Assembly: GCF_000003815.2 (NCBI RefSeq) | Contig: NC_049983.1 | Span: forward strand, 25,474,401-25,538,400 | DNA: 64,000 nt | Direction: 5' to 3' | From: Branchiostoma floridae | Taxonomy: Eukaryota; Chordata; Leptocardii; Amphioxiformes; Branchiostomatidae | In this document: piece after piece, positions 1-64,000 of the stretch | How positions within the stretch are numbered: the stretch's first letter is position 1 | Layout of the letters: every line of letters begins with the position of its first letter | The notes under the pieces: model-generated | The model's input: the letters and a program-made list of their open reading frames with translations, nothing else | Databases searched by the model: none | Told to the model about the DNA's origin: nothing | Made by a program: the position numbers and the translations under genes

Positions 1-59
1 TGCTTTAAATTGATGATCCTTATGGTGGTTCTCTCTGTTAGATTGTTGCCTCGTTTTTG

Positions 60-700
60 TTTTTGTTATACATAGGTGAGAACTTTATTGCACGGAAATT
101 GTACACGGCAAATGTATAACAATATATGGCAAAAGCTATTACAAAAGTACAAAATAGAGCTATAGAATAAAGACTAACATGTCACACAATAATAAGTGAT
201 GATATAATTCTTTGGTATAGTGTTACAGTGGAGTAGAAGTAGTATCCAGTAGTATCGGTATTCTTTCTAATAACAAAGCAGCCCTTTATATATCTGCCTA
301 TTTTTTGCATTATGGAAGTTGTCGTAATCGTTGTATACTTTTAATTTGTCAATTATATAATATATTAATCTTGCTTGTGTAACAGTAATGTAAAAAAATT
401 GTTAAGCAGCGCAATTCAGCCCCTCAGGCTGCAAGGCTGTTTGTACTTTGTCATGATTGTTTTGAATCAATAAACCAGTCTACTACAATTGTGACATCTA
501 AAGATATATACAAATCAGTCTGTAGCATCGAGTCTCTTGAAATCTGTTGTACTTGATTCGGGAAATGTGAATAAATCATTACGTAAAATAGCGCATCTAG
601 AATATCACATTATTAAGTTAAATTCATCTTCAACATGCATTATATAACCTTTGGTTGTATAATGAATTTATCCCATGTTTTGTAACGTTGTTTTCTGCAA
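60..700 (-). mobile_element. Decayed LINE 3' end downstream of receptor gene A
   Basis: Read on the minus strand, this stretch matches the better preserved copy at 46500-47225. It has a degenerate C-terminal segment of a non-LTR retrotransposon ORF (ILRN..LFTF, then DLYISL), followed by a 3' end with GTGCAATAAAG and a short A-rich tail. Similar remnants lie behind genes B, D, E, F and H in the gene's own orientation, so the remnant appears to have been copied with the receptor units. The ORF is broken by stops and frameshifts and is not functional. Confidence 0.55.
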
Positions 701-899
701 TGTAAGTTTTGTGTCACCTATGTTCAAGCGTTTTGTCCATCTTAAGTTATTTATCTTACATGTTTACTTTTCTAATTCCATTTTCAAATTCATGTATTCC
801 GGTACAATGGTACTTCACTTGGTTTATTGTATAGATCACTGCTAGATTGGCCATCACTAAGCTGTTCGAGCTTCTATATAGCCATCCTTACACATCTGT

Positions 900-2200
900 T
901 CTATTATTACCTCCATGAAATGTCATGGAGGTTATATTTTACCCTGCGTTTGTGTGTGTGTGTGTCTGTCAACAAGATAACTCAAGAACGGCTTGATGGA
1001 TTAGTTTCATATTTGGTGTGTTGGTGGGGTGTGACGAAAGCTAGAAGTGATTAGATTTTGGGCCCCCTAGCAACTTTCCTTGGTACTGCAGTGCCACTTT
1101 CGGTTTTGCTATCTCGTGTTCTGAACAAGATATGGTCCCAATTTTTGGGTGTTAGATAGCTCTTGTGCTCAGAAATAAGTGACATAAGTTTGGGCCCCCT
1201 AGCGTCTGGTTTTGGGATAGCAGGGGCATTTTTGTCAGAAACTTCTGAAGTGGATAACTCAAGAAGGAAACAATGGATTCTCGTGATTTTTGGTGTGTAG
1301 GTACCTTAGACAATGTTATACAAGATAAAATACAAATTATGCAAAATTATATTACATTTGCATAATTAATGAGCTTATTCTATCATAGCAGTTTTTAATG
1401 TATCTCTTGTACCGGACATGATATGGTTTTGATATGTGGGTGGTAGATAGCTTCTAACGTCATGGCAAAGTGGGGCAAGTTTCAGCCCCCTAACATTTAA
1501 TTGTGGAACTGCAGGGGTGTTTTTGTCAAGACACTCCAAAGAGGATAACTATAGAAAGGAATGATGGATTGCCATCATTTTTGGCATGCAGGTTGCTTAG
1601 GCAAAGATGTTTATAATGATATACATTTTATGCAAATGAAGACCTAATTTGCAAAATTAATGAGGAAATTGTATAATTCCATTGTTTTCAATAGCTGAAC
1701 TTAAGTAAATGTAACACATGTAATTTATGATAGGTGAGAGATAAGCAGATACCAAATATGCAAATGAGGAACTGATTTGCATAATATATACAGAAATAGC
1801 AAATCCACATAATGACTAATATTGGGAATTTCATAATTGTGACATGTGTACGTTAGTCAATGATGAACATCGCCATACGTAGATTATGTAAATGGTAGTC
1901 ATTTGCATGAAATTTACAAAAGCTCTAAATTTTCATGGAGGTATGAGGTCGCCGAACTCTAGTTATTATTTATTTTCTTGTGTACACGGCAACAAATAAA
2001 CACGCCTCTTTAGCTCTTAATTTGTAAAATGTTTGCATAATTCAGCCTATCATGTCATCATTAATTATTGTTACATAGAAACGTAAAAGACGTATAGTCT
2101 TTTTTTTGTTATGTTGGAAATTCTGAAAAAAAAATGTGTATAAAGACGTCTTTGCCAAGTAAAAATTTTCTAACATTTACATGAACGTCTTGGCAATGTT
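900..2200. other. AT-rich intergenic DNA with ATGCAAAT hairpin repeats
   Basis: No credible gene is seen. The stretch has a short TG run near 950-965. It also has three degenerate copies of a motif in which TATGCAAA faces TTTGCATAATTAATGAG (about 1340-1375, 1625-1665, 1750-1785). The same motif recurs near 8230-8375, 26940-26990, 34375-34520 and 57260-57300. Confidence 0.5.
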
Positions 2201-2256
2201 GTCAAATATGTACACTTTCTCGACAACAAAGCTGACTTCTGCAGATACTAGATATC

Positions 2257-2262
2257 TTTATT
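2257..2262 (-). terminator. Candidate poly(A) signal of gene A
   Basis: TTTATT on the plus strand gives AATAAA on the minus strand, about 50 nt past the stop codon of gene A. The same AATAAAG lies just past the stops of genes C and G. It overlaps the end of the frame that would continue beyond A's premature UGA, as expected if the ancestral stop was nearby. Confidence 0.5.
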
Positions 2263-2310
2263 TTGACAGCCAAACCAACAAGCATCATCTGCTGGCCTTC
2301 GATCGTCAGT

Positions 2311-5235
2311 TCAATAGATAACATTAGAATCAGCAGATTTTGCCTGTTTACCGCTATCATTGTAAATGACAGACAAGGCTTCGGACGCTGCTTCTTCCTT
2401 GGCATTCCCAGATATAGATTGGGAAGAAGCATATGCTACAGCCTCAGCCTCATTGCCAGACTCACGGGTAAACCGAGAAGGGGTAGATACTACTGCATCA
2501 TCACCATCGCCATAATTTCCGTGGATAATATGAGAAACTGCAGATTTTGCCTGTTTACTGTTATCATTGTACATGGCTGGCGAGACAGTAGTCATTGCTT
2601 CATCACTGTTATTTCCATAGATACGGGGAGATAAAACACATGTGCTTACATCTGCCTCAGCCTCACAACCAACCACACGGTTAAACTCGTAAGTAGGAAC
2701 TACCTCCTCACAGCCATACTGATTTATAGCCTGAGAGACACCAGCTGCTGTTTTCTCATCATCATTGACATACACGTGCTCATCTTCAGCACCAACTACA
2801 GTCTCCTCGTCAGTATTTTCATACGTGAAGGGCTCGTGAACTATCTCTGCTTGGACTGCACAATCTGATTCATTTCGACATCCTGCTTTTGGAGATTCAG
2901 CCTCTTCAAAGGGAGGACCTGCTTCCTTGTACGTTTTCTGGATTGTACCTGTTTCTCTCTCATTGTCATTTGATGTTATGTTAGCTTGTTCGTTTGTATC
3001 GGCTTCATCGCTATTCTCATATATGATATCCTGGTCGCTTTTACCTGTACCTGTGGGGCAGTGGGTGTTACCAAGGGTTGGCGATTCACCTCCCAAGTGT
3101 TCCTTTGGTGCAGGGGCCAAAGGGGGCTTTTGGGTCCTACGTTGAAACAAAACTGAAGCGACGCCAAATATAATCAGGATTGCGAAAAATGTACCTAAGC
3201 CAACTGACAGGGAGAAGACCAGCGGATCAGCATTGCTTTCTGTCTTGCCAGGCGGCAAGGACGCTGACGAAGTAAGTTGGGGGGAAGATGAAGACGGGCC
3301 TTTAATGTCAACAATTAGTGTGGCGGATGCGGATCCAACTGGGGTCGCTACAATGCAGCTGTACAGACCAGAATCTGCCACAGTAACATCTGTTATGGTA
3401 ATGGTAAAAGTTGTACCATTCACCTCTACAATTACTCTCCCATCTGACTCGTCAGCGCTTGTGTTGAGGCCAGATGGGAGAATGACCGTAAAGTTCGGTG
3501 AGGGGATTCCTGAAGCTTCACATACCAAACGTAGATTGTCCCCCCAAACTAATGTGTTATTCTTGACCTTCTGAAACCTCAAAGTGATTGGGTCCTCAGG
3601 CAGCGTGGAAAATATAAGGCTTGTGACTGCAGATCTGTTTGCACTGCTAAGTCGTGTTGGTGATGATATGGCTGATGGCATTTGCCTATCAGCGGACAAT
3701 GTGTGGGGTGCGGAGCCGGTATGGCTTGTTGAGGTAAGTACTGAGCCTGTAGCAACAGGGCTGTCTGTACTGCCAAGTGTTGTAGCTGTTGTTATACCAT
3801 CAGCAGACAGAGTAGAAGGTGTGAAGCCAATAGGGCTTGTTGGGGCAATTGTTGAGCCTGTACCAATGGGGTTGTCTGGGGTTATTGGTATCATCGGTTT
3901 TGCCATTCTAATCTCAACAGACAGTGTCGCAAATGAAGAACCAACATGATTTGATGCCATGCAAACGTACAAACCTACATCTGTTTTGGTAATATATCTT
4001 ACAACGATGCTACCATTCTCATTCACAGTAACTCGCTCATCTGACACAGAAGTTGCGTTACGCCCAGATGGAAGAATGATCGTGATGTCTGGTGTAGGGA
4101 TCCCTGAAGCCTTACAGATTAAATGAAGCGCATTTCCACTGAACAGTGTGACATCTTTGCCCCTTTGAAAACCCACGATTTTCGGTTTTTCACAGATCAA
4201 ATTTTCGACCTCTATATGTTGGAGCTTTTGCCCTCGGAACTTTTCAGGTTCCTCACAAATAATTTCGCTTTCAAAAAAATGAGACTTGAATGGAATCATC
4301 CTACAGTCACACTGCCAGGGGTTGTTACGCAAATCTAAAGTAGCAAGTCTGGGTAGGTTTTGGAATGTGCCATGTTGAATGGTTGTCATTTGATTACATC
4401 TCAGGGATAAGATCTTTAGACTTGGGAGATTTGAAAAAGTTCCAGGTTGAATCTCAGTTATATGGTTGGACTTAAGCTCTAACCGTTGGAGCTGGTTAAG
4501 GTTTGAGAAGATACCAGGACTGATAATTATCTGGTTATCCGCTATAACTAATAACTCGAGCAGAGGCATCTTTGAGAACAAATCAGAATCAATGTTACTT
4601 ATCCGATTTGAGGTCAGGTCCAGCCTTCGGAGCTGCGGTAGATTGGAGAATGAATCCAGAGGGATTTTAGTTAGGTTATTGACATTCAAGCACAATCGTC
4701 TCAGCATGGGTAGATTTGAGAATGCGCCAGGCTGAATATGGGTCAGGCCATTGCCTGTTAGAGCCAAACTTTCAAGACTGGGTAGATTTGAGAATGCTCC
4801 AGACGGAATGCTAGATAGATAGTTGTGGCGCAGGAACAAATCTATCAGCTTAGGTATATTTGAGAATGTACCGGACTGAATGCTTTTTAGCTGGTTGGAA
4901 TCAAGGTATACATATGTCAGGTGTACAAGATCTGAAAATGCTCCAGGCTGCACAATAGATATCTGATTTCCATCCATATCTAGTTCTATTAAACACTTGT
5001 ACCTGGACAGGTCAGACGAAGATAGGCTTGTGATGGCATTGTCCTCTAACTTAAGGCTAGTGATACTTGTGGGTAGATCCTGGGGAACGCTGCTGAGACC
5101 TCTGCCGCTGCGGTCACAGGATGAGGAACTGCTGCTGCTGCAGGGCGTGGTTGGTACATTTTCATTCCAGATCCACCAGGACCAACCGGGACCAACCAGC
5201 AAAAGAACCAGCAGTTTCTTTAGCATGTAAGCCAT
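2311..5235 (-). CDS. Receptor A: LRR-Ig-Ig transmembrane protein with Tyr-x-Asn tail
   Basis: This is a 974-residue type I membrane receptor. In order it has a signal peptide (1-21), an N-cap (33-60), ten 24-residue LRRs (60-300), a C-cap with PWQCDC (about 304-350), Ig1 (350-437, cysteines in LICKAS and YVCMAS), a Ser/Thr/Pro stalk, Ig2 (546-642, cysteines in LVCEAS and YSCIVA), a membrane helix (about 672-697) and a 277-residue tail. The N-cap keeps only two of four cysteines. The tail holds four Tyr-x-Asn motifs (YEN, YEN, YVN, YGN), two YND motifs and a Pro-rich juxtamembrane stretch. The start is fixed by a splice acceptor 5 nt upstream and by the paralogs. The frame ends at a UGA that replaces Gly in the last YGN motif; about 20 further codons with paralog homology follow it. 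Ligand and role are unknown; innate recognition is inferred from the family. Confidence 0.9.
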   Translation of the reverse strand: MAYMLKKLLVLLLVGPGWSWWIWNENVPTTPCSSSSSSSCDRSGRGLSSVPQDLPTSITSLKLEDNAITSLSSSDLSRYKCLIELDMDGNQISIVQPGAFSDLVHLTYVYLDSNQLKSIQSGTFSNIPKLIDLFLRHNYLSSIPSGAFSNLPSLESLALTGNGLTHIQPGAFSNLPMLRRLCLNVNNLTKIPLDSFSNLPQLRRLDLTSNRISNIDSDLFSKMPLLELLVIADNQIIISPGIFSNLNQLQRLELKSNHITEIQPGTFSNLPSLKILSLRCNQMTTIQHGTFQNLPRLATLDLRNNPWQCDCRMIPFKSHFFESEIICEEPEKFRGQKLQHIEVENLICEKPKIVGFQRGKDVTLFSGNALHLICKASGIPTPDITIILPSGRNATSVSDERVTVNENGSIVVRYITKTDVGLYVCMASNHVGSSFATLSVEIRMAKPMIPITPDNPIGTGSTIAPTSPIGFTPSTLSADGITTATTLGSTDSPVATGSVLTSTSHTGSAPHTLSADRQMPSAISSPTRLSSANRSAVTSLIFSTLPEDPITLRFQKVKNNTLVWGDNLRLVCEASGIPSPNFTVILPSGLNTSADESDGRVIVEVNGTTFTITITDVTVADSGLYSCIVATPVGSASATLIVDIKGPSSSSPQLTSSASLPPGKTESNADPLVFSLSVGLGTFFAILIIFGVASVLFQRRTQKPPLAPAPKEHLGGESPTLGNTHCPTGTGKSDQDIIYENSDEADTNEQANITSNDNERETGTIQKTYKEAGPPFEEAESPKAGCRNESDCAVQAEIVHEPFTYENTDEETVVGAEDEHVYVNDDEKTAAGVSQAINQYGCEEVVPTYEFNRVVGCEAEADVSTCVLSPRIYGNNSDEAMTTVSPAMYNDNSKQAKSAVSHIIHGNYGDGDDAVVSTPSRFTRESGNEAEAVAYASSQSISGNAKEEAASEALSVIYNDSGKQAKSADSNVIY

Positions 5236-5260
5236 TTTACCTGTAAGGAAAGAGAATCGC
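5236..5260 (-). promoter_or_regulatory. 3' splice acceptor of a 5'-UTR intron, gene A
   Basis: On the minus strand a pyrimidine-rich run ends in TTACAG (AG at 5242-5241), followed by GTAAA and the ATG. All eight paralogs keep this arrangement with exactly 5 nt between AG and ATG, which supports a noncoding first exon spliced onto a single coding exon. Confidence 0.7.
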
Positions 5261-7170
5261 TGTACAGTGTGGTGAAAAAAATGCTACGACCAACACTTGT
5301 TCCGATTTCCCTCAAAATGATGAAAGAAGAAGCAGCCTTCTGTTCAGCTCATTACCTGTCCTTTCCAAGAAAAAAGATTCAACATACTAAGTAGTTTTAC
5401 GCAACTGAAACCACCTTTTGCTTCCCGCAAGAAGAGATGTATACACATTTTGGTTATCTTAAACTATCTGACACATGTCATAAGTATGAAATTCTCATCA
5501 TTCAACACTAAAGAATTATGGCATTTTCGTATTACTCATGCACAAAAGGCCATTATTTTATGTTCCGCCTCGCATAAATTACATCTGTTACATGTAGGGA
5601 AGTCTCACTATGGAACATCCAGGAAAAATAGAATGTGTATAATAAGATTTCTTCCCAAAAGAAGGCTGTCAATTTCCTACATCCTACAATCACTTCTTAA
5701 CACTACTGTTGTACAACTCATTTGCTTTTGGTCCCCTTAGCTTTGCGGTTATTACTTAGTGCCTGGTACCCCAACCATATTTTAAAAAACAGTTTGAAGG
5801 ACACAATCCTCCGTAAAGTAGTCAAGGTGTTTACGATGTTGTAAAGGTGCTTGATGCCACATTAAAGACAGACGTGCCAAATGTCAGAATAATCAATAAA
5901 AATGATCTTGATTCACAGGTGCGAAGACAGAGATCCAGACAAAAACAACTTGTTCAAAGTATAAAAATCTTATATTAATAAAGAAGGTTATGGTAGCATT
6001 TGTAGATGGATTATGTTAACGATCCAATAATTTGATTGATATATGTTTAATCATGTTTAACTTTACTCAACAACCAGAAGAATAAATTTCCCATCTTTCA
6101 CCACCAATGAATTATAGTATTTTGTAGTTATGCAAATCAAGTCTACATTTGCATAACTGACATCTACCGATATTCCTCTTTCAGCTCTTAGTCTGCGACC
6201 TCAAATTTGACAGATCGCTCAACGAATTCTGTAGAAAAGAAACTAATCTTTTTTACACTTTGTGTGCTTTGCTGTCTTCTCAGTCACACTTTTACGTTTT
6301 GGATGATATTCCCTTTTGGGGGGCAAAACGTTTTTATTCGCACGCTCGCATCGGTTTTGGGGTTCCCAGAACATCTCATTCCTATAATCAAATCAACATG
6401 CACAGGGGTGAGGGATACCAGATTTCAAAGAAAGCAAGGGTCTTTATGAGCTACAGTCGGTTAGCAAAAAGAAAAATTAATCAGTAGCTGTTCTAATGTT
6501 GAAAGCAGGCGTCGGCTTGATCTAACACATGTGCCGAAGCATTGGTAGACTAATCTGCCTTTTCGAAATCTTTATACAGTAGATTTATTTTGACACGTCA
6601 TCTATCTCGGTGTAACTGAGACTAAGAGGACAGATATGGAAACCGCCTATCCAGACATTTGCGAATCAAACAGCTATGAAATTCTTCAAACCCTTCTGGA
6701 ACCACAGAGTGCACCATATTCACACTATATCAATGCGTTCACTATGAGACACTCAACCTAGCAATGTCCTAAGCACGAAGAGAACAAAAATAGATCCCCC
6801 TCCTCCTCCGAAATAATACTGATCGTTTGATGCAGTTATGTTGACAGATGTTGTCGGTCTGCTCGATGGCAGCCTCAAATATCTTTTTTTTACCATACAA
6901 CGTTGCAGTTACGTGTTCTATAAGTAGTTCAATCAGAACCAAAAGTCACACCAACCGGATTCACCCGTAGATTTTTCCTGGACAAGTCAGCAGCTATTAG
7001 TTTTGGAAAATCACACCGTCTGACTCGAGATAGTAATTAAGGTGACGAAATTAGTACTTTACGGAAACAAATGCTTTTCAAAAAAGCTGCAGAATCCGGC
7101 GGTCTACACCGTTCTACCCAAAGGGGTATGTGTTCTATTTTAGAGCCTAACACTGCCAGAAGATTGAATT
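5261..7170. other. 5' flank of gene A (presumed 5'-UTR intron), duplicated at gene D
   Basis: This stretch is nearly identical to 31338-33240 upstream of gene D. No convincing exon is seen. At about 6320-6405 it contains, on the minus strand, one end of the TIR element described at 18070 (TTGATTTGATTATAGG, then a GATGCGAGCGTGCG core). An 80-codon open frame near 6207-6449 is kept in both copies, but the duplication is too recent for that to imply coding function. Confidence 0.5.
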
Positions 7171-7180
7171 GTTTATTCAT

Positions 7181-7245
7181 CTCTCTCTCTCTCTCTCTTT
7201 CTCTTTGTCTTTCTCTTTCTCTTTCTCTCTCTATATATATATATT
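7181..7245. repeat. (CT)n/(AT)n microsatellite
   Basis: About 52 nt of CT-rich repeat, interrupted by TTT, is followed by a short AT run. The paralogous locus at 33253-33390 has a much longer pure CT run and 40 nt of AT. Confidence 0.95.
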
Positions 7246-7859
7246 ACTCTGAAAGCAGTAACCAATAGCTGTTCTAATGATGAAAACAGACGTCGGCTTG
7301 ATCTAACACATGTGCCGAACCATTGGTAGACTAATCTGCCTTTGTGAAATCTTTATACAGTACATTTTATTTTGACTATTATTTTGTCATCTATCTCGGT
7401 ATAATTTAGATTAAGAGAGAAGACAAATGGAAACGTGTTGGAGTTATGAAAATACGGATTTTCAGTCTCTTATGTAGTGTACATTGTGTCGCGTGCCAGT
7501 ATTGTTCTCTCAAGCGGCTGTTTCGACACAAACATTGGAATATTCGGACACCGCCTATACAGACATCTTCAAATAAAACATCTAGGACATTCTCGAACAC
7601 CCCTCTGTAATCGCAGAGTGCACCATATTTATATTATATACATGCGTTCACTAACAGACACTCAACCTACCTGCAGTGTCCTTAACACGAAGAGAACAAG
7701 ATTAGGCCCACCCCCAAAATAATACTTATCGTGTGATCGGCTGTTGTCGGAATGCTCGATGTCGGCCTTACATATCTTTTCTTTAACCATACACCGTTGC
7801 AACTACGTGTAAGTAGTCCACTTAGAAGCAAAATTTGCACCAACCCGTTTCTTCCGTAG

Positions 7860-8090
7860 ATTTTTCCTGGACAAGTCAGCAGGTATTGTTGGATGAAAAT
7901 CAGACCGTCTGACTCGAACTCCTCACCGAGGTTGTGTGGCCACACCTGGTCAGCCACATTAGTGTCTGTGTTCTGAGCTGACGTCACCTGGGGCATGCGC
8001 AGTGTGCGGTTTGCGACGTGACTAATTTTAGCTCTTTTGCAAAACAACAAAAACAGCAGCAATCTGTGCGTTGATTGCTTCGCTCTCATA
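7860..8090 (-). promoter_or_regulatory. Candidate promoter/first exon of gene A (CRE + NRF1-like)
   Basis: A locally GC-rich element contains the CRE palindrome TGACGTCA (7979-7986), an NRF1-like GCATGCGC (7993-8000) and a TCAGACGGTCTGA palindrome. On the minus strand the order is NRF1-like, CRE, palindrome. CTCGGTGAGGAG fits a 5' splice donor. One such element lies upstream of each gene with a full flank in the window, always in the gene's orientation. Function is inferred. Confidence 0.5.
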
Positions 8091-8099
8091 AAATCTAGT

Positions 8100-8590
8100 T
8101 TAGGTAGAAAGTATTAATTTTTTTAAGTTTAGAGGCGAATAACGCAAAAACGTGTTGGCAGATGGTGATGATTTTGGTAGGTAGATAGTTTAAATGATGA
8201 CGCAAATAGTAATATAATTTTAAAGCAAATTAACAGGTAATTTGCATTATTAATGAGGAAAGTTCAATCCTCTGCATCCCATGATAGGACTCTCAAACTA
8301 CATATTCAACTGAGAGAGAGGAATGCCTATAGATATCGACTACGCAATTAAAGACCTAATTTGCATAATTAATGAGAAAATGCTATAATTACATAGTAAT
8401 GAATGATGGGAATTTCATGCTCACTAAAATTCATCAGGTCAGGTTAGGAGATCATAGGATATCAAAATTTAAGAAAATGTGTACTATTAATACAAGCAAA
8501 TTGCACACAAGCGTGTCTAAACATGTTTTATTTCATTAAAAAGAAATAAACAAGTAATAGATAATACAAGCAGATTCCACATTACATTAA
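8100..8590. other. Intergenic repeat block with ATGCAAAT-type hairpins
   Basis: Two AATTTGCAT(A)ATTAATGAG copies lie at about 8230-8260 and 8345-8375. The block is nearly identical to 34250-34735 and more distantly related to 26730-27190 and 57060-57500. No gene is seen. Confidence 0.55.
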
Positions 8591-8599
8591 TTTTGTGTC

Positions 8600-9260
8600 T
8601 TTTTTCTCCTTATAGTGGTTGTCTTTGTTAGATTGTTGACTTGCTTTTGTTACAAATAGGAGAGAACTTTATTGCACGACAATTGTACATGACAAAATGT
8701 ATGGTAACAATTATTACAAAGTAAAGAATAGAGGTGTAGGATAAAGCAATAAGGTCTAACATAATTCTTTGGTGTAGTGTTACAATGGAGTAGGGTAATC
8801 AGTAGTTTCTGTATTGTTTTGCCTATTTTTGCATGGTGTTAGAAAGGTGAATGAACCATTACGTAAAGTATCGCATCTAGAATCTTACATTATGACGTGA
8901 AATTCATCTTCAATATGCTTTTGACAAAATGGACAGAAACTTTGCTTGTGTGACGAATAATATAAGCTACCGAACCATGTTGTGTAACGTTGTTTTCTGC
9001 TATGTAACTTTTGTCTTCAAGCATTTTGTCTATCTTTAGTTGAATTAGGATTATTATGATCATAATAGTTCATATTTTTCTTACATGTTTATGTTTCTAA
9101 TTCAATACGTTTTTCTAAATGATACTTAATTGGATTTATTGTTAATAGGTAATTGCTAGATTGGCCATCCTTGCACCACTGTAATTTACTTTCTTTATTC
9201 ATTGTATTCACTTTCTTGTGTAAATAGGCAAAAAATAAATAAGCCAATTTAGCTCTAGTA
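8600..9260 (-). mobile_element. Decayed LINE 3' end between the A and B units
   Basis: On the minus strand this has the same 3' terminus (GTGCAATAAAGTTCTC, then ACAAAAGC) and degenerate ORF end as the copies at 46500-47225 and 27215-27880. It is heavily mutated. Confidence 0.5.
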
Positions 9261-9636
9261 AGTAAGTAAGTAAGTTGACGTACAGGGTTATACCACACCG
9301 GGGATGCGGGGTGACGTACCCTTTCTTTGGCTGATACAAGAAGGGATGCTTACATAATTCAGCCTATCATGTCATCATTGATCAATCTTACATAGAAACT
9401 TAAAACATTGTTGTTACGATGGAGCGTTTGAAGATCTATGTACAAAGATGTTTTGTAAAGTTTCCTATATTTACATAAAAGTGTTTGCAAAGTTCTGTAA
9501 GAAATATCCATTTTTCGGACAACAAAGCTGACTTATAACAAGGACTATTTAACCTCCTTGCTTCTACAGACACTAGAAATCTTTCTTTTTGACAGCCAAA
9601 CCGACGATCATCATTTGCTGCTCTCCGATCGTCATT
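9261..9636. other. 3' flank of the gene B unit
   Basis: A GTAAGTAAGTAAG run near 9258-9270 is followed by a CGTACAGGGTTATACCACACCG segment that recurs near 27902, 35570 and 60360, then the receptor 3'-UTR-like segment with TGTCCG and TTTTGACAGCC. No independent gene is seen. Confidence 0.4.
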
Positions 9637-10071
9637 TCAATAGATGACATTAGAATCAGCAGATTTTGTCTGTTTACCACAATCATTGTAAATGACTGAC
9701 GAGGTTTCAAATACAGCTTCCTCCTTGTCATTCTCATGTATAAACTGGGGAGAAGCATATGATGCTGCCTCAACTTCATTACCAGACTCAAAGTTATCGC
9801 AAGAAGGGGTATATACTACTGCACCATTATCATCATTATCATCATTTCCGTGGATGATATGAGAAACAGAAGATTCACACTGTTTACTGTTATCCTTATA
9901 TATGGCTGGCAAGGCAGTACTCATTGCTTCGTCATTGTCATTTCCATAGAGAAACTGAGAGGAAGTACCTAATTCTGTCTCATCCTCAACACCAACCAGA
10001 CGGTTAAACCCATGAGTAGGAAGTACCTCCTCAAAGCCATACTGATTGAGGGCCTGAGAAGCATCAGCCAC
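9637..10071 (-). pseudogene. Orphan second receptor tail cassette behind gene B
   Basis: An open frame of about 144 codons matches the distal half of the receptor tails: EEVLPTHGFNR, then FLYGNDND, AIYKDN, IIHGND, FIHENDKEEA, VIYND and VIY-stop. It has no ectodomain or membrane helix of its own and lies downstream of B's own tail. It resembles gene E's tail most (ETELGTSSQ.LYG). Several tyrosines have become histidine (IHGN, IHEN). It ends at the same UGA, inside the last YGN motif, as gene A. It is either a leftover from unequal exchange or a downstream exon; I favour a remnant. Confidence 0.6.
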
Positions 10072-10193
10072 TATTTTCTCCTCCAGAAAAAACTGTTTCT
10101 TCTGTTTCTTTTATTTACATGGAGGTCTTGCCAATTCTCAAATATTTACATGATATGATAAAATCTAACATTTACTGATACAAGATATCATTA

Positions 10194-10763
10194 CTATTCG
10201 AAGAATAACCAAGGAGCATCATCGTCACTTCCGTTGATGATATCAAAAGCAGTAGATTGTGCTTGTTCTCCGTTATTATGGATAATTATCACCAGACTCA
10301 TGGCTAAACCGATAAGGGGTAGATACTGCCATATCATCATCATTGTCATTTCCATAAATGATATGAGAGACAGAAGATTTCGCCTGTTTACCATCATTGC
10401 TGTAGATGGCTGGCGAGGCAGTAGACATTGCTTCGCCATTGTCATTTCCATAGACAAACTGAGATGAAGTAAACTCAGCATCATCGCCATACACACGGTT
10501 AAACTCAGGAGACGATACAGCCTCCCCACCATACACACGGTTAAACTCAGGAGAAGATACAGCCTCCCCACCATACACACGGTTAAACTCAGGAGAAGAT
10601 ACAGCCTCCCCATCATACACACGGTCACGGTTAAGCTCAGGAGAAGATACAGCCTCCCCATCTTACACACGGTTAAATCCAGGAGAAGATCCAGCCTCCC
10701 CATCATACACACGGTTACGCTCAGGAGAAGATTACAGCCTCCCCACCATACACACGGTTAAGC
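10194..10763 (-). pseudogene. Out-of-frame continuation of gene B's tail
   Basis: Tail homology continues past B's stop in other frames. First come copies of VYGGEAVSSPEFNR, then FVYGNDNGEA, AIYSNDGKQ and HIIYGND (open frame 10276-10620). In another frame a terminal AFDIINGSDDDAP, related to the usual VIYGNDDG ending, follows to about 10200. Relative to the main frame, two single-base insertions (near 10730 and 10767) and a deletion near 10280 break the coding sequence. Confidence 0.65.
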
Positions 10764-10835
10764 TCAAGGAGAAGATACAGCGTGCTCCCCACCATACACA
10801 CGGTTAAGCTCAGGAGAAGATACAGCCTCCCCACT
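10493..10835 (-). repeat. 42-bp coding minisatellite in gene B's tail (about 8 copies)
   Basis: Eight imperfect copies of a 42-bp unit encode VYGGEAVSSPEFNR. The unit corresponds to a single-copy segment in the paralogs (YGCEEVVPTYEFNR, also 14 residues), so it arose by local amplification. One copy has a 6-bp in-frame insertion and one a 3-bp insertion. Copies 6 (GATTACAG, about 10730) and 7 (CTCAAGG, about 10765) each have a 1-bp insertion. Confidence 0.9.
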
Positions 10836-13514
10836 GCCATACTTATTTATAGCCTGACAGGCACCAGAGAATGTTTCCTCATAACCCGTGTCATAAACAT
10901 GCTGATCATCTTCAACACCAGGAACTGTCTCTTCGTCGTTTTTCTCATACGTAAACGCCTCGTGAACTATCACTGCCTGGGCTGCACAATCTGATTCATT
11001 TCGACTTCCTGCTTTTGGGGATTCAGCCTCTTCAGAGGGAGAACCTACTACCTTGTAAGCTTGCTTCATTGTACCTGTTTCTTCCTCATTGTCATGTAAT
11101 GTTATGTTAGCTTGTTCGTTTGTATCGGCTTCATCATTATTCTCATATATAATATTGATAGCCTGGTCTTTTTTACCTGTGGGGCAGTGGGTGTTGTCAA
11201 GGGTTGGCGATTTACCTCCCAAGTGTTCCTTTGGTGCAGGGGCCAAAGGGCGCTTTTCGGCCCTACGTTGAAACAAAACTGAAGCAACGCCAAATATAAT
11301 CAGGATTGCGAAAAATGTACCTAAGCCAACTGACAGGGAGAAGACCAGCGGATCAGCATTGCTTTCTGTCTTGCCAGGCGGCAAGGACGCTGACGAAGTA
11401 AGTTTGGGGGAAGATGAAGACGGGCCTTTAATGTCAACAATTAGTGTGGCGGATGCCGATCCAACTGGGGTCGCTACAATGCAGCTGTACAGACCAGAAT
11501 CTGCCACAGTAACATCTGTTATGGTAATGGTAAATGTTGTACCATTCACCTCTACAATAACCCTCCCATTTGACTCGTCAGCGCTTGTGTTGAGTCCAGA
11601 TGGGAGAATGACCGTAAAGTTCGGTGAGGGGATTCCTGAAGCTTCACAGACCAAACGTACATTGTCCCCCAAAACTAATGTTTTCTTCTTGACCCCCTGA
11701 AACCTCAAAGTGATTGGGTCCTCAGGCAGCGTGGAAAATATAAGGCTTGTGACTGCAGATCTATTTGCACTTCTAAGTCGTGTTGGTGATGATATGGCTG
11801 ATGGCATTTGCCTATCAGCGGACAATGTGTGGGGTGCGGAGCCGGTAGGGCTTGTTGAGGTAAGTACTGAGCCTGTAGCAACAGGGCCGTCTGTACTGCC
11901 AAGTGTTGTAGCTGTTGTTATACCATCAGCAGACAGAGTAGAAGGTGCGAAGCCAATAGGGCTTGTTGGGGCAATTGTTGAGCCTGTACCAATGGGGTTG
12001 TCTGGGGTTATTGGTATCATCGGTGTTGCCATTCTAATCTCAACAGACAGTGTCGCAAATGAAGAACCAACATGATTTGCTGCAATGCAAACGTATGAGC
12101 CAGAATCGTTTTCAGTAAGATCCCTTACAATGATGCTACCATTCTTATTCACAGTAACTCTCCCATATGACTCAACAGTTGCGTTTTGTCCAGATGGAAG
12201 AGTGACCGAAATGTCTGGTGTAGGAATCCCTGAGGCTTTACAGATTAAATGCAGTGCCTTCCTTCCCAGCATTGCTCTGCCTCTTTGAAAATCCACGATT
12301 TTCGGTTTTTCACAGATCAAATTTCCGAGCTCTATATCTTTGAGATTTTGCCCTCGGAACTTACTAGGTTCCTCACAAATGATTTGGTTTTTGAACAAAG
12401 GTGACATGGTCATCCATTTCCTGAATGCAACCATCCTACAGTCACACTGCCATGGATTGTCACGCAGACTTAATATATCATGTTTAGGTAGGTTTTGGAA
12501 TGTGCCAGGTTGAATGGTCGTCATTTGATTACATCTCAGGGATAAGGTCTGTAGACTTGGGAGATTTGAAAAAGTTCCAGGTTGGATCTCAGTTATATGG
12601 TTGGAGCTCAGGTCTAACCGTAGGAGCTGGTGGAGGTCTGAGAATGCACCAGGACTAATGTTAGTTATATGGTTGAAGCGCAGATCTAACCGTTGTAGCT
12701 GGGGTAGGCTTGAAAAGGCACCAGGACTAATGTTAGTTATCTGGTTATGCGCTATATCTAACTTATAGAGCTGGGGTAGGTTTGAGAATGTACCAAGTTG
12801 AATGCAAGTGACTTGGTTGTAATTAAAATCCAACTTTCGCATCGTGGGTATATTTGAGAACATATCAGAATCAATGTTACTTATCTGATTTGAGCCCAGG
12901 TCCAACGTTCGGAGTTTGCGTAGATTGGAGAATGAATCAGGATGAATTTTTGTTAGATTATTGATATTCAAGTACAATCGTTCAAGTTTGGGTAGATTTG
13001 AGAATGCGCCAGTCTGAATGTTGGACAGGCCGTTGCCCAACAAAGTCAAAAAATAAAGACTGGGTAGATTAGAGAATGCTCCGGACGGAATGCTAGATAG
13101 ATGGTTGTTGCGCAGGAACAATTCTTTCAGCTTAGGTATATTTGAGAATGTACCAGACTGAATGCTTGTTAGTTGGTTGGAATTAAGGTTTAAACATACC
13201 AGGTGAATAAGATTTGAAAATGCTCCAAGATGCACAATAGATATCTGATTAGTGAATATCATTAGTTTTGTTAAACACTTGTACCTGGAGAGGTCAGAAG
13301 AAGATATGCTTGTGATGGCATTGCGCCCTAAGTGAAGGCTAGTGATACTTTTAGGTAGATCGTGAGGAACACTGCTGAGGCCTCTGTCGCTGCGGTCACA
13401 GTATGATGAACCGCTGCTGCTGCAGGTCGTAGTTGGTCCAGTTTCCTTCCGCCACCAGGACCAACCGGGACCAACCAGCAAAAGAACCAGTAGTTTCTGT
13501 ACCATGTAAGACAT
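10764..13514 (-). CDS. Receptor B: chimeric LRR-Ig-Ig receptor with frameshift-truncated tail
   Basis: The open frame gives 916 residues: signal peptide, two-cysteine N-cap, twelve LRRs, C-cap (about 352-398), Ig1 (399-489), stalk, Ig2 (598-692, both cysteines kept), membrane helix (about 724-749) and a tail of about 167 residues. The frame ends inside the 42-bp minisatellite after a 1-bp insertion. Only one clear Tyr-x-Asn motif (IIYEN) remains; others have decayed to YEK or YDT. From the start to about residue 480 the sequence is nearly identical to gene E. From there on it matches genes A and D (EIRMATPMIPIT). The switch lies at about 12069-12080. The gene may be expressed as a receptor with a shortened tail or may be dying; the ectodomain frame is intact. 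Confidence 0.8.
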   Translation of the reverse strand: MSYMVQKLLVLLLVGPGWSWWRKETGPTTTCSSSGSSYCDRSDRGLSSVPHDLPKSITSLHLGRNAITSISSSDLSRYKCLTKLMIFTNQISIVHLGAFSNLIHLVCLNLNSNQLTSIQSGTFSNIPKLKELFLRNNHLSSIPSGAFSNLPSLYFLTLLGNGLSNIQTGAFSNLPKLERLYLNINNLTKIHPDSFSNLRKLRTLDLGSNQISNIDSDMFSNIPTMRKLDFNYNQVTCIQLGTFSNLPQLYKLDIAHNQITNISPGAFSSLPQLQRLDLRFNHITNISPGAFSDLHQLLRLDLSSNHITEIQPGTFSNLPSLQTLSLRCNQMTTIQPGTFQNLPKHDILSLRDNPWQCDCRMVAFRKWMTMSPLFKNQIICEEPSKFRGQNLKDIELGNLICEKPKIVDFQRGRAMLGRKALHLICKASGIPTPDISVTLPSGQNATVESYGRVTVNKNGSIIVRDLTENDSGSYVCIAANHVGSSFATLSVEIRMATPMIPITPDNPIGTGSTIAPTSPIGFAPSTLSADGITTATTLGSTDGPVATGSVLTSTSPTGSAPHTLSADRQMPSAISSPTRLRSANRSAVTSLIFSTLPEDPITLRFQGVKKKTLVLGDNVRLVCEASGIPSPNFTVILPSGLNTSADESNGRVIVEVNGTTFTITITDVTVADSGLYSCIVATPVGSASATLIVDIKGPSSSSPKLTSSASLPPGKTESNADPLVFSLSVGLGTFFAILIIFGVASVLFQRRAEKRPLAPAPKEHLGGKSPTLDNTHCPTGKKDQAINIIYENNDEADTNEQANITLHDNEEETGTMKQAYKVVGSPSEEAESPKAGSRNESDCAAQAVIVHEAFTYEKNDEETVPGVEDDQHVYDTGYEETFSGACQAINKYGSGEAVSSPELNRVYGGEHAVSSP

Positions 13515-13540
13515 TTTACCTGTAAGGAAAGAGAATCACT
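13515..13540 (-). promoter_or_regulatory. 3' splice acceptor, gene B
   Basis: The minus strand reads a pyrimidine run ending in CCTTACAG, then GTAAA and ATG, the same as in gene A and with the same 5-nt spacing. Confidence 0.65.
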
Positions 13541-13663
13541 GTACAGTGTGACAAATGTTACAATCATCACTCGTTTCGCCTTCCCTCAAATGATGAAAAG
13601 AAAAAAACAGTCATCTGTTCAGCTTCTTGTTCCTGTCCTATCTGAGATAAAAATAAGATACAA

Positions 13664-14910
13664 TATGTTAAATAGTGTCACGCAACTAAAAAACACATTT
13701 TGCTTCCCGCAAGAAAAGTTGTATACACATGATGGTCATCTTTAACTATCTTAACGTTAAATACATGTCTCAAGTATGAAATTGTCATATTTAACCACTA
13801 ACATATTATGGCATTTTTGTATTATTCATGCACAAAAGGCCATTACTTTATGTTCCACCTACCATAAATTACATCTGTAACTGTTACATGTAAAGAAGTC
13901 TTATTATGGAACATCCAGGAAAAATAGAAGTTTTCTTCCTAAAAGATGGCTGTCAATTTCTTACATCCTGCAATAACATCTTAACACTTATATGTACTGT
14001 TGCACAGCTCATATGCTTTTGATCAATTAAGCTTTGCGGTTAGTGCCTGTTACCTCAACCATATTTACAAATCAGTCCGTCGGACACAATCCTCCGTAAA
14101 GTAGTCAAGGTGTTTACGGTGTTGCTAAGGTGTTTGATGCCACACTAAAGACCGACATACCAAATGTCAGACTAATCAATTAGAATTATCTTGATTTATA
14201 GGTGCGAAAACAGAGATCCAGACATAAACAGCTTGTTCAAAGTGTTAAAATATCATCTCATTAAAAATAATTACTGTAGAATTTGCTAACGGATTATGTT
14301 AATAAGCGCCTAATTGGATTGGTTTAAATATAATCATATTTATGTTAACTCAACATCCAAATGCCAGAAAATGAACTTTATTGGATTATGGTATTTTGTG
14401 TTTTATTTATTGGTTTGGCTGATCCGCACGTAGTATTTTGTAAGTATTATTTCGTAAGTATTTACATTAAATCTTCATTTGCATAACTGATATCTATCAA
14501 TAATTCGGTCTCAGATACATATGCCACATGTTTCATGAGTCCTATCATTAGATATGGTGACTTTAACTTTCCTCATTGATTATGTAGACTAGATCTATGT
14601 TTCTAGAGTTATTTTTGTCAATGTTGTTTCCATTTGTGTACTGCTACTTGTTTATTACAACACTAGGCATTGTAACTAATACAGTATAGGGCGGCCGGGA
14701 TATTGCTAGGAGTCTCATCCTGGGCATTACAAGCTTTGTTGATAGTGTTTTTATGGGGCAACTATTTAAACAACACGTCGCGACTGTGACCATGTTTAAC
14801 GTTTTTACTAGGTGGTTTCGCCCGATGACCTCTAGGTTCATCACGCCTCGTATTCCGTCTGTAACCTAAATTGTTCTTCCCAGAATGGGAACCTTCGTTC
14901 TTCCCAGGCT
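13664..14910. other. 5' flank segment of gene B that is absent upstream of gene E
   Basis: Gene E's flank jumps from the equivalent of 13663 (ATACAATATG) straight to the equivalent of about 14911 (GCCAACCAATCAGAGAGTCAC). The first part here (13664-14380) is also related to gene A's upstream DNA, so the E copy has suffered a deletion rather than B an insertion. No gene is seen. Confidence 0.6.
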
Positions 14911-16269
14911 GCCATTATGCCAGCCAATCAGAGAGTCACGTCATACTTCTCGGCTACTAGATTAACCGAAAGTAGTGGGGAGGGAGGGAGGCGATTACCT
15001 TATTCGGGGAAAATCATAATTAGTCTACTTTAACATGATCAAAGAACCTGTATTCAACTTTGGCTTCGACATCGAAATTATAAAAATCTGCTAGAAATTT
15101 ATTTTGACTTTTGGCAGGATTACCCTGGCGTGCAATTGTCCACTGTTTAATTTGCTTCTGGATCTGCTGATTTTGATCAAGTCAACTGTAGATTGGCCCT
15201 TTGAGCCGGGAATCCCACTCCTATTTTAGGAAAATTTTAAACAGGCCCGTTTTTCTGTATTCAGCTCCCGGGCAGCCATATTGGGCCCAACCGGTGCATT
15301 ATGGGAAGTGTGAAAACGGTGAATGATAATGAAGACCGGGTCTGGCACAGCGCAGTGCAGTGCAGAATACGAGCTCCAGACTCGTTGCCATGGCAATTCT
15401 TCGCTTGCCCCCTGTGTTACACACAATTCGAAAACGTCCCACGCGTTAACTATCAAAGCATGCGTGGTGTGTAGTGTTCACTGACAGATCTAGAGAATGC
15501 CTATAATGGATTATTATTTTTTAATCACACAAGGCAACTAGAAAGTTATAAGTTCCCCAAATTTGACGACAGCTCGTCAAGTAAAGACCATGTGCATATT
15601 TCTGTTCTATAGTTTGTTTATAGTACGATCTTACTTTTGCTGCGTCAGTGTTTTTTAAAGAAAGTCAGTGTAATAAGCTACCTTATCGTCGGCAATAAAA
15701 AGGTAATCAGCAACTATTCTAATGTTAAAAAGAGCCGTCGGCATGACCTAATACATGTGACTAAACAGTGGTAGACTAATCTGCCGTTGGGAAATCTTTA
15801 TACAGCAGGTTTTGTTTTTGACACGTCATCTATTTGGGTATATCTCAGACTAAGAGGAGAAGTGGATCTATGAAAGGACCTACGAATGTTTAGCCTCTCA
15901 CGGAGTGCGCATTGTGTGGCTTCCCAGTCGTGTTCTCCCTATTTCGACACAAACATTGGAATATCCGGACAACGCCTAGCCATGCATTTTCAAATGAAAC
16001 AGCTTGGAAATTCTCCACACCCTTTTGGCATCGCATAGTACACTATATCCACAGTATACTCATGCATTCACTAAGACACGCTCAACCTATCAATGTCCTA
16101 AACTCGAAGAAAACAAGAATACAGTAACAGAAAATACTGGTCGTTTGATGACATAATGTTGGTTGCTGTTGTTGGCCCGCTTAATGATCCCCAATGACTC
16201 AATGTCAGCCTTACATATGTTTTCATAACCATACTGTACACAACATTCCAGCTACGTATAAGTAGTCCA
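14911..16269. other. Distal 5' flank of gene B
   Basis: Nearly identical to 39155-40510 upstream of gene E. It contains a short GC-rich patch near 15240-15440. No convincing exon is seen. Confidence 0.45.
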
Positions 16270-16500
16270 CTTAGAAGCAAAATTCACACCAACCCGTTTC
16301 ACCCGTAGATTATTTTCCTGGACAGGTCAGCAGGTATTGTTGGTTGGAAAATCAGACCGTCTGACTCGAGCTGCTGCCATGGGTGCGGTCAGACTCGCCT
16401 GGCCCGCCTCATTAGCGTCTGGGTTCTGAGCTGACGTCACTTGGAGCATGCGCAGTGGGTGGATTGTGACGTGACTAATTAAGCTCTTTTTGTTCATACA
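16270..16500 (-). promoter_or_regulatory. Candidate promoter/first exon of gene B
   Basis: A minus-strand copy of the shared upstream element: TGACGTCA at 16432-16439, GCATGCGC at 16446-16453, a GC box (GGCGGG on the minus strand) near 16400 and the TCAGACGGTCTGA palindrome near 16353. The GGTGAGG donor-like site of gene A is changed to GGCAGC here; a CGGGTGAAA further on is an alternative. It faces away from the gene C element at 17140. Confidence 0.5.
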
Positions 16501-17139
16501 TGGATTGAAATGTGTTGCTTTTTGTCGCGTTTCTGAGAACATCACTTGACAATTTTTAAACTTGGGTGGGAGTTTTTGCCATTTTTTTACCAAAAGTGTA
16601 TGTTTCGACTTCCTGTGACATGGAGAAGCCAACTGATCTGGAACTTGGTATGGGGGTAGCTTTAGCACTAGGTTGTTATGGAAGAGTCCATTCTTGTATG
16701 GGGGGCAAACTTTTCTAAAACAAATCCAGGTTGATATAGAACAGTACATCTTTGCATGGGGAGGGAGATGGGTTGAAATACGCCGTATTTGCTCACCTTT
16801 CTAGTTGCCGTCGGTTTCTTTTATTCACCCATCACTAAAACATAATTACTGTGTACTGTGCCCTGAATACGGCACAGAACTGACCGCAAATCAGCAAACG
16901 ACATTATGCAGCTTTTGGACGTGAAATCGTTGAAAACACCTGTTCGTATCATACAGTCTATTGTTCCGCCGCATGGATCTTTCAACGGAGATTTAAACAT
17001 AACAACACAAAAATTCAAATCAAAGGGAGTTCCAGGATCATTAGCCAAATGATGTTAATCTTTCTCGAGTTTCTGTATAATTTTATAATTTGCAATGTAT
17101 ATCAGTAGATCCATTCTACCCATACCTAGATTCTATGAG
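16501..17139. other. Spacer between divergent promoter candidates of genes B and C
   Basis: A stretch of about 640 bp with no gene, nearly identical to 40751-41394 between genes E and F. A 140-codon minus-strand frame (16327-16749) overlaps it and the element. It is kept in both blocks but has no recognizable domain. Confidence 0.4.
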
Positions 17140-17400
17140 AGTGAACCAATCAACCCACAGAGTGTTGTTGTTGTTTTTCAAAACGAACTTAATTAGTCAC
17201 GTCGCAAACCGCACACTGCGCATGCTCCAAGTGACGTCTGCGCAGAACCCAGACGCTAATGAGGCGGGCCAGGCGAGTCTGACCGCACCCACGGTGAGGA
17301 GCTCGAGTCAGACGGTCTGATTTTCCATCCAACAAAACCTGCTGACCTGTCCAGGACACATCTACCGGAGAAACGGGTTGGTGTGAATTTTGGTTATAAT
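17140..17400 (+). promoter_or_regulatory. Candidate promoter/first exon of gene C
   Basis: In gene orientation: CCAAT (17146-17150), GCGCATGC (17218-17225), TGACGTCT (17232-17239, CRE with one mismatch), a GC box GGCGGG near 17262, a donor-like ACGGTGAGG near 17292 and the TCAGACGGTCTGA palindrome. The spacing of CCAAT, CRE and GC box is that of a TATA-less promoter. The distance to the gene C acceptor is about 1.9 kb. Confidence 0.55.
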
Positions 17401-17520
17401 TGGGCTACATTTACACTAAACTTGCAAGTTTGTATAGTAAAAAAAAAAAGATATGGAGCAGCTGACATGACAGGCCGACAACAGCTATCAACATAACGGC
17501 ATCAAACGATAAGTATTATT

Positions 17521-17537
17521 GAGGGGGGGGGGGGGGG
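17521..17537. repeat. Poly(G) run
   Basis: An uninterrupted G run is present here. It is missing from the related DNA upstream of gene F (41780), where only GGGGGG is present. Confidence 0.9.
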
Positions 17538-18069
17538 ACGGCTATTCTTCTTCTCTTCGTGTTTATAACATTGGTAGGTTGAGTGTCTCTATGGTACAAA
17601 TATGGGGCATAATGCGGTGGCAGAAGGGTGTGGAGAATTTTCTAGCTGTTTGATTCGAAGATGTCTGACTAGGCGGTGTCCGGATATTCCAATGTTTGCG
17701 TCGAAACAGCCACTCGGGAGAACACTACTGGCAAGCGACACAATGTATACTACATAAGGGGCTAAAAATCCGTACTTCCATAAGTCCATTCATAGCTCCA
17801 AGTTTCAATGTGTCTTGTCTCTTAATCTGAGTTATACCGAAATAGATGACGTGTCAAAAGCAAAATCTACTGTATAACATTTCCAAAAGGCAGATTAGTC
17901 TACCAATGGTTCGGCACATGCATGTGTTAGATCAAGCCGACGTCTGCTTTCAACATTAGAACAGGTACTGATTACTCTTTTATTGCCATCCGAATGCAAT
18001 TTATAACGACTCTTGCTTTCTTTGAAATCTTGAATGGCCCCTCCCCCTTTGTACACATGTGAAACCTTA

Positions 18070-18463
18070 GGCCGCGTTGATTTGACTATAGAAAGGACAT
18101 CTTCTGGGAACCCTATAACGGATGCGAGCGTGCGAATAAAAATGTTTGGCTCCCCAAAAGTTCCTTTCATCGTAAAATCTAATCGGTCAGGAGGTTTTAA
18201 AAGTAGGTGACTGATCACACCGAGTATGGAGTACCGAACAAAAGATTCTTCATTTTGTTCTTTCACATCGTCTTTGACCTTAAATTTCGCGTTGGGATTC
18301 CATTACATTAGCTTATGTTTTTCCCATATGTATTGCTTTTAAATCTACGGCATATATTTGCTCATTTTGCCGCTGCTTAGTTCGATTTACTTCATTTCGT
18401 TTAGAAACGGCCATAAGTTGATGCGGGTGCGGATGCCATCCATATAATCAAATCAACGTGGCC
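18070..18463. mobile_element. TIR element (MITE-like), copy upstream of gene C
   Basis: The element starts GGCCGCGTTGATTTGA and ends TCAAATCAACGTGGCC-like, giving terminal inverted repeats of roughly 25 bp around about 390 bp with no transposase frame. Its interior (TCTAATCGGTCAGGAGG and AATCTACGGCATATATTTGC) matches the copy downstream of gene C in inverted orientation. Confidence 0.7.
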
Positions 18464-19240
18464 ATACATTTATACAGATGTTTCAAAAGTACAGCCACTT
18501 TCGTACCACCAACTACAAAATACAAATAGGTTGATGCATGGTGAAAGTAAAGACATATTCTTCACTTGGTGGTGACAGAGAAGATAGACGCTATGTCCAA
18601 AAATGTCGGTAGTCAAAGAGGGTATAAAATACCTTAGCCACACGTAAACACCTAAATTACATTACTGAGGATTGTCGCCTACTGACTCTTGTTTAGCTAG
18701 TATGATTGGGGTACCAGGCACTAACAGCTAAGCTAAATGCGATCAAAAGCATATGAGCTGTGGAACAGTATATTTAAGTGATAGCTAGGATGTGATTGCA
18801 GGAAGTAGGAAATTGAGAGCCTACTTTTGGGAAGACAATTTATTATGCAAATTCTATTTTTTCTGGATGTTCCATATGAGACGTCCCAACTTGTAATAGA
18901 TGTAATTTATGGAAGATGGAACATAAACGCATACCAAAGGTAATGGTCTGTTGCGCATGGATAACACGAAAATGCCATAATTCTTAATTAAATATTAAAT
19001 GACATGTGTTTTAGATTGTTAAAGATGACCATCATCTGTAATACTTTTTTTCTTCTTGTGGTTGTGCTTTCAGTTGCGTATCTTCTTTTTCTCTGTTTTT
19101 CTCATCCTATTGAGGAATACCTTCATCTCAGATAGGAAATGTACAAGAAGCTAAACAAATGACTGCTTATTTTTTTCACCATTTTGTGGGAAATAGAAAC
19201 GTGTGATGGCTGTAACAGCAACTATTTATCACACTGTGCA
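18464..19240. other. 5' flank of gene C
   Basis: No gene is seen. Closely related to 49749-50265 upstream of gene G, which lacks a stretch equivalent to about 18810-19080. Confidence 0.4.
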
Positions 19241-19244
19241 ATGA

Positions 19245-19265
19245 TTCTCTCTCCTTACAGGAAAA
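19245..19265 (+). promoter_or_regulatory. 3' splice acceptor, gene C
   Basis: TCTCTCTCCTTACAG (AG at 19259-19260), then GAAAA and ATG at 19266. Here the exon starts with GA rather than GT, which rules out the alternative reading of this site as a splice donor. Confidence 0.7.
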
Positions 19266-22200
19266 ATGCCTTACATGATACAGAAACTACTGCTGGTCCT
19301 TTTGCTGGTTGGTCCCGGTGGGCCCTGGTTCCTCGCGAAGGAAACTGAACCACCCAAACCCTGCAGCAACAGATGTCCATCAGACTGTGACTGCAGCAAC
19401 AGAGGTCTTAGCAAGGTTCCTCAGCATCTGCCTGAAAGTATCACTGGCCTTAAGTTAGGGAGCAATGCCATCACAACCCTGTCCTCGTCTGAACTCTCAA
19501 GGTACAAGTGTTTAAAAGGACTATATATGAATAGAAATCAGATATCTATTGTGCAGCCTGGAGCATTTTCAAAGCTTGTTCACCTGGAACGTTTACACCT
19601 TGATTCCAACCTACTAACAAGCATTCAGCCCGGTACATTCTCAAATATACCTAAGCTGAAACAATTGTTCATGCGCTACAACCATATATATAACATTGCA
19701 GCTGGAACATTCTCAAATTTACCCAGTCTTGAAAGTTTGTCTCTAGTAGCCAACGGCCTGACCAACATTCAGCCTGGCGCATTCTCAAATCTACCCAAGC
19801 TTGAACGATTGATCTTGAGTGTCAATAACCTAATTAAAATTCATCCTGATGCATTCTCCAATCTACCGCAGCTCCTCGCGTTACGCCTGAACTCGAATAG
19901 GATAACTAACATTGATTCTGATATGTTCTCAGAGATACCCACGCTGCAACGTTTGGTATTTGACTACAACCAAATAACCGGCATTCAACCTGGTACGTTC
20001 TCAAACCTACCCCAGCTCTATAATTTAGATATAGCGTATAACCAGATAACTAACATCAGTCCTGATGCATTCTCAAACCTTCACCAGCTCCAACAGTTAG
20101 GCTTGAGCTCCAACCAGATAACTAACATTAGTCCTGGTACATTCTCAGACCTCAACCAGCTCCAACGGTTAGAGTTAAAATCCAACCATATAACTGAGAT
20201 TCAACCTGGCACTTTTTTAAATCTCCCAAAGCTAGAAGTCTTACATCTGAATTCTAATCAAATGACAACCATTCAACCTGGCACATTCCAAAACCTACCC
20301 AAACATGTTAGACATATAGGTCTGCGTGACAACCCCTGGCAGTGTGACTGTAGGATGATTCCATTCAGGAAATGGATGACAAAATGGCATTTGTTTGAAA
20401 GCGAAGTTATTTGTGAGGAACCTGGTAAGGGCCGAGAGCAAAAGCTCCAAGATATAGAGCCCGGAAATTTGATCTGTGAAAAACCGAAAATCTTCAGTTT
20501 TCAAAGAAGCAAAGGTGATGCACCGTTGTGTGCTATGGCGCTGCATTTAATCTGTAACGCTTCAGGGATTCCTGAGCCAGACATTACGGTCACTCTTCCA
20601 TCTGGACAAAACGCAACTGTTAGGTCAGATGGGAGAGTTACTGTGAATAAGAATGGTAGCATCATCGTGAGGGATCTTACTAAAAAGGATTTCGGTTCAT
20701 ACCTTTGCATTGCAGCAAATCATGTCGCCTCTTCAGTTGCGGCACTGTTTGTTGAAATATCATGTACGATTCAAACATCGGTGATATCAAAAACATCTGA
20801 ATCAGCACTTGGCGGTAAAACCAGCCCCGTAGTCACAGGCTCAGCAATTGCCCCAACAAGTCCTGTTGGCTCAGCACCTTTCACATTCTCTGTTGCTGGT
20901 AAAATGCCGTCAGACACATCAACAACGTCTCAACTAGGCACTGCTAACAGATTTGTTGACATAAACCCAGTATTGTCTGAAGACCCAATCACTTTGAGGT
21001 TTAGGAGGATAAAGAATAACACGTTGGATTGGGGGGTCACTCTCCTTCTAGCCTGTGGAGGAATACCTTCATCAAACATTACGGTCATTCTCCCATCTGG
21101 ACTCAACACAAGCGTTGATGAGTCAAGTGGGAGAGTAACTGTAGAGGTGAATGGTACAACTTTTACCATTACCATAACAGATGTTAATGTGACAGATGCT
21201 GGTCTGTACAGCCACATTGCCGTGCGACCAAATGGATCCTCATCTGCCACAGTAACTGTTGTTATCAAAGACAAAGGCCCATCTTCAGTTACACCCAAAA
21301 CTTCTTCGCCTGCCACCTCTCCACCTGGCAAGACAGAAAGCAATGCTGACCCGGTGGTTCTCTACCCGTTAGTTGCTTTCGGTACACTTGCTGCAATCCT
21401 GATTATATCTGGCGTTGTTATAATCATGTTTCGGCGTAGGGCTCAAAAGCCCCCTTTGGTTTCTGCACCTACTGCTATTTCTGACAGTATAAACACAATC
21501 GCGACAAGCGACAAAGATAGCTCAAAGGAGCAGACGGGTAGATCGCCAACCCCTGGCAACACCCACTGCCCCGAAGGTTCAAAAGAACAATCTAACGAAT
21601 ATGAGAATAGCGAAGAAGCATGTAAACATATATCAAACATAAATGAGAATGAGGAGCAAACAGGCACAATCGTTCAAGCTTACAAGGTAGCCGGTTCTCT
21701 CTCTGAAGAACATGAATGTCCAAAGCCAGGAAATCAAATAGAATCAGTTGGCGCACCTCACGCAGTGATGGTTCACAAGCCGTTTACGTATGAAAATAGC
21801 GACGAGGAGACTGTGCTTGGTGTTGAAGATGAGCACGTGTATGTCAATGGTGGTAATGAGAAAATAGCGGCTGATGCGTCTCAGGCCATAAATCAGTATG
21901 GCAGTGAGGAGGTAGTTCCTACTCACGAGTTTAACCGCATGGTTGGTGGTGAGGCTGAGACAGATGTAAGTACATGTGTTTCATCTCAGCTTATCTATGG
22001 AAAGGACAGTGATGAAGCAATGACTACTGTCTCGCCAGCGATCTACAAAAATAACACTAAACAGTGTGAATCTGGTGTTTCTCATATCATCTACGGAAAT
22101 GATAATGAAGGTAATGATACGGTAGTATCTACCCCTTCTCTGGTTAACCATGAGTCTGGTAATGAGGCTGAGGCAGTAGCATATGCTTCTTCTCAATTCA

Positions 22201-22340
22201 TATATGAGAATGACAAGGACGAAGCAGCGATTGAAGCCTCATCAGTTATTTACAATGATAGCAGTAAACAGGCAAATTCTGCAGATGCTTATGTCATCTA
22301 TGGAAATGACGATGGGAGACCAACAGATGATGTTCCTTAG
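19266..22340 (+). CDS. Receptor C: LRR-Ig-Ig receptor with seven Tyr-x-Asn motifs
   Basis: A 1024-residue receptor: signal peptide, complete four-cysteine N-cap (CSNRCPSDCDC), twelve LRRs, C-cap (about 356-400), Ig1 (402-499), Ser/Thr stalk, Ig2 (572-669), membrane helix (about 698-721) and a 303-residue tail. Ig2 has lost its second cysteine: GLYSHIAV where gene G has GLYSCIAV. The tail is the most complete type, with YEN, YEN, YVN, YKN, YGN, YEN and YGN. It contains two copies of a module whose three tyrosines are spaced exactly 16 residues apart, and a Pro-rich KPPL stretch follows the membrane. Gene G is the closest paralog. It probably signals through SH2 adaptors once phosphorylated; this follows from the motif, not from direct evidence. 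Confidence 0.92.
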   Translation: MPYMIQKLLLVLLLVGPGGPWFLAKETEPPKPCSNRCPSDCDCSNRGLSKVPQHLPESITGLKLGSNAITTLSSSELSRYKCLKGLYMNRNQISIVQPGAFSKLVHLERLHLDSNLLTSIQPGTFSNIPKLKQLFMRYNHIYNIAAGTFSNLPSLESLSLVANGLTNIQPGAFSNLPKLERLILSVNNLIKIHPDAFSNLPQLLALRLNSNRITNIDSDMFSEIPTLQRLVFDYNQITGIQPGTFSNLPQLYNLDIAYNQITNISPDAFSNLHQLQQLGLSSNQITNISPGTFSDLNQLQRLELKSNHITEIQPGTFLNLPKLEVLHLNSNQMTTIQPGTFQNLPKHVRHIGLRDNPWQCDCRMIPFRKWMTKWHLFESEVICEEPGKGREQKLQDIEPGNLICEKPKIFSFQRSKGDAPLCAMALHLICNASGIPEPDITVTLPSGQNATVRSDGRVTVNKNGSIIVRDLTKKDFGSYLCIAANHVASSVAALFVEISCTIQTSVISKTSESALGGKTSPVVTGSAIAPTSPVGSAPFTFSVAGKMPSDTSTTSQLGTANRFVDINPVLSEDPITLRFRRIKNNTLDWGVTLLLACGGIPSSNITVILPSGLNTSVDESSGRVTVEVNGTTFTITITDVNVTDAGLYSHIAVRPNGSSSATVTVVIKDKGPSSVTPKTSSPATSPPGKTESNADPVVLYPLVAFGTLAAILIISGVVIIMFRRRAQKPPLVSAPTAISDSINTIATSDKDSSKEQTGRSPTPGNTHCPEGSKEQSNEYENSEEACKHISNINENEEQTGTIVQAYKVAGSLSEEHECPKPGNQIESVGAPHAVMVHKPFTYENSDEETVLGVEDEHVYVNGGNEKIAADASQAINQYGSEEVVPTHEFNRMVGGEAETDVSTCVSSQLIYGKDSDEAMTTVSPAIYKNNTKQCESGVSHIIYGNDNEGNDTVVSTPSLVNHESGNEAEAVAYASSQFIYENDKDEAAIEASSVIYNDSSKQANSADAYVIYGNDDGRPTDDVP

Positions 22341-22352
22341 TTTTACTTGAAA

Positions 22353-22358
22353 AATAAA
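22353..22358 (+). terminator. Candidate poly(A) signal, gene C
   Basis: AATAAA lies 12 nt after the stop codon. The equivalent site in gene G is at 53449-53454. The related 3'-UTR-like segment with TTGTTGTCCGG follows. Confidence 0.4.
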
Positions 22359-22738
22359 GATACCTAGTATCTACAGAAGTCAGCTTTGTTGTCCGGAAAG
22401 TATACAACTTTGCTAATACTTTCATGTAAATATAAGAAATTGTCAAAATAGATTGAAAGATATATAGTATCTGTAAAAGTCAGGTTAATTGTCGGAAAAG
22501 TGTACATATTTTACAACTTTGCCAAGATTCCAATGTAAACGCAAGAAACATTTTACTTGAGAAAAACGTCTTTGTACATCGACGTTGTTTTTTTCAGAAT
22601 GTCCAAGGTAATAAAAAAGGATGATAAATATTTTTAAACTTTCTGCGTAAGATTGATTTATAATGACATGAAAGGCTGAATTATATATTATGTATTGTAC
22701 AAATCTAGATCTAAAGAGTCCTATTTGTTTATTGCTAA

Positions 22739-23103
22739 GGCCATGCTGATTTGATTATATGGATTACATCCACCCGCGCATCAATTGTCTGCCTCTTCCA
22801 AAGAACAAAGTTTTTAAGCAAACAGTATATCGTACATAGCAGCTGCAATATGAGCAAATATATACCGTAGATTGCACAAAAATATCCGGAAAGGTATACG
22901 TATATCAATGTCTATTTTAAGATTAAGGAAAAATTGTGAAAGCACTAAAATGAAGAATCTATTGTTCGCTATACCATATTTCTTGCATTCAGTCATTTGT
23001 GACAACCTTCCTGACCAATTAGATTTCATAATGAATGGAATTTTTTTGGGGGGGGGGGGGGGTTCCAAGAGGATTTCATCCATATAATCAAATCAACGTG
23101 GCC
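22739..23103. mobile_element. TIR element (MITE-like), inverted copy downstream of gene C
   Basis: It starts GGCCATGCTGATTTGATTAT and ends ATAATCAAATCAACGTGGCC. TAA flanks both sides (CTAA-GGCC and GGCC-TAA), a possible target duplication. Its interior is the reverse complement of the copy at 18070-18463. A 16-nt G run lies at about 23047-23062. Confidence 0.7.
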
Positions 23104-24340
23104 TAATTTGCACAAGAAAGTAGTGCAAAGCGGAGATATTGAATGGTAGAGGTCAAACATAATGTTGACAAGTTGTGCAGCCAGTGCTATTAGCATTAAG
23201 TTTGTTAAAGAATACTGTTGCTACCAGTAACCACAGAAAATGATAAGTAAGCCTGTTGTTTTTGTAAAAAGTAGTTTACATTGCATTATACTATTTATAG
23301 TATTGATTAAATAAGGAGAAGTTCATGTACCTGCAAGTACATCAAAGAAATCTGTGTCGATTGTATGTATCCTGAAGACTGAGCCTTTGACCTTGAAAAA
23401 TGTTGAACTTGTCCTAATAAATTTAGTGTTTACACAATGTCTACCTATTGATATTTTATCTCTTATTAGTACAAACATCTGTCTTCTATATTTTATTACA
23501 AATGTATCTAAGTGTAAAGTTGTACTGTTGATACAGTGTAACATCATGGCTCAACATGAAAATAATGCGACATATTCACACACTTACCTTTCACCTTGAC
23601 CAAGTTGACCTTGTTATAAGGCAATTAATATTGCTGATATTCTATAGATGTGACATTGTTGGTAATATAAGATACCATAATGTTGTGTACATTGCAAAAG
23701 TATATGAAGTATGATATTTAATCTTCTACAATGCGACTCAACTGGTGCAAAAAAACACCATTGACTGTAACCCAAAATGTGAACTTTTAAACCCAAATTT
23801 ACTTATTTCTTAAAGAATAAGGTAAGATGACAATTACTGTGTGAAAGGACACCAGTGGGTGCTGCATACATCGACTCTGTGTAAAAGCATAATAAAATGC
23901 CATGAATGTTCAGAACTCTGTGGAGTGATTCTATGTAGTACATATTACGGGGAAATAAGATAAAACAAGCTTTGCAGCCTTTACTTACCTTTTCATCACC
24001 CCTCAAAAAAGGTATTTTTTTTTATTTTCATCGTTTATCGCGCAGCCGGCCATATCTGAGGGTAGGTTTTGGCAACTTTGTGGAGCCATATCTCAGCAAC
24101 CCTTCAAGCTCTTCGCTTCATCTAAAAAGCATTTTACTCCTCTTGGTTAGCTCTTTCAGAAACAGTAAAAACAGTCATTGTATTGTGTTTTTGCCAAGGC
24201 ACAGCATTTTGCCTTGCCGGGCTTGAAGTGCTGACCTACTTTTTCCTGACGATATCCCTAACACGCGGCAAGGCACAACTTTTTTAAAAAGATTTCTTGT
24301 TTGGTTTGTTTCATTTTTTTCTATAGATTGTTAGTATGAC
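23104..24340. other. Intergenic DNA without recognizable genes
   Basis: Only short chance frames are present. I see no receptor homology, RNA gene or clear repeat structure. Confidence 0.5.
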
Positions 24341-25680
24341 ACAAGGAGGTTAAGCATGTAGGCTATTGTCTTATGGAACTATCTCATGTTTACAAATGAC
24401 ATTAGCATACGATCAACAAGTTTTTCTGAATTCAAATGTTTGTTTTTTTTTGTTATCATTTTCAAAGTACAAAGTGGTGCCCGTGTTGCGTACGATACAT
24501 TCCTATGACATGTTCAATTTGCTGATTTGTGTAAAGTTGCTGATTTGTGCGGTGTTGGGGCTGTGCCTTTGCCTAGAAATTCTCTAGACAGACATCATGT
24601 GTATATAGTAATGTGTTTATGGTCACCGGCATGTATGTCAAATGTAAGGTCTTATGCATGTGTATATTGTTGTTTTCTTTTGTGTTTATGAAAAATGTAC
24701 CCTAGTAGACATGTTACCGATTTGCCGACGGTACTGTAGATTTTCAGTTTTGTATGTCTTTCTTATGTTTTTTGTGTAAGTCTATGCTAAGTGACACTGT
24801 TTCGTTGTCGTAGGTAATGAACATCAGAAAAAAATGTTTTTACCTTGGCCTGTTGACGCCTTTGTCTATCCTTTTATTAGGCTGTGTTTTTTTTAATCTC
24901 TTTTTTCATTTTTGGTGCAGATTGTGGCGCATGAAGGTGAAACATGTCATGTAGACCAAGGAGGTTGAAAGAGGACCTTGTGTTGACTACTGTCTTACCG
25001 AACTATTCCAACATGTTTTACATATGTTTGACATTAGGATCATGTTCAACCAGTTTTTCTTGATGTGATGTGATGTGAAAATCCATATGTTGTAGACAGA
25101 CGTCATGTGTATATGATGATACTGTATATGAAGTACATGTACAATGTCATGTATTTTTAGCTTATGTATGTGTGTCTTGTCAAGGAGGTTGAAAGAGTCT
25201 TGTTTTTTTTTATGGTTATCTTTTTCCTTTAATTTTTTTTCGACAAGTTTATGTATCTTATTGTTTTGTGTTTTTTTTTCTTCCATCGAAAATGTACCGT
25301 AGTATGTAAATTTACCGATTAGGTGCTTACCGAGGTGTAGATATCCACATATGTGTTTTTTGAATGTGCTACACTAACTTTTTCTACGGCAGACGTCATG
25401 TGTATATAGTAATGTCGTACCGACGGTCACCGTGTGCGTCTTATGTGATGTGTATGTCTTTTTTTGTTGTTGATTAGAATTACCGTAATATGTAAATTTG
25501 ACATTGTGCCGATTTGCCGGTATTTGCACATGTATTTGCACTTGTGTAAGCCTATGCTAAGTGACAATGTATCGTTGTTGGTGGTAGCGCTTGGTGGCTT
25601 TGATATATGAATATGTAATGAGGACACCATGACCCCGTGACCCCATGAATGTGACCCTTGACCTATGAATATGTAATTAG
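24340..25680. repeat. Diverged tandem repeat region
   Basis: Several phrases recur in the same order: CAAGGAGGTTGAAAGAG (24957, 25182; variants at 24345 and 26060), CAGACGTCATGTGTATAT (about 24590, 25092, 25392), AAATGTACC.TAGTA (24693, 25291), CCGATTTGCCG (about 24718, 25510) and TATGCTAAGTGACA.TGT (24784, 25553). This implies two to three old, indel-rich copies. No protein frame supports a gene; a noncoding RNA cannot be excluded. Confidence 0.5.
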
Positions 25681-26089
25681 GTAGCGTGGGTTTGGAATAT
25701 TGATGCAGTGCGATTTACGTGGGTGCTTGGCCGGTGTTTACTAAGTTTCAGGGTAGTTTTAGCGTACGCCGATGTAGCTTTAGCGTACACAACAGTTGCA
25801 GTTGTCAACACCAAGCTCTGAAGATCCATATCGAGTCTCCCCCATCCAAAGGTAAGTCGTTTTTTGTTTCTTTTTGCATTCTCGGTAACAAAGTTGCTGT
25901 GATGTTCGGAACACGATCTTATCGTATTTCGTTTTACTATACCTTTATCTGTGCAGCTGTAAAAAAAAATCGATGATTTGTGGGGGTGATTGCTTTGACA
26001 GTACACCGTAGTATATCAACGTTCTTGGATAGATTTCAATTTTCTTTGAAAGGTTTGATTCCAAGGAGGTTGAACCCTCCATGTTTAAT

Positions 26090-26460
26090 TCCAAATGTTC
26101 CGGAGAGAACGCTTGCGCGCAAAGACGCCCGGCAGCCCACTAGCGAAAATCCCCGTACTGCTAATGTTTATGACAGTGCAACGTTGTCTATTTCGAATAT
26201 TTGTCTATTTGAAATATCTAAACGTTGCGTGAAATATTTCAGTTTTCTTTGAAACTTTCCGTTGCGTAATTCCACTATATCGGCGAGAGGGCCTGCGGGC
26301 ACCGTCGGTGCCGTCGGGTGAAATTCCCGTCCGGGAACATTCGCTCCCGGTGGAGAGAATCCCGTCTCGAGGACGTCCGGGAACCCGCGCTTTTCCGTGG
26401 AGAGATTCCCGAGGCGGGAACCCGCACTTTCTCGTGCTCCAATTCCCGTGACTCTGCTTA
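26090..26460. other. GC-rich patch with repeated ATTCCCG/CGGGAAC motifs
   Basis: ATTCCCG and CGGGAAC recur at least six times between 26318 and 26455, partly as GAGAGAATCCCG and GAGAGATTCCCG. An 88-codon frame crosses it but starts with GTG and shows no domain. It could be a CpG-rich regulatory patch or a dispersed repeat. Confidence 0.35.
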
Positions 26461-26464
26461 CATG

Positions 26465-27190
26465 ATGTTGCTGCTCAAGCCCAGGGCATGTCGGAAGAGT
26501 GCTTTGTGCAAGGCAGGGTACCGAGTGGGTGGTGAGCGAGGGAGGAAAAGCCGCTTCCTGTGTTTCTGTCTCTTAGGCTCTTAGGGCGTGGTCACAAACG
26601 TCGTGCGATCGTCGTGCGATTTTTATGCCATATGTGATGTTTTAAGCAGGCCGTGATAGACCCAACCACTAGATTTAAGTTTTATACCCCTGGTGTCTTT
26701 TTTTTAAACTGCACGGGCCGATTTCGTTTCAAAGTTTAGAGGAAAGTAACGCAAGAACGTGTTGACCGATCTAAATGATTGTTGGAAGGTAGATTTAGTT
26801 TAAATTATGATGCACATCATAACATACTTGTAGTGCAAATAAACAACTATTTTGAATTATTAATGAGGAAAATCCTCTGCATTTCATGATAGGACACTCA
26901 AACTTGTCACATATGTAGCGGAGTAAGAGAGTAATTTCTATAGATATGAATTATGCAAATAAAGACATCATTTGCATAACCCATGAGAAAATGCTATAAT
27001 TACACAGTGATAAATAATGGGAATTTCATACCCCCGAAAAAAATTTCCTTAGGTTGAGAGATCATAGATATGAAAGTTTAAGAAAGTGTGTACTATTATG
27101 CAACTTGCACACAAACTTGTCTTTAAACATGTTTTATTCAATTAAAAAGAAATAGTAAAAGGTATATAAATGATACAAGCAGATTCTACA
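26465..27190. repeat. Distal 3' flank of gene D, duplicated at 56787-57503
   Basis: Begins TGTTGCTGCTCAAGCCCAGGGC and continues to ATACAAGCAGATTCTACATT with only scattered differences from the gene H copy. It includes a perfect TTATGCAAAT/ATTTGCATAA hairpin near 26950-26980. The sequence at 27180-27195 is the uninterrupted (empty) form of the retrotransposon insertion site at 57503. Confidence 0.75.
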
Positions 27191-27214
27191 TTACGTTAGT
27201 TTCATGTTTTTTTA

Positions 27215-27880
27215 ATTGATACTCCTTATGGTGATTCTCTGTTAAATTGTTGACTTTATTTTGTTTTTGTTATAAAGAGGAGAGAACTTCATTGCACGAC
27301 AATTGTACACGGTACAAAAATGTATGGCAACAACTATTACAAAAGTACAAGATAGGTATAGAATGAAGCTTAACATCATAGTTAACATAATAATAAGTGC
27401 TATTATAACATAATTCTTTGTTGCAATGTTACAATGGAGTAGGCTAATCAGCAGTCCTTTATATATTTGCCTATTTTTGCATTAATGGTGTTAGAAATGT
27501 GAATAAATCATTACGTAAAATAGCGCATCTAGACCATCACATTATGATCTTCAATATAATTTTGACAGAATGGACAGAATCTTATCATGACGAATTTATC
27601 CCATGTTGTGTAAAGTTGCTTTCTGCTATGTAACTTTTGTGTTCAAGCATATTGTCTATCTTTAGTTAAGTTAGGATTATTATGCTTATAATAGTTCATA
27701 TTTTTCTTACATGTTTATGTTTCTAATTCAATACGTACTTCTAAATGATACTTAATTGCATTTATTGTTAATAGGTCAGTGCTACATTGGCCATCCTTGC
27801 ACTACTGTACTATTATCATCTCTTTTCTTTGGTCATTGTTTTATTTCTTGTGTAAATAGACAAAAAATAAATAAGCCTCT
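27215..27880 (-). mobile_element. Decayed LINE 3' end downstream of gene D
   Basis: A minus-strand remnant of the same family as at 46500-47225: GTGCAATGAAGTTCTC near 27290 and a degenerate ORF end near 27480-27620. Very similar to the copy at 59640-60320. Confidence 0.5.
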
Positions 27881-27899
27881 TTATTCTAGTAAGTAAGTC

Positions 27900-28348
27900 G
27901 ACGTACAGGGTTATACCACACCGGGTGTGCGGGGTGACATACCCTTTCTTTGACTGATACAAGACGGGATGTTTACATATTTCAGCCTATCATGTCATCA
28001 TTGATTGATCTAACATAAAAACTTAAAACAAGATTAATCATGTAGACTTTCTTGTTATGACGGAGAGTTTGAAGAAAAATCTATGTACAAAGACATTTTG
28101 TAAAGTTTTGTGAAGTGTATATTTACATGGAAGTGTTGGCAAAGTTGTAAAAAATGTCAAATTTTCGGACAATAAAGCAGACTTCTACAGATAACAACCT
28201 TGAACTTCTACAGACACAATCTTTACATTGATTGACTTCTACAGACACTAGTTAAATGTTTCTTATGCTTACACGGAAGTCTTGGCAAAGTTGTCAAATT
28301 GGTATACTTTCCTGACGACATAGTTGACTTCAACACACACTAGAAATC
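27900..28348. other. 3' flank of gene D
   Basis: A 3'-UTR-like segment with repeated GACTTCTACAGA phrases (28189, 28206, 28231), nearly identical to 60345-60812 behind gene H. The AATAAA seen behind gene A is mutated here (CTTAACTGTGACAGCC). Confidence 0.45.
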
Positions 28349-31312
28349 TTAACTGTGACAGCCAAACCGAGGAGCATCATCTGCCGGACTCCCATCGTCA
28401 TTTTCATAGACGACATTAGAATCTGCAGATTTCGCCTGTGTACCGTTATCATTGTAAATGACAGATGAGGCTTCAAACGCTGCTTCTCCCTTGACATTCT
28501 CATATATATATTGGGAAGAAGCATATGCTATTGCCTCAGCCTCATTGCCAAACTCACGGGTAAACCGAGAAGGGGTAGATACTACTGTATCCTCACCATC
28601 ACCATAATTTCCGTGGATAATATGAGAAACAGCAGATTTTGCCTGTTTACTGTTATCATTGTACATGGCTGGCGAGACAGTAGTCATTGCTTCATCACTG
28701 TCCTTTCCATAGATACAGGGAGATAAAATACATGTGCTTACATCCTCACAACCAACCACATGGTTAAACTCGTAAGTAGGAAGTACCTCCTCACAGCCAT
28801 ACTGATTGATAGCCTGAGAGGCATCAGCTGCTGTTTTCTCATCATCATTGACATAAACGTGCTCATCTTCAACACCAAGTACAGTCTCCTCGTCAGTATT
28901 TTCATACGTGAAGGGCTCGTGAACTATCACTGCCTGGGCTGCACAATCTGATTCATTTCGACTTCCTGCTTTTGTACATTCAGCTTCTTTAGAGGGAGGC
29001 TCTGCTACCTTGTGTGCTTTCTGGATTGTTTCTCTTTCATTTTCATTTAATGTTATGTTAACTTGTTCGTTTGTATCAGCTTCATCACTATTCTCATATA
29101 TGATATCCTGGTCGTTTTTACCTGTACCTGTGGGGCAGTCGGTGTTACCAAGGGTTGGCGATGTACCTCCCAAGTGCCCCTTGGGTGCAGGGGCCAAAGG
29201 GGACTTTTGGGTCCTACGTTGAAACAAAACTGAAGCAACGCCAAATATAATCAGTATTGCGAAAAATGTACCTAAGCCAACTGACAGGGAGAAGACCAGC
29301 GGATCAGCATTGCTTTCTGTCTTGCCAGGCGGCAAGGACGCTGACGAAGTAAGTTGGGGGGAAGATGAAGACGGGCCTTTAATGTCAACAATTAGTGTGG
29401 CGGATGCGGATCCAACTGGGGTCGCTACAATGCAGCTGTACAGACCAGAATCTGCCACAGTAACATCTGTTATGGTAATGGTAAAAGTTGTACCATTCAC
29501 CTCTACAATTACTCTCCCATCTGACTCGTCAGCGCTTGTATTGATGCCAGATGGGAGAATGACCGTAAAGTTCGGTGAGGGGATTCCTGAAGTTTCACAG
29601 ACCAAACGTAGATTGTCCCCCCAAACTAATGTGTTATTCTTGACCTCCTGAAACCTCAAAGTGATTGGGTCCTCAGGCAGCGTGGAAAATATAAGGCTTG
29701 TGACTGCAGATCTGTTTGCACTGCTAAGTCGTGTTGGTGATGATATGGCTGATGTCATTTGCCTATCAGCGGACAATGTGTGGGGTGCGGAGCCGGTATG
29801 GCTTGTTGAGGTAAGTACTGAGCCTGTAGCAACAGGGCCGTCTGTACTGCCAAGTGTTGTAGCTGTTGTTCTACCATCAGCAGACAGAGTAGAAGGTGCG
29901 AAGCCAATAGGGCTTGTTGGGGCAATTGTTGAGCCTGTACCAATGGGGCTGTCTGAGGTTATTGGTATCATCGGTGTTGCCATTCTAATCTCAACAGACA
30001 GTGTCGCAAATGAAGAACCAACATGATTTGATGCCATGCAAACGTACAAACCTACATCTGTTTTGGTAAGATACCTTACAACGATGCTACCATTCTCATT
30101 CACAGTAACTCGCTCATCTGACACAGAAGTTGCGTTACGCCCAGATGGAAGAATGACCGTAATGTCTGGTTTAGGAATCCCTGAAGCCTTACAGATTAAA
30201 TGAAGCGCATTTCCACTGAACAGTGTGACATCTTTGCCTCTTTGGAAACCCACGATTTTCGGTTTTTCACAGATCAAATTTCCGAGTTCTATATGTTGGA
30301 GCTTTTGCCCTCGAAACTTTCCAGGTTCCTCACAAATAATTTCGCTTTCAGAAAAATGAGACTTAAATGGAATCATCCTACAGTCACACTGCCAGGGGTT
30401 GTCCCGCAGATCTAAAGTAGCAAGTCTGGGTAGGTTTTGGAATGTGCCAGGTTGAATGGTTGTCATTTGATTACATCTCAGGGATAAGGTCTTTAGACTT
30501 GGGAGATTTGAAAAAGTTCCAGGTTGAATCTCAGTTATATGGTTGGACTTTAGCTCTAACCGTTGGAGCTGGTGAAGGTTTGAGAAGATACCAGGACTGA
30601 TAATTATCTGGTTATCCGCTATAACTAATAACTCGAGCAGAGGCATCTTTGAGAACAAATCAGAATCAATGTTACTTATCCGATTTGAGGTCAGGTCCAG
30701 CCTTCGGAGCTGCGGTAGATTGGAGAATGAATCCGGAGGGATTTTAGTTAGGTTATTGACATTCAAGCACAATCGTCTCAGCATGGGTAGATTTGAGAAT
30801 GCGCCAGGCTGAATATGGGTCAGGCCATTGCCTGTTAGAGCCAAACTTTCAAGACTGGGTAGATTTGAGAATGCTCCAGACGGAATGCTAGATAGATAGT
30901 TGTGGCGCAGGAACAAATCTATCAGCTTAGGTATATTTGAGAATGTACCGGACTGAATGCTTTTTAGCTGGTTGGAATCAAGATATACATATGTCAGGTG
31001 TACAAGATCTGAAAATGCTCCAGGCTGCACAATAGATATCTGATTTCCATCCATATCTAGTTCTATTAAACACTTGTACCTGGACAGGTCAGACGAAGAT
31101 AGGCTTGTGATGGCATTGTCCTCTAAGTTAAGGCTAGTGATACTTGTGGGTAGATCCTGGGGAACACTGCTGAGACCTCTGCCGCTGCGTTCACAGGATG
31201 AGGAACTGCTGCTGCTGCAGGTCGTAGTTGGTACATTTTCATTCCAGAGCCACCAGGACCAACCGGGACCAACCAGCAAAAGAACCAGCAGCTTCTTTAG
31301 CATGTAAGCCAT
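28349..31312 (-). CDS. Receptor D: LRR-Ig-Ig receptor, recombinant between A-type front and H-type tail
   Basis: A 987-residue receptor: signal peptide, two-cysteine serine-rich N-cap, ten LRRs, C-cap (about 306-346), Ig1 (348-438), stalk, Ig2 (547-641, both cysteines kept), membrane helix (about 671-697) and a 290-residue tail. From the 5' flank through the membrane helix it is nearly identical to gene A. From about GGTSPTLGN onward it follows gene H, including the ending VVYENDDGSPADDAPRFGCHS. The tail has five Tyr-x-Asn motifs (YEN, YEN, YVN, YEN, YEN). The third tyrosine of the first tail module is His (IIHGNYG). The start is supported by the acceptor 5 nt upstream. Confidence 0.92.
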   Translation of the reverse strand: MAYMLKKLLVLLLVGPGWSWWLWNENVPTTTCSSSSSSSCERSGRGLSSVPQDLPTSITSLNLEDNAITSLSSSDLSRYKCLIELDMDGNQISIVQPGAFSDLVHLTYVYLDSNQLKSIQSGTFSNIPKLIDLFLRHNYLSSIPSGAFSNLPSLESLALTGNGLTHIQPGAFSNLPMLRRLCLNVNNLTKIPPDSFSNLPQLRRLDLTSNRISNIDSDLFSKMPLLELLVIADNQIIISPGIFSNLHQLQRLELKSNHITEIQPGTFSNLPSLKTLSLRCNQMTTIQPGTFQNLPRLATLDLRDNPWQCDCRMIPFKSHFSESEIICEEPGKFRGQKLQHIELGNLICEKPKIVGFQRGKDVTLFSGNALHLICKASGIPKPDITVILPSGRNATSVSDERVTVNENGSIVVRYLTKTDVGLYVCMASNHVGSSFATLSVEIRMATPMIPITSDSPIGTGSTIAPTSPIGFAPSTLSADGRTTATTLGSTDGPVATGSVLTSTSHTGSAPHTLSADRQMTSAISSPTRLSSANRSAVTSLIFSTLPEDPITLRFQEVKNNTLVWGDNLRLVCETSGIPSPNFTVILPSGINTSADESDGRVIVEVNGTTFTITITDVTVADSGLYSCIVATPVGSASATLIVDIKGPSSSSPQLTSSASLPPGKTESNADPLVFSLSVGLGTFFAILIIFGVASVLFQRRTQKSPLAPAPKGHLGGTSPTLGNTDCPTGTGKNDQDIIYENSDEADTNEQVNITLNENERETIQKAHKVAEPPSKEAECTKAGSRNESDCAAQAVIVHEPFTYENTDEETVLGVEDEHVYVNDDEKTAADASQAINQYGCEEVLPTYEFNHVVGCEDVSTCILSPCIYGKDSDEAMTTVSPAMYNDNSKQAKSAVSHIIHGNYGDGEDTVVSTPSRFTREFGNEAEAIAYASSQYIYENVKGEAAFEASSVIYNDNGTQAKSADSNVVYENDDGSPADDAPRFGCHS

Positions 31313-31337
31313 TTTACCTGTAAGGAAAGAGAATCGC
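31313..31337 (-). promoter_or_regulatory. 3' splice acceptor, gene D
   Basis: The minus strand reads CTTTCCTTACAG, then GTAAA and ATG, identical to gene A. Confidence 0.65.
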
Positions 31338-33240
31338 TGTACAGTGTGGTGAAAAAAATGCTACGACCAACACTTGTTCCGATTTCCCTCAAAATGATGA
31401 AAGAAGAAGCAGCCTTCTGTTCAGCTCATTACCTGTCCTTTCCAAGAAAAAAGATTCAACATACTAAGTAGTGTTACGCAACTGAAACCACCTTTTGCTT
31501 CCCGCAAGAAGAGATGTATACACATTTTGGTTATCTTAAACTATCTGACACATGTCATAAGTATGAAATTCTCATCATTCAACACTAAAGAATTATGGCA
31601 TTTTCGTATTACTCATGCACAAAAGGCCATTATTCTATGTTCCGCCTCGCATAAATTACATCTGTTACATGTAGGGAAGTCTCACTATGGAACATCCAGG
31701 AAAAATAGAATGTGTATAATAAGATTTCTTCCCAAAAGAAGGCTGTCAATTTCCTACATCCTACAATCACTTCTTAACACTACTGTTGTACAACTCATTT
31801 GCTTTTGGTCCCCTTAGCTTTGCGGTTATTACTTAGTGCCTGGTACCCCAACCATATTTAAAAAAACAGTTTGAAGGACACAATCCTCCGTAGTCAAGGT
31901 GTTTACGATGTTGTAAAGGTGCTTGATGCCACATTAAAGACAGACGTGCCAAATGTCAGAATAATCAATAAAAATGATCTTGATTCACAGGTGCGAAGAC
32001 AGAGATCCAGACAAAAACAACTTGTTCAAAGTATAAAAATCTTATATTAATAAAGAAGGTTATGGTAGCATTTGTAGATGGATTATGTTAACGATCCAAT
32101 AATTTGATTGATATATGTTTAATCATGTTTAACTTTACTCAACAACCAGAAGAATAAATTTCCCATCTTTCACCACCAATGAATTATAGTATTTTGTAGT
32201 TATGCAAATCAAGTCTACATTTGCATAACTGACATCTACCGATATTCCTCTTTCAGCTCTTAGTCTGCGACCTCAAATTTGACAGATCGCTCAACGAATT
32301 CTGTAGAAAAGAAACTAATCTTTTTTACACTTTGTGTGCTTTGCTGTCTTCTCAGTCACACTTTTACGTTTTGGATGATATTCCCTTTTGGGGGGCAAAA
32401 CGTTTTTATTCGCACGCTCGCATCGGTTTTGGGGTTCCCAGAACATCTCATTCCTATAATCAAATCAACATGCACAGGGGTGAGGGATACCAGATTTCAA
32501 AGAAAGCAATGGTCTTTATGAGCTACAGTCGGTTAGCAAAAAGAAAAATTAATCAGTAGCTGTTCTAATGTTGAAAGCAGGCGTCGGCTTGATCTAAGAC
32601 ATGTGCCGAAGCATTGGTAGACTAATCTGCCTTTTCGAAATCTTTATACAGTAGATTTATTTTGACACGTCATCTATCTCGGTGTAACTGAGACTAAGAG
32701 GACAGATATGGAAACCGCCTATCCAGACATTTGCGAATCAAACAGCTATGAAATTCTTCAAACCCTTCTGGAACCACAGAGTGCACCATATTCACACTAT
32801 ATCAATGCGTTCACTATGAGACACTCAACCTATCAATGTCCTAAACACGAAGAGAACAAAAATAGATCCCCCTCCTCCGAAGAAATAATACTGATCGTTT
32901 GATGCAGTTATGTTGACAGATGTTGTCGGTCTGCTCGATGGCAGCCTCAAATATCTTTTTTTTACCATACAACGTTGCAGTTACGTGTTCTATAAGTAGT
33001 TCAATCAGAACCAAAAGTCACACCATCCGGATTCACCCGTAGATTTTTCCTGGACAAGTCAGCAGCTATTAGTTTTGGAAAATCACACCGTCTGACTCGA
33101 GATAGTAATTAAGGTGACGAAATTAGTACTTTTAGGAAACAAATGCTTTTCAAAAAAGCTGCAAAATCCGGCGGTCTACACCGTTCTACCCAAAGGGGTA
33201 TGTGTTCTATTTTAGAGCCTAACACTGCCAGAAGATTGAA
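31338..33240. other. 5' flank of gene D (presumed 5'-UTR intron)
   Basis: Nearly identical to 5261-7170 apart from point changes and small indels (GTAAA is missing near 31891). No convincing exon is seen. Confidence 0.5.
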
Positions 33241-33252
33241 TTGTTTATTCAT

Positions 33253-33392
<140 letters not shown>

Positions 33393-33999
33393 CTCTGAAA
33401 GCAGTAACCAATAGCTGTTCTAATGATGAAAACAGACGTCGGCTTGATCTAACACATGTGCCGAACCATTGGTAGACTAATCTGCCTTTGTGAAATCTTT
33501 ATACAGTACATTTTATTTTGACAAGTCATCTATTTTGGTATAATTTAGATTAAGAGAGAAGACAAATGGAAACGTGTTGGAGTTATGAAAATACGGATTT
33601 TCAGTCTCTTATGTAGTGTACATTGTGTCGCGTGCCAGTATTGTTCTCTCAAGCGGCTGTTTCGACACAAACATTGGAATATTCGGACACCGCCTATACA
33701 GACATCTTCAAATAAAACATCTAGGACATTCTCGAACACCCCTCTGTAATCGCAGAGTGCACCATATTTATATTATATACATACGTTCACTAACAGACAC
33801 TCAACCTACCTGCAGTGTCCTTAACACGAAGAGAACAAGATTAGGCCCACCCCCAAAATAATACTTATCGTGTGATCGGCTGTTGTCGGAATGCTCGATG
33901 TCGGCCTTACATATCTTTTCTTTAACCATACACCGTTGCAACTACGTGTAAGTAGTCCACTTAGAAGCAAAATTTGCACCAACCCGTTTCTTCCGTAGA

Positions 34000-34230
34000 T
34001 TTTTCCTGGACAAGTCAGCAGGTATTGTTGGATGAAAATCAGACCGTCTGACTCGAACTCCTCACCGAGGTTGTGTGGCCACACCTGGTCAGCCTCATTA
34101 GTGTCTGTGTTCTGAGCTGACGTCACCTGGGGCATGCGCAGTGTGCGGTTTGCGACGTGACTAATTTAAGCTCTTTTGCAAAACAACAAAAACAGCAGCA
34201 ATCTGTGCGTTGATTGCTTCGCTCTCATAA
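34000..34230 (-). promoter_or_regulatory. Candidate promoter/first exon of gene D
   Basis: TGACGTCA at 34118-34125, GCATGCGC at 34132-34139, the TCAGACGGTCTGA palindrome near 34043 and a minus-strand CTCGGTGAGGAG donor-like site. It lies about 2.7 kb upstream of the ATG, as in gene A. Confidence 0.5.
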
Positions 34231-34249
34231 AATCTAGTTTAGGTAGAAA

Positions 34250-34740
34250 GTATTAATTTTTTTAAGTTTAGAGGCGAATAACGCAAGAACGTGTTGGCAG
34301 ATGGTGATGATTTTGGTAGGTAGATAGTTTCAATGATGACGCAAATAGTAATATAATTTTAAAGCAAATTAACAGGTAATTTGCATTATTAATGAGGAAA
34401 GTTCAATCCTCTGCATTCCATGATAGGACTCTCAAACTTGCTACATATTCAACTGAGAAAGAGGAATGCCTATAGATATCGATTATGCAAATAAAGACTT
34501 CATTTGCATAATTAATGAGAAAATGCTATAATTACATAGTAATGAATGATGGGAATTTCATGCTCACTAAAAATTCATCAGGCCAGGTTGGGAGATCATA
34601 GAATATCAAAATTTAAGAAAATGTGTAATATTAAAATAAGCAAATTGCACACAAGCGTGTCTAAAACATGTTTTATTTCATTAAAAAGAAATAAACAAGT
34701 AATAGATAATACAAGCAGATTCCACATTACGTTGATTTTG
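34250..34740. other. Intergenic repeat block with ATGCAAAT hairpins
   Basis: TTATGCAAAT and ATTTGCATAATTAATGAG face each other at about 34485-34520. Nearly identical to 8100-8590. Confidence 0.55.
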
Positions 34741-34744
34741 TGTC

Positions 34745-35540
34745 TTTTTTCTCCTTATAGTGGTTGCCTTTGTTAGATTGTTGACTTGCTTTTGTTACAA
34801 ATAGGAGAGAACTTTGTTGCACGACAATGGTGCATGATACAATGTATGGCAACAACTATTACAAAAGTACAAAATAGAGGTGTATAATAAAGCAATAAAG
34901 GCTAACATAATTTTTTGTATAGTGTTACAATGGCCTAGGCTCATCAGTAGTTTCAGTATTCTTTCTAATAACAAATCAGCCATTTATTGGTATGCCTATT
35001 TTTGCATTATGGGAGTTGTTACATCTTAAGATATATATACAAATTTGTCTGTAGGATCGAGTCTTTTGAAATCTGTTGTACTTGATTCGAAAAATGTGAA
35101 TAACTCATTACGTAAAATAGCGCATCACATTATGAAATGAAATTCATCTTCAATATGCTTTTGACAGAATGGACAGAATCTTTGGTTATATAATGAATTT
35201 ATCCCATGTTTTGTAACGTTGTTTTCTGCTATGTGACTTTTGTGTTCAAGCATTTTGTCTATCTTTAGTTTAATTAGGATTATTATGCTTATATCAGTTC
35301 ATATTTTTCTTACATCTTTATTTTTCTATTTACATATTTGTATATGATATTAATTTGATTTATTGTTAATAGGCAATTGCTAGTTTGGCCATCGTTGCAC
35401 AACTGTTCTATCATCATTTATTTTCTTTATTGATTTATTTTATTTTATTTTATTTCATTTTTTTATATATTTATTTATTTAATTCATTGTATTTACTTTC
35501 TTATATAAATAGACAAACAAATGAATAAGTCTCTTTAGCT
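34745..35540 (-). mobile_element. Decayed LINE 3' end downstream of gene E
   Basis: A minus-strand remnant: GTGCAACAAAGTTCTC near 34810 and a degenerate ORF end (about 35040-35170) matching the copy at 46876-47094. A T/A-rich TTTATTTTATTT run lies at about 35425-35480. Confidence 0.5.
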
Positions 35541-35899
35541 CTAGTAAGTCAGTAAGTAAGTCGCCGTACGGGTTTATACCTCACCGTCGGAGCTATAATG
35601 CCCCTTGCGGGGTGCGGGCATACCCTTTCTGTGGCTGATACAAGACGGGATGTTTACATAATTCAGCCTATCATGTCATCATTTAATAATCTTACATAGA
35701 AACTTAAAGCAAGATTAATCATGTAGACATTGTTGTTATGATGGAAAGCTTGAAGAAAAATATATGTACAGAGATGTTTTCTAAAGTTTCTGATATTTAC
35801 ATGAAAGCGTTCGCAAAGTTGTAAAAAAATGTCCAGTCTTCTCACAACAAAGCTGACTTCTACCAAGAAGTTTTAAGCCTCTCGCTTCTACAGACAATA

Positions 35900-36142
35900 G
35901 AAATCTTTATTTTGACAGCATCATCTGCTGGCCTCCGATCGTAATTTCAATATATGCAATGCGAATCTGCAGATTTTACCTGTTTATCGCTATCATCGTA
36001 AAAGGCTTCAAATGCTGCTTTGTCCTTGTCATTCTCATGTATGAATTGGGAAGAAGCATATGATACTGTCTCAACCTCATTACCAGACTCACGGTTATCC
36101 CGAGAATCGGCATATACTACCGTATCATTATCATCACCATCA
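35900..36142 (-). pseudogene. Frameshifted lost C-terminus of receptor E
   Basis: Downstream of E's stop, tail homology continues in another frame: GNDDGDDNDTVVY, ESGNEVETVSYASSQFIHEND and a final CIY-UGA. The loss follows from a 10-bp insertion at about 36161-36170 (ATTTTTGATA), which turns GATGATATGGG into a frameshifted sequence ending in NYHPRK. About 70 residues, including the second tail module, are removed. Confidence 0.75.
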
Positions 36143-38998
36143 TCATTTCCTTGGATGATAATTTTTGATATGGGAAACAGCAGATTCAGACTCTTTACTG
36201 TTATCCTTATATATGGCTAGCGAGACAGTACCGATTGCTTCGTCATTGTCAATTCCATAGAGAAGCTGAGAGGAAGTACCTAATTCTGTCTCAGCCTCAC
36301 CACCAGCCATACGGTTAAACACATGAGTAGGAACTACCTCCTCACAGTCATTCTGAGAACTGGCATGAGAGGCATCATCAGCCTCTGTTTTCCCATCATC
36401 CTTGTCACACCCCTTTAATGGCTTCTTATCTTCAAAATCATGTTCAGTCTGCTCGTCACTATTTTCATACGTAAACGACTTGTGGACTATCACTGCCTGG
36501 AGTGCACAAACTGATTCAATTTGATTTCCTGGCTTTTGACATTTAGTAGGTCCTCCAGGGGGAGAACCTGCTACCTTGTAAGCTTGAACGATTGTACCTG
36601 TTTGCTCCTCATTGTCATATATGTTATATTGTTCGTCTTTACATGCTTCTTCGTTATTCTCATATTTAGTAGATTGGTCGTTTGAACCTTCGGGAGAGTA
36701 GATGTTGTCGACGGTGTGGGATCTACCCGACTGCGCCTTTGAGTCATCTTTGTCACTTGTTGCGATTGTGTTTATACTGTCAGAAATAGCAGTAGGTGCA
36801 GAAGCCAAAGGAGGCTTTTTGGCCCTACGCAGAAACTTAATTAAGAAAACGCCAAATGTAATCAAGGCTGCAGCAAGCATACTTAAACTGATTGACAGAG
36901 AGAAGAGTGACAGGGAAAAGTTCAGCTTCTTGTCAGCATTACTTTCCGTCTTGTCAGGCGGAGAGGATGCAGGCGAAGAAGTTTCGGGTGTAACTGAAGA
37001 TGGGGCTTTGATGTCAACAATTAGTTTGGCAGATGCGGATCGAACAGGTCTCACTACAATGTAGCTGTACAGACCAGGGTCCGCCACAGTAACAACTGAT
37101 ACTGTAATGTTAAAAGTTTTGCCATTTCCGTCTACGGTTACTCTGCCACTTGACTCATCAGCGCTTGTGTTGAGTCCAGTTGGGAGAATGACCGTAATGT
37201 TTGATGAAGGTATTCCTTCACAGACCAGACGGAGAGTGACCCCCCAAACCAATGTGTTATTCTTGATCCTCCTAAACCTCAAAGTGATTGAGTCTTCAGA
37301 CAATACTGGGTTCAAGGCAGCAGATATGTCTGTACTGCTAAGTTGAGAAGTTGTTGATGTGTTTGATGGCATTTTACCATCAACAGAGAATGTGCAGAGT
37401 GAGGAGCCATCAGAACTTGTTGAGGCAAGTGTTGAGTCTGTGAGTTTTCCCGAGTGGGTTCTCCCGCCAAGTGCTGATTCAGAATGTTTTGATATCACCA
37501 AAGTTAGATTTTTACATGTAATCTCAACAAACAGTGTCGCAACTGAAGAGGCGACATGATTTGCTGCAATGCAAACGTATGAGCCAGAATCGTTTTCAGT
37601 AAGATCCCTTACAATGATGCTACCATTCTTATTCACAGTAACTCTGCCATATGACTCAACAGTTGCGTTTTGTCCAGATGGAAGAGTGACCGAAATGTCT
37701 GGTGTAGGAATCCCTGAAGCTTTACAGATTAAATGCAGTGCCTTCCTTCCCAGCATTGCTCTGCCTTTTTGAAAATCCATGATTTTCGGTTTTTCACAGA
37801 TCAAATTTCCGAGCTCTATATCTTTGAGATTTTGCCCTCGGAACTTACTAGGTTCCTCACAAATGATTTGGTTTTTGAACAAAGGTGACATGGTCATCCA
37901 TTTCCTGAATGCAACCATCCTACAGTCACACTGCCATGGATTGTCATGCAGACTTAATATATCATGTTTGGGTAGGTTTTGGAATGTGCCAGGTTGAATG
38001 GTCGTCATTTGATTACACCTCAGAACTAATCGCTCTAGCCTTGGGAGATTTGAAAAAGTGTCAGGTTGGATCTCAGTTATATGGTTGGAGCTCAGGTCTA
38101 ACCGTAGGAGCTGGTGGAGGTGTGAGAATGCACCAGGACTAATGTTAGTTATATGGTTGAAGCGCAGATCTAACCGTTGTAGCTGGGGTAGGCTTGAAAA
38201 GGCACCAGGACTAATGTTAGTTATCTGGTTATGCGCTATATCTAACTTATAGAGCTGGGGTAGGTTTGAGAATGTACCAAGTTGAATGCAAGTGACTTGG
38301 TTGTAATTAAAATCCAACTTTCGCATCGTGGGTATATTTGAGAACATATCAGAATCAATGTTACTTATCTGATTTGAGCCCAGGTCCAACGTTCGGAGTT
38401 TCCGTAGATTGGAGAATGAATCAGGATGAATTTTTGTTAGATTATTGATATTCAAGTACAATCGTTCAAGTTTGGGTAGATTTGAGAATGCGCCAGTCTG
38501 AATGTTGGACAGGCCGTTGCCCAACAAAGTCAAAAAATAAAGACTGGGTAGATTAGAGAATGCTCCGGACGGAATACTAGATAGATGGTTGTGGCGCAGG
38601 AACAATTCTTTCAGCTTAGGTATATTTGAGAATGTACCGGACTGAATGCTTTTTAGCTGGTTGGAATCAAGATGTACACATGTCAGGTGAATAAGATTTG
38701 AAAATGCTCTAGGCTGCACAATAGATATCTGATTAGTGAATATCATTAGTTTTGTTAAACACTTGTACCTGGAGAGGTCAGAAGAAGATATGCTTGTGAT
38801 GGCATTGCGCCCTAAGTGAAGGCTAGTGATACTTTTAGGTAGATCGTGAGGAACACTGCTGAGGCCTCTGTCGCTGCGGTCACAGTATGATGAACCGCTG
38901 CTGCTGCAGGTCGTAGTTGGTCCAGTTTCCTTCCGCCACCAGGACCAACCGGGACCAACCAGCAAAAGAACCAGTAGTTTCTGTACCATGTAAGACAT
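36143..38998 (-). CDS. Receptor E: LRR-Ig-Ig receptor with truncated tail
   Basis: A 951-residue receptor: signal peptide, two-cysteine N-cap, twelve LRRs, C-cap (about 352-398), Ig1 (400-492), stalk, Ig2 (570-663), membrane helix (about 698-722) and a tail of about 228 residues. Ig2 has lost its second cysteine (GLYSYIVV). Three Tyr-x-Asn motifs remain (YEN, YDN, YEN); later ones have changed (LLYGID, AIYKDN). The frame ends with a novel ending after a 10-bp insertion. The front half is nearly identical to gene B. Stalk, Ig2 and tail resemble gene F. Confidence 0.9.
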   Translation of the reverse strand: MSYMVQKLLVLLLVGPGWSWWRKETGPTTTCSSSGSSYCDRSDRGLSSVPHDLPKSITSLHLGRNAITSISSSDLSRYKCLTKLMIFTNQISIVQPRAFSNLIHLTCVHLDSNQLKSIQSGTFSNIPKLKELFLRHNHLSSIPSGAFSNLPSLYFLTLLGNGLSNIQTGAFSNLPKLERLYLNINNLTKIHPDSFSNLRKLRTLDLGSNQISNIDSDMFSNIPTMRKLDFNYNQVTCIQLGTFSNLPQLYKLDIAHNQITNISPGAFSSLPQLQRLDLRFNHITNISPGAFSHLHQLLRLDLSSNHITEIQPDTFSNLPRLERLVLRCNQMTTIQPGTFQNLPKHDILSLHDNPWQCDCRMVAFRKWMTMSPLFKNQIICEEPSKFRGQNLKDIELGNLICEKPKIMDFQKGRAMLGRKALHLICKASGIPTPDISVTLPSGQNATVESYGRVTVNKNGSIIVRDLTENDSGSYVCIAANHVASSVATLFVEITCKNLTLVISKHSESALGGRTHSGKLTDSTLASTSSDGSSLCTFSVDGKMPSNTSTTSQLSSTDISAALNPVLSEDSITLRFRRIKNNTLVWGVTLRLVCEGIPSSNITVILPTGLNTSADESSGRVTVDGNGKTFNITVSVVTVADPGLYSYIVVRPVRSASAKLIVDIKAPSSVTPETSSPASSPPDKTESNADKKLNFSLSLFSLSISLSMLAAALITFGVFLIKFLRRAKKPPLASAPTAISDSINTIATSDKDDSKAQSGRSHTVDNIYSPEGSNDQSTKYENNEEACKDEQYNIYDNEEQTGTIVQAYKVAGSPPGGPTKCQKPGNQIESVCALQAVIVHKSFTYENSDEQTEHDFEDKKPLKGCDKDDGKTEADDASHASSQNDCEEVVPTHVFNRMAGGEAETELGTSSQLLYGIDNDEAIGTVSLAIYKDNSKESESAVSHIKNYHPRK

Positions 38999-39024
38999 TT
39001 TACCTGAAAGGAAAGAGAATCACT
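38999..39024 (-). promoter_or_regulatory. 3' splice acceptor, gene E
   Basis: The minus strand reads CTCTTTCCTTTCAG, then GTAAA and ATG, 5 nt from AG to ATG. Confidence 0.65.
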
Positions 39025-40509
39025 GTACAGTGTGACAAATGTTACAACCAAGACTCGTTTCACCTTCCCTTAAATGATGAAAAGAAAAAGCAGTCATCTG
39101 TTCAGCTTCTTGTTCCTGTCCTATCTGAGATAAAAATAAGGTACAATATGCATGATGCCAACCAATCAGAGAGTCACATCATACTTCTTGGCTACTAGAT
39201 TAACCGAGAGTAGTGGGGAGGGAGGGAGGCGATTACCTTATTCGGGGGAAATCATAATTTGTCTACTTTAACATGATCAAAGAACCTGTATTCAACTTTG
39301 GCTTCGACATCGAAATTATAAAAATCCGCTAGAAATTTATTTTGACTTTTGGCAGGATTACCCTGGCGTGCAATTGTCCACTGTTTAATTTGCCTCTGGA
39401 TCTGCTGATTTTGATCAAGTCAACTGTAGATTGGCCCTTTGAGCCAGGAATCCCACTCCCATTTTAGGAAAATTTTAAACAGGCCCGTTTTTCTGTAACC
39501 AGCTCCCGGGCAGCCATATTGGGCCCAACCGGTGCATTATGGGAAGTGTGAAAACGGTGAATGATAATGAAGACCGGGTCTGGCACAGCGCAGTGCGTTG
39601 CAGAATACGAGCCCCAGACTCGTTGCCATGGCAATTCTTCGCTTGCCCCCTGTGTTACACACAATTCAAAAACGTCCCACGCGTTATCTATCAAAGCATG
39701 CGTGGTGTGTAGTGTTCACTGACAGATCTAGAGAATGCCTATAATGGATTATTATTTTCTAATCACACAAGGCAACTAGAAACTGTACTTATAAGTTCCC
39801 CAAATTTGACGACAGCTCGTCAAGTAAAGATCATGTGCATATTTCTGTTCTATAGTTTGTTTATAGTACGATCTTACTTTTGTTGCGTCAGTGTTTTTTA
39901 AAGAAAGTCAGTGTAATAAGCTACCTTAGCTTATCGTCGGCAATAAAAAGGTAATCAGAAACTATTCTAATGTTAAAAAGAGCCGTCGGCATGACCTAAT
40001 ACATGTGACTAAACAGTGGTAGACTAATCTGCCGTTGGGAAATCTTTATACAGCAGGTTTTGTTTTTGACACGTCATCTATTTGGGTATATCTCAGACTA
40101 AGAGGAAAATTGGACCTATGAAAGGACCTACGAACGTTCAGCCTCTCACGGAGTGGGCATTGTGTGGCTTCCCAGTCGTGTTCTCCCTATTTCGACACAA
40201 ACATTGGAATATCCGGACAACGCCTAGCCATACATTTTCAAATCAAACAGCTTGGAAATTCTCCACACCCTTTTGGCATCGTATAGTACACTATATCCAC
40301 AGTATACTCATGCATTCACTAAGACACGCTCAACCTATCAATGTCCTAAACTCGAAGAAAACAAGAATACAGTAACAGAAAATACTGGTCGTTTGATGAC
40401 ATAATGTTGGTTGCTGTTGTCGGCCCGCTTAATGATCCCCAATGACTCAATGTCAGCCTTACATATGTTTTCATAACCATACTGTACACAACATTCCAGC
40501 TACGTATAA
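39025..40509. other. 5' flank of gene E, shortened by a deletion
   Basis: Follows gene B's flank up to about 39150, then skips roughly 1.25 kb and resumes at GCCAACCAATCAGAGAG. No gene is seen. Confidence 0.55.
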
Positions 40510-40750
40510 GTAGTCCACTTAGAAGCAAAATTCACACCAACCCGTTTCACCCGTAGATTATTTTCCTGGACAGGTCAGCAGGTTTTGTTGGTTGGAAAAT
40601 CAGACCGTCTGACTCGAGCTCCTGCCGTGGGTGTGGTCAGACTCGCCTGGCCCGCCTCATTAGCGTCTGGGTTCTGAGCTGACGTCACTTGGAGCATGCG
40701 CAGTGGGTGTATTGTGACGTGACTAATTAAGCTCTTTTTGTTCATACATG
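40510..40750 (-). promoter_or_regulatory. Candidate promoter/first exon of gene E
   Basis: TGACGTCA at 40680-40687, GCATGCGC at about 40694-40701, a GC box on the minus strand near 40651 and the TCAGACGGTCTGA palindrome near 40602. Because of the flank deletion it is only about 1.6 kb from the ATG. Confidence 0.5.
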
Positions 40751-41394
40751 GATTGAAATGTGTTGCTTTTTGTCGCGTTTCTGAGAACATCACTTGACAA
40801 TTTTTAAACTTGGGTGGGAGTTTTTGCCATTTTTTGACCAAAAGTGTATGTTTCGACTTCCTGTGACATGGAGAAGCCAACTGATCTGGAACTTGGTATG
40901 GGGGTAGCTTTAGCACTAGGTTGTTATGGAAGAGTCCATTCTTGTATGGGGGGCAAACTTTTCTAAAACAAATCCAGGTTGATATAGAACAGTACATCTT
41001 TGCATGGGGAGGGAGATGGGTTGAAATACGCCGTATTTGCTCACCTTTCTAGTTATCGTCGGTTTCTTTTATTTACCCATCACTAAAACATAATTACTGT
41101 GTACTGTGCCCTGAATACGGCACAGAACTGACCGCAAATCAGCAAACGACATTATGCAGCTTTTGGACGTGAAATCGTTTGTTTCGGAAGCGAACACCTG
41201 TTCGTATCATACAGTCTATTGTTCCGCCGCATGGATCTTTCAACGGAGATTTAAACATAACAACACAAAAATTCAAATCAAAGGGAGTTCCAGGATCATT
41301 AGCCAAATGATGTTAATCTTTCTCGAGTTTCTGTATAATTTTATAATTTGCAATGTATATCAGTAGATCCATTCTACCCATACTAGATTCTATG

Positions 41395-41650
41395 AGAGCG
41401 AACCAATCAACCCACACTGTGTTGTTGTTTTTTTATCAAAAAGAACTTAATTACTCACGTCGCAAACCGCACACAGCGCATGCTCCAAGTGACGTCTGCG
41501 CAGAACCCAGACGCTAATGAGGCGGGCCAGGCGAGTCTGACCGCACCCACGGCAGGAGCTCGAGTCAGACGGTCTGATTTTCCATCCAACAAAACCTGCT
41601 GACCTGTCCGGGAAAAATCTACGGGTGACTCTGGTTGGTGTGACTTTTGG
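41395..41650 (+). promoter_or_regulatory. Candidate promoter/first exon of gene F
   Basis: CCAAT near 41404, GCGCATGC near 41476, TGACGTCT at 41490-41497, a GC box GGCGGG near 41521 and the palindrome near 41565. The GGTGAGG donor-like site has become GGCAGGAG; CTACGGGTGACT near 41620 is a possible donor. About 1.3 kb from the gene F ATG. Confidence 0.5.
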
Positions 41651-42862
41651 TTATAATTGGGCTACATTTACACTAAACTTGCAACTTTGTATAGTAAAAA
41701 AAAAGATATGGAGCAGCTGACATGGAGCAGGCCGACAACAGCTATCAACATAACGGCATCAAACGATAAGTATTATTGAGGGGGGCTATTCTTATTCTCT
41801 TCGTGTTTATAACATTGGTAGGTTGAGTGTCTCTATGGTACAAATATGGTGCATAATGCGGTGGCAGAAGGGTGTGGAGAATTTCCTAGCTGTTTGATTC
41901 GAAGATGTCTGACTAGGCGGTGTCCGGATATTCCAATGTTTGTGTCGAAACAGCCACTCGGGAGAACACTACTGGCAAGCGACACAATGTATACTACATA
42001 AGAGGCTACAAATCCGCACTTTCATAGGTCTATTCATAAAATTTTCCATTTGTCTTCTTTTTTACTCTGAGTTATACAGAGGTAGATGACGTGTCAAAAA
42101 CAAAAGCTATTGTATAAAGATTTCACGAAGGCAAATTAGTCTGCCAATGGTTCGTCACATGCCGACACCTGCTTTCAACATTAAAACAGCTACTGATTAC
42201 TTTTTTTATTGCCAACCTAATGTAATTTATAACGACTCTCGCTTTCTTTGAAATCTTGTATGACCACTCCCTCTGCGCACATGCGAAACCTTAGGCCGCG
42301 TTGATTTGATTATATGAAGGACATCGTCTGGGAACCCCAAAACTGATGCGAGCGAGCGAATAAAAGACGTCACTAACTCATTACATAACCCAGTGGCGTT
42401 GGAGTACCAGACACTACTTGCAAATGAAGCTAAAAGCTACCAAAATCATATTATGAGCAAATTCTACAATTCCCGGGTTATCCATAATGAGACTTGACTA
42501 CATGTAACGGATGTAATTTATTACATGTAAGGATGCAATTTATGGTACGTACCATAGACGGATACCAAAAATAATGACCTAGTACGCATGCATAATACGA
42601 AAATGCCATAGTGGTGAAATCCTTTAGTGGTGAATGATGAGAATTCCATACTTATGACATGTGTAAGATATTTAAAGATGACAATCATGTGTATGCATAT
42701 TTTCTTGCGGGGAAGCAAAATGTGGTTTCAGTAGCCTAACACATGTCGTGTCTGAAAGGAAATGTACAAGAGGCTGAACTGATGACTGCTTATTTTTTCA
42801 TCATTTTACAGGAAATTGAAACGAGTGTTGGTAGTAGCAGCAAATGTTTATCACACTATACA
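41651..42862. other. 5' flank of gene F with truncated TIR element
   Basis: GGCCGCGTTGATTTGATTAT at 42294 begins a copy of the 390-bp TIR element. It breaks off after the GATGCGAGCGAGCG core near 42365. No gene is seen. Confidence 0.5.
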
Positions 42863-42865
42863 ATG

Positions 42866-42887
42866 ATTCCGTTTTCTTACAGGTAAA
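42866..42887 (+). promoter_or_regulatory. 3' splice acceptor, gene F
   Basis: TTCCGTTTTCTTACAG (AG at 42881-42882), then GTAAA and ATG at 42888. Confidence 0.68.
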
Positions 42888-45797
42888 ATGTCTTACATGG
42901 TACAGAAACTACTGGTCCTTTTGCTGGTTGGTCCCGGGTGGTCCTGGTTCCTCCAGAAGGAAACTAGACCAACCACGCCCTGCAGCAGCAGCTGTCCATC
43001 AGACTGTGACTGCAGCGACAAAGGTCTCAGCAAGGTTCCTCAGTATCTGCCTAAAAGTATCACTAGCCTTAAGTTAGGCGGTAATGCCATCACAAGCCTG
43101 TCTTCTTCTGACCTTTCCAGGTACCAAGCTTTGACATACCTACAGGCATTCCCTCAGATATCTATTGTGCAGCCTGGAGCATTTTCAAAGCTTGTTCACC
43201 TGGAATGTTTGCACCTTAGTTCCAACCAACTAACAAGTATTCAGCCCGGTACATTTTCAAATATACCTAAGCTCAAAGAATTGTTCCTGCGCCACAACCA
43301 CCTATCTAGCATTCCTTCTGGAGCATTCTCAAATCTACCCAGTCTTGAATTTTTGGCTCTAACAGACAACGGCCTGACCCACATTCAGCCTGGCGCATTC
43401 TCAAATCTACTCAAACTTGAACGATTGTTCTTGAATGTCAATAACCTAACTTATATTCATCCTGATTCATTCTCCAATCTACCGCAGCTCCGAAAGTTGG
43501 CCCTAAACTCAAATAGGATAAGCAACATTGATTCTGATATGTTTTCAAAGATACCTACGCTGCTAGATTTGGAAATGAACTACAACCAAATAACTGGAAT
43601 TCAACATGGTACATTCTCAAGCCTACCCCATCTCAACGAGTTAGAGATAGCGCATAACCAGATAACTAACATTAGTCCTGATGCATTCTCACAGCTCCAC
43701 CAGCTCCAACGGTTAGAGCTGCATTACAACCAAATAACTGAGATCCAACCTGGCACCCTTTCAAACCTCACAAGGCTAGTAGTATTACGCCTGAAATCTA
43801 ATAAAATGACGACCATTCAACCATTCCCAAACTTATCCAAAGACGCTGAATTAAGTCTGCGTGGCAACCCCTGGCAGTGTGACTGTAGGATGGTTGCATT
43901 AAAAAAATGGATGACCATGTCCCCTTTGTTTGAAATACAAATCATTTGTGAGGAACCTAGTAACTTCCGCGGGGTTATGCTTCAGCAAATAGAGTCCCAA
44001 AATTTGATCTGTGAAAAACCGAAAATCGTGGGTTTTCAAAGAGGCCGAGATGTCACACTGCTGCGTGGAGACGCGCTGCATTTAATCTGTAAAGCTTCAG
44101 GGATTCCTAAACCAGACATTACGGTCACTCTTCCATCTGGACGGAATGCAACTGTTGGGTCAGATGGGAGAGTAACTGTGAATACAAATGGTAGCATCAT
44201 TGTAAGGAACCTTACTAAACATGATTCTGGTTCATACGTTTGCATTGCGGCAAATCATGTCGCCTCTTCAGTTGCGACACTGTTTGTTGAGATTACAATT
44301 CCAACATCGATGACATCAAAAACATCTGAATCAGCACTTGGAAGTACAGCCAGCCCCGTAGCTACAGCCTCAACAAGTCCTACAGACTCCGCACATTCCA
44401 CATTCTCTGCTGATGGTAAAATACCGTCAGAAATATTAACATCTTCTCAACTAGGCAGTGGAAACAGATCTGCTGCCATGAACCCAGTATTGTCTGAGGA
44501 CCCGATCACTTTGAGGTTTAGGAGAATCAAGAATAACACTTTGGTTCGGGGGGTCACTCTCCGTCTGGTCTGTGAGGGAGTACCTTCATCAAACATTACG
44601 GTCATTCTCCCATCTGGAATCAACACAAGCGTGCATGAGTCGAGTGGGAGACTAAGTGTAGAGGCGAATGGTACAACCTTTACCATTACCATAACAGATG
44701 TTAATGTGACAGATGCTGATCTATACAGCTACATTGCAGTGAGACCAGTTGGCTCATCTGCCACACTAAAGGTTAATATAAAAGGCCCATCTTCAGTTAC
44801 ACCCGAAACTTCTTCGGCTGCATCCTCTCCACCTGGCAAGACAGAAATTAATGCTGACAAGAAGCTGAACCTTTCCCTGTCAGCCTTCTCTCTGTCAATT
44901 AGTTTAGGCACTCTTGCTACAGCCTTGATTGCATCTGGCGTTGCTTTAACTCTGTTTAAGCGTAGGACCAAAAAGCCCCCTTTGCCTTCTGCACCAACTG
45001 CTATTTCTTACAGTGTAAACACAATCGCAACAAGTGACAAAGATAGTTCAAAGGGGCAGTCGGGTAGATCACCAACCATCGACAACATCTACTCTGCCGA
45101 AGGTTCAAACGACCAGTCTAACAAATATGAGAATAGCGAAGAAGCACGTACAAACGAACAATCTAACATATATGACAATGAAGAGCAAACAGGCACAATC
45201 GTTCAAGCTTACAAGGTAGCAGGTTCTCCCTCTGGAGGATCTGCTGAATGTCCAAAGGCAGGTAATCAAATTGATACAGTCTGTGCACTCCACGCAGTGA
45301 TGGTTCACAAGCCGTTTACGTATGAAAACAATGACGAGCAGACTGAACATGATCTTGAAGATGACAAGCACGTGTATGATAATGATTTTGAGAAAACAGT
45401 ACCTGATGCCTCTCCTGCCATAACTAAGTGTGACTGTGAGGAGGTAGTTCCTACTCACGAGTTTAACAGTGTGGTTGGTGGTGAGGCTGAGACAGGTATA
45501 AGTATTCCATGTAAGTTTATCTATGGAAATGACAGTGATGAAACAATGAGTACTGTCTCGCCAGCGATCTACAAAAATACCCGTGAGTCTGGCAATGAGG
45601 CTGAGGCAGTATCAAATGCTTCTTCCCAAGTCATATATGGGAATGACCAGGAGAAAGCAGCGTTTGAAGTCTCGTCAGTCATTTACAGTGATAGCGGTAA
45701 ACGGGCAAAATCTGCAGATTCTAATGTCATATATGGAAATGACGATGGGAGCCCAGCAGATGCTGCTGCTCCTTTTGGCTGTCAAAATAAACTTTAA
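42888..45797 (+). CDS. Receptor F: LRR-Ig-Ig receptor with eight Tyr-x-Asn motifs
   Basis: A 969-residue receptor: signal peptide, four-cysteine N-cap (CSSSCPSDCDC), eleven LRRs (the second is degenerate, LTYLQAFPQ), C-cap (about 327-375), Ig1 (376-471), a short stalk, Ig2 (538-631), membrane helix (about 668-692) and a 277-residue tail. Ig2 lacks its second cysteine (DLYSYIAV). The tail has the highest motif count: YEN, YDN, YEN, YDN, YGN, YKN, YGN and YGN. An in-frame deletion of about 34 residues fuses AIYKN directly to TRESGNEAEA, removing the last part of the first tail module. AATAAA overlaps the final codons (45786-45791). Confidence 0.92.
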   Translation: MSYMVQKLLVLLLVGPGWSWFLQKETRPTTPCSSSCPSDCDCSDKGLSKVPQYLPKSITSLKLGGNAITSLSSSDLSRYQALTYLQAFPQISIVQPGAFSKLVHLECLHLSSNQLTSIQPGTFSNIPKLKELFLRHNHLSSIPSGAFSNLPSLEFLALTDNGLTHIQPGAFSNLLKLERLFLNVNNLTYIHPDSFSNLPQLRKLALNSNRISNIDSDMFSKIPTLLDLEMNYNQITGIQHGTFSSLPHLNELEIAHNQITNISPDAFSQLHQLQRLELHYNQITEIQPGTLSNLTRLVVLRLKSNKMTTIQPFPNLSKDAELSLRGNPWQCDCRMVALKKWMTMSPLFEIQIICEEPSNFRGVMLQQIESQNLICEKPKIVGFQRGRDVTLLRGDALHLICKASGIPKPDITVTLPSGRNATVGSDGRVTVNTNGSIIVRNLTKHDSGSYVCIAANHVASSVATLFVEITIPTSMTSKTSESALGSTASPVATASTSPTDSAHSTFSADGKIPSEILTSSQLGSGNRSAAMNPVLSEDPITLRFRRIKNNTLVRGVTLRLVCEGVPSSNITVILPSGINTSVHESSGRLSVEANGTTFTITITDVNVTDADLYSYIAVRPVGSSATLKVNIKGPSSVTPETSSAASSPPGKTEINADKKLNLSLSAFSLSISLGTLATALIASGVALTLFKRRTKKPPLPSAPTAISYSVNTIATSDKDSSKGQSGRSPTIDNIYSAEGSNDQSNKYENSEEARTNEQSNIYDNEEQTGTIVQAYKVAGSPSGGSAECPKAGNQIDTVCALHAVMVHKPFTYENNDEQTEHDLEDDKHVYDNDFEKTVPDASPAITKCDCEEVVPTHEFNSVVGGEAETGISIPCKFIYGNDSDETMSTVSPAIYKNTRESGNEAEAVSNASSQVIYGNDQEKAAFEVSSVIYSDSGKRAKSADSNVIYGNDDGSPADAAAPFGCQNKL

Positions 45798-45963
45798 GAT
45801 ACTTAATATCTGCAGAAGTCAGAAACTTGTTGACCGGAAAGTATACATATTTTACAACTTTCCAAGACTTTCATGTAAATATAAGAAACTTTTTACTAGG
45901 GAAAAACGTCTTTGTACATCGATTTTTTTTTCAAAATTTCCAGCATAACAAAAGAAGGAGATA

Positions 45964-46400
45964 AATCTTTTGATTTGTTTGATTTTGATATGATTTGATT
46001 TATTTGCACATAAAAAGGAAATACATCAAGTTAAGATAAATGATACATAAAAACCGTGCGGGAGAGAGGGAGAAGCCAAAAAAGGCTTATAGGAGCCCTC
46101 CTCCTAACAACTACTGAACACAATTCGAATGAAATAATTGAAATGGGTAACAAATGATAACAAAACATAAATGAGTAACAACAATTAGATGATTAACAAT
46201 AAGGCAAATTGGAAACAAATCATAACAAATCATAAATGAGTAACAACAATTAGATGATCAACAATAAGACAATGTAGCAAGTAACATGAATGAAGTCATC
46301 TAACAGAGTAATAGCAAATCAATAAATAGTACAAAAACAAATCATAGATGCATAGCAAAATATACTAGAAAGAAAACAAAAAACAAGGAAATGTAGCAAT
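45964..46400 (-). mobile_element. Possible retroposon 3' end with GATTT-type tail
   Basis: Starts with a TTTGATTTGTTTGATTTTGATATGATTTGATT run, which would be the tail of a minus-strand element. A GGGAGAGAGGGAGAAGCC segment follows, then two imperfect copies of a roughly 55-60 bp unit (ATAAATGAGTAACAACAATTAGATGAT, 46165 and 46230). No coding frame. The class is uncertain. Confidence 0.35.
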
Positions 46401-46499
46401 TTAAGTACCAGAATGAACATATGTTAAATATTGTTAAATGAGGGACCTTTACTTGTAAGTTTCTATGTAAGAATAATTAATGATTACATGATAGGCTGA

Positions 46500-47225
46500 A
46501 TTATGCATACATTTTACAAATTTAGAGCTAAAGGGACTTTTGTCTATTTACACAAGAAAGTAAATACAATGGATAAAGGAAATAAATAATAGTAATAGAA
46601 CAGATGTGCAAGGATGGCTATATAGAAGCGATCTTGCAGTGATCTATTTACAATAAATGAAGTTAAGTATCATTGTACAGAAATACGTGAATTTGAAAAT
46701 TGAATCAGAAAGGCAAACATGTAAGACAAATGGGATGGACAAAACGCTTGAACATTGGTGACACAAAAGTTACATTGCAGAAAACAACTTTAGACAACAT
46801 TGGATAAATTCATTATATAACCAAACGTTCTGTCCATTTTGCCCAAAGCATATAGAAGATGTATTTCACTTTAAAATGGAATGTTCTAGATACGATATTT
46901 TACGAAATAAGTTATTCACATTTCTCGAGAATCAAGCACAACAGATTTCAAGAGACTCGATGTTACAGGCAGATTTATATATATCTTTAGCTGTCACAAC
47001 TCCCATAATGCAAAATTGGCAAATATATAATATAAAGGACTGCTTTGTAATGAGAAAGAATATAAAAACTCATTATTATCCCACTCCATTGTAACACTAT
47101 ATCAAAGAATTTTGTTAGCCCTTATTGTTGTGCTATTGTTTAGGTGCTTTATGTAATAGTTCTTGCAATACATTGTATCCTGCACTTTGTCGTGCAATAA
47201 AGCTCTCGTCTATTTATAACAAAAA
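46500..47225 (+). mobile_element. LINE 3' end with best preserved C-terminal ORF
   Basis: A plus-strand frame from about 46760 to 47094 reads through NQTFCPFCPKHIED, VFHFKMECSRYDILRNKLF and QADLYISLAV. The CPFC-x-H-x-C pattern is the cysteine/histidine motif at the C-terminus of non-LTR retrotransposon polyproteins. A 3' UTR ending GTCGTGCAATAAAGCTCTCG and an A-rich tail follow. It lacks the reverse transcriptase core, so it is 5'-truncated. Related remnants lie behind five other receptor genes. Confidence 0.75.
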
Positions 47226-47829
47226 CAAAATCTAATAGAGAGAACTGCTATAAGGAGCATCATTTTATAAAAAAAGAAAGACGTGAAATTAACGTTATGT
47301 AGAATTTGCTTGTATTATCTATTATTTGTTTATTTCTTCTTAATTAAATAAAACATGTTTGAGCCACGCTTGTATGCAAGTTGCTTAATAGTACACATTT
47401 TCTTAAACTTTAATATCCTATAATCTCCCAACCTGACCTGATGAATTTTAGTGGGAATGAAAGTCCCATTATTCATTACTAGAGCATAACATAAGCGAGG
47501 AAGTATGGTGTATTTGATTCGAGTGACTTCATATGTCTGCGAATGCACAAAAAGTTGGGAAACTTGAATCTTATCAATCATATCAATGTATAGTATTTGT
47601 ATCATTGAAACCTTATTACCTTTTACAATGATATCATATTTGTCATCATGTTACATTCAAAGGTAGAAAACCAGACCATTGCGAGTTCTACTTCTTCTTA
47701 ATTTGTTCTACTTTACATTCAAAGGTAGAACGCCCGAGCTGACCATTGCGAGTACGTCATACGGTATGTCATCGTAAACAGTACTGAATAATCAAGCTCT
47801 CCAATGATATGTAACGCGATGCATCGGAT
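47226..47829. other. Intergenic DNA
   Basis: A segment related to 8400-8560 (CCTGATGAATTTTAGTG and CACACAAG-like phrases) in inverted orientation, then two CTTTACATTCAAAGGTAGAA phrases (47649 and 47710, partial). No gene is seen. Confidence 0.4.
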
Positions 47830-48125
47830 AAAGTATTGACGGGATAGAACGACTGAAATCAAGTGTCCGATCTTTATCCGCTAATACTAGATTTGAACTG
47901 GTATTATGGATGGCTTGAGAACATTGGTCATTTTTTTGATGGGTTGATACCCTGGGAACCTGATGTTCAGCCAGGGCCGGCAGACAAGCTGTTCGGCAGT
48001 CAAGGCAGTTCTTCCCGAGGACCTTACATAAGCACTCCGGGAGGAGTCTTTTAGGCGTTTGCCGGCAAACTCCAACCATGCATGACACCTCTCCGGAGTG
48101 CTTATCACATGTTCCATCAAGCCGA
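47830..48125. repeat. Dispersed hairpin repeat, copy 1
   Basis: ATAAGCACTCCGG (48028-48040) pairs with CCGGAGTGCTTAT (48093-48105), a perfect 13-bp inverted repeat. A second palindrome, TTTGCCGGCAAA, lies in the loop. A related copy is at 55437-55715. No transposase frame. Confidence 0.65.
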
Positions 48126-48479
48126 CGCCCCTCTTCAACGTTAGAACAGCTATTGATGGCTTTTAGCTGCTTTATAACGACACCATAAATCTTATATGCA
48201 AAGTAGATGAATACAAGTTGAATTCAAAAATTCAAATTTTTTGGTAGTGTTAGGCTCTAAAATAGAATACATACCTTTTTGGGTAGAACGGTGTGGACCG
48301 CCGAATTTTGTAGCTGTTTTAAGAGCACTTGTTTCCAAAAAGTATTTATTTTGCCCCTTCCGAAATCAAAGAGAGTTCCAGGATTATCAGCTAAATGATG
48401 TTAACGATTTTTAAGTTTCTGCATAAGCTGCAATGTACATCAGTTGATCATCAATTCTACCCAAACTATGGTCTATGAG

Positions 48480-48735
48480 AGCGGACCAATCAACCCACAG
48501 AGTGTTGTTGTTGTTTTTCAAAACGAACTTAATTAGTCACGTCGCATACGGCACACTGCTCATGCTCCAAGTGACGTCAGCTCAGAACCCAGACGCTAAT
48601 GAGGCGGGCCAGGTGTGGCCACACACCCACGGTGAGGAGCTCGAGTCAGACGGTCTGATTTTCCATCCAACAAAACCTGCTGACCTGTCCGGGACACATC
48701 TACCGGAGAAACGGGTTGGTGTGACTTTTGGTTCT
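48480..48735 (+). promoter_or_regulatory. Candidate promoter/first exon of gene G
   Basis: CCAAT near 48485, TGACGTCA at 48572-48579, a GC box GGCGGG near 48602, an ACGGTGAGG donor-like site near 48629 and the palindrome near 48646. The NRF1-like site is degenerate (CTGCTCATGC). About 1.65 kb from the ATG. Confidence 0.5.
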
Positions 48736-49357
48736 AATTGGACTACTTATAGTACACGTAACTGCAACGTTGTATGGTTAAGAAAACATCTGTAACGATA
48801 GGGCTAACATTGAGCCGGTCAACAACAGCTACCAACATAACAATTTTTTTTGGTTACTACATTTTTGTTTTCTTCGTGTTTAGGACATTGATGGGTTGAG
48901 GGTGTCTTAGTGAACGCGTCGATATAGTGGGTACTTTGCGATGCCCGAAGGGTATGGAGAAATTCCTAGCTGCCTTGAAAATGTCTGGATAGGCATGGTG
49001 TTCTTATTTTCCAATGTTTGCGAGAATAAGAATGGGAAGCCACACAATGTACAATCCAATGTACACTTTCATAGGTCCAATCATAGGTCCAAGTTTCCAT
49101 TTGTCTACTATCTTACTCAGAGTTATACAGAGATAGATGACGTGTCAAAAACAAAATCTACTGTATAAAGATTTCCCGAAGGCAGATTAGTCTACCAATG
49201 ATTCGGCACATGTTAGGTCAAGCCGACACCTGCTTTCAACATTAGAACAGCTACTGATTACTTTTTTTTATTGCCAACCGATTGTAATTGAAAACGACTC
49301 TTACTTTCTTTGACATCTGGAATGGCCCCTCCCCCTTTGTACACAGGCAAAACCTTT

Positions 49358-49748
49358 GGCCGCGTTGATTTGATTATAGGAAGGGCATCTTCTGGGAACC
49401 CAATAACTGATGCGAGCGTGCGAATAAAAAAGGTTTAACCCCCCAAAAGTTCCTTTCATCATGAAATCTAATTGTTCGTGAGGTTTTAAAAATAGGTGAC
49501 TGATCACACAGAGTATGGAATACCGAACAAAAGATTCTTCATTTTTGTTCTTTCACATCGTCTTTGACCTTAACTTTCGCGTTGGGATTCCATGACATTA
49601 GCTTATGTTTTTTCCCATATATATTGCTTTTAAATCTACGGCATATATTTGCTCATTTTGCCGCTGCTTAGTTCGATTTACTGCATATCTTTTTGAAACG
49701 TCGGAAAGTTAAAGCTGATGTCATGCATATAATCAAATCAACAAGGCC
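49358..49748. mobile_element. TIR element (MITE-like), copy upstream of gene G
   Basis: GGCCGCGTTGATTTGATTAT at the left and ATAATCAAATCAACAAGGCC at the right, about 391 bp. The interior is close to the gene C copy at 18070-18463 and in the same orientation relative to the gene. Confidence 0.7.
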
Positions 49749-50265
49749 GTACATATATACAGACGTTGCAAACGTACAGCGACTTTCGTACCACCAACTA
49801 CAAACTACAACATAGAAATAGACTCATGCATGGTGAAAGTGAGAGTAGAGACCTATTCTTCAACTGGTTGTGACAGAGAAGATAGACGCTATGTCCAAAA
49901 ATGTCGGTAGTCAAAGAGGGTATAAAATACCTTAGCCACACCGTAAACACCTAAATTACATTACTGAGGATTGTGGCCTACTGACTCTTGTTTAGCTAGT
50001 ATGATTGGGGTACCAGGCACTAACAGCAAAGCTAAATGCGATCAAAAGCATATGAGCTGTGGAACAGTATATGTAAGTGATAGGATGTGATTGCAGGAGG
50101 TATCTTCTTTTTCTCTGTTTTTCTCAACCTATTGAGAAAAACCTTCATCTCAGATAGGAAATGTACAAGAAGCTAAACAAATGACTGCTTATTTTTTCAC
50201 CATTTTGTGGGAAATAGAAACGTGTGATGGCTGTAACAGCAACTATTTATCACACTGTGCAATGA

Positions 50266-50286
50266 TTCTCTCTCCTTACAGGAAAA
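50266..50286 (+). promoter_or_regulatory. 3' splice acceptor, gene G
   Basis: TCTCTCTCCTTACAG (AG at 50280-50281), then GAAAA and ATG at 50287, as in gene C. Confidence 0.7.
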
Positions 50287-53200
50287 ATGCCTTACATGAT
50301 ACAGAAACTACTGCTGGTCCTTTTGCTGGTTGGTCCCGGTTGCACCTGGTGGCTGCAGAAGAAAAATGAACCAACCACGCACTGCAGCAACAGATGTCCA
50401 TCAGACTGTGACTGCAGCAACAGAGGTCTTAGCAAGGTTCCTCAGCATCTGCCTGAAAGTATCACTAGCCTTCAGTTAGGGCGCAATGCCATCACAACCT
50501 TGTCCTCGTCTGACCTCTCAAGGTACAAGGGTTTAACAGAACTTATGATATGCATTAATCAGATATCTATTGTGCAGCCTGGTGCATTTTCAAAGCTTGT
50601 TCACCTGAAACGTTTAGACCTTGATTCCAACCAACTAAGAAGCATTCAGCCCGGTACATTCTCAAATATACCTAAGCTGAAACAATTGTTCATGTGCTGC
50701 AACCATATATATAACATTGCTGCTGGAGCATTCTCAAATTTACCCAGTCTTGAAAGTTTGTCTCTAATAGCCAACGGCCTGACCAACATTCAGCCTGGCT
50801 CATTCTCAAATCTACCCAAGCTTGAACGATTGTCCTTGAGTCTCAATAACCTAACTAAAATTCATCCTGATGCATTCTTCAATCTACTGCAGCTACGCGC
50901 GTTACACCTGAACTCGAATAGGATAACTAACATTGATTCTGATACGTTCTCAAACATACCCACGCTGCGAGATTTGGAAATGCAACACAACCAAATAACT
51001 GGCATTCAATCTGGTACATTCTCAAGCGTACCCGAACTCCAGCTGTTAATGATAGCGTATAACCAGATAACTAACATTAGTCCTGGTGCATTCTCACACC
51101 GCCACCAGCTCCAATGGTTAGATCTGAAGTACAACCATATAACCGAGATCCAACCTGGCACACTTTCAAATCTCGCAAGGCTAGATAATTCATACCTGAA
51201 TTCTAATCAAATGGCAACCATTCAACCTGGCACATTCCAAAACCTACCCAAACATGCTAGACATATAGGTCTGCGTGACAACCCCTGGCAGTGTGACTGT
51301 AGGATGATTCCATTCAGGAAATGGATGACAAAATGGCATTTGTTTGAAAGCGAAGTTATTTGTGAGGAACCTGGTAAGTTTCGAGGGCAAAAGCTCCAAG
51401 ATATAGAGCCCGGAAATTTGATCTGTGAAAAACCGAAAATCGTCAGTTTTCAAAGAAGCAAAGGTGATGCACCGTTGTGTGCTATGGCGCTGCATTTAAT
51501 CTGCAACGCTTCAGGGATTCCTGAGCCAGACATTACGGTCACTCTTCCATCTGGACAAAACGCAACTGTTAGGTCAGATGGGAGAGTTACTGTGAATAAG
51601 AATGGTAGCATCATCGTAAGGGATCTTACTAAAAAGGATTCCGGTTCATACCTTTGCATTGCAGCAAATCATGTGGCCTCTTCAGTTGCGGCACTGTTTG
51701 TTGAAATATCATGTACGATTCAAACATCGGTGATATCAAAAACATCTGAATCAGCACTTGGCGGTAAAACCAGCCCCGTAGTCACAGGCTCAGCAATTGC
51801 CCCAACAAGTCCTACTGGCTCCGCACCTTCCACATTCTCTGCTGATGGTAAATTACCGTCAGACATATCAACATCGGTGATATCAAAAACATCTGAATCA
51901 GCACTTGGCGGTAAAACCAGCCCCGTAGTCACAGGCTCAGCAATTGCCCCAACAAGTCCTGCTGGCTCAGCACCTTCCACATTCTCTGTTGCTAATAAAA
52001 TGCCGTCAGACACATCAACAACGTCTCAACTAGGCACTGCTAACAGATCTGTTGACATAAACCCAGTATTGTCTGAAGACCCAATCACTTTGAGGTTTAG
52101 GAGGATAAAGAATAACACGTTGGTTTGGGGGGTCACTCTCCGTCTAGCCTGTGGAGGAATACCTTCATCAAACATTACGGTCATTCTCCCATCTGGACTC
52201 AACACAAGCGTTGATGAGTCAAGTGGGAGAGTAACTGTAGAGGTGAATGGTACAACTTTTACCATTACCATAACAGATGTTAATGTGACAGATGCTGGTC
52301 TGTACAGCTGCATTGCCGTGCGACCAAATGGATCCTCATCTGCCACAGTAACTGTTGTTATCAGAGACAATGGCCCATCTTCAGTTACACCCGAAACTTA
52401 TTCGTCTACATCCTCTCCGCCTGGCCAGACAGAAAGCAATGCTGACCCGGTAGTTCTCTCCCTGTTAGTTGCTTTTGGTACACTTGCTGCAATCCTGATT
52501 ATATCTGGCGTTGTTATAATCATGTTTCTGCGTAGGGCTCAAAAGCCCCCTTTGGTTTCTGTATCTGCTGCCATTTTTGACAGTATAAACACAATAGCAA
52601 CAAGCGACAAAGATAGCTCAAAGGAGCGGACGGGTAGATCGCCAACCCCTGGCAACACCCACTGCCCCGAAGGTTCAAACGAACAATCTAACGAATATGA
52701 GAATAGCGAAGAAGCATGTAAACATATATCGAACATAAATGAGAATGAGGAACACACAGGCACAATCGTTCAAGCTTACAAGGTAGCCGGTTCTCTCTCT
52801 GAAGAACATGAATGTCCAAAGGCAGGAAATCAAATAGAATCAGTTGGCGCACCCCACGCAGTGATGGTTCACAAGCCGTTTACGTATGAAAATAGTGACG
52901 AGGAGACTGTGCTTGGTGTTGAAGATGAGCACGTGTATGTCAATGGTGATGATGAGAAAATACCGGCTGATGCCTCTCAGGCCATAAATCAGTATGGCTG
53001 TGAGGAGGTAGTTCCTATTCACGAGTTTAACCGCATGGTTGGTGGTGAGGCTGAGACAGATGTAAGTACATGTGTTTCATCTCAGCTTATCTATGGAAAG
53101 GACAGTGATGAAGCAATGACTACTGTCTCGCCATCGATCTACAAAAATAACACTAAACAGTGTGAATCTGGTGTTTCTCATATCATCTACGGAAATGATA

Positions 53201-53436
53201 ATGAAGGTAATGATACGGTAGTATCTACCCCTTCTCTGGTTAACCATGAGTCTGGTAATGAGGCTGAGGCAGTAGCATATGCTTCTTCTCAATTCATATA
53301 TGAGAATGACAAGGTGGAAGCTGCGTTTGAAGCCTCATCAGTTATTTACAATGATAGCAGTAAACAGGCAAATTCTGCAGATGCTCATGTCATCTATGGA
53401 AATGACGATGGGAGACCAGCAGATGATGTTCCTTAA
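50287..53436 (+). CDS. Receptor G: longest LRR-Ig-Ig receptor, duplicated stalk
   Basis: A 1049-residue receptor: signal peptide, four-cysteine N-cap, eleven LRRs, C-cap (about 332-379), Ig1 (380-475), a stalk with two 49-residue copies (about 480-577), Ig2 (598-694, with the GLYSCIAV cysteine present, unlike gene C), membrane helix (about 723-749) and a 300-residue tail. The tail has seven Tyr-x-Asn motifs and two complete three-tyrosine modules. It ends GNDDGRPADDVP and is followed by AATAAA at 53449-53454. From the C-cap onward it is very close to gene C; the LRRs have diverged more, and one repeat fewer is present. Confidence 0.93.
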   Translation: MPYMIQKLLLVLLLVGPGCTWWLQKKNEPTTHCSNRCPSDCDCSNRGLSKVPQHLPESITSLQLGRNAITTLSSSDLSRYKGLTELMICINQISIVQPGAFSKLVHLKRLDLDSNQLRSIQPGTFSNIPKLKQLFMCCNHIYNIAAGAFSNLPSLESLSLIANGLTNIQPGSFSNLPKLERLSLSLNNLTKIHPDAFFNLLQLRALHLNSNRITNIDSDTFSNIPTLRDLEMQHNQITGIQSGTFSSVPELQLLMIAYNQITNISPGAFSHRHQLQWLDLKYNHITEIQPGTLSNLARLDNSYLNSNQMATIQPGTFQNLPKHARHIGLRDNPWQCDCRMIPFRKWMTKWHLFESEVICEEPGKFRGQKLQDIEPGNLICEKPKIVSFQRSKGDAPLCAMALHLICNASGIPEPDITVTLPSGQNATVRSDGRVTVNKNGSIIVRDLTKKDSGSYLCIAANHVASSVAALFVEISCTIQTSVISKTSESALGGKTSPVVTGSAIAPTSPTGSAPSTFSADGKLPSDISTSVISKTSESALGGKTSPVVTGSAIAPTSPAGSAPSTFSVANKMPSDTSTTSQLGTANRSVDINPVLSEDPITLRFRRIKNNTLVWGVTLRLACGGIPSSNITVILPSGLNTSVDESSGRVTVEVNGTTFTITITDVNVTDAGLYSCIAVRPNGSSSATVTVVIRDNGPSSVTPETYSSTSSPPGQTESNADPVVLSLLVAFGTLAAILIISGVVIIMFLRRAQKPPLVSVSAAIFDSINTIATSDKDSSKERTGRSPTPGNTHCPEGSNEQSNEYENSEEACKHISNINENEEHTGTIVQAYKVAGSLSEEHECPKAGNQIESVGAPHAVMVHKPFTYENSDEETVLGVEDEHVYVNGDDEKIPADASQAINQYGCEEVVPIHEFNRMVGGEAETDVSTCVSSQLIYGKDSDEAMTTVSPSIYKNNTKQCESGVSHIIYGNDNEGNDTVVSTPSLVNHESGNEAEAVAYASSQFIYENDKVEAAFEASSVIYNDSSKQANSADAHVIYGNDDGRPADDVP
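51724..52017 (+). repeat. 147-bp tandem duplication in the stalk of gene G
   Basis: ACATCGGTGATATC starts at 51724 and again at 51871, giving two 147-bp (49-codon) copies of the TSVISKTSESALGGK segment. The unit is a multiple of three, so the frame is kept and the stalk lengthened. Gene C has a single copy. Confidence 0.95.
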
Positions 53437-53835
53437 TTTTCCTTGAAAAATAAAGATACCTAGTATCTGTAGACGTCAGCTTTGTTGTCCGGAAAGTGTA
53501 CAACTTTGCTAATACTTTCATGTAAATATAAGAAATTGTCAAAATAGATTGAAAGATATCTAGTATCTTTTAAAGTCAGGTTTATTGTCGGAAAAGTGTA
53601 CATATTTTACAACTTTGCCAAGATTCCAATGTAAACGCAAGAAACATTTTACTTGAGAAAAACGTCTTTGTACATCGACGTTGTTTTTTTCAGAATGTCC
53701 AAGGTAAAAAAAAAAAGATGATAAATATTTTGAAACTTTCTACGTAAGATTGATTTATAATGACATGAAAGGCTGAATTATATATTATGTATTGTACAAA
53801 TCTAGAGCTAAAGAGTCCTATTTGTTTATTGCTAA

Positions 53836-54233
53836 GGCCATGCTGATTTGATTATATGGATTACATCCACGCCCGCATCAATTGTCTGCCTCTTCCAAAG
53901 AACAAAGTTTTTAAGCAAACAGTATATCGTACATAGCAGCTGCAAGATGAGCAAACATATGCCGTAGATTGCACAAAAATATCCGAAAAGGTATACGTAT
54001 ATCAATGTCTATTTTAAGATTAAGGAAAAAGTGTGAAAGCACTAAAATGAAGAATGTATTATTCGTTATACCATATTTCTTGCATTCAGTCATTTGTGAA
54101 AACTCTCCTGACCACTTAGATTTCATAATGAATGCATTTTTTTGGCAAAAAAACAACCTTTTTTTGTTCGCACGCTCACATCAATTTGGGGGTTCCAACA
54201 GGATTTCATCCATATAATCAAATCAACGTGGCC
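53836..54233. mobile_element. TIR element (MITE-like), inverted copy downstream of gene G
   Basis: GGCCATGCTGATTTGATTAT at the left and ATAATCAAATCAACGTGGCC at the right, flanked by TAA on both sides as in the gene C copy at 22739. The right part keeps CGCACGCTCACATCA, which is missing from the gene C downstream copy. Confidence 0.7.
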
Positions 54234-55436
54234 TAATTTGCACAAGAAAGTAATTACAATAGCTGAAAATAAATGAATGCAAGTGTGGCCTCACAGCAGC
54301 TCGAAAAGCTGATAAGTTGACCACCCTTTAACAATTCAATAAATCAAATTAAGTACCATGTACAATATCGTCATATATAAGAAAAATAAATGAATGAATG
54401 AATGAATAAAAGAAGGAAAGGAAATGAATAAAATTGTAAATATGTAAGACAAGTATCAAATACTAGTAAAGATAGCCAAATCTGCTTCAGAATGATTGAC
54501 ACAAAAATAAAAGCTGCAAATAATGTTACCACATGTGAAATAATTCGTTATATTAAAAAAACGAGCCAACAATCTAATAGAAGAAACCATAAGAAGCATC
54601 AATTTCAAAAAGGAAAAAAGGAAAATCAACTAAATGTAAAATTTACTTGTATTACGTATTATTTATTACTTGTTTATTTCTTGTGTATGTAGAAACGTTC
54701 ATAGGCAACGTATTTAATGGTACATATTTTTTTAGACCTTCGAGAAAGTTAAAGTATGCGGATTGGCTTTTTCAATGATTTATAAGAATGTGATGTGTTT
54801 CCATGCCTATTTCACCTGTACCATAGGATTATCTCACATGTATTTTAAGCATCACTTAGCACCCAATGTAATGGCAAATGGATATTTGTCTGATTTGTCA
54901 AGTGCGACAGTGACTCCTGGTTAGACACATACATATTGTATGATATTGAATGGCTGTTTATTTATTTAAAGCGCCTTCACCGACAAACATTAGAAATGTG
55001 AGCTTTTCTAATAAACGACGAAAGCACCATTTTCCTCCATGGCCTCGTTCCTTCGCTAAACGATGTTAACTTTTTGTAGTGAATAATCATTAGAAATTGC
55101 CATTGATCATGCAAATAAGGTCCTCATCTGCTTATCGAATCGTCTTAGTTGATGATCTTCTCTAAGCAAATAGTAAAAATTGTTCGAAATGTAAAAATGT
55201 TAGCAAAGAAGGCTACTGTCATGTTGACGTGGCCCTAATTTGCATGATTTATGTCTAATAGTGTTCCCCTTGTGTTAGCTTCGTATTTCTTTAAGTATGA
55301 AATTCCCATCATTGACAACTATTGAATTATAGTATTTATCATTAGTTACTCAAATTAGGTCTTTATTTGCATAACCGATATCTATAGGCATCCTCTTTCT
55401 CAGTTACATATGTGGCATGTTTGAGAGTTCTATCAC
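54234..55436. other. Intergenic DNA without recognizable genes
   Basis: Contains an AATGAATGAATGAATGAATAAA run near 54388-54410 and ATGCAAATAAGG and ATTTGCATAACCGATATC phrases (about 55109 and 55358). A segment near 54570-54680 is a weak match to the LINE remnant tail region near 47230. No gene is seen. Confidence 0.45.
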
Positions 55437-55715
55437 GGTGTATTCACAGGAATAGAACGACAGATTCAAGTGTCCTATCGTTATTTAATGTTTGCTAATA
55501 TTAGATGTGAACAGGTATTATGGATATCTTGCGAACGTTGATTGGCTGATACCCAGGGAACCCAACTTTTAGCCAGGATCGGCAGAGAATCTGGTCGGCA
55601 GCCAGTGCAGTTTTTCTCGAAGGCCTTAAATAAGCACTCCGGGAAGTGTCATATAGGTGTTTGCCGGCAATCTCCTGCCCTGCATGACTCCTCCTCGGAG
55701 TCCTTATCTTTATTA
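55437..55715. repeat. Dispersed hairpin repeat, copy 2
   Basis: ATAAGCACTCCGG at 55630-55642 and a degenerate partner CTCGGAGTCCTTAT near 55695. Related throughout to 47830-48125 (GATACCC.GGGAACC and GTTTGCCGGCAA). Confidence 0.6.
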
Positions 55716-55789
55716 AGAAATAAGAGAAAATAAACTATAGAAAGTACCATCTTGTGCACACACGTATTGAGATGTGATGTCCGTGACGC

Positions 55790-56000
55790 TTCTTTTTGTT
55801 TGACTGTAATTCTGACCCGCCCGGCCAGGAGGCAAACATCATTTTCTGACTGGCACCCGGGTCAGACGACACAAAATGGCGCCCTGGCAACGTGGGTAGC
55901 AACGGGTCCTTGTGCGGCGGAAGATGACGTGTTGGTCACCGCGAAAACCGCGAACATTAATCCACCGCGAACATTTCTGCATTTACAGTAGTCTATGAGC
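55790..56000. other. GC-rich dispersed repeat-like patch
   Basis: CACCGCGAAAACCGCGAAC, then CCACCGCGAACATTTC and TTTACAGTA, a phrase style common in repeat families. A 79-codon frame crosses it without a recognizable domain. Confidence 0.35.
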
Positions 56001-56324
56001 TCGAGAATGTCTGATTGTTGCAACTTTTGTACGACTTTATAAACTGTGTGATAAACACTAGCGGACCATATGGATGCAAATATTCACATCGAAAGGTTGT
56101 GCACAAACTTCACCAAACTGCCAGCATAGACATATCCATGTGATGTCGTCGACAGTGGATCATTATCGAGCACTGGTCCGTTCCAAAAATAAATGTGGGG
56201 GCGGGTGGGTTGATGAAGAGGTCGGCCTTTACAACAGGGGTGTCGAGGAAACTTAGGATTTAGATGATTTCAAACGGGGGTCGAGATAAGCCTGGATTTG
56301 GGTTTTTCTACGCCGCTTTTAAGC

Positions 56325-56490
56325 TCAATACAGTAGACGCCAGTTAATTGCACAACGTACAACCGCACACTTCTGTGTATTGCACTGAATCCCCAAATCC
56401 CAAACTGGTGCAGTCCAGCTGTATAACTTCTCATTACTGCACCAGCCAGATAATTGCATGAAATGCGTGGGCAAATTGAGTGTGCAATTA
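56325..56490. mobile_element. Possible pogo/Tigger-like DNA transposon end
   Basis: ACAGTAGACGCCAGTTAATTGCAC resembles the terminal sequence of pogo/Tigger-type elements, which usually starts CAGT. A partial inverted counterpart (GTGTGCAATTAAAC) lies near 56481. No transposase is present. Confidence 0.3.
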
Positions 56491-56786
56491 AACGGATTAG
56501 AACTGCAAAGTAAGGTCAAGGAGCTAGGATGAAAATGAAGAGGGGGTAAGGTTACTAGGATGAAATAAAATAGGGTTAGAGGCATTTGGAACTGGGTTGA
56601 AATAAAGGGGATCGGAGCGCTTGGATGAAATTAGAGGGGGGGCGAGCTATCGGAGGAAATTCAAAAGGGGGGGGGGTGAGGCAGATAGAATTCCCCACCC
56701 CCCTCCACATTTATTTTTTATATTTGGAACAGCCCAAATTTAAGACGGGTTTCATATCAGTTACTGCTGGTGGATGACGGTGTCTC

Positions 56787-57503
56787 ATGTTGCTGCTCAA
56801 GCCCAGGGCAGGTCGGAAGAGTGCTTTGTGCAAGGCAGGGTACCGAGTGGGTGGTGAGCGAGGGAGGAAAAGCCGCTTCCTGTGTTTCTGTCTCTTAGGC
56901 TCTTAGGGCGTGGTCACAAACGTCGTGCGATCGTCGTGCGATTTTTATGCCATATATGATGTTTTAAGCAGGCCGTGACAGAACCAACCACCAGATTTAA
57001 GTTTTATACCCCTGGCGTCTTTTTTTAAAACTGCACGGGCTGATTTCGTTTCAAAGTTTAGAGGAAAGTAACGCAAGACCGATCTAAATGATTGTTGGAA
57101 GGTAGATTTAGTTTAAATTATGATGCATATCATAAGATACTTGTAGTGCAAATAAACAACTATTTTGAATTATTAATGAGAAAATCCTCTGCATTCCATA
57201 ATAGGACACTCAAACTTGTCACATATGTAGCGGAGTAAGAGAGTAATGTCTATAAATATGAATTATGCAAATAAAGACATCATTTGCATAACCCATGAGA
57301 AAATGCTATAATTATACAGTGATAAATAATGGGAATTTCATACCCCCGAAGATAATTTCCTTAGGTTGAGAGATCATAGATATGAAAGTTTAAGAAAGTG
57401 TGTACTATTATAATTAAGCAACTTGCACACAAACTTGTCTATAAACATGTTTTACTCAATTAAAAAGAAATAGTAAAAGGTATATAAATGATACAAGCAG
57501 ATT
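56787..57503. repeat. Distal 3' flank of gene H, copy of 26465-27190
   Basis: The same order of sequence as behind gene D. It stops abruptly at ACAAGCAGATT, where the composite retrotransposon begins, and resumes at 59618. Confidence 0.75.
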
Positions 57504-57705
57504 TTAGTTTAGTTTAGTTTATTTATTTATCCAGGAAAATACATCGCCTATTGGCGTTTTTCAATACCTCCTGGGGGGGCGGGAGACCCCAACATAAAAT
57601 AACACAAAATCACAACAACTGAATCAAAATTGAAATCAAAGGTCAAACTTAAATAACTAAACGTCAGGTGTCAACTATTTACAATACAAATAACTCAGGA
57701 TAACT

Positions 57706-59309
57706 TAATATAATGATGGTAGTAATAATAACAATAATAACACATTCAGGCAGTGGATCACTTTAGGAAAAAGGGAGCAAGAAGGACTTCTTACGAATTC
57801 TATTTTGGAGAGACAAAGATTGATCTTGTGAGTTCATACAAGTATTTAGGCCTCCACTTAGACGAGCACATGTCCTTTACCTCAGCTGCGAGTGTTCTCG
57901 CTGACTCTGCGGGAAGAGCCCTAGGGGGCATTCTCGGTAAAGTTAAAGCTCTGAGAGAACTTGGTTACCACGCATATACACAACTCTACGAGTCGTGTGT
58001 TTGCCCTATTCTTGACTATGCCGCAGGTGTCTGGGGATTTAAGAAATACGATAAGTGTTCTGTGGTCCAGAATAGGGCAATACGGTGTTTCCTAGGTGTA
58101 CACAAATTTGCACCCATCCTTGCCATAACAGGAGACATGGGTTGGATGCCATGCGAAATAAGAGGGAAAGGAGCAGTAATCTCCTTGTGGAATAGGCTTA
58201 TCAATATGCCTAATGACAGACTTACCAAAAAAGTCTTTATGTGGGATTTGCAAAGCCATGGCCCTTGGAGCAAGGATGTACAGAGATTATTTGTTAGTGT
58301 TGAACAGGAACACATTTTCCTAAACAACCTAAGGGCTAAATACAAAGCAAATAAAAGAGAAATTGTTTGATATGTACCAAGAAGATTGGGCCTCTGACAT
58401 ATGGCTAAAACCAAAACTTAGAACCTATAGATTATTTAAGGATGCCTACTGTACAGAACATTATGTTACAATGAACCTGTCTAAAAGCAAAAGATCCCTT
58501 TGTGCGCAGTTTCGAGCAGGGATATTACCACTGTATATTGAAACCGGGCGGTATCAAGCAATACCTGAAGAAAATAGAATTTGCACAATGTGTAGCCTGG
58601 GTGAGGTAGAAAGCGAGACACATTTTCTCTTCTACTGCCCTTTTTACGACGACTTACGAGAAAGTATCTTTTGTAAAATGTTTGACAAATGTCCAAAGGT
58701 CATATGGGAAAGGGATGAATTCAGAATGAAATGGTTGTTTGAAGAGGGGGTCTCCGAAATTTCTAACTTTATACGCAAAGCTTGGAACAAAAGGAAAAGA
58801 CAGTTATACACATGAATACACAACCTGTCCACTTATGTACAACTATTAGTGTACTATTACATTTTCCTTATTTTCTGTATAAACCCTGCTCTGTTTAGCT
58901 CTGCGAAACCCTTGTTTGATGTCCTGATCTATGCCTTATTTATGCCTATATATTATGATTTGATACCTGGTCTGTTATTCAATTATATACTGGTTGCCGA
59001 TTTTATTTCAGTCTACTACTATGTTTTTCCTTATGTTCTGTATAAACTCAGCTCTGTTTAGACTTATGAAACCTTTGTTTGGTGGTTTTGATTTATGTGA
59101 TTATGATTTGATATCTGGTCTGTTATCCGACTTGTTTAATAGCAACCGATTATGTTCTTGACGCTCTTCTTGTTATAATATCCTATGTTCAATTATGATT
59201 TATATTATGTGTGTCTTATAAGCCCACGTGGGCTGGGCGTTCAAACGCATGACACGTTAATAAAATTCATTCATTCATTCATTCATTCATTCATTCATTC
59301 ATTCATTCG
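57706..59309 (+). mobile_element. Inner LINE (plus strand), 5'-truncated, with CATT tail
   Basis: Contains a C-terminal reverse transcriptase region (57753-58815), a 3' UTR and an ATTCATTCATTC tail (about 59267-59308) after AATAAAATTC, typical of CR1/L2-like elements. The left boundary is uncertain: GGATAACTTA (57694) versus GGATCAACTTA (59310) may be an imperfect target duplication. Confidence 0.75.
57753..58815 (+). pseudogene. LINE reverse transcriptase C-terminal region, frameshifted
   Basis: The first frame (57753-58370) contains YKYLGLHLDE, LADSAGRALGG, CPILDYAAGVWG and VQNRAIRCFLGVHKFAP, which characterize the thumb/connection region just after the reverse transcriptase catalytic core. 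The second frame (about 58363-58815) contains KLRTYRLFKD and ICTMCSLGEVESETHFLFYC, the terminal Cys/His motif. The two frames overlap at about 58363-58370, so a frameshift separates them. The catalytic Asp-Asp motif and the endonuclease are absent (5' truncation). Both frames start without ATG. Confidence 0.85.
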
Positions 59310-59639
59310 GATCAACTTAAAATCAAAGTAACGAAAAGTTGAATTTGCATATCAATGTGTCGCTGGTCGGGCAGTGTTTGTTTCAAAGTCGATTTGCAAA
59401 TGAAAAATAACAGTCAGAAGAGAACATAAATGTCAGTCTTAGCATCAAAACATAATACAGAAATCAAACAAAAGGATCCACTGTGATATGACAGGAACTA
59501 AAGTTGAAATATATACAATCAGAATCCTTTAGTCCTGGTCATACAATCGTTTAAACTGTGACAGTGTCCTCGCAGATCTTCATTGGGACGACAGGGAATT
59601 CCAGAGCACCGCCCCTGAGATTCTACATTACGTTAGATT

Positions 59640-60320
59640 CATGTTTTTTAATTGATTCTCCTTATGGCGATTCTCTGTTAATTTGTTGACTTTATTTTGT
59701 TTTTGTTATAAAGAGGAGAGAACTTCATTGCACGACAATTGTACACGGTACAATGTATGGCAACAACTATTACAAAAGTACAAGATAGAGGTATAGAATG
59801 AAGCTTAACATCCTAGTTAACATAATAATAAGTGCTATTATAATATAATTATTTGGTACAAGGTTACAATGGAGTAGGCTAATCAGCAGTCCTTTATACA
59901 TTTGCCTATTTTTGCATTAATGGTGTTAGAAATGTGAATAAATCATTACCTAAAATAGCGCATCTAGACCATCACATTATGAAGTGAAATTCATCTTCAA
60001 TATAATTTTGACAGAATGGACTGAATCTTTGCTTACATGACGAACATATCCCATGTTGTGTAAAGTTGCTTTCTGCTATGTAACTTTTGTGTTCAAGCAT
60101 ATTGTCTATCTTTAGTTAAATTAGGATTATTATGCTTCTAATAGTTCATATTTTTCTTACATGTTTATGTTTCTACTTCAACACGTACTTCTATATGATA
60201 CTTAATTGGATTTATTGTTAATAGGTCATTGCTAGATTGGCCATCCTTGCACTACTGTACTATTACCATCTATGTTCTTTAGTCATTGTATTATTTCTTG
60301 TGTAAATAGACAAACAAATA
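59640..60320 (-). mobile_element. Decayed LINE 3' end downstream of gene H
   Basis: A minus-strand remnant nearly identical to 27215-27880. The GTGCAATGAAGTTCTC terminus is near 59722 and the degenerate ORF end near 59930-60040. Confidence 0.5.
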
Positions 60321-60812
60321 AATAAGCCTCTTTAGCTCTAGTAGGTAAGTTAGTCGACGTACAGGGTTAAACCACACCGGGGGTGCGGGATGACATGCCC
60401 TTTCTTTGACTGATACAAGACGGGATGTTTACATATTTCAGCCTATCATCATTGATTGATCTAACATAAAAACTTAAAACAAGATTAATCATGTAGATTT
60501 TCTTGTTATGACGGAGAGTTTGAAGAAAAATCTATGTACAAAGACATTTTGTAAAGTTTTGTGAAGTGTATATTTACATGGAAGTGTTGGCAAAGTTGTA
60601 AAAAATGTCAAATTTTCGGACAATAAAGCAGACTTCTACAGATAACAACCACGGACAAAGTTAACTTCTACAGACACAAGAAATCTTTACATTGATTGAC
60701 TTCTACAGACACTAGTTAAAGGTTTCTTATGCTTACACGGAAGTCTTGGCAAAGTTGTCAAATTGGTATACTTTCCTGACGACATAGTTGACTTCAACAC
60801 ACACTAGAAATC

Positions 60813-63716
60813 TTAACTGTGACAGCCAAACCGAGGAGCATCATCTGCCGGACTCCCATCGTCATTTTCATAGACGACATTAGAATCTGCAGATTTCGCC
60901 TGTGTACCGTTATCATTGTAAATGACAGATGAGGCTTCAAACGCTGCTTCTCCCTTGACATTATCATATATAAATTGGGAAGAAGCATATGCTACTGCCT
61001 CAGCCTCATTGCCAGACTCACGGGTAAACCGAGAAGGGGTAGATACTACTGTATCATCACCATCACCATAATTTCCGTGGATAGTATGAGAAATAGCAGA
61101 TTTTGCCTGTTTACTGTTATCATTGTACATGGCTGGCGAGACAGTAGTCATTGCTTCATCAATGTGCTTTCCATAGATACAGGGAGATAAAATACATGTG
61201 CTTACATCCTCACAACCAACCACACGGTTAAACTCGTAAGTAGGAAGTACCTCCTCACAGCCATACTGATTGATAGCCTGAGAGGCATCAGCTAATGTTT
61301 CCTCATCATCATTGACATACACGTGCTGATCATCTTCAACATCAGGCACTGTCTCCTCGTCATTATTCTCATACGTAAAGGGCTCGTGAACTATCACTGC
61401 CTGGGCTGCACAATCTGATTCATTTCGACTTCCTGCTTTTGGACATTTAGCCTCTTCAGAGGGAGAACTTGCTACCTTGTAAGCTTTCTGGATTGTACAT
61501 GTTTCTCTCTCATTGTCATTTAATGTTATGTTAACTTGTTCGTTTGTATCGGCTTCATCACTATTCTCATATATGATATCCTGGTCGTTTTTACATGTAC
61601 TTGTGGGGCAGTAGGTGTTGCCAAGGGTTGGCGATGTACCTCCCAAGTTCCCATTGGGTGCAGGGGCCAAATGGGACTTTTGGGTCCTACGTTGAAACAG
61701 AACTAAAGCAGCGCCAAATATAATCAGGATTGCGAAAAATGTACCTAAGCCAACTGACAGGGAGAAGACCACCGGATCAGCATTGCTTTCTGTCTTTCCA
61801 GATGGCAAGGATGCTGACGAAATAGTAAGTTTGGGGGAAGGTGAAGACGGGCCTTTGATGTCAACAGTTAGTGTGGCAGATGCAGATCCAACTGGAGTCG
61901 CTACAATGCAGCTGTACAGACCAGCATCTGCCACAGTAACATCTGTTACAGTAATGGTAAAAGTTGTACCATTCACCTCTACAATTACTCTCCCATTCGA
62001 CTCGTCAGCGCTTGTGTTGTGGCCAGATGGGAGAATGACCGTAAAGTTCGGTGAGGGGATTCCTGAAGCTTCACAGACCAAACGTAGATTGTCCCCCAAA
62101 ACTGATGTATTATTCTTGACCCTCTGAAACCTCAAAGAGATTGGGTCTTCAGACAGCGTGGAAAATATAAGGCTTGTGAGTGCAGATCTGTTTGCACTGC
62201 TAAGTCGTGTTGGTGATGATATGGCTGATGGAATTTGCCTATCAGCGTACAATGTGTAAGGTGCGGCGCCGATAGGGCTTGTTGGGGTAAGTACTGAGCC
62301 TGTAGCAACAGGGCCGTCTGTACTGCTAAGTGTTGTAGTTGTTATACCATCAGCAGACAGAGTAGAAGGTGCGAAGCCAATGGGGCTTGTTGGGGCAATT
62401 GTTGAGCCTGTGCCAATGGGGCTGTCTGAGGTTATTGGTATTATCGGTGTTGGCATTCTAATCTCAACAGACAGTGTCGCAAATGAAGAACCAGCATAAT
62501 TTGATGCCATGCAAACGTACAAACCTGCATCTGTTGCAGTAATATCTCTTACAACGATGCTACCATTCTCACTCACAGTTACTCGCCCATCTGACCCAGC
62601 AGTTGCGTTGCGGCCAGATGGAAGAATGACCGTAATGTCTGGTTTAGGAATCCCTGAAGCCTTACAGATTAAATGAAGCGCATTTCCACTGAACAGTGTG
62701 ACATCTTTGCCTCTTTGGAAACCCACAATGTTCGGTTTTTCACACATCAAATTTCCGAGCTCTATAAGTTGAAGCTTTAGCCCTCGGAACTTTCCGGGTT
62801 CCTCACAAATAATTTCGCTTTCCAAAAAATGAGACTTGAATGGAATCATCCTACAGTCACACTGCCAGGGGTTGTCCTGCAGATATAAAGTAGCAAGTCT
62901 GGGTAGGTTTTGGAATGTGCCAAGTTGAATGGTTGTCATTTGATTACATATTAGGGATAAGCTCTGTAGACTTGGGAGATTTGAAAAGGTTCCAGGTTGA
63001 ATTTCAGTTATATGGTTATCCCCTATATATAAATTCTGGAGCAGGGGCATCTTTGAGAACAAATCAGAATCAATGTTAGTTATCTGATTTGAGTTCAGGG
63101 CCAACGTTCGGAGCTGCTGTAGATTGGAGAATGAATCCGGAGGGATTTTAGTTAGGTTATTGACATGCAAGTACAATCGCTTCAGCATGGGTAGCTTTGA
63201 GAGTGCGCCAGGCTGAATGTGGGTCAGGCCGTTGCCTACTAGATCCAAACTTTCAAGACTGGGTAGATTTGAGAATGCTCCATGAGCAATGCTAGATAGA
63301 TGGTTGCGGCACAGGTACAAATCTTCCAGCTTAGGTATATTTGAGAATGTACCGGACTGAATGCTTTTTAGCTGGTTGGAATCAAGGTGTACATATGTCA
63401 GGTGAATAAGATCTGAAAATGCTCCAGGCTGCACAATAGATATCTGATTTCCATCCATATCTAGTTCTATTAAACACTTGTACCTGGACAGGTCAGACGA
63501 AGACAGGCTTGTGATGGCATTGTCCTCTAAGTTAAGGCTAGTGATACTTGTGGGTAGATCCTGGGGAACACTGATGAGACCTCTGTTGCTGCAGTCACAG
63601 TCTGATGGACATCTGTTGCTGCAGGGCGTGGTTGGTTCATTTTCATTCCAGAGCCACCAGGACCAACCGGGACCAACCAGCAAAAGAACCAGTAGTTTTT
63701 TTAGCATGTAAGCCAT
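60813..63716 (-). CDS. Receptor H: LRR-Ig-Ig receptor with nine LRRs
   Basis: Starting at MAYMLKK, the protein is 967 residues. The open frame extends 19 codons further upstream, but that part crosses the splice acceptor conserved in all paralogs. Order: signal peptide, four-cysteine N-cap (CSNRCPSDCDC, as in genes C and G), nine LRRs (one fewer than D), C-cap (about 280-325), Ig1 (326-418), stalk, Ig2 (523-618, both cysteines kept), membrane helix (about 649-673) and a tail of about 293 residues. Tyr-x-Asn motifs: YEN, YEN, YVN, YDN, YEN. The tail and 3' flank are almost the same as in gene D. Confidence 0.92.
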   Translation of the reverse strand: MAYMLKKLLVLLLVGPGWSWWLWNENEPTTPCSNRCPSDCDCSNRGLISVPQDLPTSITSLNLEDNAITSLSSSDLSRYKCLIELDMDGNQISIVQPGAFSDLIHLTYVHLDSNQLKSIQSGTFSNIPKLEDLYLCRNHLSSIAHGAFSNLPSLESLDLVGNGLTHIQPGALSKLPMLKRLYLHVNNLTKIPPDSFSNLQQLRTLALNSNQITNIDSDLFSKMPLLQNLYIGDNHITEIQPGTFSNLPSLQSLSLICNQMTTIQLGTFQNLPRLATLYLQDNPWQCDCRMIPFKSHFLESEIICEEPGKFRGLKLQLIELGNLMCEKPNIVGFQRGKDVTLFSGNALHLICKASGIPKPDITVILPSGRNATAGSDGRVTVSENGSIVVRDITATDAGLYVCMASNYAGSSFATLSVEIRMPTPIIPITSDSPIGTGSTIAPTSPIGFAPSTLSADGITTTTLSSTDGPVATGSVLTPTSPIGAAPYTLYADRQIPSAISSPTRLSSANRSALTSLIFSTLSEDPISLRFQRVKNNTSVLGDNLRLVCEASGIPSPNFTVILPSGHNTSADESNGRVIVEVNGTTFTITVTDVTVADAGLYSCIVATPVGSASATLTVDIKGPSSPSPKLTISSASLPSGKTESNADPVVFSLSVGLGTFFAILIIFGAALVLFQRRTQKSHLAPAPNGNLGGTSPTLGNTYCPTSTCKNDQDIIYENSDEADTNEQVNITLNDNERETCTIQKAYKVASSPSEEAKCPKAGSRNESDCAAQAVIVHEPFTYENNDEETVPDVEDDQHVYVNDDEETLADASQAINQYGCEEVLPTYEFNRVVGCEDVSTCILSPCIYGKHIDEAMTTVSPAMYNDNSKQAKSAISHTIHGNYGDGDDTVVSTPSRFTRESGNEAEAVAYASSQFIYDNVKGEAAFEASSVIYNDNGTQAKSADSNVVYENDDGSPADDAPRFGCHS

Positions 63717-63742
63717 TTTACCTGCAAGGAGAGAGAATCGTT
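63717..63742 (-). promoter_or_regulatory. 3' splice acceptor, gene H
   Basis: The minus strand reads CTCTCTCCTTGCAG, then GTAAA and ATG. This argues against using the in-frame upstream ATG at 63773. Confidence 0.65.
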
Positions 63743-64000
63743 GTACAGTGTGATGAAATGCTACGACCAACACTTGTTCCGATTTCCCTCAAAATGATGA
63801 AAAGAAGAAGCAGCCATCTGTTCAGTTAATTACATGTCCTTTCTGAAAGAAAAAAAGGAGATACAATATGTTATGTAGTGTCACGGAACTAAAACCACAT
63901 TCTTATTCCGCAGGAAGAGATGTATACACATTTTGGTTATCTTTAACTTTCTTACATATGTCATAAGTATAAAATTCTCATCATTCAACACTAAAGGATT
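63743..64000. other. 5' flank of gene H, cut by the window edge
   Basis: Homologous to 5261-5520 and 31338-31600. The promoter element expected about 2.7 kb upstream lies outside the window. Confidence 0.5.

Follow-up and report, generated by a model that had tools for sequence, protein, structure and literature searches.

Lancelet LRR-Ig receptors carry arrays of Y-x-N in their cytoplasmic tails and are candidate built-in, LAT-like scaffolds for Grb2

Eight LRR-Ig receptors of the lancelet Branchiostoma floridae have cytoplasmic tails in which Y-x-N recurs far above chance, and the same enrichment is found in relatives elsewhere in the genome. The eight open frames (receptors A to H) lie in a window of 64,000 nucleotides, the whole stretch of DNA analysed (NC_049983.1, 25,474,401 to 25,538,400). 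Judged from sequence, these receptors probably contain a LAT-like multivalent phosphotyrosine scaffold of their own, phosphorylated by a Src-family kinase and docking Grb2.

Receptor A is an LRR-Ig-TM open frame at 2311..5283 (minus strand, stop to stop) with its tail at 2314-3132, four Y-x-N and a stop codon immediately 3' of the final tyrosine. Receptor B (10764..13535, minus; tail 10767-11258) has one Y-x-N. Its tail terminates within a 14-residue repeat (EFNRVYGGEAVSSP), and a 42-bp minisatellite of 8.0 copies (10487..10834, minus) overlaps the stop and extends beyond it. Receptor C (19245..22340, plus; tail 21444-22337) has seven Y-x-N; two runs in its tail hold six tyrosines in total at an exact 16-residue spacing, not all six being Y-x-N. 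Five are present in receptor D (28349..31360, minus; tail 28352-29209) and three in receptor E (36143..39019, minus; tail 36146-36820), which has a shorter tail than C and G. Receptor F (42867..45797, plus; tail 44970-45794) has eight, receptor G (50266..53436, plus; tail 52540-53433), the query for the genome search for relatives, has seven and receptor H (60813..63788, minus; tail 60816-61682) has five. Our recount is identical to that of the initial annotation, which had placed all eight receptors between 19266 and 53436; A, B and H fall outside that interval.

Pfam LRR_8 and Ig_3 or I-set domains were found in all eight open frames, with one or two Ig domains each, and the LRR-Ig combination was also found in all six relatives scanned (L043, L046, L047, L050, L054, L056). 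On reading the sequences, a hydrophobic segment ending in RR directly precedes the tail in every window receptor, and in seven of them (B lies outside this set) the 19-residue hydropathy mean upstream of the tail is at least 1.84. We infer that receptors A to H are type I surface proteins. The tails are strongly acidic (net charge -19 to -37), and their composition and repeats would predict disorder.

Pooled over the eight tails, in-frame Y-x-N occurs 40 times against 6.9 expected in shuffled tails, the shuffle tests of tail motifs being run throughout on sets without redundancy removal. None of 2000 shuffles reached 40 and the shuffled maximum was 16. Taken tail by tail (5000 shuffles each), Y-x-N is above chance at 0.013 or better in seven of the eight; the tail of receptor B is not above chance (0.38). 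Asn occupies +2 at 40 of the 91 tail tyrosines. Its excess is weaker at +3 (18) and -2 (14, with 7.0 expected), and each remaining offset from -8 to +8 has nine or fewer. The ectodomains of the same receptors, serving as a control, have no Y-x-N excess (4 against 4.7 expected). Shuffles and ectodomain control together rule out composition alone as the cause.

The repeated unit is [I/V]-Y-[E/G/x]-N-[D/E/S], longer than plain Y-x-N. Over 2000 shuffles, [I/V/L]-Y was found 46 times against 13.1 expected and [I/V/L]-Y-x-N 29 times against 1.0, with [D/E]-Y depleted (2 against 16.7). Within the window I/V/L at -1 is tied to Y-x-N, being present at 29 of the 40 Y-x-N tyrosines and 16 of the 51 others (p=0.00013). 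Published profiles, in their accessible parts, report a preference at -1 for I/L/V by Lck and c-Src and for acidic residues by ZAP-70, a moderate hydrophobic preference of Src/Lck at +3, and a dominant +2 Asn in Grb2 SH2 binding. The tail unit looks like a union of the Src/Lck preference at -1 with the Grb2 SH2 preference at +2. The +3 residue is mostly D/E/S/N, leaving the Src/Lck preference at that position unmet.

Among 20 tails of distant relatives Y-x-N was counted 126 times against 21.4 expected (500 shuffles), so the Asn enrichment at +2, on which the initial annotation had staked its reading, extends to distant members of the family. [I/V/L]-Y-x-N was counted 95 times against 2.9 in the same tails (500 shuffles), and the other trends of the window run in the same direction. 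A further 'C5' set comprises 30 tails, 29 from C5 and one (L037) from C1; this L037 and the distant tail L039 are one gene. In both sets the most informative positions around the tyrosine (-8 to +10) are -1 and +2, duplicates having been removed by identical 25-residue windows. Among the relatives, L017, L018 and L034 are without an in-frame TM just upstream of the tail, L019 is a borderline case (1.74) and L038 a short fragment. In the distant tails I/V/L at -1 is common at all tyrosines (95/126 Y-x-N and 105/155 others, p=0.19), and Y-x-K is in excess (29 against 16.4).

The number of Y-x-N per fetched tail ranges from 0 to 22. Tandem arrays with 21, 22, 14 and 13 of them have a period of 16 or 17 residues. 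Differences in copy number appear to come from tandem duplication of a 48-bp unit and from single losses of Tyr or Asn. The initial annotation had noted neither the Ile/Val at -1 nor the 16-residue repeat, nor the longer arrays at other sites of the genome. A six-frame-open stretch in L045 was considered as a huge minisatellite and rejected, as the letters at 2837-5059 are all N.

Repeats of this kind could arise by drift, with near-neutral coding minisatellites expanding and decaying and Y-x-N made frequent by a chance founding unit. We regard this as unlikely. The tails have evident 16-, 14- and 22-residue repeats, and the common descent of repeats makes their motif counts non-independent. 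A codon tree was built from 29 tails, including seven from the window (the 28 of the 30 'C5' tails that reach 225 residues, together with L040; L034 and L038 were omitted). Its means of 3.28 nonsynonymous and 1.31 synonymous changes per tail codon suggest weak overall constraint, as drift would have it. Drift would not predict that, across the 277 of 421 columns used (columns with residues in less than 70% of rows were excluded), the +2 columns accumulate fewer nonsynonymous changes than columns away from Tyr (mean 1.73 against 3.49, 13 and 186 columns, p=0.0027). Nor would it predict fewer such changes in Asn columns that lie at +2 of Tyr than in the remaining Asn columns (1.39 against 3.58, 9 and 13 columns, p=0.0055). 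On this tree the slowdown is not significant for the Tyr columns compared with the tail at large (p=0.19) or for those at -1 (p=0.09) and +1 (p=0.10).

The arrays give a similarly divided picture. With four arrays pooled, pN/pS is 0.32 at +2, 0.47 at -1 and 0.80 at the 13 other positions, and +2 is the lowest barring the Y-centred column, whose value is set by the centring of units on Tyr and is not counted. By pN, +5 is lower than +2 (0.212 against 0.227), and in arrays taken one by one +2 is never the lowest position (0/4). Anchoring the units independently of Tyr, on S-[QH]-like pairs, produced an excess of off-register windows and no clean test. Further against drift, Y-x-N has been amplified in units of differing length and context (16, 17, 18/21 and 22 residues). 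The fate of Asn after loss of Tyr leans towards drift. Asn is retained in 15 of 15 Tyr-less copies at column 92, in 12 of 12 copies with His for Tyr at column 259, and in 3/3, 4/4 and 5/5 Tyr-less copies at columns 76, 153 and 299. Column 171 speaks for the scaffold, as seven of its eight Tyr-less copies are without the Asn as well. Since Asn mostly outlasts Tyr, either the constraint on Asn does not act purely through pTyr or the Tyr losses are recent.

A phosphotyrosine scaffold read mainly by a different SH2 or PTB protein, with site mixtures specific to each clade, is in our judgement improbable. It would account for the variety among relatives, which have Y-x-N in the window, NRVYDG arrays elsewhere (in L043 and L045 the amplified unit is EFNRVYDGE in place of Y-x-N) and Y[E/D]DPE and IYKTD in a C7 group. 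Seven members of that group at 1.5-1.7 Mb keep the 16-residue Tyr spacing, with only 1-6 Y-x-N among 9-15 tyrosines and often A, T, H or K at +2. Sampled stretches on C2, C10 and C17 (L067-L070) have the same spacing, with Y-x-N at 7 of 30 tyrosines. SH2 domains of the Grb7 family and of GRAP/GADS also favour pY-x-N. Against another reader, the classic SH2/PTB patterns beyond Y-x-N are absent or depleted in the eight window tails: YxxM, YxxP and NPxY are each at zero, and Yxx[LIV] is at 3 against 12.9 expected (2000 shuffles). YxxN (18 against 6.9) is the sole other Tyr-offset pattern tested with an excess, and a lesser one than that of Y-x-N. Readings as ITAM, ITIM, PI3K (YxxM), Crk-type YxxP or NPxY tails found no enrichment in the window.

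That the receptors are of a classical kind, inhibitory (ITIM-type) or activating (ITAM-type), is highly improbable, as in the eight window tails [IVLS]xYxx[LIV] is found 0 times against 3.2 expected and the pair Yxx[LIV]-x6-12-Yxx[LIV] in none. The precedent for such a receptor is B. belcheri BbLcLRR, a substrate of Lck that recruits SHIP1/SHP according to the accessible text of PMC8211107. The initial annotation had rightly set aside YxxL pairs as the organising motif, and the 50 tails of the 'C5' and distant sets hold one ITAM-like match, in a single tail (L047).

The genome encodes Grb2, with SH2 exons (L059/L060) that include FLIRES and HFKV. They hold the Arg that binds pTyr, a Lys in contact with the ligand and the EF1 Trp (W121 in human). 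The lancelet SH2 domain keeps the residues for Y-x-N, the specificity-setting Trp included. We propose that the LRR-Ig scaffold operates as follows. Ligand would cluster the receptors, a Src-family kinase would phosphorylate the tail tyrosines, favoured by Ile/Val at -1, and pY-x-N would dock Grb2-type SH2 domains. The SH3 domains of Grb2 would recruit Sos/Gab/WASP-like partners and cross-link the tails into membrane clusters, as for LAT, with Ras or actin (phagocytic) output. One polypeptide would fill the roles of the vertebrate ITAM receptor, ZAP-70 and LAT, dispensing with a Syk-type step. The Grb2-type docking scaffold put forward in the initial annotation thus stands as regards Y-x-N enrichment, slower +2 columns, retained Grb2 SH2 residues and ITAM/ITIM depletion; it fares less well on the persistence of Asn without Tyr, the pace of the Tyr columns and the Asn-poor relatives on C7, C2, C10 and C17.

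Arrays of HQ-Y-ED-I with a 38-residue unit occur in a second LRR family, and no Ig domain was found in the two members scanned. The published preference of the Src SH2 is for His at -2, an acidic residue at +1 and Ile at +3, and the HQ-Y-ED-I unit resembles such a ligand in sequence. As a control, four arrayed stretches of this family with similar Asn content have Y-x-N at 4 of 68 tyrosines; the member L001 has it at 2 of 6. We tentatively suggest two separate genome-wide receptor sets with tandem phosphotyrosine arrays of unlike SH2 type, LRR-Ig with mostly 16-residue [I/V]-Y-x-N units (Src in, Grb2 out) and the second family with HQ-Y-ED-I units, in which coding minisatellites might tune valency and signal strength might evolve by repeat number.

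If the LRR-Ig reading is true, basal chordates placed a recognition domain and a LAT-like scaffold in one polypeptide for multivalent immune signalling, a Syk-family step is unneeded, and the number of docking sites is a trait quickly altered by repeat expansion. Natural variants with 0 to 22 sites in related receptors make the idea that valency sets a signalling threshold testable.

In a partial literature search (titles and abstract starts) we recognised no description of Y-x-N arrays in LRR-Ig receptors. The closest likeness is to LAT-type adaptors. LAT itself has multiple pY-x-N sites on one tail; seven of the eight window tails have 3-8 (B has one), and Grb2 with SH3 ligands could likewise bridge these sites. 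LAT, Grb2 and Sos form condensates, according to the accessible part of the published account. The lancelet scaffold differs in being fused to a large LRR-Ig ectodomain, in reaching 22 sites among relatives, largely in tandem repeats, and in having Ile/Val (Src-type) at -1 in place of acidic (ZAP-70-type) residues. Since the acidic -1 is missing, the window tails may be said to work like LAT, not to be LAT.

To our knowledge, nephrin uses an adaptor other than Grb2 and has a tail free of tandem repeat arrays. The nephrin-Nck-N-WASP system is alike in that a multivalent phosphotyrosine receptor tail drives membrane clustering, as reported in the accessible text of PMC4238058. In the CD28 family (YMNM; in CD28H YxNx, with Grb2/GADS), Y-x-N also lies in the tail of an Ig-family immune receptor, as a single motif per tail and not an array; the accessible text of PMC11599192, the source for both points, also states that CD28, CTLA4 and ICOS lack a convincing homologue in B. 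floridae. CD28 also has the PI3K motif YxxM that the window tails lack. BbLcLRR is likewise an amphioxus LRR receptor with tail tyrosines phosphorylated by a Src-family kinase. It differs in combining LRR with WSC, with no Ig reported, and in its ITIM-like DDYATV, HDYSEV and HDYDDP, the term YxN being absent from the accessible text (PMC8211107). Finally, amphioxus FrLRR is an LRR protein that acts as a phagocytic receptor and co-precipitates with Grb2, and differs from the receptors described here in having no cytoplasmic tail, as far as the accessible text goes (PMC10199209). The LRR-Ig receptors are candidate mediators between tail-less FrLRR and Grb2.

The window was placed at C5:25474401-25538400 (C-numbers are contigs) of the 513-Mb, 431-contig genome. 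It holds eight stop-to-stop open reading frames of 923-1056 residues (receptors A-H), each with a signal-like start, LRRs, one or two Ig domains (Pfam), a hydrophobic segment and an acidic cytoplasmic tail of 164-298 residues. Receptor G carries a 147-bp tandem duplication between Ig region and membrane (window 51723-52020; 2.0 copies, 94% matches). In receptor A, a TGA right behind Tyr (window 2311-2313) interrupts the last motif; L024 and L025 (L-numbers are stretches fetched elsewhere in the genome) each have one TGA inside their matches, and the L025 frame stops at the same Tyr as receptor A.

The initial annotation described the tails as arrays of Tyr-x-Asn (Y-x-N), and a recount reproduces its numbers for all eight frames (A 4, B 1, C 7, D 5, E 3, F 8, G 7, H 5, in frame). 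Asn occupies +2 at 40 of 91 tail Tyr, against 6.9 expected; other offsets give 18 (+3), 14 (-2) and 9 (+1). The highest Y-x-N total in 2000 shuffles of the tails was 16, and the ectodomains of the same frames, a control, hold 4 where 4.7 are expected. Tested singly, the receptor B tail is not above chance. The motif is present as annotated but is longer, extending to Ile, Val or Leu at -1: these residues precede 46 Tyr (13.1 expected), and [IVL]YxN occurs 29 times (1.0 expected). Acidic residues at -1 (2 versus 16.7 expected) and Yxx[LIV] (3 versus 12.9) are depleted; YxxN is likewise enriched (18 versus 6.9). From -8 to +10, positions -1 and +2 are the most informative in both tail sets, with KL values of 1.42 and 1.30 in 30 C5-centred tails and 1.41 and 1.08 in 20 distant tails. 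In the window the two are coupled, [IVL] preceding 29/40 Y-x-N Tyr versus 16/51 others (p=0.00013); in the distant tails the coupling is not significant (95/126 versus 105/155, p=0.19).

Ile, Leu or Val at -1 is strongly favoured by Lck and c-Src, and ZAP-70 favours an acidic residue (PMC5889215, in excerpt); the Grb2 SH2 profile is dominated by Asn at +2 (PMC10065799, in excerpt). Since both positions match these published preferences, the same tail unit would suit phosphorylation by a Src-family kinase as well as binding by a Grb2-type SH2 domain. The moderate preference of Src kinases for a hydrophobic +3 residue (PMC5889215, in excerpt) is not reflected in the tails. Searching the genome with human Grb2 found exons on C13 (best identity 78%), and both SH2 exons could be read. 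They contain the Trp that bends bound ligands and thereby imposes the requirement for +2 Asn.

Substitution at +2 is slower than elsewhere in the tails. In a codon tree built from 29 tails (28 C5-centred tails plus L040, seven being the window's own), mean nonsynonymous changes are 1.73 in +2 columns versus 3.49 away from Tyr (p=0.0027), and 1.39 in Asn columns at +2 versus 3.58 in other Asn columns (p=0.0055). Change is slower, not significantly, at -1 (p=0.09), +1 (p=0.10) and Tyr columns (p=0.19). Four arrays pooled, leaving out the Tyr on which units were centred, give pN/pS of 0.32 at +2, 0.47 at -1 and 0.80 at 13 other positions; pN by itself is lower at +5 than at +2, and +2 is never the lowest-pN position in any of the four taken singly. 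Asn is retained in 15/15 copies without Tyr at column 92, in 12/12 with His for Tyr at column 259 and in 12/12 Tyr-less copies at columns 76, 153 and 299 combined; column 171 shows the opposite, Asn being lost in 7/8 Tyr-less copies. Persistence of Asn after loss of Tyr counts against a pure docking reading; it could mean that Tyr was lost only a few times and recently, or that Asn has a second role.

The receptor G tail matches 84 stretches, on C1, C3, C5, C7, C9 and C12; array sequence gives 104 matches, with C2, C10 and C17 among the contigs added. The 20 distant tails hold from 0 (L057) to 22 (L047) Y-x-N, with 21 in L046, 14 in L050 and 13 in L056; L046, L047, L050 and L056 are likewise LRR-Ig proteins (Pfam). 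The commonest Tyr-to-Tyr distance is 16 residues, and part of L056 has 17. The L046 array comprises 17.9 copies of a 48-bp unit, and traces of the 16-residue period persist in the window, as in receptor C (Tyr 911-927-943 and 980-996-1012). Y-x-N also lies inside repeat units of 17 (L056), 22 (L044) and 18/21 residues (L065). Some relatives depart from the pattern: Y-x-N occurs 1-6 times among 9-15 Tyr in seven tails from C7 1.5-1.7 Mb (L048, L051-L055, L058), and at 7/30 Tyr in the four stretches sampled from C2, C10 and C17. The C7 subfamily and L057 (C12) keep the 16-residue Tyr spacing, mostly without +2 Asn (YGHED, YKTDN, YEAGD); close to the membrane, Y[E/D]DPE recurs in their tails.

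A different Tyr unit, EFNRVYDGEAVSSP, is amplified in L043 and L045, and the receptor B tail ends in this type (42 bp x 8.0): a minisatellite of 8.0 42-bp copies (window 10487-10834) encodes EFNRVYGGEAVSSP there and is present in frame in both relatives. At L045:2837-5059, six seemingly open frames proved to be a run of N beside the 42-bp array.

A second LRR receptor family, in which Pfam matched no Ig domain (L001 and L006 scanned), served as a control; its tails are unrelated, and it has at least 173 matching stretches in the genome. Y-x-N occurs at 2/6 Tyr in L001, 0/8 in L006, 0/3 in the part of L004 covered and 4/68 in the arrayed stretches L061-L064, at an Asn content of 6.1-8.5%; frames equal in length to those of three of these four gave LRR matches nearby, L064's frame not being among those listed. 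Tails of this family repeat HDHQYEDIDKQHNQTGQGQSQAITES about every 38 residues, with a Tyr site resembling a Src-SH2 ligand. In L061-L064 the repeat reads HDHQYEDIDKQ (period ~38 residues), with His at -2 of 29, Glu at +1 of 38 and Ile at +3 of 30 of the 68 Tyr; 27 combine all three classes (H-x-Y-E-x-[I/M]). The c-Src SH2 domain prefers -2 His, +1 Asp/Glu and +3 Ile (PMC10065799, in excerpt). Because the repeats share descent, this likeness counts once, as a single coincidence or a single adaptation.

Going beyond the motif, we infer from sequence, with moderate confidence, that the LRR-Ig tails form a receptor-borne multivalent scaffold. Tail Tyr would be phosphorylated by a Src-family kinase, Grb2-type adaptors would dock on the phosphorylated tail, SH3 contacts would cross-link tails, and the output may be Ras or actin. 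LAT, a multivalent scaffold with Y-x-N docking, is a precedent, as are Nephrin clusters (PMC4238058, in excerpt). The kinase step is paralleled by an amphioxus LRR receptor phosphorylated by Lck (PMC8211107, in excerpt), and the Grb2 step by Grb2-dependent phagocytosis via an amphioxus LRR protein without a tail (PMC10199209, in excerpt). Docking through Y-x-N is known from the CD28 family (PMC11599192, in excerpt). The literature searched, of partial coverage, yielded no description of tandem Y-x-N arrays in LRR-Ig receptors. Such docking and multivalent scaffolds are already known; within that literature, what is new here is their occurrence as tandem arrays in LRR-Ig receptors.
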